A DNA stretch of 64,000 bases from Branchiostoma lanceolatum (lineage: Eukaryota > Chordata > Leptocardii > Amphioxiformes > Branchiostomatidae), in the NCBI RefSeq assembly GCF_035083965.1, contig NC_089725.1, positions 28,219,925 to 28,283,924 of the forward strand, in the 5' to 3' direction. A program made the translations under genes and the position numbers. The stretch's first letter is position 1; every line of letters begins with the position of its first letter. Of the stretch, positions 1 through 64,000 are shown piece by piece. A model generated the notes under the pieces. The model saw only the letters and a program-made list of their open reading frames with translations. It was not told where the DNA came from and made no database searches.

Positions 1-87
1 GTGAATAGTGAGTGAACATCCATGATGAACATTTGTGTTTAAAATAGAATGAGTAAAGTTGAGCAGAGCTTCTCTTTGAGTCATCAG

Positions 88-1952
88 GTGTGGACCTGGA
101 AATCTGGGCGCACGAGCACACGTACGAGAGACTGTGGCCTGTTTATGATTACAAGGTAAGATGATGTCATCCATGGCTCCTCTCTGTTACATTTGAGAAT
201 ATTGTGATGTCTGAAACAACTCCATGAGAATGATAATTTTATAATCATGTGCCATGTCTTCATTAATTGAGTGAGTGATTGAGTGAGTGAGTTATCAAAA
301 CTATAGAAACAGAAGTTTCTCTGCCCTGATATTTTGCTCCCTTCAGTGTATGAGAAATGTTGACCATAACTGCTTGTTGTTTTTTGTATCCAGGTGTACA
401 ACGGCAGCCTGGCCACCCCCTACACCAACCCCAAGGCTCCTGTACACATCATCACTGGGTCTGCTGTACGTAAACAAGTGCTTACTTCACTCTCGTATTC
501 AGCGACACCAATTTACTTTATTCTTGGCTTTGAAATAAAGTAGTGAACTGAAAGATCAAGAGGAAAACAGCATCTGGGGGGAAATTACAGTTTCAGGGAG
601 TATATACGGTCATGTTCAGATTTTCCTCCGCTACTTTCAGATTTTCCCTTTTGCAAAATTTGTGCTTAGATTTGTCCAAGAACCTGGACTGAAGGTATAT
701 TGGTGTGGCCTAATCAGTATCTGTGCTGGTTTAATCAATATATTTGGCAACACCTGGAACCATCTGCCACACTCTGTAAAAACATCGATGTCAGTATTCA
801 AAACCAGATGTAGAACTTGGCCTGAATTCTGACCTCACAATGGCAACCTACTAGAATGCACTGGTCTATAACCTTTCTATTACCGCGCCATTGACTTGGG
901 CTACCCTGGTTCAACATGACAGAAATAAATAGAAAGCAGACCTTAAGTAGGGCGGATACCAGGCTATCACATATAGATGGAAACGTAGAAACATAACCTG
1001 GAAGCTGAAAGTAATTGGTATGTTTACATTTCTATACAGGGCTGCCGTGAGCGCCACGATGGTTGGGTCCCAAACCCTCCAGCCTGGAGCGCTCTCAGGA
1101 ACTCCGACTACGGCTACACCAGGTTCAAGGTGCACAACTCAACACATCTGTACCTGGAGCAGGTGTCAGATGACAAGGTAGGTTAGAGATGCACAACTCC
1201 ACACACCTGTACCTGGAGCAGGTGTAAGATGACAAGGTAGGTTACAGATGCACAACTCCACACACCTGTACCTGGAGCAGGTGTCAGATGACAAGGTAGG
1301 TTACAGATGCACAACTCCACACACCTGTACCTGGAGCAGGTGTGACAGATGACAAGGTAGGTTACTGGTGCACAAATCTGTATCTGTATCTATATAGCCA
1401 GTATAACCGCTGTTTAGTGTAACACATCGGCTTTGCAGGCATGCGACTCGGCACGTATAAACCTGGAACAAGTGTCAGATGACGTGACAAGGTAAGTTAC
1501 AGGTGCACAATTCCACACACCTGTACCTGAAGCAGGTGTCAGATGACAAGGTAGGTTACAAGCACAACTCCAAACACCTATACCTGGAACAGATATCAGA
1601 TGACAAGGTAGGTTACAGATGTGCTACTCAACACCTGGAATAGGTGTCGGATATTCATACCTGTACCTGTCCAAAGCCTACCAACAGAGTGTATTGGGAG
1701 CCTTTAACTTCCTTGAGTTACCTTGATTGCAAAAAAACAAACATAAAGTTCTTATCAAAAAGAGTTGACCTTGATATTGAACTGCAAACTCACCTTGGTG
1801 GAGGTATATGTAATTGCAGGAGAGACAAATGCTCGTGTAGCAATATTTTGACTCCCTGTGATTTTCATTTTGTTTTCTCATTCCAGGATGGAAAGGTAAT
1901 TGACTCCATTTGGGTCATCAAGGACCAGCATGGACCCTACAGCCGCACCTGA
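88..1952 (+). CDS. ACP7: Purple acid phosphatase, ACP7/PAPL type, 3' portion
   Basis: Four exons carry the C-terminal end of an iron/zinc purple acid phosphatase, a secreted-type metallophosphoesterase; the 5' part lies outside the window. Exons are 88-155, 394-465, 1040-1177 and 1887-1952 (stop TGA at 1950-1952). All have AG acceptors and GT donors and the phases agree (the first exon enters with two bases of a split codon; the later junctions are phase 0). Exon 88-155 encodes WAHEHTYERLWP, which holds the last metal-ligand histidines of the family. Exon 394-465 encodes the VHIITGSA stretch and exon 1040-1177 the GYTRF and QVSDDK stretch. The last exon begins DGKVID, as in human ACP7. The exon 1040-1177 donor and the stop codon each lie in their own tandem array. 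The identification rests on remembered human ACP7 sequence. Confidence 0.93.
1128..1625 (+). repeat. Minisatellite copying the ACP7 exon donor
   Basis: Tandem units of about 58 bp each repeat the last ~45 bp of exon 1040-1177 plus its 5' splice site. The core GATGACAAGGTAGGT, or a close variant, recurs about seven times (near 1169, 1227, 1285, 1345, 1477, 1543 and 1600). The array is interrupted at about 1376-1446 by a fragment of a dispersed repeat. The first unit is taken as the functional junction because it continues the exon reading frame. Confidence 0.92.
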
Positions 1953-2645
1953 CAGGACAACACCTGTATCTGAAACACCTGACAGAACAACACCTGTAGC
2001 TGAAACACCTGACAGAACAACACCTGTAGCTGAAACACCTGACAGGACAACACCTGTAGCTGAAACACCTGACAGGACAACACCTGTAGCTGAAACACCT
2101 GACAGGACAACACCTGTAGCTGAAACACCTGACAGGACAACACCTGTAGCTGAAACACCTGACAGGACAACACCTGTAGCTGAAACACCTGACAGGACAA
2201 CACATGTAGCTGAAACACCTGACAGGACAGCACCTGTAGCTGAAACACCTGACAAGACACCACCTGTATCTGAAACACCTGACAGGACAACACCTGTAGC
2301 TGAAACAACTGACAGGACAACACCTGTAGCTGAAACACCTGACAGGACAACACCTGTAGCTGAAACACCTGACAGGACAACACCTGTAGCTGAAACACCT
2401 GACAGGACAACACCTGTAGCTGAAACACCTGACAGGACAACACATGTAGCTGAAACACCTGACAGGACAGCACCTGTAGCTGAAACACCTGACAAGACAC
2501 CACCTGTATCTGAAACACCTGACAGGACAACACCTGTAGCTGAAACACCTGACAGGACAACACATGTAGCTGAAACACCTGACAGGACAACACATGTAGC
2601 TGAAACACCTGACAAGACACCACCTATAGCTGAAACACCTGACAA
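1950..2645 (+). repeat. 30-bp minisatellite starting at the ACP7 stop codon
   Basis: About 23 units of 30 bp run from the ACP7 TGA. Each unit is two related 15-bp halves, both ending in ACACCT. Units fall into variants (CACATGTAGC, GACAGGACAG, GACAAGACAC, GTATC). A block of eight units at 2041-2280 is repeated almost exactly at 2281-2520, giving a 240-bp higher-order unit. Since 30 is a multiple of three, every unit carries a TGA in the ACP7 reading frame. The array would lie in the 3' UTR. Other frames are open on both strands only because the unit has no stop there. Confidence 0.97.
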
Positions 2646-4065
2646 CCCTTGTGACACCTACAGCTTCAGTATACACACCTGCAAAGGGGGGGGAGATAGT
2701 CCACTGGCAAGGGAGCACTTGAAACTAAGTCGAAACAGTTTGGAATGAATCAGTCACAGTAGTTTCTGAATCTCAACAGAATATCACGCTAGAAGAGTTA
2801 GGCAGGACCTTTTGTCTTTTTAACTAACTGTATTTTTTAGAATGATCCTTACAGACAGAAAACAAGCCATGAATTAACCGATTTTATAAGAGTCTAATTG
2901 TAGAGATGTATGTGTTTTCTTCTAAATCTTTTAAGAGTTTTATTTCATAGCTTTTAAAGGCATTGCATGACTCGGAATATATTATCTGTCTACATCTTAA
3001 TCATGAATACTGAAATATTATGTTTTTATCAGTGAAATATATTAGTTGTTGTGATCGACTGAATTTCCAATTTAGAATTACCATGCCTCAGATTTCTATC
3101 ACGATGTGATGTGTCAAACCAAATACTATTGAATTAGGATTGGAGATAGAAATTATTCTTAGACTAATGTGTCAAATCTACAGTCACTATAAATGTGATG
3201 TTGTTCATTTTCTTCTCTGAAAACCCACCTCAGTCTGAAAATGTGCCAAAGGAAACATAACACATTGGTTGAAATTAAAGCCAGTGATAGTTGTTATTCA
3301 ACTTGGTCTTGTCTTTATTGCAAAGATTTAAGTCAAAGTTAAGTTGATTTCATAAGACATCGGCTATTTTCAAAAACTCAGTCCTGCACTTGTCCTTTTT
3401 TCTTTTAAAGGGGTGTTTGTTTTTTCATAAAACGTGTCATGAATGTTTCAATGTTGGCCTTTCTTAGTCCAAAATGTAAGACATCAACACATATTGAGAC
3501 ATGTGATGAAGGTTACACACCTAGGTGCTAAGATTGGCAAGAAAACAGCTACTCAAGCAACTGAACAGATTTTGGAAGTGGTCAGAGGTTTCAGATAGCA
3601 TCCACTACCTTTAGTTAGGGACTGGATGATGTTTGTAGATTGCCAGGTTCTTAAACCAAAAAATTATGAATTGATATGCAAATAAGGTGAAGACAGAGAT
3701 TTAAGCTGGTCCAATAGGAAAGTAAAATAAGACTTAAGTCAAGACTAGTTCAAATATTGAGACAACACCAATACTGAACATGTCTTCTTCAGGTTACACC
3801 TGTTTATTGGCAGTTTGTTCAACTGTCTGCAGACTTTATGTTGGTGATACGATTTCATCAACATATTCCCTAGCCTGGTATCCACGTTATTCTGGTTCAC
3901 TCCCCTGATCGCTTCCCTGCTTAATAGTCTGGCGCCCATTGTCATCTGAACTTTGTCCTTTAAGTCCTGCATTATATCTCAGGTATCAAAATTTGTTTCA
4001 GAAGCAGTATAACCGGAATCAAACTTGGGAAGACTTGTTCAAACCAGTTAGAATACCTCTTTGAA

Positions 4066-4260
4066 TAATTTCATCAGGTTGGAGAATGACTGAATACCAA
4101 TCATTGAAAGTTCTTTTATTCACAACCAAGTATTTACATGAGCCAACGTTTCGATGACTCTGTCATCTTTATCAGGGCGATACTAACTGGTTCACAGTGA
4201 ACCAGTCAGTATTATGCCCTGATGAAGATCACCGACAGTCATCGAAAGTCAGCTGCCTTC
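4066..4260. mobile_element. Hairpin-type dispersed element (family D)
   Basis: It begins like the elements near 15268 and 48098 with a shared AATAATTTCATCAGGTTGG-like end. It contains ACAACCAAG, a GTTTCGATGAC and CATCGAAA pair, and a central inverted repeat (GATACTAACTGGTTCA against AACCAGTCAGTATTA). It has no coding capacity and is consistent with a non-autonomous DNA transposon. Confidence 0.6.
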
Positions 4261-5312
4261 ATAATGAACTTCGCCGAGTCAGAAAACATTGGTTCTGTTA
4301 AAAGAACTTTAGCTTCAAATGACTGACAAAGTTATTAACTACATCTTTCAAATATTATTAGGTTGGTTCAATTATTGCTGTTTTCTCTCTTATCTTATAT
4401 TTTGTTGAAATTCCACGACAACAGGACAAAAAGGACCCAATAAATCATATCACAGATGGCCATGGATGTGGCAGTACGTACTACATTTAGAACACTGACA
4501 ACACAAATGAACTGTATAATAAACAACAATATTAACTGAAGAAACATACAGTTGAGTAAAAGTGATCGTCCATTGGGAATGTATAAAAGTCTGTCAACAT
4601 TAACTCAGGTGAGACATACCAATATGTAAATAAATTACCACTATGTCGCTTTATCACCAACCTAATATGCAACAATCATCAACATTTTGCTTTCGAAACA
4701 GTTCAGTACAGCATATATACAAATTACACTTCTCCATCATACACAATCCGCTGTACAAATCTACATACATTATACAGCTGTACTTTTTTCTTCACTACTT
4801 ACAAAATTCAAGTCTCATGACAACAACACAAAATTGTAGTCACATATACACATCAAATTCTCCTTGGTGTAGTGAATGACATCACCTGGCACACTATTTT
4901 TCTGTTACTTATAAATATATTTGGGATCTCAAAGGAATGTTAACAATAAAACCAACATGTTTTGGCGTTATTTACTTGGATTTGAATATTTTAAATTAAA
5001 ACTTTTAAACAAGGTCAGCATGAAAACGGATGGCAAACTGGATTCTAAACATTATTCACTCCCTAAAACTGTGAAGACATAAAACTGACCGTCAGGCTCT
5101 GTTGTCATCGTTGCTCTTCAAGTTCATCACTAATTTCTTTCAATCTAAGGACCAATGAACAAACCTATGTAGAGGTAGTGGAACAGTAGGTACATTATCG
5201 ATAGGTTTCTCCTGTCATCCCTTAAACTATTACCCGCATGTCTGACAGAAACACATCATCCTACAGCTGAGTCCAACCAAAAGCCTATTTTCCTGGTTAA
5301 ATGGATTTTAAC

Positions 5313-5432
5313 TACAGTCAAACCTGTACAAGTGAGCACCTCTTTCTTAGGACCACCTGGCCATTTTGGCCACATTTTGGTGGTCCCTTAGATAATTTTT
5401 CCCATTGATACAAGCATTAAAAAAAATGTCTC
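5313..5432. mobile_element. Truncated MITE with TACAGTCAAACCTGT end (family C)
   Basis: The left end TACAGTCAAACCTGT and internal phrases (TTTTGGTGGTCCCTTAG, TTTTTCCCATTGA) match the complete copy at 46035-46228. The right inverted end is missing. Confidence 0.65.
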
Positions 5433-5929
5433 TAGTAGAGCCTGGAACTGAAACAGGATGACACTCAGACTGACTGCCTGTCCCCTACAAAATTAAACCA
5501 CAGCAACAGTGGTCTTTATCTCTTTTTTCCTCAAATTCAAAACGTAATAGAGAAACGTAAAATAATGTAAGCACCATGATACTAAAACTGTTCAAATGGA
5601 CCCATAGCAAAACAACAAAAGGAAATACGCTAACAGACAGCAGTTGGAACAAATTCAAATACATCTATATATTGCGTCCCTTTTGCAAGACGATATCTAC
5701 AATCTGTAATAGTGGCCGTCATAAAATTGCGTTTAAAGAAAGATTTTTGAAACATACAATGACCACCTCTCATACCATCAGACGGTCTTCATTTTCTCCA
5801 GCTTGTTTCCTCATTGCAACATGTTGATCACAACTTCATGGTTTTTAAAAAAGTACTGTACATGAAGTCCTGACCTTCAGCTACAATGCCACAGCCTTTG
5901 ACTGTTTGGTTTTGTCATCTTGTCACTCT

Positions 5930-6363
5930 TTGGGGTCTTGTAGGATCTCTAGTTTTTACTCTGTTGGATCCAGTAGGATGTGTAGTCTTTACAATGTAGG
6001 ATTTTGTCTTTATTTTCTGAGATTCTTAGATCCAAAATCCTAACTCTGTGGAATCCTGTAGGGTCTGTAGTCTTCATGAGATCCTTTAGGATCTGTAGTC
6101 TTTACTCTTTGGGATCCTGTTATCAAAATCCTTACTCTGTGGGATCCTGGAGGATTTGTAGTTCTTTGTGGGATTTTGTGGGATCCAGCATCTTCATTTT
6201 GTGGGATCCTTAGACCCAAAAATCCTTACTCTGTGAAATCCTGTTGGATCTGCAGTCTTTTATTTAATACTAATAAGTGGGATCCTGAAAGATCCAGAGT
6301 TTATTTTGTGGGATCCTTAGATCCAGAGTCCTTACTCCATGGGATCCTGTACAATCTGCAGTC
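5930..6363 (-). repeat. Minisatellite over the TMEM179B stop codon
   Basis: Degenerate units of about 30-35 bp have a plus-strand consensus close to TGGGATCCTGTAGGATCTG followed by TAGTCTTTACTC. The unit holding the TMEM179B stop (minus strand: ACAGGATCCCATGGAGTAAG) is the gene-proximal member. Many downstream units keep the ACAGGATCCCA...GAGTAAGGA core, so the end of the coding sequence is itself a repeat unit. Confidence 0.88.
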
Positions 6364-8938
6364 TGCGTCGCTCCCCCCAAATGAGCGGCCTTCTCTCGTC
6401 GCCGCCCTCGGACTCGGGCGGCGCGAGGTCGTACTCTCGTTTCCTGGAGACGACGAAACACTGGACGGTCACCATGGACGTGGTCAGCGCCCAGACCAGG
6501 AACAGCACCCAGCCAAAACTCTGCAGGGGAAAAATGCAGGGTTCTGATTACAAGATATGACATTTCTTACTTAAATCTGCATGCTACTTTGTCCTGAAAT
6601 CCAGCCATACTAGCTTAACCGTGAATGCTTTCATCTGAGGTTGGAACATCACCGATCATGAGGCAAACACAGGATTCTGATTACAAGCTTTTGCTATCTG
6701 CATGTAACTTAGCCTGCATTCCAGCCGTATTAGGCTGGCTGCTCCATACAGACCAATTGAGCATGCTACGCTAACAATTAGTAACATGGCTGTATTTCAG
6801 GCTACGCATTGAGCTTGACTCTGCACTACCAGCAAAGACAAAGTTTTAAACAACACTTAACAGTAATTCTGAAATGATCCTTCTAAGGTTTTACATGCAT
6901 AAATGAATATGTAGGTTCTTCTTCTTTCGGTACTGCTGAGCCCCTAGATCAAAGGGGTTACTAGCACTTCTATGTGACCTCTATTTATGTGACCTCTATT
7001 TTGAAACCAGACAGACAGTGAGATCCACACTAACCTGTGCCGCCTGCATGTTTCTGAAGAACACCAACATGACGGAGTGCCCGCTGGAAATGTCGTACTC
7101 AGACGCAGCCGCCTCACAGCTGTAGTGTTAGGAGAACACTGTGTTGTTAGTCTTGTAACACCAGGGAGAGCAGCAAAAGTACAGCTGGCACATCATCAGC
7201 CAAAGATAGTGTCAAGTAGAGTGACAAAATGCTTCACTATCCTGATTAATGACTAAGTTCAAATCCATTAAATATCAAATGATAGACTGTTCATTGTACT
7301 TGTCAAAAAGAGCTAGGGGAGTTCAGTACAATGAACCTGTTGATACTGTACATGGCATCTGTCTTCTCTGTCATGACCAGTAGAAGATTAGCTCTTTGGT
7401 GAGCAAAACTGGTTTGAGATCATTTTCACCTATATGCTGCCTCACCTGACAGAACACCTGTATGTTGCCTCATGCACCTGTCTACAGAACACCTGTATGT
7501 TGCCTCATGCACCTGTCTACAGAACACCTGTACATTGCCTCACCTGTCTACAGAACACCTGTATGTTACCTCACCTGTCTACAGAACACCTGGATGCTGC
7601 CTCACCTGTCTACAGAACACCTGGATGCTGCCTCACCTGTCTGTGCTCCCTCCCTCCAGCAGGTGTTTGCACCAGTCCTGGTAGCCGGTTGTCAAGGTAA
7701 CGGCTGCCACCAGGCTGGCCAGGCAGCCCAGCAGGCACACCACCATCTGGGCAGACTGCCACCTGTCAATCAAAACCAACCACCTGTCAATCATAATCAA
7801 CCAACTGTCAATCATAAACAGCCACCTATCAATCAAAATCAACCGCATGTCAATCATAATCAAAACACATGTCAATCACAATCAACCAAATGTCAATCAA
7901 AATCAACCACCTGTCAGTAATACAAAACCACCTGTCAATCAAAATCAACCACCTGTCAATCACACTGAGCCACCTGTCAATCATGGTCCACCACCTATCA
8001 ACCATATTGAACCACCTGTCAATCATAACCAAACAGATATCAACAACACAGAACATCTGTCAGTCATACAAGACAGCTGTCAATTAGAAAGAAAGCACAT
8101 GTCAATCATACAGGGACACCTGTTAATCATGGAAACTCCCTGTCAATCCTAGAATGAACTTGTCAATGTTATAGATTTATAAGCGTCATCTAGACTCAGA
8201 TTGTGTAGTGTGAGTATAAGATGTTCTATAGCGTGCGCGTGTATAAGATGTTCGAAAGATATTCTATAGCGTGTATAAGATGTTCTATAGATGTTCTATA
8301 GCAGGTATACGATGTTCTACAGAATAACTTTAACTGTTATTACCAGACTTCGTAGTGGACGGAGGCGATGCAGCTGACCAGCATGAGGAGAAGGGCTGCA
8401 GCAGAGGTGACCAGTGCCTGGTACAGGCAGTAACTACACACAGTGTCACTGCCGTATACCTGTATAATACAACAATACACAGGTAAACACACAGTCACTG
8501 CCGTATACCTGTAGAATACAACAATACACAGGTAAACACACACTGTCACTGCCGTATACCTGTATAATACAACAATACACAGGTAAACACACACTGTCAC
8601 TGCCGTATACCTGTAGAACACAATAATACACAGGTAAACACACACTGTCACTGCCGTATACCTGTAGAACACAATAATACACAGGTAAACACACACTGTC
8701 ACTGCCGTACACCTGAACACAACAACACACAGGTATTAAAACAGGCCTGGTAGCTACACACACTAGGTTTGAGGTCACTGACCTGAGACTGGGAGTCTAA
8801 GTTGAAGTTACCGAACAGCAGACATCTCTGTCCAGCGTCGTTCCTACTGATGGTGAGGATACAGGCCACGATGATGCCGCACACCACACACAGGGCCTGC
8901 ACCACTCCCAGCACCTTAGCAAAGTGGGGACATGCCAT
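6332..8938 (-). CDS. TMEM179B: TMEM179B-like four-pass membrane protein
   Basis: Five coding exons on the minus strand: 8783-8938 (ATG at 8936-8938), 8344-8459, 7637-7762, 7035-7119 and 6332-6520 (stop TAA). They total 672 nt, or 223 residues, close to remembered human TMEM179B (about 219). All junctions are GT-AG and phases agree. Four hydrophobic segments are visible: GVVQALCVVCGIIVACILTI, then ALVTSAAALLLMLVSCIA, then MVVCLLGCLASLVAAVTL, then GWVLFLVWALTTSMVTV. Family hallmarks are RCLLF after the first segment and SCEA in the loop before the last. The short charged tail ends DPME. Exons 1, 2, 3 and 5 each touch a tandem array or duplication. TMEM179 is the alternative name; the tail and last segment fit the B type better. 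Confidence 0.86.
7434..7650 (-). repeat. Minisatellite copying the TMEM179B exon 3 donor
   Basis: About seven units of ~31 bp repeat the end of exon 3 with its 5' splice site (minus strand ACAGACAG|GTGAGGCA; plus strand TGCCTCACCTGTCT). The true donor after base 7637 is the exon-proximal member. Confidence 0.92.
7759..8160 (-). repeat. 21-bp minisatellite copying the TMEM179B exon 3 acceptor
   Basis: About nineteen units of ~21 bp repeat the 3' splice site of exon 3 (minus strand GATTGACAG|GTGG; plus strand CCACCTGTCAATC). The exon starts at the unit nearest the coding sequence (7762). Distal units diverge, but most keep an AG preceded by TTGAC. Confidence 0.92.
8446..8722 (-). repeat. Minisatellite copying the TMEM179B exon 2 acceptor
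   Basis: Six units of ~48-51 bp (near 8448, 8497, 8548, 8599, 8650, 8701) contain ACTGCCGTATACCTGTA on the plus strand. On the minus strand this is TACAG|GTATACGGCAGT, the intron end plus the first exon 2 bases. The spacer is ACAATACACAGGTAAACAC. Confidence 0.93.
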
Positions 8939-8971
8939 CCTGTGGGAGGGGGGAGCAGGGTTAGACATGGT

Positions 8972-9068
8972 GTAATAGTGAGGATACAGGCCACGATGAT
9001 ATGCCGCACACCACACACAGGGCCTGCACCACTCCCAGAACCTTAGCAAAGTGGGGACATGCCATCCT
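8972..9068 (-). pseudogene. Partial tandem copy of TMEM179B exon 1
   Basis: About 95 bp repeat the first ~90 bases of coding exon 1 (8851-8942), including the ATG (minus strand, 9062) and the MACPHFAKVLGV coding stretch. A two-base insertion in the GGCATCATCGTG region shifts the frame, and the RCLLF half and the donor are absent. If transcribed it would lie in the 5' leader as a decoy start. Confidence 0.85.
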
Positions 9069-9123
9069 GGGGCTGACCATGGGGGAACAGAGTCAAAAAG
9101 CTTGTTTACAGGGAATAATAGCA

Positions 9124-10316
9124 CTTTTCATGTTATTTGAAGATCACCCAGGTATGGGGTCATAGAACTCGTCCATAGTTGACATAAGTTCAGATGCTCT
9201 CAACCAATGTATATGATGACGTGTACAGCTAACATGATTTGCACTGGCTGTCCTCATTCTCATTTCTATGGGACATTTAACTATTAATAAGTATTCTTAA
9301 TCTTAATCATACTGGACAAAACCCCAGTGGGGCATCTCGTCCAGGGAGGGTTGGTGCACAGCTAAGCGGGCCGGTGGTGGTGCATAAAAAAGAAACGAAT
9401 CAAAAATTGCAAAGTGTTTGTGCGAAATCAACCAGAACAGTGCTAAAACAATAATGTAAAAGTAAAAGTATTGCAGATATTTCGATGATGATAATGATGA
9501 AAACAAGAGTATAAGACGTTCACTGTGGTAAATACAGGAAGTTGTTACAATGCACCCGAAAACCCCACAGTTGTGTAGTTACAGGTCATTGACCCCATCA
9601 TCAGCTGTTTTATAACCGAAAACAAACATGCCCAGAAATTATTTCATAGTCGAACTTTGATAACTGGTTATTCCTACATTTTGTTTGAACCACACAGCAA
9701 AAATATCATCATTAAACGTGATGCATACGACTTGGCAGTCAAAAAACTTATCATTGCTTTGTTGACGTTTACGTTATTTAATAAACGTAATGTAGCTAGA
9801 GAACTTGCCTGCAAAAATCTTACGTCATCAGCAACTCAGTGTCATGAAGTGCACCGAGGATTTTGACCCTGCCTTGCTCTGATCTGTGAGTCGATGTTTT
9901 GACACCTGGGACGCCATCTACCCACCAAGTTTACCTTGACCGTGGGCTATACGTTTTTGAAAGACATGACACATTTTGCGTGAAACATTTGGCACGACAT
10001 GCAGGGCAAATCGCACCATAGCTTCGGTCCACCGGCTGTGTTTTGCTCTGGAGATCACTTCCGGGTCTTCGGGTCAGAATGCTCGATGGATCAAAAGAGA
10101 CGTCTAGCGGCGCTATGCATCATGACAAGGGGAACAAGCTGCCCTGCGCTTTCGGTCTTAATCGCTACGTGACGCTTTTGATCCATCAACCTTTAACCTT
10201 CAAAACCACAGCCATCGTGGCGGAGCTCGGAGTATACGTTATCGCGTTATGATGTCGTCTAAAAAATGGACGAATTTATGACATTCGACTTGTTGTGATT
10301 CGCTGACCTTCAAGCA
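9124..10316. promoter_or_regulatory. Divergent promoter region TMEM179B / FIBP
   Basis: The two genes are head-to-head with about 1.4 kb between start codons. No TATA box was recognised. A 13-bp inverted repeat (GATGGATCAAAAG at 10085, CTTTTGATCCATC at 10174) lies about 140-230 bp upstream of the FIBP ATG in CpG-containing sequence. Assignment as a promoter is inference from gene orientation. Confidence 0.5.
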
Positions 10317-11656
10317 ATGACATCAGTGAGCGTTTTCGTGACCAACAATACTTACATTGACTTTGACGTCTTCGGTCATTGGCTGAACGGGCTAACAGGT
10401 GAGAAAACAATCATAAAAGGGGGAGGGGCGTCCCGCTATCTTGAAACGCACTCATGGCACTTATTAGACATTACTAGATAAAACCTCCTTGATTGCACTG
10501 GTGAGCAATGGTTTTCTTTCATGTTATCGGCGTTAGCTTTCTGATTTCAAAAGTTCTGTGTGGATTTTCATAATATTTTGTTCAGCAGCTGTTTTATATA
10601 TGTGGCTGAGGTTTCATGCCCTTGGATGATCAGGCATTTAGATATTCATCAATCTCATATATGAATCATGGGGGGCACAGATAATGTGAACCGATCATAA
10701 CGACGTTATCTGTACACCATTATGGCATTGTAAAATATTCAACGTTACAGAATACATTCATAGATTGTGACTGCTGCTGTTTTAGCAAAATCAGCATTCA
10801 GATATGCAATAATTCATGTTATATGTCTGCTATGTGAGTTGAATAAAGATTTGATAAATCCCTTCCCCCCAGTCCATGAAGCAGTGCAGGCGCGGTTCCA
10901 GAGCGGGATCCTGCAGACGACAGGCGCCTCGCCGGACGTGCTCCAGAGCGACACGCTCGACAACTACCGCACCTTCTCGCTGCTGGAGCGCTTCCTGCAG
11001 GCCCCGCCCAAACTCGCCACGCAGGTCCTGCTGCAGATCCCCGCAGCCGTGCAGAGGAAGCTCATAGAGAAGTAAGGGACTTCATGTACAATCATGTACA
11101 CACACATACAGACACACCTTAATACCTGTAGTCGTGCAGAGGACCCTTATAGACTATGATAGAGAAGTAAGGGTCACGTACACATGCATGGACAGGCACA
11201 CAGCCATGAGTAGTGTCACACATGCACAAACACAGACACACCTTAATACCTGCAACCGTGCAGAGGAAGCTGATAGAGAAGTAAGCAGTGGAAACGTACC
11301 AGCAATTTGAATGCGCATATACATTGTCACACAGATAAACATATACACAAACACCGTAGTAAGTTACACCCCTTTTAAGGTATTAAAATACCTGTAGCCA
11401 TGCAGAGATGCTAACAGAGAAGTAAGGTGCGCAAACGTACAAACACTGACACTGACACGGACACATACACAGTGTCATATAGATACACAGGAACACACAC
11501 ATACCTTGATACCTGCAGCTGTGCACAAAGGACACTGATAGAGAAGTAAGGTGTGCAAATGTACACACGCACCTGCACACACACACACACACACACAGAC
11601 ACACACACACAGACACACACACACACGAACACATACACAAACACATGCACATTCAC

Positions 11657-11699
<43 letters not shown>

Positions 11700-14600
11700 A
11701 TTGGTACCTATGTAACAAAACAGAGGATGCTTAATAAGAAATAAAAAGGTAAACTAACTTAGGCCTTTATGAGGAAAGACTAAATTCTCTTTAGTCTGCA
11801 TATATATATAAGTATCAGAATCAGACTGTGACATGTTTGTCAAACTTTGGTCGGAATGTGTACTTGTAGGTACTATGACTTCGACAGCGAGGTGATCCGT
11901 GAAATCCTCGGCAAGAAGCTGACCAATCGGCACAGGAAGGACGTCGATGACGTCAGCGAGAGAACCAACATCCGGCTGCGCAGCTGCAGGAGACAGGTAG
12001 GGGGCGCTGTTTTGTCATCAGAGAAAAACTCACTCACTCACTATCCAGTTTATCATCTATTGTACCCTGTCTCACAAGGGTGAGACGCACTTGCACATAG
12101 ATAGATGTCGTGGCAAATCCGATAAAGAAGTTTCCAAAGAAGGAGTGATGAGTGATCAGATCTCAATCTCCAAGCAGAGGTGTGGCTTCAGCATGTTTTG
12201 CGCATCTTTTTCTGCATTTTGTACATTTGTATCATTTGTAGGCAATTTTATGGCTAGATTTATAACAAAAATAGCCACATACTGTAGTGGCTGTAAAAAT
12301 AGAGATGGACACTCACTATACACCAAAATGCACCACTTACGAAAGGTCACAAAAAGCTGCTTGGAGATCAGCAAAGAAAAGGTTCAAAAGGTCCTCATGA
12401 TTGTAAAGAGGGCCCTTCTGACCAAACTATTTCTTCTGCGGTTCTTACAGTATGACAACTGCAAGAACATCTTCAAGACGGTGGAAGACATGGAGGGTTC
12501 CCTGGTCAACAACATCAGCGTCCACTTCCTGCTGCCGGAGAAGCTGGCAAAGTCAGTAACATTTTCAACACTAGTTTCTTTTAGACATAAAAATGTATCT
12601 ATTGAGTACAATACGTAGTCATAAAAAAATTAAATGCAATAAGGTATAAAGTTATAAGACCTCATCACCAATTTAATTTGTTGCTTTGTTCTCGGATAAA
12701 ATTTTGCTGAGCTGGTCCAAAGGAGGCAGGTGTTCGATCACGATCTGACTGATTTACGACAGATGAGTTCAAAATAAGCCATTTTCTTTGTATTTTATGC
12801 AAGTGAGGAAGGGGAATAGTCATCGACATAGTATGGTAAAATGCAGAAACGTTAGGCTCCATGACACCAGTCAGGGTTTGGGGAATGTCGTTCGAACATA
12901 ATTGCATTCTTAACGGACGTGCACGTTGACATAGACAGTTTGTGTATAAAATCATCCCTATGACAAAATCAGTTTGACTGTCATTCAAATTGGTCTATTG
13001 ATTCCAGTCTAATGTTGATGTGTCATAAACTGATTTCTCCGTTGTCACCACAGGAAGTACGCAGCCATCGTATTCTTCAGTAACAACCGTTTTGAGACGG
13101 GGAAGAAGAAGCTGCAGTATCTGTCGTTCGACGACTTTGCCTACTGCGCCGACCTCATGATCCACAACTGGACCTTTGGAGCAGCAGGCAAGTCCAAACT
13201 CCACTCTCTTAAGAGTTGAAATTTGAAATCAGTGTCAATCTTCTAAAGGGAAATATTTCAATGGATATGTGAAATATCACAGCCAGAAGAGATTCTTCGA
13301 TAGTCATTGATTTAAGCCTGTCACACATAGCTGATCATGGCCTCCCGACCTCTCCCAACCTTCTCCAGACTGTGGTTGGGAGCTAGTTGGGAGCAAGATC
13401 ATCTTTGGTCGGGAGTTGATCAGCAAGGTTGCTTACTTGTAATTTCTTTTAAAAGTCATCTGCACCAGCTGTCTATGAATTTCCGTCTTAAGTAGTTGGT
13501 AAAGTAACATTCTGCTTGGATGTGATCAGAGGAGCGAACTGGAGCTAGAATAGGATGGATTCCAGGCTACTCTCAACCCACTGCCAATCTTGGTTGGGAA
13601 GTGATAGGGTGTTAAGTTGTGGGAAAGTCCTAAATGTGTGACAGGGGTCTTCCCCTCATGGTGAAACTACACTTAGTTTGGGGTTTATTTCCTAACTTCT
13701 GTTGTTTGTCTCCCACCAGACTCCCAGGCAGACGACATGGATGTGGAGATGGACCGAGTCTTCCTGCAGGAGCTCAGGGATCTTAAGGTGCTCACAGGAG
13801 ACAAGGACGTCTACGAGAAGCACAGAGGGTAAGACAGTAGCTTCTACTTTCTTCTATAGAACTCGTTGCCCCCAAGCACAGTAGGGCATCCTCACTAGTT
13901 AGCGGTAGCTTTAAACAAAGCTAAAAGGTTTGGTTGGAAAACCTACTATGCCATGCTAAATATACCCCAAAGTCAAGTTCTAACCTGTATTACACCAATT
14001 TTTCATGATTCGCAACTCCTGTAATCGTTTGAAAATCGCTCCTTTGTCAAAATAGTCATAATGGTTATAACTTATACATGTGAATATCATGTGAATATCA
14101 GGAAAGACTGTTGAGAAGTGCTGAGGATATGTTGAATGATAGTCAGCATGGTGATCATCCTGTGAAGTTCCCTGTAACATGACATGTCTATTCATCTCCC
14201 CTCCCCAGCTTGGTGTGTTCCGCTCTGAGAGGCAAGATCCCAGACCCCACGTACGCTGACATTGAGAGCAACTTCAAGGTCAGACATCTTTTTTGTGTGT
14301 ACTGATTTTCAAGGTCATAAGTCTGTATTTTTTTGTGAGAACAAATTATGGTTGGTTACTTTACTTGTACTTTGTTGTGTGTAAAGATTTTAGACCGTAA
14401 GTTTAGGGCTCGTCGAAGTACTGTATGATATTAATTTTCGTTTTTCTAGGTAGGATTTTATTTCTCGATTGAACTGGAAAGAACATTTTCAGTTCACTAT
14501 GGCACATACTAACTTACAATATACTGAATTTCCTCAATTTTAGCTGTGTTTTTTTTCTCCCTCCAACAGAACCTGTCGCGATGCATCGTGAGCGTGGCCT

Positions 14601-16721
14601 CCGGTCTGATCCACAGCAAGGAGCTGAAGGACTTCTTTGTGGACCTGGTGGAGAAGGTGCGCTCACAATTAGCCCCCATTAACATTAATCCGCCGGGTTA
14701 CATAAATCCGACATTTTGAAAAACAATGTGGTTGAGAGATCTCTAGTGCAGCACTCCCAGGTATGCACAGTTTAGATATACAGGACTGTATTAAACTGGA
14801 TGATGTTGTGTTGGAGATCTGTTTGGACGTACCTTTTTAGGGTGGCGTAATTATGTACCCAGGTGGAATTATGTTAGTAGATGTTAACACTGGTCGGTTT
14901 CAATTTGAAAAAAACTCTAAGTCTAACAAAGTCAAGTATCTCTATGACTGTACTGTACATAATGGGTTACAATTAGAAAAGCCACACTCACAACACACAT
15001 TTTAAAGACGTCACCACATGTACCAAAAAGAGTAGGGGTACACCCTTGTGTTTGACTGCTCAAACTTGAGTCATTTCCAAACACAGTTCAGTTTGTACCT
15101 ACTAACTTCAAGTACAGACCTGATGTCGTATACGTTATGCTGTGCATGGCTGACCATGCTGGACAATCTGGACCACGATTGTAGAGTGGTGTATTTTGCT
15201 GATGGGCATTTACATTAGCCTCCATAGCAGGCTCTATGGGCCTTTTTTTGCAGCTTATAATACATTCGAAAATAATTTCATCAGGTTGGTAGAATATAGG
15301 ATATAGGAGATTCTTTATACACAACCAAGTATTGATCTCACCTGCTAACGTTTCGATGTCTAACCTGCTAACGTTTCGGTGAGAAGCAGTACTCCAGTCA
15401 GAAGCTCTGAAGAAGGTGTCTGATAGACATCGAAACATTAGCAGGGGAGATAAATAGTTGATTGTGTATAAAGAATCTCCTATATGCTTATAATACACTT
15501 TTTGCTGATAACTTTTTGTACTGGCCATGGGTCATTTGTGCAGCCCAGTACAAAAAGAAGTTTGTGGATCAGCAAAAGATGTATTATGAGCCAAAAAAGA
15601 CCCACAGAGCCTGCTATGGAGGCTACAGCTACACCTGCTCTACAATACAAATACACATTATGATACACAAACACAGAGTAATGTTTGTGTCTGTACAGTT
15701 CATCGAGCCCTGTAAAAACGCCAGGTGGAGTAAGAGGGACGTCGAGGCGTTCCTGAAGGCGTACGAGGCGGCAATCCAGCAGATCCCGCAGCTAAAACGG
15801 TGGGTATTAGTCACATGACTCTGTTCTAGTCTGTGTTGCTGTCAAGGACTGATTAGACCTCCTACGCTAGATCCGGCGTCACAACTCATGCGAGCGTCGG
15901 CCAAATTTGTAGATCGCCCAAAGCTCGCCAAATTGAAAAATTGCCCAAGTGTCAGCCGTATCTTCCAATGAAAATCTTGGATGATGTCCGAGGAACACTA
16001 AAAGCTAAAAATCCCCCATGAGATGGTACCATCTCTTGGACATGGACAAAGTCAGAATCCACTGACGTAATGGTAGTAAAAGGCCAATATTTGGATCAAC
16101 TTTGATTTCTAAAAATCGTCCGAAGCCCGCGTAATCGACAGGACATCAGCCGAAAATATCCCAGTTTGGAGCTCGCCCACACGTCGGCCGAGCTGAATTC
16201 TTGATTTGTGACGGGGGCTTAAGAGCTTGTAGTTGTTCAACTCTAAGCCAAATTGAGACAGATTTAGAAATGAAAAGTACCCATTACATAAATGCATTAT
16301 GAAAATCAACAGGAGCTCAGTGATTCTTTATCATTATGAAAATCAGTCCAATAGGAGCTCAGGATAGCCTCCACCAGGCACTCTTACGGGCGTATGAATC
16401 GTAGAATTCGGCAGAAAAAGGAATAATTAGCCAGTAGAGTCAGTCCACAGTGAAGATCACATTTCACCCTGGCATAGTTAGTCTGGTAGAGACTAGCTCA
16501 GGATGCTCTGTCGGTATTGCAGCAGGTAAAGATGATTTATCATTACATTAGTTGCCCTCATGAATCAACTTAAAAGTGCTCCTTTTTAGCAGATGTGCAC
16601 GAAGTTGAAGTTTTCTGATTATGTTCCATTATGCTCCAGGTTCCAACCGCACTTGCTAATTGTGTGGACCCGTTACATGACCACGCTCAAGAAATGCATT
16701 CTGCAGCTGTATCATAGCTGA
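10317..16721 (+). CDS. FIBP: Acidic FGF intracellular-binding protein
   Basis: Ten exons: 10317-10398, 10873-11071, 11870-11996, 12451-12551, 13054-13187, 13720-13828, 14209-14278, 14570-14656, 15699-15799 and 16640-16721. They total 1092 nt, or 363 residues, the family length. The protein starts [20 protein letters not shown] and ends LQLYHS. Family stretches include [36 protein letters not shown]-like [44 protein letters not shown] and FVDLVEK. All phases agree. The exon 5 donor is GC (GCAAGT) because only that join keeps the frame to DSQADD. FIBP binds FGF1 inside the cell in vertebrates. The exon 2 donor and the stop codon each start a minisatellite. AATAAA at 18506 is a plausible poly(A) signal. 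Confidence 0.97.
11040..11750 (+). repeat. Minisatellite copying the FIBP exon 2 donor
   Basis: About five recognisable units of ~120 bp, plus a degenerate sixth near 11713, repeat the exon 2 end and donor (GTGCAGAGGAAGCT then ATAGAGAA|GTAAGG) near 11048, 11135, 11258, 11400 and 11520. Units are separated by CA-rich sequence that becomes pure (CA)n and (ACACAT)n at about 11570-11700. Only the first unit continues the reading frame of exon 2. Confidence 0.9.
12166..12368. mobile_element. MITE family A copy in FIBP intron 3
   Basis: The ends ATCTCCAAGCAGAGG and GCTGCTTGGAGAT are inverted repeats matching the family ends at 38779, 41973 and 21766. The interior is unrelated to the other copies. 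Clear flanking direct repeats were not found. Confidence 0.6.
15178..15655. mobile_element. Inverted-repeat element with a nested second element
   Basis: The outer arms (about 15178-15264 and 15575-15655) are inverted copies sharing TAGCCTCCATAGCAGGCTCT. A further hairpin lies at about 15498-15575 (TTTTGCTGAT against ATCAGCAAAA). The inner element (15265-15485) is a family D hairpin with 23-bp inverted ends (TATAGGAGATTCTTTATACA) and perfect 12-bp direct repeats GCTTATAATACA at 15253-15264 and 15486-15497. That is the pattern of insertion with target duplication. The whole lies just upstream of FIBP exon 9. Confidence 0.8.
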
Positions 16722-18190
16722 CACCTGGAACTAAAGCTGTGACATAGGGGACATTCAGAATAGCAGCTGTTATATAGCTGAAACCTGGGACTGCAGATGT
16801 AATATAGCTGAACTTGGAACAGCAGTTGTAACATAGGGGACATTTGGAACTACAGTTGTATTGTAGTTGTATTATAGATCAAGCCTGGAACAGCAGTGGT
16901 AATACAGCTGACCCTGGAACAGCAGTGGTAATACAGCTGACCCTGGAACAGCAGTTGTAATACAGCTGACCCTGTAACAGCAGTTGTAATACAGCTGACC
17001 CTGGAACAGCAGTTGTAACATAGCTGAACCTGGAACAGCAGTTGTAATACAGCTGAACCTGGAACAGCAGTTGTAATACAGCTGAACCTGGAACAGCAGT
17101 TGTAACACAGCTGAACCTGGAAAATCAGTTGTAATACAGCTGACCCTGGAACAGCAGTTGTAATACAGCTGACACCTGGAACAGCAGTTGTAATACAGCT
17201 GACACCTGGAATAGCAGTTGTAATACAGCTGAACCTGTAACAGCAGTTGTAATATAGCTGAACCTGGAACAGCAATTGTAATACAGCTGAACCTGTAACA
17301 GCAGTTGTAATGTATAGGACATTCGGAACAGCAGCTATGGCACAGCTGACACCTGAACCTGCAGCTAAGACCAAGGATAGAAGTTGTGTCACAGCAGACA
17401 CTTGGAAGTAAAGCTGTAATATAGGGAACATCTGGAACGGTCTTAATTTAACCGACACCTGGAACTGCAACTGTGATGTTCAGGACATTTGGAATAGCAG
17501 CTATGCCACAGCTGACACCTGGATCAGCTGCGTTACCACACCTGATAACTCAAACTGCAGCTATATCACAACAGCTGTGATACTGTTGGCACCTGAGATA
17601 GCAGCTGTGATGTAGGAAACACTGCAGTTACGCCACAACTGACACCAGGAACAGCACCTATCACATTGCTGTTTCACAGCTGACATCATGAACAGCAGGC
17701 CATATGGCAGCTGACACCTGGGATAGCAGCTGTACTACAGCTAACACATCAATATAGCAGATGTGTTACAGCTATGCTAGCACCTGATACAACAGCTGTA
17801 ATATAGCTGTGCCACAAGGAAAAGCAGCTATACCACAGCTAAAGCCTGGAAGTCAGCAACTGTGATATGGCTGGCAACTGGAAAAGTAGTTGTAGTATAG
17901 CTGGCACCAAGAACAACAGCTGTATCATATAGCTGAAACATGGAACTGCAGCTATGATGTAACTGGCACCTGGAACAGCAGCTGTATTACAGCTATACTT
18001 GGAACAGCAGTTGTATTACAGCTGACACCTACAATAGCAGCTGTGATATAGCTGCCAACTGGGAAAGTAGCTGTTGTATAGCTGGCACCTGGAACAACAG
18101 CTGTATCATATATCTGGCACCAGCAACAACAGCTGTACTGCAGCTGGCACTTGTATCACAGCTTGCACCTGGATCAGGAATGCCACATTG
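16710..18190 (+). repeat. ~30-bp minisatellite starting at the FIBP stop codon
   Basis: About 45-50 degenerate units have a consensus near ACAGCTGACACCTGGAACAG followed by CAGTTGTAAT. The final FIBP codons and stop (GCAGCTGTATCATAGCTGAC) match the unit and form its first copy. The best-conserved stretch is about 16880-17290 and the distal part is older. A detached piece of the same array is at 21636-21762. Confidence 0.93.
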
Positions 18191-18536
18191 GAGAGGTGCC
18201 ACCTGTCTCTGTGTCACTGCTAGACATTTATCAAATACTGTATCATCTATTCCAGTATAATGTTACTTGAAGCTGGACAGCATGTAAACAAGTGTGAACT
18301 ATAGCCTTTTTCTGCTCGTATCTGTACTGTATTATTGTTCCTTGTGTGAATAACACATTGTACATAATGTGAATAGTAGAGATACACCTATGATTAACAT
18401 ATGGGATGAACATTCCATTTACAGTTCTTGTTGACAGAACTGATGAAGAGGGTAATAAACTCACCACAATATGGCTGATATAGAGTGAAGATCAATGTGT
18501 ACCTGAATAAACTGTTACAAGAACAATTCTGAGAAG

Positions 18537-18612
18537 TATCTGTTTAGCCAGTATAACCGCCCTTTGTTTTTGGCCTAACACACCAGCTTCGCAGGCATGC
18601 AGTGCGTCAGTA
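18537..18612 (+). repeat. Dispersed repeat E (three copies in window)
   Basis: The phrase AGCCAGTATAACCGC, then a short variable spacer, then TAACACACC and GCAGGCATGC, occurs here and at about 1376-1446. It occurs inverted at about 48325-48398. It has no coding content. It could be a MITE end or a SINE part. Confidence 0.55.
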
Positions 18613-19131
18613 GCTGGCTATATTACACTGAACGGCCCGAACTAAGTTTCTATCTAAAACACTTCAATACATGTTTCAGATAGATACTTAGTTTGCTGCA
18701 CGTTTCCCAGTTGCAGCCTATTAGAAGTGCTAAAGTGCATTGCTTTATGCTTGCTAGTATTTAGTCGCATCTGTTGTAAGTTTACACGCATGACATTCCA
18801 TTCTGACTACCATACATGCGAATGTACAGTCGAGGAAAGGACTAGAGTTGTCAGGGTACAGCGGTTGATAGACACATATATCCTTAACCTACACATTACA
18901 TACGAAAGGTGATATATCAGCATTTTATCTTCAAGTTGTTGTTTTGTGTCAGCCCACTGTCATAATCATTAACCATTGATTTGTTTAATTGTTTCCGTCG
19001 ACTAGTGGGTAATGAATTGGAGTGTGTTGACCTTGAGTTTAGTTAGTGTAATGGTGTGCTGGAGAATTTAAGATAAAGTTAACCAATTTACTCCTTGTTA
19101 TGATGTGTTTCTGCCAAATGACCATACCGTA

Positions 19132-19301
19132 TACTGTAAATGCATAAATGTTCGCGGTGGTTTTATGTTCGCGAACATTTTTGTCTGACACTGTAGCAGT
19201 ATGTAACTATAGCATTGCCGCGAACTTACAACCACCGCAAACACTCCATTTTCGCATTAGCGCGAAATAAAAACCACGCGAACTTAAATGCATTCACAGT
19301 A
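19132..19301. mobile_element. MITE family B (TACTGTAAATGCA ends)
   Basis: Imperfect terminal inverted repeats TACTGTAAATGCATAAATG and (right end, reverse complement) TACTGTGAATGCATTTAAG are followed inward by GTTCGCG and an ACCACCGC-type palindrome. A diverged relative with TACTGTAAATTCATTT ends lies at 42555-42735. There is no coding content. Confidence 0.8.
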
Positions 19302-19707
19302 CATCAGGAGAAGTTTGGTAAATTCTGAAACCTGATCTGTGTAATCAAGTCTCAGCCAGTTAAAACACCCTGCATTCTTAAGCAGGCTAGCAGAACTGTA
19401 ACCATGGAAATCTGAAGTCATAGGTTTCAAAAGGCTGCCGCACTGTCAAGTTTGGGAACAAATCCATTTGTTTCTGTAGATGTGACTAGTGTCTATTTCA
19501 GCCATCCACTGCATAATGCAATAGTAGTTTGATATACCTGAAATACCGGAAATAATCCACTGCATAATGAAAAACTTTTATGTCATACCGGCTGAATTGC
19601 CTTTCCCCTCTATCCCAAGAATCCGCGACGAGCCCACAACAAACAATGACTAAAGCCTCGGGGTAATGAGTTTGTACGCGGCTGGCACGTTAGCGGGAAG
19701 TTGAGTC

Positions 19708-21146
19708 ATGGCGGCTGCATCAACAAGTTTGGGGGAACAGATCTCTGAAGAACTGTCCTGCAGCATCTGCCTGGAGCAGTGTACCAGGCCTAAGGTACTG
19801 CCCTGTCAGCACACCTTCTGTCAGGACTGCCTACAGGACTACACGAGAGGTAAGAAGAGATTCCAGTGCCCAAACTGCCGTCAGCAGGTCAGGCTTACGA
19901 AGCAGGGTGTGGCAGGCTTGCCGCCTGACAATCGTCTGTTTAAAAGTCTATCTGAAAGGCTCCAAGGGCAGTGGACACTTTCGGGGGGAAGAAAGGAACA
20001 TCCACCGTCTGGGAAAAAGTGCAGCTTCCACCCCTCAGAGGAATTTAAACTATACTGTAAGCAGTGTAACGTGCCGGTTTGTGATGACTGTTTGGATGAA
20101 ATGCACAGTGATCATGTCACTATAACCCTGAAAAAGGCCTCACGGGAAAGAAGGGCTTCGGTTAAAGCACTTCTTGATGAGGGGAGGGACATACTAGAAC
20201 ATTGTGGCAGTTTCATCAAGAGTCTGCGAGAGACAGAAAAGGAACTGAAGGAACAGAAACAACAGACAGCAGCATCACTCAGGACTACAATCAGATGATA
20301 CAGAAACTAAGTGGCCCAGAATCTGACAGCCGTAAAACAGGGAAATTTGGCGGCCCTGTTGGTGTGGCAGTGTCAGAAGAAGGGGACGTCTTTGTAGCAA
20401 GCTATTGGACACAGAGAATCCACATCATAACTCTGCAGGGAGTATTTGTCCACCAGTTCCCAACAGAAGTGCCAGGGGTACAAAAGGAGATGTCCCCATC
20501 TGATGTGGCCTTGGACGGAGAGGGGAACCCGTGGGTGGTGGGGAGGATAATCGAACCTGGCGCAGAGTTTCTTGTACAGTACACCAAACAGGGCAGAATA
20601 CTGAGGAAGACTTACCTACAGGAGACGGAACGTGACCATGGGGTTGCCGTGGATACCAGAAGGAACTAAATCCTCTATAAAAAAACGACTGGATACAGAA
20701 GCACACAACGTGGTGAAGTGTTATGTGTTGAGGCCAGATGGCACACCAGTGAACGCTGAGGATGGAACATGGATGGACTGGTTTACCTCCCTATTCTGGC
20801 AGCAGAACGCCTCCATGAAGTCTCTAAAGCACGTAACTGTAGACAGGGAAGGTAACATTCTTGTGTCAGACTGTGGGAATCACTGTGTCTATGTGTTCAG
20901 TGAAGATAGACAGTTCCTGTTCAAGTTTGGAGGATGGGGAAGTCGTCACGGTCAGCTGAAGAGTCCCAGAGGCGTTTGCACAGACAAGGCAGGTAACATC
21001 ATCGTAGCAGACAGTGGAAACAGCCGCGTGGAGATTCCTTAAACACGTCACTACAGATACAGCTATGCCATGCCATGGCACCACACGGACAGTTGGTGGT
21101 AACAGATTTCTGGCATAATACCATCCACATTATTCAGTCAAAGTAG
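19708..21146 (+). pseudogene. Intronless TRIM-NHL (RING, B-box, NHL) pseudogene
   Basis: The first frame (19708-20298) encodes a C3HC4 RING finger (CSICLEQC, LPCQHTFCQDCL, CPNCRQ), a B-box (CSFHPSEEFKLYCKQC, CDDCLDEMHSDH) and a coiled-coil start (RETEKELKEQK). NHL-type beta-propeller repeats follow (GPVGVAVSEEGDVFVAS, VTVDREGNILVSDCGNHC, GVCTDKAGNIIVADSGNSR, APHGQLVVTDFWHNTIHI, stop 21144-21146) but in shifted frames. There are about three frame breaks: about 20240-20300, about 20640-20670, and just before 21042. Most of the coiled coil also appears deleted at the first break. Intact members act as E3 ubiquitin ligases. An assembly error could explain one break but not all three. Confidence 0.85.
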
Positions 21147-21635
21147 TTGATAAGTTACTGATAAGTTAAAAACTTGAATATTGTACAATGATTTAGGTGT
21201 TCTGTATACTGTAGTCAGATTCGGAATGAAAGTTATGATCAGGTCCTTTCAGGAAAGAAAGCAACAACCACTTTTTGTACTTGACAAATACTTTTATTGT
21301 AAACTGTTTGCTACATACTTAAGTACACCCACAGTTTTAGGACTCGGACATTATGTAGAATCTTACGTTTAATGACAGCTCTTTCTATTTATACAAACAG
21401 TCATAGCGCTCTACATTTTGAAGAATGATTAAGGGATAGAGCACAGTTGAAACTAGTTAAAATAGTCATAGCCACATTTGAATTTTGTTTTAAATGGGTT
21501 GATATGGACCACATACCTGGAGTAATCGATACATAGATAGATAAATGAAACGTTCCTTAATAAACCGATGAGCTCTACATGTATTTTGATATCAAAGTTG
21601 CTCTGTACTAATATACAATCTAAGAAAAAAAATAT

Positions 21636-21762
21636 GCTGAAAATAGCAGCTGTAACGTAGCCGTAACATAACTGCCACCTGGAACTGCAACTGTATATAA
21701 TATAACCGGAACTGAAGCAGTGTCACAACTGATACAGCAGCTATGACACTGTTGACACTTGG
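21636..21762 (+). repeat. Detached fragment of the FIBP stop-codon minisatellite
   Basis: Phrases such as ATAGCAGCTGTAACGTAG, CTGCCACCTGGAACTGCAAC and CAGCAGCTATGACACTG match the degenerate distal units at 17300-18100. It lies 3.4 kb beyond the array, on the far side of the TRIM pseudogene. Confidence 0.75.
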
Positions 21763-21765
21763 TTA

Positions 21766-21894
21766 ACTCTCCAAGCAGAGGTTATTGGGGAAATTGTGAT
21801 CTTCTTAGAATATCATATGCCTCGTTTTTGTCAGACCTCCCCTAGCATTGGCATATGATAAAGTCACAATTTCCACAACCTCTACTTGGAGAGT
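21766..21894. mobile_element. MITE family A copy
   Basis: Inverted ends ACTCTCCAAGCAGAGGTT and AACCTCTACTTGGAGAGT, plus an inner inverted pair (GGAAATTGTGA, TCACAATTTCC; GGCATATGATA). The interior differs from the other copies. No flanking direct repeat is obvious. Confidence 0.75.
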
Positions 21895-21984
21895 ACTCTC
21901 CGCAACCTATATATACGAGAAGTCGAATCCATGTAATTTATATATATATAATTCTTGTAGTAATTTGACAATGTATACATTTGT

Positions 21985-22083
21985 ATCCGTTTACTATTCT
22001 TTTGTAGTGACCTGTACTTAACACAGTGGGTATATGATTGTGTACAATAAAGGTCTTCATTCATTATTCATTCATTCATTATA
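21985..22083 (+). mobile_element. 3' tail of a non-LTR retroposon
   Basis: AATAAAGGTCTTCATTCATT leads into an imperfect (ATTC)n run ending about 22083. This tail type is typical of LINE/SINE 3' ends. The 5' extent is not resolved. Confidence 0.4.
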
Positions 22084-22624
22084 TTAGCTCCTGAGTCTCT
22101 TTTGTCCTCTACGCAAATTTGTAAAGTTTATGGGTCCGCTGCATTGCATAATAGAACTTTCAAACACATGGCATGTAATTGAGAAAGAAATATCGATAGA
22201 TATCAATCATACAAACGACCTAATTTGCATAATTAATGAAAAAATACTATATTTCCATCGTGGTAAAAAAAAAGTAAAAAAGAAGGAAAGCAGTCATCCT
22301 CACTTGAGGTGAAGCATAATGCTTTTTCAAGTAGCTAGTAAATGATGGAAATTTCCATGGAGGTAAATAACATTCTTCTGGCATTTGGAAGTCAAGTAAT
22401 ATCTGACATAAATCATGCAAATGAAGGGCTCATTTACAGACATTATGGGGAAATGCTTCAATAGCCGTATTTACTGCGATCCGACTTCCATACTTCGGCC
22501 GATGTTATTTGTGTTATGAATTATGCAAATGTGGAACATATTTACATGATAAGCATAAGGTTACTTGCGAAACATCATTTGGCAGAGGTATGAGGTCATG
22601 GAACTCTAGTTCTGATGTACTTTA

Positions 22625-22980
22625 AAAGACCCGGAGACTCCAGTGGTACATTCTACAGGTGTAGTCAGAAACCTGATCTGTGTAAACAAGGAGCCAGGCA
22701 TTCATGGGCAGGCAAGCAGAACAGGTACTTTTAGAAACCTGACGTCACGGGTTTGCGAAGGACAACAAAATGGCAGCTGTACTGTCACGTTCTGTAGGTC
22801 TGGTTTATGTTTGCTTTACTAGCTTCTACTTCAACTATCCACTGCATAATGCGACACTATCATAACCTCTGAAATACACTATCATTTCCCCTCTATCCTA
22901 ATAATCTGGCCCCGAAGAAGACCTCAAAGGAAAGGTGGGCCTCGGTTCAAGAACTTCCTGCATGAGTGCATATCCCAACG
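22625..22980 (+). pseudogene. Second, decayed copy of the TRIM locus
   Basis: It is homologous to 19310-19600 (ACCTGATCTGTGTAA, CCACTGCATAATGC, CCCCTCTATCC). It then jumps directly to a stretch matching TRIM coding sequence near 20130-20180 (AAGAAGACCTCAAAGGAAAG against AAAAAGGCCTCACGGGAAAG). The RING and B-box part is deleted. It carries no usable reading frame. Confidence 0.7.
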
Positions 22981-23068
22981 GTTAAGCCTAATTGACAAAT
23001 GAGGCCTAAATAACATCAGACTGGTTGCCAGTTTGTGGATCACAGTTGACCCTTCACCCTTCAGCAAA

Positions 23069-26000
23069 ATGGCCACTATAAGGAAATCGGCAAAGTCGTG
23101 TGAGACAGACAAAACAGGAGACAAGTAAGTATACGATCACATACGTTACGGAGGATCTACATGTCCTTTTCCATGTGGCGTGGCCAGCTATTTTAATTAC
23201 CTTTGTCAGAAGGTTGTGTTTAGGGTAGTGTTCGTGTGTGTATGCACATGTGTGAACACACTAACTAGAACGCCTGGGTGGGTTGTTTTAGTATGTGGGT
23301 AAGTCATGATGAAAATGCTTTAATAGATTTTTGGGCCCCTAGCGGGTCGTTGTGGTTGGAACTTCCGGTTTTTGTATCTTTTCATCTGAAGACCTTACGG
23401 TCACTAGATTGGAGACAGATATGAATTATGCAAATGAATACCTAATATTGCGCCCCCCCCCCCCATGTAAAATTGACTTTCCAAGTTACCCATCCCCTAT
23501 GTCTAACGCGGGAGCTACCCCAAATTTCAGGTCGTTTGGCTTTCACATAAGCACATAGGGTCCCATAGTACACATTTTGGGACAAAAGTTGCCCAAAATC
23601 CCATAAGAAAACATTTTGAACGGGTGCATCCAAAAGCAAGAGCTCATACCTCCATGAAATATTGAGAGCTTTAAATTTTTAGATTTCTTGTTTCATTGAT
23701 TTATATGATGCATAGAAGGCTGTAGTGAGCATAGTTTATCTGAAATGATGGCGATTTCTACACAAACGCCCTTGCAGTTTCATAGCAAGCTGCTGGGGGT
23801 GTCTGCACCACTTCTTCTTTACATCAAAATGTATCCTCCACCGAACTTCCACAAAGACCACAGCATGTCCAGGGCAAAACATTTAAAAAAAGATGTTCTG
23901 CTACAGTACCAAGGTCGGCGACCAGGAGACCAGAATACCTTTCTGTTTTGACAACTAGTCGTATGGCCCTTGGAGACAGGCCCTTCCAGCAGGGAAATAT
24001 TTGCCTCAATGTGAAAACTGACAGGTGTTAGGTGTCACTTGTTCGAGAGTCTTATCATGCAATATAACGGATTTTTTAAACTTTCTTCATTAATCATGAA
24101 ATTATCTGGCGCGAAATCTAATCGTCTCGAGATTTTATAAATACCTACCGACACACCAAATATCAAGACAATCCATCCAGTCGTTCTCGAGTTATCGTGT
24201 ACAATAACAGACACACAGACCAAGGAGGTTTTATATAGACCTCCTTGCACAGACACATTCTCGGCAAAACTTCTTGTCGAAGGTTATCATTCTTCCATCT
24301 ATCATAGAGGTAAGCTATGCTGGTAGGTTTAATAATTTGGTTTGTTCCTAATTTGAATGGATTAAGATCCACTCTGTTTCAACTTACAACATGTGGTATA
24401 AGGTCTCGTTTTCCTTACCGCACAGTTTGGTCCAGAGAAGGTCTCTTCTCGCCAGTCATACAAGACAGACCATCAATAGTGAAGTCAACCTGAGCTTCCT
24501 CCTGCCTGTTCAGCTGACAGGTTCCTCTGCTGTGAGGGACGTCTTTCAACAAGATGCCACCGAAGGTAGTTTACCAGCCCGACACAGCACCGTTTCGTTC
24601 CTCGGAGATGCCAGAGCCGGTAAGACAAGCCTCGAAAAACACCTGCTCGATAAGTCGTTTGATCCAGCTGAAGTAGCGACGAAAGGACTTGAGTTCGATT
24701 TGGTACAAACGGAGGTAACGAAGGTCAATGAAGGTTGGAAAATGGTACATGAAGGGCCTTACAGTAAATATGACACCGGCCGAGCAGAGTATGTTGCCAA
24801 AGAAATTGTGAGAGAGGCTGAGCTCGTGGGCAATCAACTTCCGCGACCAGCCGTGACTGCGTTGTTGAACTATGCACTGGCACTTGTGGTGATTGTCATG
24901 GTTACGGGGTCAGTCGGTTTTCAGTTGGGGTTTGGGGTTGCATATTTATCAACGACAGGGATTTTCGGACTTTTCGGTCAGACCTTCAACGTCGCTAGAG
25001 AATACGGTATCAATGCATCTATAGTGCACATCTGTATCGACTTCTTTTTATCTGGCTTTCTAGATATCTTTTCGGCATTTGGAAACAAACAGTCGACTGG
25101 CTACCCCTACCTCCAGTACGTTATGTTTGCTGTGACTGTAGTCCTTATTTCATTTCTCGTCGTTGCGCCATTTCCTGTTGGCGGCAGACCTGGCATAGCC
25201 CTGGCTTTCTGCCTCATGTGCTCACCTTCTCAGCTACATTTTGACGACTTAGCTTCAGGTCTTCCCTTAATCGTAAATATATCACTGTGTCTTACAGTCG
25301 CCGCCACTTTTGGTGGCGTCGTAGCGTCATCTAGTGGATGTTTGCTACCGGCATCTCTGGTGTTACTGCTAACAACTGTTGCCTGCGACACCACTGAAAC
25401 GTTGGGGTACGTGCTGACTTTGGTTGGTGGCTTTTTAACAGGAGCAACAGGTTATGTAACTTTTCATAACATCCAAAAATTGTGCAGTTCCTCTCGACGT
25501 GGTATTCAATTACGGATCTTTATGGGTCCAATAGGTTTTGTCCATGGTATTGGATTGTGCTGGTTCTTCGGCTGGCAGATGGTTTTGCCATCTACATGGA
25601 AAGACGCGTATTACATAGTGCCAAACATAGTCGCCATATTCCTTATCGCACAAGTAGAAAGGGAACGAGAGTATTGGGCATGTCAAGAAATAGGAAGCTA
25701 CCCAGCACTTCTTGTTAGTAGAAGCATCAAAACCTTTCAGGAGGTCAAAGATTTGCCTCTCAAGTTTACCCTGATTGACTTTGCTGGAGATGCTGTCTAT
25801 CACTGCACACACCATCTGTTTTTATCGAATCTTGCCATTTATTTGATTGTCTTCAACATGGAAAGATTAGAACAGGAGGCAGACTACATCAGACGTATCT
25901 GTTACTGGGTCCAATCAGTGGTAGTCCACGTGCAAAACCCCAATCCTCACATCTTCGTTGTAGGAACACACTCAAACAGTTTGCCGGTAGAGCGGAGAAA

Positions 26001-27905
26001 GTTTCTGTCAAGTAAGGTAAGCAAGGCATTGCTGAGTAATGACAAGTTTACTCAGTCTATTGTGGGGAAACCAGGTAAAAAAAGCGATGTTGTGTTCTGC
26101 GTGGAAAACTCCATACCTCTTCGTCACGATCGATGACCAAGCCCGTCTCCTTCAAAGAAACATCATGGAAGTCGCCTCTTCGTTCTTCCAATCCAAGAGA
26201 CACATCCCTATTAAGTGGCTCAAAGTCAGTGACTTCGTCAACAAGTACAAATCCAGTTCCACAGACATGTGTCTGCTGGACAAACGTACCTTGTTCGACA
26301 AGCTGAGACAGGAAGGTGTTGTTGAGGCAGAAGACGAGGGAGAAGTTTTTGAGCAGATGCTGAAGTTTTACGACGAAATCGGAGAAGTCAAGGTCATGGG
26401 TGATGTTGTAGTCTTGAATCTGAAAGCTTTGGTTCAGCTTGTGGTAGAGCTTGTGGAGCTTGATTGTGATGATCATGAGCTTGGAATCGTTCACGTCAGT
26501 TCTTTGCGCAGAATATGGAAATATTCGACGGTGGAGAATTTCCTTCACACTATCGCACTGTTCGAGAGTCATGATATTCTCTGTCCGTTCTCAAAAGAGC
26601 AGTATCTCGTGCCCTTGCTTCTCGAGACAAGTGATGAGACCACGGACAAGAAAGGCAAGCAAGAGGAAACAGGTTATCATGCTTCCGTATTCTGGGACAC
26701 TGCAGAATCGGACACGGTTCTCTACTTCAAGTTTTACAAGTTCCATCCCGAAGCCATCTTCCTCCGTCTGCTTGCCCGATGTTTGTCAATATCACAGAGA
26801 ACCCATGACCTTGGTCGTGGTGCTGACCGAGATGTCTACAGAAATGTGGGCAGATTCTACCAGGGACATGATTTCTACTACAAAATGGAGCTCGTGTGTC
26901 AGTCCGTGATGCAGAACATGATCCAGGTCACTGTCAAGTGTGCTCCAAACAGAGGTCCTCATTCCCTACTGTCCAGACTTCACAAGGACCTGCAGCAGAT
27001 CCGAGACAGGGACTTCCCTTACCTAAATTATACGGTGGGACTTCCATGTCCGGCATGCAGTTTCAGCTGCAGCCGCGAAGAAGAGAGTGAGCTCGGCCCT
27101 CCACACATCCTGAGGGTAGCAGGGCATGACGAAGAGCTCCCACGACCTGGAGATAAAATAACTTTGATGTGCCGAGGTAAAACCTTTGAGGTGGACCTGG
27201 GAGAACACGTGAGTACCTAGTGTATTGGTCCTTCCGTTCTGATAGAGTCAAGGGGTATATTACTTTTGCCAACACGAAGGCTTCAAACATTGCGAATTGT
27301 AGAGAAACACACAAGAAGACCATTTGTATTTCCAACCCCGAATGAGGTAGAATAACCTGCAACCTTTCTTTCCAACAGCAACCGACACTGGATGCTGTCC
27401 AATCGATGAAGACAGGAGAAAGCAGCAAAACGTCTGAACACAAAAGTATGTTTCTATTTTCCACCTCACTTTTGTTTAGTCGGCTACCAGCATAACAAAG
27501 TCAATTGGACAATTTAGAGCATTAAGAGATTGCCACATATTAGACATCACAGTATGTCTTTTTAGATGCATATCAGAAAACAAGTTGTCCCTCCTCTGCA
27601 CAGGCGGCAGTGGTCTCCTGGACCCGAACACCACCCAACACCTTTCCATCCTCCTGGACCCTCCCGCACCCATCTTTGGGAACAACTGGAGGGCGCTGGC
27701 TGACGAACTGGGGCTGTGCTTCCAGGACATCTGCTACATTGAGACCAGGCTCAACCCAACAGAGGTGGTTCTAGAAATGTACAGGAAGAATACACCAACA
27801 GCTAACATAGACCAAATCCACAGGGCTTTGTTAGACATAGACAGACTGGACGCTGCTGACGTGATTCAACCTGCTAGTGTTGAATCACAAGAAACAGCCC
27901 AATGA
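23069..27905 (+). CDS. Roc-COR-Death protein with membrane block inside Roc
   Basis: Proposed exons: 23069-23124, 24426-27208, 27379-27445, 27604-27905 (stop TGA), about 1069 residues. Exon 1 (ATG, donor AA|GTAAGT) is inferred; the acceptor CCGCACAG at 24425 restores phase. Numbering here counts from an in-frame Met at 24391. P-loop GDARAGKTS (72-80) is followed by a Roco-like switch (TKGLEFDLVQTEV, 98-110). About 260 residues with eight or nine hydrophobic segments follow (158-421). Then come the Roco G3 region (DFAGDAVYHCTHHLFLSN, 463-480), G4 VGTHSN and VEN. The COR domain follows (VSDFVNKYK, GIVHVSSLRRIW, YLVPLLL). The last exon encodes a Death domain (NNWRALADELGL). A one-base frame change lies between about 26107 and 26140, so either the allele or the assembly is broken there. 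AATAAA at 28009. No LRR exons were seen. Confidence 0.82.
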
Positions 27906-29600
27906 ACTGTAAATAAGCTGTGGAATTTCGGGTGCCTGTGTCTTTGTGTTTGTCTGTTAACAGCATGACCCGAGAAGTCGAGGAGTGAGCTATATGGTCT
28001 ATTGGCAAAATAAAACAAACGAGATTAGATTTTGGACCCCCTGGGGACTTTCCATGGTGCTGCAGTAGGACTTCCGGTTTGGATAAACTGCAAACGCAGA
28101 ATGCCGTGGATGCTAGTCCAAAATCAAATGAGAAATGTAATGATCCCTTAGAGTCACTGGCCGACAATAACCGGGCAAGCCTGAACTTTTTCACCGCCCA
28201 GCATTTGACAAATTTTAGTCATTGACCGACAATAACCGGGCAGGCTTCGAGACACCCAACGTTAGACAAGGCTGTGGAAACTGTCATGACTAGTCAGCCA
28301 CTGACCGACAGTAACCGGGTATTGTTGTTGTATTAGCTTATAGATAAGTCAACCTGCAGAGTCACCCAACCCTGAACAAAGGGATGGGAACTTCCATTAT
28401 GTCATGATTCAATAGTTTAATGAAGTGTGTAATATCAATCAGACGAACGTCATTTTTATGGCTACTTCGAGCCTGTCACAGCTTACCTTTACATTTGTTT
28501 AGTGTTATACTTTTTTTCATTTTGACACCATGTTTCGCCACAATTTATTATCACTAGACTAGTGCTGCCTTTCTGCATATCTACGCAAATCGGATATTTC
28601 ATTTGCTTGGTTGTATCTTTTGACATTTTTCTCGCAACAAATATGCTCAAATAAACTCGTCACCACTGAAATAGGTTGTGCTAGCTTTGTTCTAATGACT
28701 TCTTGAGTCTTCAGATAGGCGTTTGCCCTTTAAGAATGCAGCGGAAGCTGAATGTAGCGGAATGTCTCTTTCTCCATACTACAAAGTTCTGTAATGACCT
28801 ATTGGAGTACAATGTACTTGTCAGCCATTGACCGACCATAACCGGGCAAGAATAAACGTTTTCGAGCCTCCCAGCTGTGGAAACTTCCATGACATGTCTA
28901 CCACTGACCGACAATAACCGGGCAAGTCTCAGATTAGACTACCGCCGTGCCAAAACCACCCAATATTGAACAAGGTGTTAATACCTTCAGGCGCTACCTG
29001 AGTTCAATGGGTTTAACGAAGTGTGTAATGTCGACCTACCAGACGAACACCGTACGTTTTAAACAGTCGAGCCATGTCGAGCATATGTAACGTCAATTGG
29101 GTTTGACTGTCATATTATACATTACAGAATTATGAAAGTTGACCTTACGTCTTTTAAGTCTAATGCGAACCGAATAACATTCAACAATGGAATTCATTTT
29201 GTTTCTATCAGACCATGTTTCGTTACCTTTCTGATTTAGCATTGTATCTCGATCTAGAACGACGCTTTCATGGGAATCGAACTACCTCAATCATATTCGT
29301 CAGCTGCATTACCTGAATATTTTGGTAGCACCTATACACACAAAGAAAGATATGATGTCGTCAGCTGATGTAAAAAAGATTAATCAAATACATTCATGTC
29401 CCTTGAAAGTATTGTACTTCACTCCAGAGTTCAGGCACACGGTTACGTCATAAGGTCGGGTTCGTTGCCAGGGTACCGCAAGCCTGAGGGCCCGGGAAGG
29501 GAAAAGCGTCACGATTTAAGCGGGCCATATTTAGATCATAATTATTCATTATGATCTCATCCATCGGATGAAAATATCTACATTTGACATGATACAAAAT
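27906..29600. promoter_or_regulatory. Upstream repeat module of tail-anchored paralog 1
   Basis: At least five copies of a 75-80 bp unit carry ACCGACAATAACCGGGCAAG or variants (about 28159, 28225, 28303, 28831, 28905). They are embedded in CTGTGGAAACTTCCATGACATGTC-like sequence. The 28955-29075 part and the 29455-29580 proximal part match 39285-39400 and 39552-39690 upstream of the paralog. Regulatory function is inferred from shared position only. Confidence 0.55.
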
Positions 29601-29619
29601 TATCTACCTCCGACAAGAA

Positions 29620-29824
29620 TATAAAAGACCCAACCCGACGACACACTTCTCAGAGGAACAGTCTCGAAGCAACAACCAGCAGCTACAATCAGCCATCGCC
29701 AAGTTCACCCTCAATACTTCCGCACAGGACCTGATAGAAGAACCGACGAAGAAACTACGACACATCGCGAGAACTTGGTTGACTGAGACTGCCTGAACAA
29801 CCGTCTAACGATCACCAAGTAAAG
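29620..29824 (+). promoter_or_regulatory. TATA promoter and leader exon, paralog 1
   Basis: TATAAAAG at 29620-29627, a likely initiator TTCTCAGAGG with A at 29652 (32 bp downstream), and a leader exon ending at about 29824 before GTAAGC. The same elements at the same spacing occur at 39730 and 39762 in the paralog, with about 90% identity along the exon. Confidence 0.7.
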
Positions 29825-30268
29825 GTAAGCTAGAATATAACTTTGTCATGTCAATGAAATCTCGACCAATTTTGCACCATATTCTTGCATTATCCAGAAT
29901 AATGTTGGTGCTGTACAAAACAGACGATTCACTGATTTTATCGGTAAAAGAGAGGTTAACAAGGTGGGTGAATAACCTAGGCCCTGAAATTTAATACCAC
30001 GTTAAATACGTCATTCGCCCGGTTATCAACTTATACCAAAGAAGTCCCCCTTTAAACTCCTTGCTTAAGCTCATCGTACGTAGCTGACCCATCTATCATC
30101 TATATGATTGTGATCAATGTTTATCAATAATATGGCATTCTGATATGTACGTTAGGTGAGAACACTGATACAGGAGTTAAGTATTGTTTTCAGTGATATC
30201 TCAAAAAATTACGCTTAATCTTGAAGGTAACATCATAGTACGAAAACGTCTCTACTTTCAGTTACAAG

Positions 30269-30727
30269 ATGACACTGCAACTGACACCTATGGCAGACAG
30301 TGGGAAGTATCATACCGCGGTAGGAAGAAGTAACCACCCGCAGGAACCGTCTCAGCAACCGCCCGGCCCATTTGCGACCGACAAGTCCGGCCGACAACAT
30401 CCAGCCTATCCCCCAGCGACTGGCCCTCACGGCGACGTGTACCCCCGACAGCAGCCAGCGGATTATGCCCCAACGGCTGGTCCCCAGGGTGCCTTGTACC
30501 CCCGACAGTACCCAGCGACTGTCAGGGACTCCGGCGGCGGCGCATTCAGCATGGTCGCTGTGCCCGGGGCGGGGGTCACTCCGGGGCCGGTCACGGAAGA
30601 GCAGGGTCAAGGCAAATGTACTGGAAAACGCTGTTGTATCGCAATAGTCGTAGGCCTCTGCGTAGCAGCGGCGATCTCCATACCTGCAGGAATAAGGGCT
30701 TATAATGCGTATAACCGCCTTTATTGA
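30269..30727 (+). CDS. Small proline-rich tail-anchored protein, paralog 1
   Basis: A 152-residue frame starts in an exon at 30262 (acceptor CTACTTTCAG). It is joined to a non-coding leader exon ending at about 29824. The N-terminal ~115 residues are Pro/Tyr/Gln/Gly-rich with two related blocks (PAYPPATGPHGDVYPRQQ and DYAPTAGPQGALYPRQ). A Cys-containing basic turn (KCTGKRCC) precedes one C-terminal hydrophobic segment (IAIVVGLCVAAAISIPAG) and a short YNRLY tail. This resembles a tail-anchored or type II membrane protein. The paralog at 40360 aligns from the first Met to the end. I do not recognise the family. Confidence 0.65.
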   Translation: MTLQLTPMADSGKYHTAVGRSNHPQEPSQQPPGPFATDKSGRQHPAYPPATGPHGDVYPRQQPADYAPTAGPQGALYPRQYPATVRDSGGGAFSMVAVPGAGVTPGPVTEEQGQGKCTGKRCCIAIVVGLCVAAAISIPAGIRAYNAYNRLY

Positions 30728-32104
30728 GGCAACAAATCGAGTGGCAAAATTATTTTTCGAGTTGAAAAAGAATTCGCAAAGTGTATGAAAAAGAACGCAC
30801 CGATTCGGATGACTTACTGTGATGTGATATCGAGTATCTGTTTATCGACATACGTCTATGTATCGTTTATGTAAGTCCTCTATCCTGTTTTGTCCACAAA
30901 AGGGCGGATGGCTGTATTTCTAACATTTTGGAGAGGGATACAGCATCTTACAAGGGCAGGCTTTATGCTCGGATATAAACTAAGGCATTCCGTATCTAAT
31001 TGCTGTCACGCTGAATGTAGTTCTGAGGGTGATGACTGTAAAACAAGTGTTTGTCGGGAAATATGTTAGTTAGGTTTTCTCTGAAGCCAGATTGTGCTCT
31101 TATATATGAAATGAAGTCATTTGAGGGAAGAAATCCATGTCAGCCTCCATGTGTACTTTTAACTGCGCATTATATACTTATAATGTATGTATATACTTAT
31201 GTTAAGTTAGGAATTAGGACTCAGATATCGTGTGGATAGAAGATCCTGCTTTTAATGACAGTTCTGTGTATCTATACACACATGATGTGCTGAATTAATG
31301 TAGAATTCTGTGTTATCATGTTCTTTCCTACCCAATGCATATACACAGCTAACGTCACACGGTAAATGACAAGTATCACACCAACTACTGACAATCATCA
31401 CTACAGGCTTTTCTGTGATCCATTCAGACTAGTTATTATAAGTACTGTAAAACTGTCAAAAGAGTGACATTAAATGTAATCATCTATATCTGTCCAATGA
31501 GGAATAATACATTAAACATTACTACTTACAAAAAGTCTTTTTGTATTACAAAAGTATAGAACACTTACATTGTAATTGGCGAAGGTGCAACTTTTGTATT
31601 TACTAGTGTACATAATGTTGAAATATTTATCCAGGAATGACAATGTGCGCACTTTAACACTAATACCTGCTAGATCTATTTTCAGCAAACAGATTGCCAT
31701 ATATCAATGCTGGTAATTGTAATACTATAATATGCTTTAAATAATTGGTATCTCTGCCAAGGCCATTGCAGCTTTGTTGCATGAATACAATGAAAATGTT
31801 TGTACAGCAAATCTTGCTGTTGAATTCAAATAGTAAAGCAGAAATGTTTCTATCATAAAGATGACTAGTTCCATGGCCCTGAGCAGAGCCTGGTCTACCA
31901 GACTTTGTGACCTTACAAATATGCTGTTTAGCAAAGCAATTTGCCGCTCATTTACATGTACTACTGGAGGACCTCTTGGTCAGTGATATTATACTGTACG
32001 AACCAGAAAGGGGGTAGGCATAGCAACTAAAGCTTTGATTTATGGTCATCAAAGGAAGCCTCCGCCACTAAAAATGCTAATCACATGGAATGTAGCAGAC
32101 ATTC

Positions 32105-32147
<43 letters not shown>

Positions 32148-32360
32148 TGTGTTAGTGTGTTCGTGTGTGTGTGCTTGTGCTTGTTCCACATAATTTCTGG
32201 TGGAGGCTCATCTTTAGGTTTATTTTCTATTGGGAGAGCCAGGGTCTTTCCTTCAGCAGGGGTTACCCTACCCTACCCTACCCCCTGGTTCCGAAGGTGC
32301 CACGGTGCTTCCACACAGACGCAAACAAATAACCTTGTGTAATATGATAGGGTTGTAACA
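30728..32360. other. Intergenic stretch
   Basis: Probably includes the 3' UTR of the 30269 gene. The only structured features seen are a (GT)n run at about 32106-32180 and a short ACCCT repeat at about 32265-32285. No gene was found. Confidence 0.5.
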
Positions 32361-32364
32361 TCCA

Positions 32365-33001
32365 AGGATTGAGTTGTATCCTGAGATTGGCCTTACCCTG
32401 TCTGGTCATGACCAATGATCATTTCTGTGGATATTGTGTCTTTTGGTAGTGTTACTCTATCTGCGTACAGAGTATTCGACTGTGATGCTGCTAGCTGTGT
32501 GTTATATGTTAGATTTATAACATCTAAGGACTGAGTGGTAGCCTGAGACTGGCACTGCCATGTCTGATCACGACCACTGGTCCTTTCTGTAGATGTTGGG
32601 TCTTTTGGTGTTTTCACATCTGTGTACAGAGGATTGGGCTTTAAGGCTGCTAGCTGTGTGTTATATGTTAGATTTATAACATCTAAGGACTGAATGGTAG
32701 CCTGAGACTGGCACTGCCCTGTCTGATCGTGACCAATGTTTATCTCTGTAGATGTTGTTCTTTTGGTGTTTCCACATCTACGTACTGAGGATTCAGCTGT
32801 GAGGCTGCTAACTGTGTGTTATATGTTGGATTTGTAACCTCCAAGGATTGAGCGGTAGCCTGAGACTGGCCCTCCCCTGTCTGATCATGACCAGTGGTCA
32901 TTTCTGTAGAAGTTGGTTCTTTTGGTGTTTCCACATCTGCGTACAGAGGATTCGACTGTGATGCTGCTAGCTGTGTGTTATATGCTAGATTTGTAACCTC
33001 C
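32365..33001 (-). repeat. ~160-bp tandem units in the LRR receptor tail and beyond
   Basis: Four units (about 32365-32525, 32526-32686, 32687-32841, 32842-33001) each encode a version of QSLEVTNLxYNTQLAASQ with an NPLYADV motif. The third unit is shorter (about 155 bp), which shifts the frame and ends the open frame at 32740. Units further downstream are still largely open in the shifted frame. Confidence 0.85.
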
Positions 33002-34893
33002 AAGGATTGAGACTGGCCCTGCCCTGTCCGATCGTGACCAATGGTTATTTCTGTAGATGTTGGATCTTCTGATAATATTTCAGTAGCTGTGCTGTTTGTG
33101 TAGGATTGAGTAGTGGCCTGAGACTGATCCTGTCCTGTCTGATCATGTTGGGTGCTCATATCTTCATACTGATGATCAATACCACTGGTCATTACAGTAG
33201 CTGTGCTGTTTGTGTTGGATTGAGTAGTAGCCTGAGACCGACCACTGGTTATTTCTGTATATGCTGGGCCCTGCGTTTTCGCGCCTTGGTACAGAGCATT
33301 GGGCCGTAAGGCAGCTAGCAGTTCACTGCGTGATTGAATGCTAGCATCCAGTGATTGAGGAGTTGTAGCCTGATCGCGAGACCATGTCTGATCAGGTTGG
33401 GTGTCCACGTCTTCATACTGGTGATCATGACACCTGGTCATTACTGGTTGTTTCCCCTCATCTGTGTACAAAGGATTTGGTCGTAAGGCAGCTATCAGTG
33501 CATTGCGTGATAGATTTCTGACATCCAAAGGTTGAGTGGCCTGACCATGAGACAGACCCTGCCCTGTCTGATCATGACCACTGGCGTTTGTGTTGCTACT
33601 AGTACTAACAACATTAGAATTTGGGCCTGAAGGAGGATGCCTTGTCTCCCTATTGTATCGGATAGTGAGAATGATGCTGCCAATCAGGGCGATACCAGAT
33701 AGTGAACCACAGATAGAGCCAATGAGAACAGGCAAGGGGAAAGTAGATTCATGGGGAATGCTGCTTTCTGGTTTGTGTGAAGTGAGAGGTGAAATTGGTG
33801 GTGCCTTTGTGCCAAATGTGTTTCCTGTAGGACGTACTGATGAGTTAGTATTGCTTGTGAAGTACCAGTGATAATGGGAGGGGACGGTGCTTGTAACTGT
33901 TAACAACTTGGAACCGTTGCTTACAGTTGCCAGTTGGGAGGCAGGCAGCGTGGTAGGAGTTGCTTTTGTGTCATTAGTGCTTTGAGTTTCTGCATTAGGA
34001 GATGATGTTGACCCTGCAGATGAAGTAGATGGGTATGTGATACCCACAGGCAGTGTTGATATGGTTGTTTCTTTACAAATCAGGTCTTCAGGATTAATAT
34101 CTTTTAGCTTTCGACCCTGGAACCTGGCAGGTTGGGCACAAGTCATCTGATCTTCAAATAATGAAGATCCGGTCATTTTCATTCTGAAGGGAACCATCCC
34201 ACAGTCACACTGCCAGGGGTTGTGGTCAATTTGTACATATGAAAGTGCTGACAACATGCCGTGAATAGACGGGGGAAGGACAGATAACTGGTTTGCATGC
34301 AGTTCCAACCCTCGGACCCTGGATGGATCAGGGAATGCCCCAGGCTCGATTTTAGATATTTGGTTGTTGAACAAATGCAACATTTCAAGCTTGTGTAGAT
34401 TTGAGAATGTACCAGATTCAATATAAGTTAACTTATTGTGGGACAGGAACAACTTTCTGAGCTTAGTTAGATTTGAGAATGTGTGAGACGTTACATTAGT
34501 TATCTGGTTGGAAGACAGATCCAAGAAATCAAGCTGGGTAAGTTTTGAGAATGAACCTGGTTGAATGTTTCTTATCTGGTTGTAATACATCCATAAGTTT
34601 TGAAGCTTGAGTAGTTTTGAGAATGTGGCAGAGTGAATATGAGTTATCTGGTTGTTGGACAGGGCCAAAGTCCGGAGCTCAGGCAGTTTTGAAAACGCAC
34701 CTGGATGAATCTTAGTTATTCCATTGTTTTCCAAATACAACTTAACGACGCCTGTCGGGATACTGGTGAGGTCGGAGCATCGGCAATTTCTGATCGGCGG
34801 GGATGGTGAACAGTCGCAGTCAGCCTCTAGCATGTCAGGCTCCTTCAGGAGGATGAGAAGGAAAATCAGCACGTGTCGCAGCTTCCTTCCCAT
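32740..34893 (-). CDS. Leucine-rich repeat single-pass receptor with Tyr-motif tail
   Basis: An intronless frame. The start is placed at the second Met (34893) because a signal peptide follows at once (RKLRHVLIFLLILL). Counting from the upstream Met at 34917, the order is: LRR N-cap with paired Cys (32-47), about seven LRRs (57-215; LxxLxLxxNQI pattern), Cys-rich C-cap (NPWQCDCG to LICK, 233-282), Ser/Thr-rich stalk, one membrane segment (396-419), and a ~300-residue tail. The tail carries six candidate SH2-type Tyr sites (NPLYTDE, HQYEDVD, NALYQGA, HQYEDMS, NPLYADV, NPQYVDV). The tail ends early through a repeat-unit frameshift (EQHLQR). It is probably a surface receptor. Family membership beyond LRR-TM is not clear. 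Confidence 0.85.
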   Translation of the reverse strand: MGRKLRHVLIFLLILLKEPDMLEADCDCSPSPPIRNCRCSDLTSIPTGVVKLYLENNGITKIHPGAFSKLPELRTLALSNNQITHIHSATFSKLLKLQNLWMYYNQIRNIQPGSFSKLTQLDFLDLSSNQITNVTSHTFSNLTKLRKLFLSHNKLTYIESGTFSNLHKLEMLHLFNNQISKIEPGAFPDPSRVRGLELHANQLSVLPPSIHGMLSALSYVQIDHNPWQCDCGMVPFRMKMTGSSLFEDQMTCAQPARFQGRKLKDINPEDLICKETTISTLPVGITYPSTSSAGSTSSPNAETQSTNDTKATPTTLPASQLATVSNGSKLLTVTSTVPSHYHWYFTSNTNSSVRPTGNTFGTKAPPISPLTSHKPESSIPHESTFPLPVLIGSICGSLSGIALIGSIILTIRYNRETRHPPSGPNSNVVSTSSNTNASGHDQTGQGLSHGQATQPLDVRNLSRNALIAALRPNPLYTDEGKQPVMTRCHDHQYEDVDTQPDQTWSRDQATTPQSLDASIQSRSELLAALRPNALYQGAKTQGPAYTEITSGRSQATTQSNTNSTATVMTSGIDHQYEDMSTQHDQTGQDQSQATTQSYTNSTATEILSEDPTSTEITIGHDRTGQGQSQSLEVTNLAYNTQLAASQSNPLYADVETPKEPTSTEMTTGHDQTGEGQSQATAQSLEVTNPTYNTQLAASQLNPQYVDVETPKEQHLQR

Positions 34894-34917
34894 GTTGTCC
34901 TGCCCAAAACAGTGCAA

Positions 34918-35445
34918 GTGAAGTCATTCTACCTTACTCATGGTCCAGAAAAAAAATTCACAAATTAGCTCCAAGACCTCACGGCCAAATGATGATGATG
35001 ATGATTCGAGAGACGTATCATAAATGCTTCACATCGATTATGCAAATAAGGCCCTCATCATAAATCATATCAGTTGGTCATCATCTCTACCCAAATAACA
35101 CAATTTGTTGTCTTATCTCAGCAAAAAGGCTATTGTAGCAGTTCCTCAAAAATTAAGTAAACGAGGGCAACATTTGAATTGGTTTGCCTGACAATATCCA
35201 CATTTACCTAAATTCCAAATGCCACCAGAATTAAATTCCCATAATTGGAATCGTATATTCTTATTATGCGAATTAGGTCTTAATTATTTGCATTATTGAT
35301 AACTGTTTATTTTCCTCTCTTTCTCCGTATCATACATTGAAATGCAGGGGATTTCTAGGCTTTCCTCAATAATCATGCTAATGGGATTCTGATTTGCATA
35401 AGAAGATATTACTATTCAAATCATCACTTAAGATATCCAAAAATA
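34918..35445. other. Upstream region of the LRR receptor
   Basis: AT-rich dispersed repeat with several TTTGCATAA/ATGCAAAT phrases. No gene or clear promoter element was recognised. Confidence 0.4.
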
Positions 35446-36303
35446 ATGGCGATCCGTCAAATCGTCTTCAGTTTTTTTTTTTTTTCAAAGTCTGAAACAA
35501 AATTGGTCCCCTGCAGTTCCAAAACGCCGCTAGGGCCTCAAACCTATACCATTAACTCGCCCTCCCAAGAGCATCTCCCACTTAAAACTCATGACCATAG
35601 CAAGCCCGGAGTACGAGATGTCAAAACGGAATGTCCCTTATTTTCAAGGAGAATGGCACAATACTATGGTGGTGTCCATTGCAGTTTTCAACACATGAAA
35701 TGTTTGGGTTGTAAAGAATACGTATTCTTGGAAGCACAATTACTTCAATATAATGTAGTATCCCCACATTTTGTAGAAATATAAAGGACAAAATGTAGGA
35801 AATAAGAAAAGTACCATGAGCTAAAAACGTGGTCTTTCAGATCTTTTTGGCATAAATCATGATAATGAGTACACATTCACATATTGATATGTCAAAATAT
35901 TCCTTTTACATTGATAAAGCAACGTATGCATAATTGCATGGAAAAATATGAAAAAGAAGATGTTACTGAACAAAACATAATGAGGTCATTTTGCTAATCG
36001 CAGAAAAATGTTGGCGTGCTTGAAGGTGTTAATGACTTCATTGGATTTTCATCACGCTTGTTGAAATGCTGGACCAGCTCTCGTTGAATTTCCTGCTAAA
36101 ATCCTATTCTTATAGTTATACCTCGTGTCTATGGACAAATACATCTTGTTGACAGTGCGCATTGGGGACAAAATCAAACTTCCCCGAGATATTCACAGTT
36201 CCTTCCAACGATAACAAATCTGCAAAGGTTCCCTCCCTCATGAGAGACATATACAGCTTGCGAGGTACATGCCATGGTGTGTCTCTAGATCTTAGAAACT
36301 TAC

Positions 36304-36765
36304 CTTTAAAGTCGATCCAAGCTTGACTGCCAGTCGTCGGAATATTTTCAGTTGTCCCTTTCTTGTCGGGAGGTCAGGATTCACTTTGTTGCTGCAGCGT
36401 GCTGGTAGGATACCTCCTTCGGTGGCCGATCCGCATTGCAGTGTGGCAAACAAGATTAGATTTAGTCTTATTGACAGGGTGGGGCTGATTGTCTGGAGCT
36501 GATTTTCACGTGATATTAATAAATAATCATAGTTTGCTTGTTGCTCAAAATGGTACAGTCTTGCAGGATATCCTTTGTTGGTCCCCGGAATTGTTCTGCC
36601 ATCTTCCAAATTTTAAGATTCTTCAAAATTTATACATGCACAACGTCTAAACGTTGAAAGCGGTGCATTAAGTTGGGAACATGATCGAATTCGTCTAAAC
36701 AGTGGTTTAAGTATTCTTGTTTTATGAGGCACTACCTTTAGCGTAGTCGTCACCAACATGTTTTT
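36304..36765 (-). pseudogene. Decayed unidentified coding-like sequence, copy 1
   Basis: The minus strand reads MLVTTTLKVVPHKTRILKPL..., then an in-frame stop just before the LEDGRTIPG stretch, then YPARLYHFEQQANYDYLLIS and a frame change. It ends near a donor-like GACTTTAAAG|GTAAGT. Differences from copy 2 are mostly amino-acid changing, which argues against recent purifying selection. I do not recognise the protein. Confidence 0.4.
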
Positions 36766-37810
36766 ATAAATGATTATGTTGATTGAATGAATCTGTAATA
36801 CCAAGCAGGCTGTTTATTCCATGTTTCCTTTAACAGATGTTTTTGTTCCAGCCTTCCAGCCGAATTTGGAAGACACAGCCAAAACTGTATCTCCATTTTC
36901 ATGGAGATGATAATCACAATCTGTCAACACCTTCTTTCTTGAGTTATTCTTTTTCAAAGTATGGAACAAAATTGCCCCCCCTGCAGTTCCAAGTCGCAAG
37001 GAGCCCAAACCTACCCTCCAAAGAGCTATCTCCCGCTTAAGAATAATAACCATAGCATGTCCAGAGCACGAGATATCAAAACCAAATGCCTCTTACTTTC
37101 TTACGAAGAATGGCACAATATTGTGGATATTGTAGGGGCACCCTGTGTTAAGTCCGAATGGTGTTCATTGCAGTTTTCTTCACATGTCATTGAGATTTTT
37201 GGCTTGTAAAGAATAAGTATTTCTAAAAGCACAATTACTTCAATATTAGGCAGTATATTATCACTACATTGGTGTGGTGGAAATGTAGTGGGACAAAGTT
37301 TGGAAATGAAAAAAGTACCGTTAGCATACGACGTGGTATTTCGGACCTTTCTTGCATAAATCATGATAATGAGCATGTTAACATGTGAACACATTCCTCT
37401 TACGTTGACAAAGCAATGCATGTGCATTATGCAATATTCACCGAAAAAAATATCGTTAGTGAGCAAAACATAATGAGGTCCGTTTGGATCCTGTTCGGTC
37501 ATTTTACTAGTCACAAAAACTTTGGGGTGCTTAAGAGGGTGTTCTTGAGAAGAATTATATCATTTGATTTTCATCACGCTTGTGGAATTGTCTGATATGA
37601 TAGGATCCTATTCCCATAATGATACCCCCTGCCTATAAACAAATTCACCTTGTTGACAGTATTGGGGAAATTAAACGTTACCCGTGGTATACACAATTCC
37701 GTCTATGGGTAGCAAATGTGCAAACTTAAGGTTTCCCTCCCTCATGAGAGACACATACAGCTTACGGAGTGCATGGTGTGTCTCTAGATCTGCTGAATAC
37801 AGAACAGACT

Positions 37811-38268
37811 TACCTTTAGTCGATCCAACATTGACTGCCAGTCACCAGAATATCTTCAGTTGTCCAGTTCTTGTCGGGAGGTCAGGATTCACTTTGTTGC
37901 TGCAGCGTGCTGGTAGGATACCTGCTTCGGTGGCTGATCCGCAGAACAGTGTGGCAAACAAGATTAGATTTAGTCTTTATTGACAGGGTGGGGCTGATTG
38001 TCTGGAGCTGATTTTCACGTGATATCAATAAATAATCATAGTTTATTTGTTGCTCAAAACGGTACAGTCTTGCAGGGTGTCCTTCGTTGGTTCCGAGAAT
38101 TGTTCTGCCATCTTCAAGTTTAACAGTTGCTTCAAAAAATACCCATGCACAACGTCTATAAGTTGAAAGCGGCGCAGTAAGGTCTGAACGTAACGGAATG
38201 CGTCTAAACATAGGTTTAGGTGTTCTTGTTTTATGAGACACTACCTTTAGTGTAGTCGTCACCAACAT
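37811..38268 (-). pseudogene. Decayed unidentified coding-like sequence, copy 2
   Basis: An open stretch of 128 codons (37882-38268) begins MLVTTTLKVVSHKTRTPKPM and includes HPARLYRFEQQINYDYLLIS. The conserved donor-like site (CGACTAAAG|GTAAGT) lies at about 37811, after a stop in this frame. It may be a remnant of a small spliced gene. The product is unknown. Confidence 0.4.
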
Positions 38269-38778
38269 GTTTTATAAATGATCGTATTGCTTGTCTGAAT
38301 CTGCTAATTTGAATATTAATACCAAGCAGGTTGTTTATTCCACTCGTAGTGTCCTTTTCCAGACGTGTTTTGCTCCAGCCGTTTTGAGGAGAGCAGTAAA
38401 CAGCAACAATAACGTCCTTCCACCATTTGTCCACAGTATGATATCATCATAAAAGTGTTCTTTTACTAGTATCAGATATATATCATTGAATGTTGGGCCA
38501 GTTGAAATGAAGCTTCGAAGGCATCCCCTCCCAATTGCGTAGTTGGTCTTGTTTTGTATACAACAATTTCATTCAATCATACAATGAACACGTAGAGACA
38601 AAAATTTTATCGGTCCCCAGGGTGGTCTTTTGGAGCAGTTTTTACTGTGGATTCAAGTGGAGCCTGGTAGAGGCTATATCTTCAGACGCGAGTCATTTAA
38701 TGGTAAAAGACATAAATTTTGAAAGTCGAAATGTCGCAGAATGTCGCGGAGCCTACACCCAAGACAAATGAGATGATT

Positions 38779-38975
38779 ACTCTCCAAGCAGAGGATGGGT
38801 TCCGGCAGGTTTTTGACGTGTTTTTAGGCGTTTTTGTCGGCCTTTCTACTTTTTCATTTTTTTTCTCTATAAACCCAAAATATAGAGACAAAAAAAATGA
38901 AAAAGTAGAAAGGCCGACAAAAACGCCTAAAAACACGTCAAAAACCTGCCGGAACCCATCCTCTGCTTGGAGAGT
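38779..38975. mobile_element. Snap-back MITE, family A
   Basis: An almost perfect ~93-bp inverted repeat. Ends are ACTCTCCAAGCAGAGGATGG and its reverse complement, with a loop near AAACCCAAAATATAG. Direct repeats GAGATGATT flank it at 38770-38778 and 38977-38985. Both strands are open only because the arms mirror one another. Confidence 0.93.
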
Positions 38976-39039
38976 AGAGATGATTGCTTTTGCTCCATGT
39001 AACTGCAGTAGTACGCCGTGCATGGCTTCTGTAATGATC

Positions 39040-39690
39040 TATTGGAGTACTTGTCCGTCATTGACCGACCATAACCGGACAAGCTGGATTGAACTTTTTC
39101 GTGCCGCCCAGCTGTGGAAACTTCCATGACTTGTCAGTCATTGAACGACAGTAACCGGACATTAGCTTGAACTTTTTAGAGCCTCCAGCATTTAACAATG
39201 CTGTGGAAACTTCCATGCCAGCCGCTGACCGATAGTAACCGGGCAAGAATTATAATGGTCGACCTGCCGTGATAACAACACCACCCAACATTGAACAAAG
39301 GTGTTAATACCTCCAGGCGCTACCTACGTTCAATGGGAACGAAGTGTGTTATGTGTGTTATGGACAAATACCGTTCGTTTTAAACAGTGAAGCCATGTCG
39401 AGAACGTCAGCTGGGCTCAACTGTCATAATCCCGCCACCTTATGACACGCGCACTGTAAGAGTGAAAAATTACCTCTTATACGCCTAATATGACCCCAAG
39501 AACATCTGATTCAGTGTTTCAACAAAATTCAAACTATAGTTCATTTACACGTTTACGTCATAAGGTCGGGTTCGTTGCCAGGGTGACGCAAGCCTTAGGG
39601 CCCGTGTTGGGCAAAGCGTCACAACTTCAGTGGGCCATATTTAGATCATAATTATACGTTTTGATCTCATCCATCGGATAAAAATATCTG
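39040..39690. promoter_or_regulatory. Upstream repeat module of tail-anchored paralog 2
   Basis: Three copies (about 39062, 39145, 39228) of the ~83-bp unit with ACCGACCATAACCGGACAAG or variants. Proximal blocks at 39285-39400 and 39552-39690 match those upstream of the 30269 gene. Confidence 0.55.
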
Positions 39691-39729
39691 CATATGACAA
39701 AAGATAAAATTATGTACCTCCGAGAAGAA

Positions 39730-39930
39730 TATAAAAGAGCCAACCCGGCGACACACTTCTCAGAGGAACGGTCTCAACGCGACAATCAGCAGCTACAATC
39801 AGCCATCGCCAAGTTCACCCTCAACACTTCCGCACAGGACCTGATAGAAGAACCGACGAACCAGCTACGACACATTGCGAGAACTTGGTCGACTGAGAGT
39901 CCCTAAGACCAAGCGTCAAACGACCAGCAA
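39730..39930 (+). promoter_or_regulatory. TATA promoter and leader exon, paralog 2
   Basis: TATAAAAG at 39730-39737, a likely start A at 39762, and a leader exon ending 39930 before GTAAGT. An ATG-led frame of 70 codons (39694-39906) begins upstream of the TATA box, so its Met is unlikely to be in the mRNA. The frame body is open in both paralogs. Confidence 0.7.
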
Positions 39931-40359
39931 GTAAGTAAAGGTAGCTAGAATGTAACTTTGTTATGTCAATGAAATCTCAGTGAAACACCATGCTAGCTCT
40001 TGTATCATACCGATAACATTTCATTATGATTATGACAAGCATGTTGATGTTTCACGTTACAAACGTTGCCGCCAGGTATCGAGCTTCCGACACCTGTAGG
40101 GAAGGGACAATGATCCAGTCCCTACAATTGAATTCCCTGTAAACATTTCATTCTTCATAATTGAGCCATCCATGTTAGTGGCCGATGATTATCAGGAATG
40201 TGGCATTTTGTAAAATAGGTAACGTTACTGCATAAGAAACCTTGACACATGAGTTTTTGAAAATCATGTACTGTACTGTACTCTACTGTACTGGAAAAAT
40301 ATCAACTTAAAGGTAACATTGAAAACATAACTTTTTTCAGTTAACGATAACGTTACAAG

Positions 40360-40710
40360 ATGTCGATCCAACAAGGACCCATGGATCACAGCGGAAAGGG
40401 TCGTCACCCCGGTGGTGATTATGGCGGAGGTTTCGGCCGACAGAATCCAGCTTATCCCCCAACGACTGGCCCCCAGTACGGCGGGTACCCCCAACAGCAA
40501 CAAGCTTACCCCCCAGCTGCAGCGACTAGCAGGGACTCCAGCGGCAGGCCATACAGCACAGTAGCTGTGCCTGTGGGGACTCAGCCGGCTATGGAAGAGC
40601 AGAACCAAGGCGCATGTGCTAGCCGTAAATGTCGCTGGGTGATCGTCGGACTCATTATTGTTGGTGGCATTGTCAGCATAACAACGGCGACCCTTAAATA
40701 CTTATACTAG
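40360..40710 (+). CDS. Small proline-rich tail-anchored protein, paralog 2
   Basis: A 116-residue frame in an exon starting at 40341 (acceptor CTTTTTTCAG). It is Gly/Pro/Tyr/Gln-rich (NPAYPPTTGPQYGGYPQQQQ), then SMVAVP-like STVAVP, EEQNQGACASRKCRW, one C-terminal hydrophobic segment (VIVGLIIVGGIVSITTA) and the tail TLKYLY. It aligns with the 30269 gene end to end but lacks one of its two Pro/Tyr blocks. AATAAA near 41216 is a possible poly(A) signal. The family is not recognised. Confidence 0.65.
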   Translation: MSIQQGPMDHSGKGRHPGGDYGGGFGRQNPAYPPTTGPQYGGYPQQQQAYPPAAATSRDSSGRPYSTVAVPVGTQPAMEEQNQGACASRKCRWVIVGLIIVGGIVSITTATLKYLY

Positions 40711-41960
40711 TATAGGTCGTAACAGAGAACTTTGATGTCACAATCATTGTCGTCAAAGTCACTAGCTTTGGCTGACTCGTTATGAAATATAATGCAGACT
40801 GCTTAGGGGTCACTCCTTGGGCCCTGCTTTCTGCTCCGGCATTAATAGCACTGTAATCAACTGTACCTTTGGGGCGGCTTTATTGTTCAGATATGTGCTG
40901 AGACATTTTATATTCAATTGCTGTAATGCTGAATGTAGTTCTGTGGCTGATGTATCAAAAACTTACGTGTTTATCGGACAATATATTAGGTAGCCAGATT
41001 TTGTTGTCATGTAAGAAAATCAAGCCCTTTCAACACACCTGGCACACAGCGGGAAAATCAATCGGCCAACGAGTCTACCTGATCTAAATAACATTTTTGG
41101 CAGTAATATTCCCAGTTTCAACCATCGGAGTGACACCACAGGTTACAAAGCCCTGTTCAATGTGGTAGATTTCCAGGCAAAAAATCCATTTGACCCTCTG
41201 GCGATTTTGTCAATCAATAAATATAGCCGGAGCTTGTCATCTGTGTGACAGGGGTTTGAGGGAAGAAGTCCATATCAACCTACAAATGTAATTCTTACTG
41301 CAAACTATAAACATGTACTTAGTCAACAGTACTCTCATTGATAGTGATGTGAGGGGGGTTGCATTGTTTGCGAAGGCAACCAGATTATTCACACTAGACT
41401 TTATGCTGATTATACTTATGTTAAGATAGAAATTAGGACAAAGACATTGTGTAAATATCTGCATTTAATGACAGCTCTATGTATCTATATAAACATGGTG
41501 TTCTAAATCAATCTAAAATTTTGAAGTATATTTCGGGTTTACCGTAGACAAAAAATTTTCTTCCTAACTATAAGCACTATTTTCATATCAAAGTTATTTT
41601 GTACAAATATACAGGTGCGAAAATAAATAACACTGAAATGAAAACAACAATTTCTGTTTGGTCCCATTACTTTCATCTTGTGACAACAGATTCATTGTTT
41701 CGAAAAAAATTTCAGGAAGTAGATTCAGAAGAAACCAAGATTCACAGTGGGAGGTAGCTGGACCAGTTCTTGGTCCTCCTCTATTTGTTCCTTGTATTGT
41801 TAAAACACGTATCTTCATTGTACAGCATGCCAACAAACTAGTCAAAGCACTTCTTTGAAACAAGCTATTCTATATCATCAGCTTCCTTGGTCCAGAACAA
41901 AGTTGACGCCAGTCAGCATTATATACAACTGTTGCTTTTACAATTACAATCTCATCCACT
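40711..41960. other. Intergenic stretch
   Basis: Likely the 3' UTR of the 40360 gene in its first ~500 bp; the remainder is unannotated. No exon, repeat array or RNA gene was recognised. Confidence 0.4.
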
Positions 41961-41972
41961 GAGGAATATCTT

Positions 41973-42068
41973 ATTCTCCAAGCAGAGGTTTTGGTCGGGT
42001 TACGGGAGGCCAACGTAAGAAACCCCACCACTACTACTCCACCCGACCAAAACATCTGCTTGGAGAAT
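41973..42068. mobile_element. Snap-back MITE, family A, with 11-bp flanking repeats
   Basis: Inverted ends ATTCTCCAAGCAGAGGTTTT and AAAACATCTGCTTGGAGAAT, continuing GGTCGGGT/ACCCGACC. Perfect direct repeats AGGAATATCTT at 41962-41972 and 42069-42079 mark the insertion. Confidence 0.93.
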
Positions 42069-42484
42069 AGGAATATCTTCATTGGAACAACTTACAGCAC
42101 TGTGTGCACAAAAGAACTTGCATCACCCTTACTTACTTGATAGATCTTTATCAAACAACAGACATTAAACATGAACGTATACATGCAATTGCAAATAGCA
42201 CATTTGGCTTCAGACAATTTCATTGGACTGTTCTTCACTGTAAATCTACACAAAGTATGGACATTTTATGCCTACTATCAAAATTGACACTTGCAACTTG
42301 AGGTATTTTTTACACTAGCCCCGGTGAAAAGATTCTGAAGAGGGCAATCAAATATGTCAGACTTCACCATACAGCTACTTGTGAGTAAGTCAGAAACACA
42401 TGCGCACACACACACACACAGACAGACAGATTAAAAACAATACTCACTAGGGTACAAGTACCAGTAATCAGCTACATTAGGAGT

Positions 42485-43175
42485 CACAAATCCACAGAAC
42501 AGTTGACACCTGCAACTTGAAGTCCGGAGGAAATGGCTACAAACTAGCTACAAGTACTGTAAATTCATTTACTTTTGCTGTGGTTTTGTTTCCTGGAAGA
42601 AGAGGAAACAAGATTTTCGTGGTCTTTTGAATTCGCAGTTCTGTATTACAATAGTCATGCGATGAAGACATATTTGCGGTGTCATGAATTTGCGGTGGTG
42701 AGGCCACCATTGCAAAAGTTTCAAGATTTACAGTATGTCACAAATCCACGGGACCATTGACAGCTGCAACTTGAAGTTCTGAGGAAGTTACATCTAGGCT
42801 ACAACTAGCTACAAATGTGTCACAAATCCATGGGACCATTGGCAGCTGCAACTTGAAGTTCTGAGGAAGTTAATACATCTAGGCTACAACTAGCTACAAA
42901 TGTGTCACAAATCCATGGGACCATTGACAGCTGCAACTTGAAGTTCTGAGGAAGTTAATACATCTAGGCTACAACTAGCTACAAATGTGTCACAAATCCA
43001 TGGGACCATTGACAGCTGCAACTTGAAGTTCTGAGGAAGTTAATACATCTAGGCTACAACTAGCTACAAATGTGTCACAAATCCATGGGACCATTGGCAG
43101 CTGCAACTTGAAGTCCTGAGGAAAATGCTACAAACTAGCTACAAATGTCACAAATCCACGGGACCATTGTCGATG
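42485..43175 (-). repeat. ~86-bp minisatellite over the SDCCAG8 stop codon
   Basis: Five to six units contain TGTCACAAATCCATGGGACC, then ATTG, CAGCTGCAACTTGAAGT and AACTAGCTACAAATG. The gene-proximal unit (43141-43175) is the end of SDCCAG8 itself (minus strand GGTCCCGTGGATTTGTGACA, stop at 43148-43150). An older unit lies at 42485-42550. A family B MITE interrupts the distal part. Confidence 0.93.
42555..42735. mobile_element. MITE family B relative
   Basis: Ends TACTGTAAATTCATTT and AAGATTTACAGTA, with internal GCTGTGGTTTTG and TTTGCGGTG phrases. It sits inside the SDCCAG8 3' repeat array. Confidence 0.7.
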
Positions 43176-46100
43176 TCCAGGCTGGGTCGATGACGACCCG
43201 TGCCCATGAAAGAGTCGCGGTTTTTCATCTGGCTGCGGAGGAACTCCACCTCTTGGCACAGCGACTGTCGGTCCTGCATCAGGCCGTTCTGTTTAGTCAG
43301 CAGCTCCAGAACCTGAGATACATGTATATCAAAAAGTCTTGTGGTTAGGGATAATGACTTAGAATCTAAAGGTTTTGGTTCAAATCCGTGGCAGGCCCTT
43401 TGGGAAGGGCATATTAAACAGGCCCTATGGGAAAGGCATATTACACCATTTTCCTCACTTCACTCAGGTGTAAATGAGCACCTAGCTTAGACCAGGGAGT
43501 TCAGATGGAGATGCCATGTTTGAGGAAAACCACACCTTGAGTTAAAGAACCCACCACACTTATCGATAAGAATATGGATCAATCCTGATGTGAGTGGATC
43601 AAATAAATCTGTCCGGATATGCAGCTTGTATTCTTCAGTACAAACCTGGTGCATTACTGCATGAGGCAGTTTACCGGGTATGCAATACAAACAAACAAAC
43701 AAGCTAATGTGACTTTTCTTAACTGTTTAGACATTGTTCTTAAGACATTGCAACTGACCTTAATGCATAGCGTAAGAAGTCATAGCTAAGACGTGTCACC
43801 TGCTGTGCACTGTTGTGTGCGTGCTGGTCCATCTGCTTCAGCCTTGTCTTCATGCGCTGGTGCAGGCGGCCGTGTTCCACACACTGCTGCTCCAGGCCCT
43901 TCTCCCGCTCACCCGCCTTCGCCAGCCGCGAGGACAGTTCCTCGTTCAGCTGGGACAACCGTCCAACATCAGACCTAGGCACAGGGAAAGAGCATGAGAC
44001 TGGATTGAATAGTTATTGTCTTAGACGGCAGTATTTCTAGGCGGTTTTAGCAACTGAATTAGATTTTGTAAACGGTCAGATGTGTCAGATTGTATCTACT
44101 ACCTTTCATCACTGAGTGACGAAAAATATGGATGTCATCTGTCACTTATGGAAGATAATGGGTGCTATCTGAAATGCATTTCATTGACCATTTACAAAAT
44201 CTATCCAGTTGCTTGAGTACCTTTTTGTATTGTTTATCCCTATTAGCTCGATATTATCTTATCGACCTAAGTCTGTAACGTTCCCATCTGTACCTCTTCC
44301 CAAGCTCCTCCAGTTTGAAATCCATCAGCCCAAACTTAAGAACCACGGAAGCATCAGAACACTGACACAACAGTCTCCTGGACACTCATTGGACTTTGCT
44401 TCAGAATCAGCATGTCTATTGAAGTGCAGTTATACGGGCTTTACAACATGTGCATGTCCAAGGCTATGAGAAATAATTGCGTAACAACCCACCTGTATCT
44501 CTCCCCGAGCTCCTCCAGCTTGGTGGTGAGGTCCCTGCACTCCTCCCTGAGGCGGGAGATCAGGTCCTTCTGGGTGGTCACCAGGGTGTCCAAGTCTACT
44601 GAGGACTGGGCTGGGGGGAGAATTTACAGTTAAAAAATGCATGTCCTGTTCACCCATGGACTCCTCTGCAGAGAGTACCATCCAGAAAATGTGTAGAGGC
44701 AATTTTTTCACCTCCCCGTCTTCGGATCACTGCTGCTGGCTGTCGTGAAGCCCCTACGACCATTGAGATCAAGGGTCTGATCTGAGCTGAACTCTTTAGA
44801 GTTCTTGATTTGTATTTACATATATCTCTGTAGGGTAGGAAAGGACAGTCAAAGAGATTGGCAAGGAGTTTATAAACTCCTTAATGTTATAAAACCTTCC
44901 CATGTCATGAAGAAGTGACAACAAGTCGATTTGATCATGCATAGCCAAGTATAGAAAGTACAATCTGCACAATGTAGGTCTGTGAAAATTCTCAAAGGCA
45001 ATAGTTAACTGGAAACAGTTCACCTTGTTGCCTCTCCTTTTGTTCCATCTCGGCTATGAGCTGCTTTTCTCTCCTCTGAGCGTGCTCAATGGCCTCCTTC
45101 AGGTCGTCACTGCGGCCACGCTCTATACTCTCCTTCTCCATACGAGCTAGGTTTGCCTGGAAAAATTGTTGCACAAATTAGCAGGAAGCAATTTTCGGCA
45201 TGTACATACTATTAGATATCCTTATATTAGGCCACAGCAAGTAATCTTTATGGATGACATCAGCGCGCTCATTAATTTTCGCCTGATTTCAAAATAAAAA
45301 ACAAGAAATTTCATTGCCCTCCGACGGTGGTCAACTTGCCAAAAATTGGCAAATATGTCGTAAACGTTGGCAGTCTAATGTGTTTCATTGCATATGAATA
45401 CCCAGGGTATTTCCTGCCCATGATGGTATAATAACAAGCTGTTTTCTGCATTTGTTCTAGCAAGGACATTATATAAATAATGGGGGGGGGGGGTCCTAGA
45501 TAATTGAGCTGTATACACAAGGTGTTCCATCGCATATGAATTCCCAGCTTCAGCTTCAGATGATGGTACAACAAGCTCTTTTCTGCATTTGTTGTAGTTA
45601 GTCTATTGAGATGTATACACATCTCCAAGGACATGTTTACATTAAATCAAGGAGGTTTTATATTATATATGAAACCTCATTGGTTGAATACAGGAATAAA
45701 AGATCTGTTGGTCATGATATCATATTTTGTCGCCTCTCTTGTTTAACAAGACTTATGATCTCAAAATGTGAAAATATAGGAATCTTGATTTTTTTGGCCC
45801 GCCTTGTTTTTGTGTGTGCCCTATCTCATTCATTTTGTAGTCTGCGGAGGATGTCATCCATAAAATCTACTTGATGTGGCCTTAAGTTAGGATTTTCTAG
45901 TGCATGTGAAGAGGACATTGCTGATGTGATTGTTTGTTACACTTGTAGAAAGGGTACTGCAGTGCAAATTGCCATGTGAGAGCAGAATGCAAAACTAACA
46001 GATATGTACAAGCATGTGCAGGTGCAATAGGAAGTACAGTCAAACCTGTACTACTGACCACCTTGGCATAGGAATGACCGTGTGGAAGTTGTGGCCACCT

Positions 46101-49100
46101 TTTGGTGGTTTGTTAGTTTTTTTTCCCCATTGACACGAGCATTGTCTGTAGTAGCCACTTGCCTCCTGTGACCATTTGCTTCAAGTACCCTGAGTGGTGG
46201 ATTAAGACTATAGACAGGTTTGACTGTACTAGAAAAGTGGCTGTATAAGACATAGACACCCCTGACAAAGTCTGTATGAACCTGGTTCTGCTGGCCTTCC
46301 TTTAACACACGAGGCCCCCTATCCCCGGGAGTCTGAACAGCAGGGAGGGAAGGGAGGGAAGCATGGAGGGAAGACATTCACATTGTAACAATTTTCCATC
46401 ACTCAACAAATAATGGATCACAAGGCTTTCCTTTTTCCATCTCCAGGCTAACAACAAATGACTTAGTTTTTGGGTACAAAATGTAGTTCTTTTCAAACTG
46501 CCTGTGTTTTCAACATATTAGCAGTATGAAATAAACAAGATGAACATGTGATATGGTCTATATGGATGACAATGACTTATGTCTCCTACTATTAACCAGT
46601 AATCAATACAACAACAGTGAATTACAGGACTGATAAATGGGATGAAAAAAAGTCGAGTTCATTGACACCAAATTCGGTAAAAGACTGACTTCTCTCTGCA
46701 GAGCGTTCATGGCCTCGGTAAGGTGCACCCCCTCCTCCCGACTGTCCATGGCTTCCTTCTCCGTCTGACGCAGTCTCCGCCGCAGTTCGGCAACCTCGTC
46801 TGACAGCCGAGAATTCTCCTGCACAATTACAACAGGTTGTGAATCAATGTAATATGAAAAAATGGGACTAACCTAACATTTTGACTGAAGAGAATCAGTC
46901 TTTGTCAAGGAACGAGCAATCTACCAGTTACTTGACGTCACTTGATGAAGACAGAACACATGACTTGTGCAAACAGTGAATCAAAAGTTTGATAATTTTC
47001 CCACTTCAAGCAAACTATGTCCATAGCAGTCACCTGTGTGTAGAGACTACATTCTTCTAGTCACTCGGGTGGACACTTTAGAAAGGTTTGACTGTACTGG
47101 TCACTAAAATATACAAAACTAGAAAGGCTGTCATTTGCCCCTGAGCAAATACAGCATGTTTCGCCCATACTCCTCCTCATGCAAGAAGTGGGCTGTCCCA
47201 AAATAACCCCTGGGCAAATCGAAATATCAACTGCATGTAGGAAGGCGCCAACATTTAGGAGAGCATCATAAATTGACTGTTCCAAAGTCACCCTCTCTAC
47301 AAGTTCTGCGAGACACCAAGAGCTTCTTACTGCAAAGGCTTGCGTGTTTACCTGCAACATGACCTCAGGTAACCTGAAAAGAACTCATGTTCTTTGGCCA
47401 GCAGCAAATGGAACGCCCGGAACCTTAGATAGAACATGGATTCTTAGATAGAACATGGAACGGGGACATCACTTTTGACCCGTTTTTGGTCTGAAAATGG
47501 GTCTAAAAGTCCCCCAAACGAAGCATTTTGAAGTGATGCACACCAGAAATGTGATTGAAGTCCTGTAGGGACATGTTCAAGGCACCCTTGTGCCGAATTC
47601 CAGGTCATTCGCTTGTAATACCAGGGCACAGGAGCCAAAAATATAAAAATTGCCTAAAAATGCCCCAAAAAACCTCCATAAAAATGATATTAAGGCCTGT
47701 TTCAAAACAATTAAAAAAGGGTCTGGAGGTATTTGCCATCTTAACCTCCATGCCAAATTTCAGGTCGGTTGGTTAAAAAATGGCGGAGTTGAATCCATTT
47801 GAAGATTTGTCAGGAGGAGAAGAAGAAGAACCAGACAAATACAATATGTTGAGCCCATACCTATGGGCTCAACATAACAAGGTACAAACATGTTTCCTTG
47901 ATGTTAGTAGCATATGCTACAGATAGATTTAAAAAAAGCCTCCTAACCTGGTCCCACTCTTTTCTGTCCCTCTCCAGCTTCTGCTTGAGTCTGGTCATCT
48001 CCTGTTCGGCCTCATGTTTGGACCTCACTGCCCTGGACAGGTCACTCTGAACCCCATCAGACATCTGGGGATGAGAACAGTAATTTTTCATAGATGTGAA
48101 TAGTTTCATCAAGTTGGTAAAACAACAAAGCTCTAAATTATATGCAACCAAGTGATATCTACCCAGCCGACATTTCGGTGACTGTCTGCTATCTGTCACC
48201 TTCCTCAGGGCAATAACTGAGTGGTTCTTCATGTACTTCACACTGTAGCTGAAGAATGTTGGCAAGGGCTTTGTGTACAGAAATAGTGCATAAAATCTCT
48301 ACAACAGTTGGAAACCTGTGAGCCCTGTAAGCTCTATACCCTAAACTGGTGTGTTACGCTGAAGAGCGGTTATACCAGCTAATATAGATACAGATACTCC
48401 ATGATTCCTACCATGTCCACATCCGTCCCCTGCGCAGTGAGGTGTCCTTTAGTCTCGTCCAGCTCAGACCTCAGAGAAGCCTTGTCCCTGGCAGCCTGCT
48501 CCAGCTCAGCCTGGAGGGACAGCTGAGACTTCTCCAGGGAAGACATCTGTCAACAAGGCATTCAGACATTACAAACTTGACAGTAAGCCAGGGCTATCTC
48601 TAGGACCTGTCTCTCTGTCGAGTGGAGATTTGCTTGTTGGGACAAAAATGTCACCCTATCTGTCATGACATTAAATTGTGTTTTTGGGAGCTTAAAATGA
48701 AAATGGCAAATTTAACAGCAAAATTGAACAACATGGGCTCGCAAACAATGAGTAGGAGCTCATTTCTGTTTCCACCTTTACTTATTGTTTTGTATCCGTG
48801 GCTTATGTTATATTCCTGTACTTTATTTTCTCTTGTTTTCTATTATGTGTTGTTTCGTTTTGTGAAATGCAATAAAAAAAATTTCAAAAAAAAAAAGAAT
48901 GAGTAGGATGGAAAATGCTTTAAAAGCTAGAGACAACTCTACAGTGAGCACCATTTGACAGAACAACAATGATACAGAAACTGCCGTGCAGAAATACACG
49001 CATACACCTTCAAAGGAAATAATCTTCAAGCCAAGGAATATGTAATGACCTTGTTCTTTAGCTGTTCCACCTGCTGCTGGTACTCCCTCTGGACAGCCTC

Positions 49101-52100
49101 CCTCTCTCCCTTCACCCTCCTGTTTGTGTCATTGATGATGTCTTCCAGCCTCTTCCTCTGATTGGCCAACTCCTCCGTCACCTGAGCTCTCTGCACCAGA
49201 GCCTACAGAGACCATGAGATGTAGGAAGTTGACAGATCAGGAGCAAAGTACAATCAGAGATGGCGGAATCTCAGATACTGCCACATACCAGAGTATGCTT
49301 CACATGTTTCATATTATTGTTAAACTGTTGATGAAATCCAAACAAACTCTGTCAGAGTTATGACCAACAATGCAATATTTTATTTACATCCTCTTTGTAC
49401 AGTGTAGCATGTGACCACCTGTATAAAAAGGCTTTTTGGTGGCACCTTATCTTAACATATTTTTCCCATTGACCAAAGAATACTGTCTACAGTGGCCACC
49501 TGTCTGCTGTAACCATTTTCTTCAAGTCTCTTGAGTTGTCACTATAGACAGGTTTCACTGTAAGTAATGAGTCACTTAAAGGCTTTAATCAATCATCTCC
49601 TACCTCTGTCTTCTCCAGGTGCGCCTGCTCCACCAGTGCGACACTCTGCTTCACCTGCTCGTAAGCCTCGTCCTCTCTCTGCTTCATCTCTGACATCAGC
49701 GCACGGGTCTGGGACAGGGCGTCCATCAATTCATCCCGCTCTCTAACATAACAGCCAGGAAGAATGGCAATGATTACAGTATTCTAGGGTTTTTCTATCC
49801 ATCAAGTAACCAACCAACCAACCAACCAACCAACCAACCAACCAACCAACCAACCAACCAACCAACCAACCAACCAACCAATCCATTGACCAATTGATTT
49901 ATCAAACAAACAAACAAACAAACAAACAAACAATCAACCAATCAATCAACCAAACAATGCCATGGTTAAGGCTCTTATTCAAGCTTGTTATTTGTAAGTA
50001 AACAATCGTGAAAACATGTCACCGTTTCCAAATCTATCCAGTTGTCTGAGTAACTGTTACCTTGTGTATCTTATTGCCTGGATGTCCAACCTTAATTGAT
50101 GAATCAAGAATACAACGGACTGTAGCAATGACTCCAAAATTGAACATACAACACATACTGCAGGAGTTTACCTCGTCACCCTCTGCAGGTTCTGCTCCAG
50201 AGTTCCCACCTGGGTACCTGACAGGACCGCCTCCTGTTGTGCACACCTGATGCACACCCCTCCCACCTGTCTGCCCTCCCCGACTCCTGCATCCAGCAGA
50301 CCCAGGGACTCCTGCTGTCTGACCTTGGCCTGAAGGGCATCACACTCCTCCTCTTTCCTGCCAAGTTCTGACCTAGGATTCATCAAAACAAGTTTACTTT
50401 TGACAATCATTCAAACACTAACACACAACAACAAAAGAGTTTGCTACTATGGGGACTTTTGAGATGAACTCTGTCTCTTTATCAACCTGGTGAAGTCAGA
50501 TTTTGTCTTGGAGTTCTCTTTAGTCTACCCTAGAGACTATATATGGCCTCCATCTGTCAGTATTGACCATGGTCTAGAGACTAGAGACATTTTGAAATGG
50601 ATGACATACATGCTGCACTTTACAAAACATACAAGTATAGCAAGATCTAAACAGAATGTAATACTTTAAAGAAAAAAATGTGCATTCCTTCCATATATAA
50701 TGTACATGTAAATAAAAAATCCCATACTTTGTGGTTTTTAGTTGAGCCTCTAGTTGTCCTGCCTTTGCTGCATATAGGGCCTTTAGTCTCTCCTGAAATG
50801 AAAGATGAAGTTAATAACAACTCTTGCATGGCATATATTGAGTGGATAATGTATCAATCATGCATAATACTGTCATCAAAGTTGACTCCATATAAAGTAC
50901 AAATTGCCACCAACACAAAACTTTATTATGCCGTTTAGCTGAGGAATGAGTCCACACTAGTTTATACAAAACTAACCAGTTCTCTTTGCCATTTCTGGAA
51001 CAGGTCCTTGTCCTTCATGTCTGCTGCTCTACCCATGTTCTCAGCTGCTGGTACTGAACTGCCCACACCCATACTAGCAGCAGGTACATTCTCCTGGGTC
51101 TGCTGAGACAGAACATCCAAAGAAAAAAGGTATTTATGACCAAAATTTCACAAGGTTAGTGGTGTACTAGGACCTCACCAGGACCTAAACCTAGCTCCTC
51201 CAGTCCTTACTGGAACACTGGACAGTTTTAGCATCTGTCAAAATGTCACCATGACTGGCATGAGTAGTCTCACTTAATTCTAAAATCCTGCAAGAATGGG
51301 TAGTATGACTATGAGATTACTAAATGACATGGCTGTTGAATACACTCACTGATTGTGAACCTTAAACCTGCTATTTACACAGCACTGTGAAGTAACCATG
51401 CTAAATGAGTAGAGCACTAATCAGAAGTGACTGCTACTTCCAACAGAACCCACCTGTGGGATTCCCAGCTCCTCATCCAGGGTCGCAGCGACATGCCGAC
51501 CCTTCAGACTCTCATGCAGTTTCTGGTTCTCATCTACAACTTCTCTCACTCTGCCCTTCAGCAGTGACAGTTCCTCCTGGAGAGGTTGTGATTTGTGATT
51601 TATCAGTGATCAAATCTGCTCTTCCAACAGAAAAATGTGGTAATACAATGCTAAACTTTCTTCCAACACTAAGGTATTCACGGATCAAATTTTCGACGAC
51701 CACTGTCGCCTTCTTCAGGATCAATAATGACCAATCACTGCCGAACGTATACTCGCGAGAGTTACGGACACGTGACTTAATTGACACGAGTCATTGCGGA
51801 TACGTGACGTCAGCAATTGGTCAAACGTGCCAGGAAAACCAACCAACACAGATGAGCTTTCATTAGAAAAATGTGGTATTTGCACAGCAGAGTGCATTTA
51901 ACACGTTGTGCATTCAAAAATGTATAAGATAAACAAATGTACAAAGCTGACCAGCATGCACGCTGAACCGTCAGCATGCTAACTTAATCTCAATGACATT
52001 ACACGTTTGACAGCAACTTTGCCCAATTCAAACTTTTGAAAATATACAAACTCCTCGATGACAGATCATCATGAGCACACTTAAGCTTTGTATATCCTTT

Positions 52101-54818
52101 TGTCCAGACCATATGATTAAGTGGAACCTTGATTACATTTTATATCTGCTTTGGCAGCCATGTCATTCGCTAAAAGTAATGCTTGACAGGGCTATGTGGA
52201 GTGACACATTTACTAGTACTAGCTCGTCTCATCAGCTGTTACAGGCTGATAGAAGATGAGGTCATTTGCAGCACATCATGGTCAAAAGTGATGTCTGCAC
52301 CTTTACATATCTGTTCTCTGCCTCCAGCTGCTGGATGTAGCCATCCTGAGTGGTCAGGAGCGGCACCAGCTCCTCCGCAGGGGGCAGGTCATGACCTCTG
52401 TCCCCCAGGTGCCTGATGGGAGAAACGGGGACGAACTGAGGGTCCCCAAACTTGTCAGGGGATGATGGGAAGAGGGGCTGTCTGGATGGGGATCTTCCTC
52501 GTCCAGGAGAAGTCTGGATGAAACATACAATGATTGAAATAGCAGTTCTGGAAGTAATCATAAATACAATCAAAAGTCATTGAAATCTAATGTATTGGAT
52601 AACATGGACGTAAAAGAACCACATAGTCATAACTAGAAGTAGAAATAAGTTATAATAATAATCCCAATTTGATAAATGACCCAGAATATCACCCTGGCCA
52701 GTAAGTGTTTTCTGGATGTGACAATTGCAAGAACACTTCCCTTGTTGCATGTTAATGAATATTGGAAAGGAAATTACAATTGCAAATCACTGCTTAATGA
52801 AATACTGCTATGAAGACTTACAGGAGGTCTGGACCCTGTCTTACTTCTTGAAGAGCTTCCAGGGGGTTTCTGTAGAATGTTTCGCAGCCGGTCCACTAGT
52901 GTGGAGTATAAAAATAAGGTATGAGGAGGTACATCTAAGATACATTGACCTACAAGTCCCTAAGGTTCTGCAAAAAGTTCAGGTGTGCTGCATTTGTTTC
53001 TAAGCCAAGTGACATGACATGTCCATAGCATTTGTGGAGTTAAGTGTTTAAACATGTATTGATAATGTTCCAAGGATGCAGTGCTGCTTCTCATTTCTAA
53101 CTGTGGGTTACAAGCATTTACAATAACTATCTGCAGCTTATATGTTATGAATTGGCCCACTACTTACAGGGAGGTTTCCCATTGCCATTACCTCATGGAA
53201 GAACAGATGAAGTGAGAAGTTAGTATGTCATGATAGCTGTAAGAAAACAATGGTTCTGTGTCCCAAAAGATACCTGCAAAACAATTCGCTAAACATGTAC
53301 TATACTGTAGAACAATTGTAGGACAATCATCATCATTATTATGACTAGGTTGGGTGAACTTTCTTTCTTCTTTGTGACATTTGACAATCAATATCATTAA
53401 GCCTTTGGCACATCCATACTAGTACCTGCAGTCTGATAGACCTGTTCCTGCTTGGCTAAAGCTTCAGGGGATATGTCCATATGGGCGGGGCCTGCACCAC
53501 TCCTGGGTGGGGAGGTCTGGCCTGGGTAGGGTGCACTGAGGGCGTGGTGTAGCTCATTGTGGGTCTCACTTGCACGATCTGTAGAAGAAATAATTTGAAG
53601 GTAAAATCTTCTGTATTCATGTTATTGTTAATGTGATCTTAAACACAGCATATTTGGCACAGCAATCTTGACATGCTTTGTTCATCAATGATGACAACAT
53701 CCTTTCTAATTCTAGTCATAGAGAAATCATTACAAAATAGTCTCTCTATTGTAGATCACAGACATGTTTCTGTGGCGCAAGCGGTAATGCAAACCCGCTG
53801 CTTTGCCATCTGGATCAAATTCCGTGGTTGACTCCAGCTCGGACATGTTGTAAAGGATTGCATTGGTCATTTCGGATGGTGACATAATTCCGACGGCCCC
53901 GTGTATGAGGGAGCTTCAGGCATTAGCCTCAAACGTCAAAACTCTGCATGTAAAAGAACCCAACACACTTATTGAGAAGAGTAGGGGTGACCCGGTGTGC
54001 TTGGCCAAAAACGCGAGCCGTAGTGAAGCCGCATCGCACTACCACTAGCTACTTGAAAAAGCATCATGCTTCACCTCAAATGAGGATGACCTAAAAACGA
54101 ACGTAGATTACAGGTCAAATTCTTACACCACAGCAACCATGTTTACACCTCACCAAGGCTTGGTGATTTCGTCCTGCTGGGAGACAGCTTTCTCTTAATT
54201 GTAGACATGACTTTCTTCAACTTTGCCATCACGGCATGTGCCTTGTCTAACGTTACATGAAAATATCTAGCTTTCTAAGCTTTGTGACAAGCGAAATGGG
54301 GCGTGTCATCAAAGCAACGTCCACACCAGAGTCAGGCTGTGGCCAGTCTTGGGGTGATCGACTAGAGAAGCCGCGTAGATTATTAACGGTATTGGAGCAA
54401 CAACAAACACCATATGGGCGTAGGCATAATAAAGCAGCAACAAAAGAATGGGTGTCAAGTTCATCGTTTGTGTGAAGGACAATAGAAGCTGAAGTAGGTC
54501 GATCGGCTCTTTTCTTCTTCTTTTGATGAAAGAAACTGAATAGCTTTGTTCAAGTACCGTATCAGTAGTAACAGATCCGCTTGATACGAAAGAAAGTTGA
54601 GAGGTGTATGTAGATTTCTTCAATCTGTCCTACAACAAAGGAAGCCACGCTCTAAACGTGATAACAATAGGCGTTAAAATTTAATCAAGCCAGCGTTTGT
54701 TGTGCTGTAAAAGGGGAGGGGGGCAAGGACACTTCAGTTTCAGTGTTTAGAACTCACCTCGTACAGCTCTTTGGTACTCCACAAGGGAGTCGCTGACATC
54801 TCCGTCATATCCCTGCAT
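43148..54818 (-). CDS. SDCCAG8: SDCCAG8 centrosomal coiled-coil protein
   Basis: Seventeen exons on the minus strand: 54758-54818 (ATG), 53426-53578, 52822-52895, 52301-52513, 51454-51576, 50977-51099, 50728-50792, 50172-50372, 49604-49742, 49050-49202, 48412-48546, 47948-48064, 46690-46818, 45024-45156, 44493-44610, 43800-43974, 43148-43312. The total is 2277 nt, 758 residues (human 713 from memory). All phases close. Diagnostic matches are [41 protein letters not shown] and [20 protein letters not shown]. Most of the protein from exon 4 on is predicted coiled coil; the N-terminus is Ser/Pro-rich. The vertebrate protein sits at centrioles and is a ciliopathy gene. Exon 6 has a tandem CAGCAG acceptor. 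The stop lies in an 86-bp tandem array. Confidence 0.97.
43325..43705 (+). mobile_element. tRNA-derived SINE
   Basis: A TGGTTAGGG box A-like element and a GGTTCAAATCC box B (43376-43386) sit at the head. The core GTTAAAGAACCCACCACACT is shared with the element at 53765-54092. It ends in (AAAC)n near 43688-43702. It lies in the last SDCCAG8 intron. Confidence 0.75.
44279..44335 (-). repeat. Shadow copy of the SDCCAG8 exon 15 end
   Basis: CTCTTCCCAAGCTCCTCCAG matches the 3' end of exon 15 (CTCTCCCCGAGCTCCTCCAG at about 44500). The position equivalent to the donor is ATGGGA instead of GTGGGT, so this copy should not splice. Confidence 0.6.
45360..45600. repeat. Tandem duplication of ~100 bp in an SDCCAG8 intron
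   Basis: Two copies share TTTCTGCATTTGTT, GCATATGAAT and CCCAGG/CCCAGC phrases (about 45375-45460 and 45523-45600). A G-run lies at about 45482-45493 between them. No coding content. Confidence 0.6.
46035..46228. mobile_element. MITE family C, complete copy
   Basis: Inverted ends TACAGTCAAACCTGT and ACAGGTTTGACTGTA with shared internal phrases (GACCACC, TTTTGGTGG, CCCATTGACACGAGCATTGT). Related copies lie at 5313, about 47020-47096 (truncated) and 49398-49562. Confidence 0.85.
47020..47096. mobile_element. Truncated MITE family C fragment
   Basis: It retains the right end AGGTTTGACTGTA and a GGGTGGACACTTTAG stretch. It lies in an SDCCAG8 intron. Confidence 0.5.
47440..47875. repeat. Dispersed repeat with CAAATTTCAGGTCGGTTGG phrase
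   Basis: It reads like the tail of a common invertebrate interspersed repeat: CCAAATTTCAGGTCGGTTGG, AAAAATGGCGGAGTTGAA, an AGAAGAAGAAGAA run, then AATACAATATGTTGAGCCCA and an inverted ATAGGGCTCAACATAA-like end. A relative may lie near 23510-23700. It has no coding content. Confidence 0.45.
48098..48247. mobile_element. Hairpin-type element (family D) copy
   Basis: The start TAGTTTCATCAAGTTGGTAA, then ATGCAACCAAGTG, CATTTCGGTGACTG and CACCTTCCTCAGGGCAATA match the elements at 4066 and 15268. It lies in an SDCCAG8 intron. Confidence 0.6.
49398..49562. mobile_element. MITE family C, diverged copy
   Basis: The right end ATAGACAGGTTTCACTGTA and internal GGCCACCTGTCTGCTGTAAC match the 46035 copy. 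The left end has diverged (TACAGTGTAGCATGTGACC). Confidence 0.7.
49806..49925. repeat. (CCAA)n microsatellite
   Basis: About 18 CCAA units are followed by a run of AAAC units. It lies in an SDCCAG8 intron. Confidence 0.95.
51610..51840. mobile_element. Hairpin-like dispersed element in an SDCCAG8 intron
   Basis: Contains CTTCTTCAGGATCAATAATG, TGACCAATCACTGCCG against a distal CAGCAATTGGTCA, and two CGTGAC motifs. The composition differs from its surroundings. It is probably a non-autonomous transposon, though ends were not resolved. Confidence 0.4.
53765..54092 (+). mobile_element. tRNA-derived SINE
   Basis: A head with TGTGGCGCAAGCGG and GGATCAAATTCC in box A and box B positions. A core with GTGTATGAGGGAGCTTCAGG and GTAAAAGAACCCAACACACT. 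A tail with ACTAGCTACTTGAAAAAGCA and CTTCACCTCAAATGAGGATG. The tail recurs inverted at about 22284-22340. It lies in SDCCAG8 intron 1. Confidence 0.75.
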
Positions 54819-55300
54819 AGCTAGCTAAGTACAAAATACATTGCCATAATGAAAAGCTCGATATTGGCCTACAAATTGGACACAGGAGGACAAAATTTGA
54901 ACGGAACAGACACTTCCGGATTGTGTTGCATTTCGCGCGCAGGTCTTCTGCGCATAACACGAATCAAACGGACCAATCAGAGAACAGCAATGGCAACTAG
55001 CGGTACACCGCAGAAAAATATCAGGAAATTGTAAATAATGCTAAAATTGTCCCGATGTCACAAAATTTTCCAAATAATTTGGATCTGTTAGTTCAAATAC
55101 AATATTTTCCGTCTTCGATTGACGAATCAGCTAAATTTATACATTGGTTGAGCAGTTCTACAACTATTTTTGCGTGTTGTTGCTATTACGGCTTTCCGCT
55201 AGCGAAATTCCTGCATTTTCCCCCGGTAGTTGCCAGTTATCATCGAATCAAGAGACAAATTTCTCCCCGCAAGTAGCCGCCTAGCTTTCCACAAGAGGTG
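54819..55300. promoter_or_regulatory. Divergent promoter SDCCAG8 / CEP170
   Basis: A CCAAT box at 54973-54977 and a GGCAAC half of an RFX X-box (CAATGGCAAC, 54987-54997) lie 155-180 bp upstream of the SDCCAG8 ATG. A possible non-coding CEP170 first exon ends near 55297 at CACAAGAG|GTGAGT. The promoter role and the first exon are inferred from orientation and motif content. Confidence 0.5.
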
Positions 55301-58300
55301 AGTGTGATACCTACGAGCCTTCTCCTTCTGTCTGTATCATTCAGTACACATTCAGGTGCTTCTGTGACACATAGAGGCACAGAACAAGTGGCAGGTAGAG
55401 TCAGTGATGGGTGGTTCCTGTGGGGATGAGGATGACAACATGACAGGAGGGAGGATGTTGGACATGTCGTCCTGACGATCGCCCCCGACTGCAGGGACTA
55501 GCGACAGCTTCTCGTGGTCTTCCGGTGACCCCGGTTTGCCAGAAGGCAACGTGAGCCCAGCCGCGCCCGCTTGTCCAAAATATTAGCTACGATTTAGTAT
55601 CAAATGTCATATCTTAACCCTGGAGCAACTTTTACAGGAGTAAACTAAACCTCATCTGGAGTGCATTATGGTCCTATAGTAGATGTAGTTTATGATTGCC
55701 GTGTTGTTGTTTACCAACAAGTTATCTTCAAGTCCAAGTCTCTGTGTATACGTGCATCTTTATTCCTACGTCATGAAGTAATAGTCCAATTCCCCAGGAC
55801 CACATCCATTCATATTCCAGTCTGTGATCATCCTGTCAGTGAGTTTCCCAGCCAGCCTGCCCATGTTGTGCACTCCTTGTGAATTATTTATAGAGCATGA
55901 CGTAGCAGTTGATGTCTGGCCAGACCGGGTGATGTGGCACATCCACTGCCCTGTTTCATTAGAACGGCATGTTAGCAGTCAGTCCCTGGGCCAGGGATCA
56001 TATTGGGGAGGTCTCAAGTGAAAGCTGAACCTTGGAAGACTCCTTCTCCATGTTGGCTGGTCGCCGCCCAGTTTTAGGGACACCTGTTTGACAAGGAGAC
56101 GACAGGTGATAAAACATCACTGATGATTGATGTTCTCATCTCTGGCTAAACTGGCTCTTCATCTCTGTTGTAGTACATGCACACGGTCGGTCTCTGACAA
56201 TATTGAGATATCCGCTGTTCTGTATTTCGATATTTGAGAATCATATACATTACCATATCAATATGGTAATATCACAGAATTAAGGTATTCTGCTATGGGT
56301 AGAAGTACTAGTATCAGTCAATGGCGAAAGATAATCTGAAAGGTCTGACCATTTCTAAAATCTTATCCAGTTGCTTGAGTAACTTTTGTAGCAAGTACAA
56401 AATATTTCATTACCTCATCAGGCCAGGGTGTCAAACCTTCATCAATATAACAAAATTTAAAAAAAAGTCATCCGCTTTCAAGTTTCATTTTCATTAATGT
56501 GGTTAGTTTTAAGTAGCAACCAGCAGTAAATTTATATGGGTTGATACTGTCTTGTGCCCCCTAATAAGGATTGACAAAAATTTAAATCCTGCACAGGCAT
56601 CTATTGAAATTGGCAGAAAGGCTTCTGTGTGAGAAAAAATGGTAAATTTCATTCAGCAGCCGGGAAACCACATGGCACAGCCGGGGTCAATAGGTGAGCT
56701 GTACACTGTACACACAATGGTGGGAACTACATAGACTCAATGATTGAGTTTTGACAAGGTTACATTTTTGTGGGCACTTTAGCACAAGTGGGAAGGTTTT
56801 ATTGGTGAGGAACGGATACCACAGAAGAGAAACAAACACTTGTGTCTCCCACTTATGCATGAAATTTAGCTGCCATGCCTGCTGCCGGCACCGATCATGT
56901 GCACATTACCGTGAGCATTTCGTCTTCATTCCGTTTCATCTTTATGGCAGCCTTGGGAGTTGTTTTTGAAATTACTGCACCTCATTTGGTCTGTTCTGAT
57001 ATTCACAGTATATTTACTAGTAGTAGTAGTACCGGTAGTAGGTTTAGATTCAAGTATAATTTCTCATTCATTTGCCCTTAAGAAAAATATAGTATATACT
57101 TATATTAAGTATTTTGCCCAAGTGTCTTTATGGCACAGAATACATTTTTAGAACTGGTAAATGGAAATTTCAAATAGAAATTTACAAAGTGTTACTATAA
57201 AGCTTTAAATTTATTATTTCTAAACAAAGGCAGCTCTTTATTGCATCAGATTCCATAGATTCTACATGTTATTGTTACAAAATATAAGAGCTGCATCTAC
57301 ATGTATGGTTACCATACAACATTCAAGCAAGTAATAAAGCACACCAACCAACCAAGCAAGTAATGAATAATTTCCTTTCCAGGTACAATGCCGTGAACAT
57401 TCTATTCTGATCAGAACCTAAAATGGCATGCCATATCATATTTCTCTTAAGCCAGTTAAGGTAAATATGAGATGGCTTTCCCTGTATTGGTAATCAATTC
57501 GACCCCCTTACAGTTGTTATCTTTTTGTCTACATGTGGAAAGCACAGATTATTATTCATCCCATGCACAATTATTTTCCTTGTCAGCCTTTCAAAAAGGG
57601 CTCATTGGTTCATCCCATAAATCCTTGTTTACATGTACAAGTGTTTTCAATAGAGAATTTGCGATGCTGATTTCTATGAACATTGACAATACATTTATAT
57701 ATAATCAGGGAAAAGCTCTTTTTGAGATCAAGATTTAAGATATGATCCTGCCATGGTTTGTGCGGAAAAGACCAACCTGAAACAATGCCTGAATGCCAGG
57801 CTGAAAAAGATGAGATGATATTGCAGATTTGATTAAATTGTAATGCAGAGCATGATGTCTGTTCTATAATACATACGGGGGCTGTCTGGTGGTTGTAAAA
57901 TCTCAGAGAGCAATTTCAGTAATGAATGTTTTATGAGGGTGATGATCAGTTTTCTTTCAACCATCTATACTAGTAGCACATAGAAATTGGACGTCTGTCT
58001 TCTGAATCTTTCTAAAATTAGGTCTACCAAATGAAATTTGTCGCTTCTCATTTGAATTTCAAATGAAATTGGTAAATAAAGATACTGTATGACACCGACA
58101 CCGCCTTTTTTCAGTTCAAAGACAATAGATAGGGTAAACTGTTTGGACTGAACTTGGACTGAACAGGATTCATGCCTGAAAATGCAGTGTGGCAGTCCAT
58201 TGTAAGAGCCTGTGATACATCACCTAATGTATACTTGCAGATTCTTGTTAGTGGTATCGATTATATTCTGCCAGCTACTCGTGATTCTCAATAGGAGGCT

Positions 58301-59160
58301 CCACTTATGAAAGAGACAGAAAGAACTCAGGCATAGAGTGATAGATGTTCCATTTTCATTAGGATGTAAGCTTGCTGGGCTTTGCTTATATGCTGCAATG
58401 GCTTAAAGTTTAAACTTATGCCGTGTATAATCAGAAGATTTTTGTTATGCTCATGACTTCATGTGCTGTATAATAAGATTGTCCCCGTAAATTCCCCAGA
58501 GTTTTTCTCTATCATATGACTAGGGAGTCCTGTGAATCGATCCCCACTGCTCAGATTTGCCTTGCTGTTACTATGGTTAATTGCAATTTATGAAATACCA
58601 CTTTGTTTTGGGCAAGCAAATTGGTAGATCAACATGATAAATGGAGGATGAACTCCCTGACCTGGCTAGGAAGACCTCTGAGAGTCTGATTTACCATCTG
58701 ATGGAAAACTGGCAAAGGACATGTTAGATATGATCAGGGCTTTGCTTCTGAGCAATGGAAGCTAATAGTTCACCTCAACTGGCTCAACGTGTATCCGAAA
58801 AGGTCACCTTTGTTCAAGCTATGCTGCTCGGAATACAGGAATTCAAAATCCCCTTGGTCATGAGAGTGAGACGTCAGATTGCGCTGATTCAGACTCAAAG
58901 TTTCGTCAAAATCTCCCCAGTCATTCAGATGCACTGAAAAAGGATGATCTCCAATAGCTTTAGAAGGATATCAGAACCTTCATCATCATCATTGTTCTTC
59001 CTCTAGTCTAGCAGAGGTGAAGCATTAGTCATTACCAGTGAGAAAGTTCCTCCATCAATATACTGTTGTATTCATTCATTCATTCATTCTTTCTATCAGG
59101 TCCTCTCTGTTCAACTTACTCCAACGAAAGTTACATACAGTTTCGTTCTCATGTTTTACA
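55301..59160. other. Probable CEP170 5' intron, no supported exon
   Basis: Only one open stretch looks coding-like by composition (55352-55549, minus strand); it is discussed as a finding. The remainder is AT-rich with no arrays. A short (ATTC)n run lies at about 59069-59093. Confidence 0.45.
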
Positions 59161-59261
59161 GATGTAACAATTACACAGCCATCGCCCCCAACATAACAGG
59201 ACGTCAGCCAGCATGATGCAGTAGTAGAGACTGGACTCAGGAACAAGCCGTGCCGGCCGTC

Positions 59262-63925
<4,664 letters not shown>

Positions 63926-64000
63926 GTTTGTGTTGACGTGGGAATAGAATCATGAAGCGGTTCAGTGTAAACATAGTTTTTTGTCAGGTAAAACAGCAAC

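Follow-up and report, generated by a model that had tools for sequence, protein, structure and literature searches.

Minisatellites at coding-sequence edges, including stop codons, in a 64-kb window of the amphioxus Branchiostoma lanceolatum

Repeat loci in a 64-kb stretch of the Branchiostoma lanceolatum genome (hereafter the window, meaning the whole of the DNA analysed) raise the question of whether minisatellites fall on the edges of coding sequence (CDS) more often than placement of arrays of the same lengths would give, and if so, what brings them there. Ordinary VNTRs and 3'UTR minisatellites consist of tandem units with imperfect copies and higher-order duplications. The arrays of the window share these features and a similar unit size, whereas they differ in coinciding strongly with CDS edges, with the edge lying within the unit. 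In amphioxus, minisatellites over exon-intron boundaries are known as mirages, and the accessible parts of two reports (PMC3087553, PMC3902484) describe splice-junction cases in globins, Adh3, TnC and PGBD5, with units of tens to ~160 bp over a donor or acceptor and AG/GT in many copies, reportedly leaving splicing undisturbed. Unstable length in germline and soma is a further mark of the mirage class.

A gene-blind gapped self-comparison with simple repeats masked identified 16 local repeat loci in the window, and exclusion of two in the coding sequence of an LRR gene (32330-33593 and 34352-34719) left a set of 14. A CDS edge is straddled by 11 of these 14 loci (four stop codons, four donors, two acceptors and one start codon), the count being 10 or 11 according to the CDS overlap permitted. 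All nine arrays named in the original prediction were confirmed, and two edge loci were added to them, namely a start-codon duplication in the TMEM179B-like gene and a donor duplication in SDCCAG8. Array limits vary with the method: an ungapped scan ends the stop arrays of TMEM, FIBP and SDCCAG8 before their stop codons, and for the TMEM stop array TRF coordinates also fall short, while gapped self-alignment carries the array across the stop. The self-comparison lacks one non-edge locus reported by both the ungapped scan and TRF (8237-8323, or ~8317), and TRF adds three small intronic rows (266-290, 6971-7001 and 43392-43443); these four small intronic rows enlarge the set to 18 loci. Simple repeats with a period of ≤6 were excluded from all counts, and a CA-rich row at 11562-11699 (18-bp reading) was retained in the TRF-only count. 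Exon boundaries were drawn by hand, with at least one SDCCAG8 exon not located and some coordinates possibly a few bases off, and an earlier exon list with a doubtful exon (55373-55570) was superseded for the 14- and 18-locus counts.

On the plus strand, the penultimate-exon donor of ACP7 (between 1177 and 1178) lies in an array of ~8 copies of a 59-bp unit (1121..1652) that takes in 57 bp of exon 1040-1177, and the ACP7 stop codon (TGA, 1950-1952) lies in an array of ~23 copies of a 30-bp unit (1946..2645) with 7 bp of CDS inside. The FIBP exon 2 donor array (11036..11626, plus strand) is degenerate, with five copies of ..GAGAA|GTAAG at 11067, 11162, 11276, 11417 and 11541, GAGAAGTAAG present five times and 36 bp of CDS inside; the FIBP stop codon (TGA, 16719-16721) falls in a plus-strand array of 29-30-bp units (16702..18177) containing 20 bp of CDS. 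In the minus-strand TMEM179B-like gene, the stop codon (TAA, 6334-6332) is covered by a degenerate array with a period of about 85-92 (5956..6364; 33 bp of CDS inside), and exon 3 carries both a donor array (7427..7642; 31-bp unit, 6 bp of CDS) and an acceptor array (7758..8148; 21-bp unit, 5 bp of CDS), each with the junction CAG|GTG. The exon 2 acceptor array of the same gene (8436..8735) comprises six copies of a 51-bp unit at 94%, with 24 bp of CDS inside, and its start codon lies in a tandem duplication of two ~125-bp copies that are 95% identical (8850..9072). The ATG is either 8968, as in protein record P0121, or 8938, and the former places 119 bp of CDS inside the duplication; the C-terminus DPTE of P0121, against DPME encoded in the window, represents a protein variant. 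SDCCAG8, also on the minus strand, bears a stop-codon array of 82-85-bp units (42470..43169; TGA at 43150-43148; 22 bp of CDS inside) and a two-copy duplication, 35 bp at 86%, at the donor of exon 44610-44492 (44283..44522; 31 bp of CDS inside), in whose second copy the GT is lost (CAG|ATGGG). For FIBP, TMEM-like and SDCCAG8, the protein records fit a reading in which the functional copy is the one used at each edge that bears an array.

As originally predicted, the stop codon lies within the edge unit in all four deeply conserved genes (ACP7, TMEM179B-like, FIBP and SDCCAG8). The wording that extended this to every gene end was too strong: arrays occupy five of nine CDS ends with the LRR gene included, and none was found at the other four, those of TRIM-NHL (approximately 21042), ROCO-Death (27905) and two paralogues (approximately 30727 and 40709). 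In the LRR gene (minus strand), the 3' part of the coding sequence carries a 159-bp array (32330..33593) that contains the ORF stop at ~32740 and continues for ~400 bp beyond it. Arrays are found at six of 71 splice edges, leaving 65 array-free. Duplications of two to three copies also occur off edges (266-290, 6971-7001, 8237-8317, 43392-43443, 45377-45597 and 39049-39245). When loci were classed by hand, all 10 expanded arrays lay at edges with the LRR array included, compared with two of eight low-copy duplications (p=0.0015), and all nine did so without it (p=0.002); under a generous classification the counts were 10 of 12 and two of seven (p=0.045).

Placement nulls that retained array lengths and limited CDS overlap gave 1.4-5.0 expected edge loci for the 14-locus set, against the 10 or 11 observed (P 1.7e-3 to 7e-9), and 1.9-5.9 for the 18-locus set, again against 10 or 11 (P 1e-2 to 5e-8). 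TRF coordinates alone placed seven of 10 loci at edges (P 3e-3 to 5e-7), and when all arrays were shifted jointly, the 11 edge loci were retained only for shifts of ≤3 bp. An excess at edges over length-matched placement, as the original prediction proposed, is thus present within the window, with P values that carry an ascertainment bias because this single 64-kb window was chosen for its visible pattern.

The pattern probably reflects an amplification or retention, in cephalochordates, of minisatellites anchored on CDS edges and tolerated where one functional copy stays intact. The edge lies within the duplicated unit, an intact functional copy stands at the coding end, and the extra copies run into intron or UTR. 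Short tandem duplications would arise at many places, and in this lineage those with a CDS edge in the unit, commonly close to a CAGGTG/CACCTG or ACCTGTA word, would grow or be retained by way of slippage, unequal exchange and conversion. Edge arrays may be tolerated because selection preserves the coding-side copy and because copied donors, acceptors and stops are ignored or the same in outcome. The gene end presumably came first and the array later, since both FIBP and SDCCAG8 keep their C-termini across the Branchiostoma records compared, and FIBP does so beyond the genus as well: FIBP ends in ..LYHS in B. floridae and B. lanceolatum records and in YHS/YHD in four other deuterostomes, and NGPVDL closes SDCCAG8 in seven of seven Branchiostoma sequences, an end demonstrably old within Branchiostoma only, as the bird C-terminus differs. 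A search of FIBP against solved structures returned no matches. A more specific version, in which amplification in cephalochordate genomes targets CDS edges as such, whether splice sites, start codons or stop codons, seeded by a shared ACCTGTA/CAGGTG-type core, and expansion past a few copies happens almost exclusively at the coding/noncoding boundary, can be entertained tentatively.

The unit sequences had been called unrelated, which holds only in part. Of 66 unit pairs, 63 score below z=4, making common ancestry of all arrays unlikely; the ACP7-stop and TMEM exon-3-donor arrays form one similar pair (E=1.4e-7 or 2e-5 by direction; z=7), and a core of CCTGTA/ACAGGT type is shared across arrays. 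CCTGTA ranks first among 2080 6-mers, being present in seven of the 12 consensus units (P=7.6e-7; about 0.002 after Bonferroni multiplication by 2080), as would be expected if arrays nucleate on a CACCTG/ACCTGTA-type word at any location and come to lie on exon edges through its presence in CAG|GTG junctions and in some stop contexts. CACCTG is likewise present in six of 11 hand-chosen edge blocks, compared with 0.5 expected from array-free noncoding DNA and 1.4 from other CDS edges; arrays occur at three of eight CAG|GTG splice edges and three of 55 others (p=0.023, weak and post hoc, with several SDCCAG8 junctions off by a few bases); and among the invariant runs of the FIBP decoy copies ATACCTG ranks second in length, though it is missing from the exon copy. 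Nevertheless, nucleation on the word irrespective of location seems unlikely. Junction masking weakens CCTGTA to P=1.8e-5 (about 0.04 corrected), the six stop/start units yield no significant 6-mer, CACCTG is found in just four of 12 consensus units (P=0.006, not significant once corrected), five of eight CAG|GTG edges are array-free, and the motif tests, all post hoc, cover 11-12 arrays. Exon-edge sequence or transcription may promote slippage, as originally proposed. An idea based on melting or a composition step was rejected as a discriminator, exon-side GC being 0.57 at the 11 edges with arrays and 0.56 at the 59 without (p=0.49), as was a viral or mobile source, since a 36-bp stretch of the ACP7 array had no exact match among viral contigs.

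Selective survival would instead let duplications arise at random, with noncoding arrays erased and edge arrays kept by coding protection or useful spare signals, and the low-copy duplications off edges, beside expanded arrays at edges, agree with this. The copies themselves bear on the proposal that they serve as back-up splice and stop signals. The signal window is the best-kept unit part in three of nine arrays (ACP7 stop, FIBP donor and TMEM exon 3 donor), most clearly in FIBP, where the donor signal is retained in five of five copies and an 11-bp invariant run in the decoys exactly spans the junction; AAGGT is kept in five of five aligned ACP7 donor copies and TACAGGTAT in four of five TMEM exon 2 copies. 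In the other six arrays the signal is not best kept (ranks over all nine are 1, 1, 1, 6, 11, 14, 20, 28 and 66, six of the nine being ranked on just 2-5 additional aligned copies), and it is variable in TMEM exon 3 acceptor copies, so that these mixed ranks give selection for spare signals no general support as a cause. Young arrays with unit identities of 94-97% (ACP7 stop, TMEM exon 2 and SDCCAG8 stop) also sit at edges, implying that long survival is unnecessary, and survivorship appears somewhat unlikely as the main cause. It is improbable that arrays grow without restraint in noncoding DNA and simply come to rest against the exons, which are dense in the window. Such a barrier would fit the 5-7 bp of CDS in three arrays (ACP7 stop, TMEM exon 3 donor and acceptor), the P=0.01 that the most permissive null gives once every small row is included, and the concentration of much of the signal in a gene-dense 18 kb, the SDCCAG8 region by itself being not significant (two of three loci, P 0.16-0.56). 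However, placement-null P values for the 14 loci are at most 1.7e-3, also within the gene-dense part (eight or nine of nine loci at edges vs 1.1-4.6 expected), weakening to 6e-3 when ≥15 bp of CDS is required inside the array and up to 7.5e-3 in stricter-overlap variants, and eight of 11 edge loci hold at least 20 bp of CDS (20-119 bp), which indicates that the coding edge belonged to the duplicated unit rather than forming a wall.

Anchoring on CDS edges agrees with the predicted link to amphioxus mirages, as far as the accessible parts of the published cases go (PMC3087553, PMC3902484): units span an exon-intron boundary at six splice edges (four donors, two acceptors), AG/GT signals recur in the copies, and the genome is that of a cephalochordate, with FIBP, SDCCAG8 and TMEM-like proteins matching B. 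lanceolatum records. Unlike the mirages in those parts, the arrays here also lie on four stop codons and one start codon, where there is no splice junction, were counted gene-blind in one window and have a core common across arrays. No report of stop-codon arrays was found in searches of one open-access library, and the original mirage report (Canestro 2002) may contain such cases; the known splice-junction class appears to be extended here by arrays on stop and start codons and by a bias towards edges that has been counted. A Rogers-type model, as cited in the accessible part of PMC3087553, derives intron gain from AG|GT tandem duplication and likewise involves duplicated proto-splice sites beside exons, whereas the duplications of the window stand at existing edges without a demonstrated new intron. 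If the edge bias is genome-wide, amphioxus would be a natural system tying tandem-repeat birth to exon and gene ends, in which models that derive new introns from duplicated splice sites could be tested, as could the ways repeats change splicing and protein ends. Arrays on stop codons suggest that the driver need not be splicing itself.

Gapped self-comparison of the window, performed blind to gene positions at distances of 10-1000 bp and with a score cut-off of at least 44 (top score in four order-3 Markov sequences, 29), revealed 16 repeat loci. With two LRR-gene loci excluded as coding repeats, 11 of the remaining 14 straddle a CDS edge (donor, acceptor, start or stop codon), and the other three lie at 28152-28929, 39049-39245 and 45377-45597. 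TRF recovers the same main arrays, as well as small intronic duplications at 266-290, 6971-7001, 8237-8317 and 43392-43443. In random placements that preserved the length of each array and limited its CDS overlap to 60, 125 or 200 bp, the observed edge loci (10/14, 11/14 and 11/14, respectively) exceeded expectations of 1.41, 3.42 and 4.99 (P=7e-8, 3e-5 and 1e-3), and for placement of a single seed unit the expectation was 1.71 (P=7e-9), all such edge-placement P values being optimistic because the window came as an already-noticed pattern. Edge loci were also in excess in the gene-dense first 18.5 kb (8/9 or 9/9 vs 1.1-4.6 expected, P=1.7e-3 to 2e-9), with the four small intronic duplications included (10/18 or 11/18 vs 1.9-5.9, P=1.1e-2 to 5e-8), with TRF coordinates only (7/10 vs 0.7-2.4, P=5e-7 to 3e-3) and when at least 15 bp of CDS was demanded within the array (8/14 vs 3.2, P=6e-3). 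The SDCCAG8 region by itself, with 2/3 edge loci, showed no significant enrichment (P 0.16-0.56). Under a joint circular shift of all arrays, 11 edge loci were retained only at shifts of at most 3 bp and 10 only at shifts of at most 6 bp.

The original observation that every conserved gene end carries an array holds for ACP7, the TMEM179B-like gene, FIBP and SDCCAG8 (4/4), but only 5/9 CDS ends do so overall; the fifth is the LRR stop, within a coding array, and the CDS ends of the TRIM-NHL gene, the ROCO-Death gene and two paralogues have none. Stops are over-represented (4/8 without LRR, p=0.007; p=0.002 with it) relative to splice edges, six of 71 of which carry arrays. One start codon in the window, that of the TMEM179B-like gene, bears a two-copy tandem duplication (8850-9072, minus strand), whose upstream copy retains coding sequence for residues 8-32 of the B. 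lanceolatum protein record P0121 at 96%. Expanded arrays, as sorted by hand, all lie at edges (10/10 with LRR counted), compared with 2/8 of the two- to three-copy duplications (p=0.0015; 9/9 and p=0.002 without LRR; p=0.045 under generous reclassification). This contrast suggests that the edge-linked step is expansion or persistence and not the first duplication.

By anatomy, the splice-junction arrays are mirages, the amphioxus minisatellites spanning exon-intron boundaries, as originally proposed; a passage of PMC3902484 presents PGBD5 as another amphioxus case and cites that of TnC. An open-access literature search, covering listings and passages, returned neither a class of arrays on stop or start codons nor a genome-wide count. 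The arrays on stop and start codons resemble mirages placed at other CDS edges, to which the known class would be extended. In each array the CDS edge is located within the repeat unit, and the arrays contain 57, 7, 33, 6, 5, 24, 119, 36, 20, 22 and 31 bp of CDS. The signal window is the best-preserved part of the unit in 3/9 arrays and not in the other 6/9. Although the array on the FIBP exon 2 donor is degenerate, its four decoy copies outside the exon share an invariant 11-bp run, AGAGAA|GTAAG, over the donor, followed in length by ATACCTG. In the ACP7 stop array, an in-frame TGA recurs every ten codons through the 30-bp unit.

A shared core was sought post hoc by testing all 2080 6-mers in 12 consensus units. 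The top 6-mers, CCTGTA (7/12, P=7.6e-7), CTACAG, TACAGA and ACAGGT, overlap to form (A)CCTGTAG, and CCTGTA remains first with splice junctions masked (6/12, P=1.8e-5, about 0.04 corrected); the six stop and start units alone yield no significant 6-mer. CACCTG is strongest in hand-picked edge blocks (6/11), yet occurs in only 4/12 consensus units (P=0.006), and the reading CAGGTG is commoner at array-bearing splice edges (3/8 vs 3/55, p=0.023, post hoc). An alignment between the ACP7-stop array and the TMEM179B-like exon 3 donor array has E=1.4e-7 (reverse direction, 2e-5), likewise post hoc.

Both Branchiostoma records of FIBP have the C-terminus LYHS, and those of four other deuterostomes (two hemichordates, one starfish, one bat) have YHS or YHD. 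The final six SDCCAG8 residues, NGPVDL, lie inside the array and are identical in 7/7 Branchiostoma sequences, among which the directly preceding residues vary; the C-terminus differs in two bird records and one further sequence. Such conservation suggests that the gene ends probably predate the arrays. Within the array overlap, the TMEM179B-like C-terminus reads QDPME in the window and QDPTE in another B. lanceolatum record; a different repeat unit within the window has GAT CCC ACA GAG TAA at this point, and two further units are close. The variant would fit exchange between copies, although this falls short of proof.

Gene assignments draw on protein records and domains. PF14008 (purple acid phosphatase C-terminal domain) is present in the ACP7 fragment, PF05427 in FIBP and PF15964 in SDCCAG8. 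The TMEM179B-like gene matches P0121 (Hypp2452) at 99%, and its name, taken from the first reading, is provisional, the domain evidence being limited to a MARVEL match under the curated cut-off. Record P0122 agrees with the last SDCCAG8 exon at 100%, and for the 15 further exons that were located the match is 91-100%, with the lower values coming from alignments that extend beyond exon ends; no exon for P0122 residues 72-96 was located in the window. The deduced FIBP protein equals the B. lanceolatum record P0001 save two additional stretches in the latter, which correspond to intron sequence of the window's FIBP. The intron after FIBP exon 5 (13187/13188) has a donor of GC-AG type; P0001 appears to run into this intron and to keep part of intron 3.

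The TRIM-NHL gene (19705-21042) comprises open frames at 19705-20298, 20181-20669 and 20656-21033 in differing frames, and may be either a pseudogene or a gene with introns that was treated as single-exon. Beyond it, about 3.5 kb past the FIBP stop array, fragments like the repeat of that array occur at 21647-21762 (best E=1.5e-4), an arrangement that could reflect insertion of the TRIM-NHL segment into or beside an older, longer array. A CGACAATAACCGG-like motif, found five times at 28152-28929 and three times at 39049-39245, lies upstream of two paralogous genes (29602-30727 and 39715-40709), where its repeats possibly form a promoter element array. A dispersed repeat of about 50-65 bp (beginning AGCCAGTATAACCGC) is common to 1380-1444, 18536-18600 and 48350-48397, one copy lying within the ACP7 donor array.
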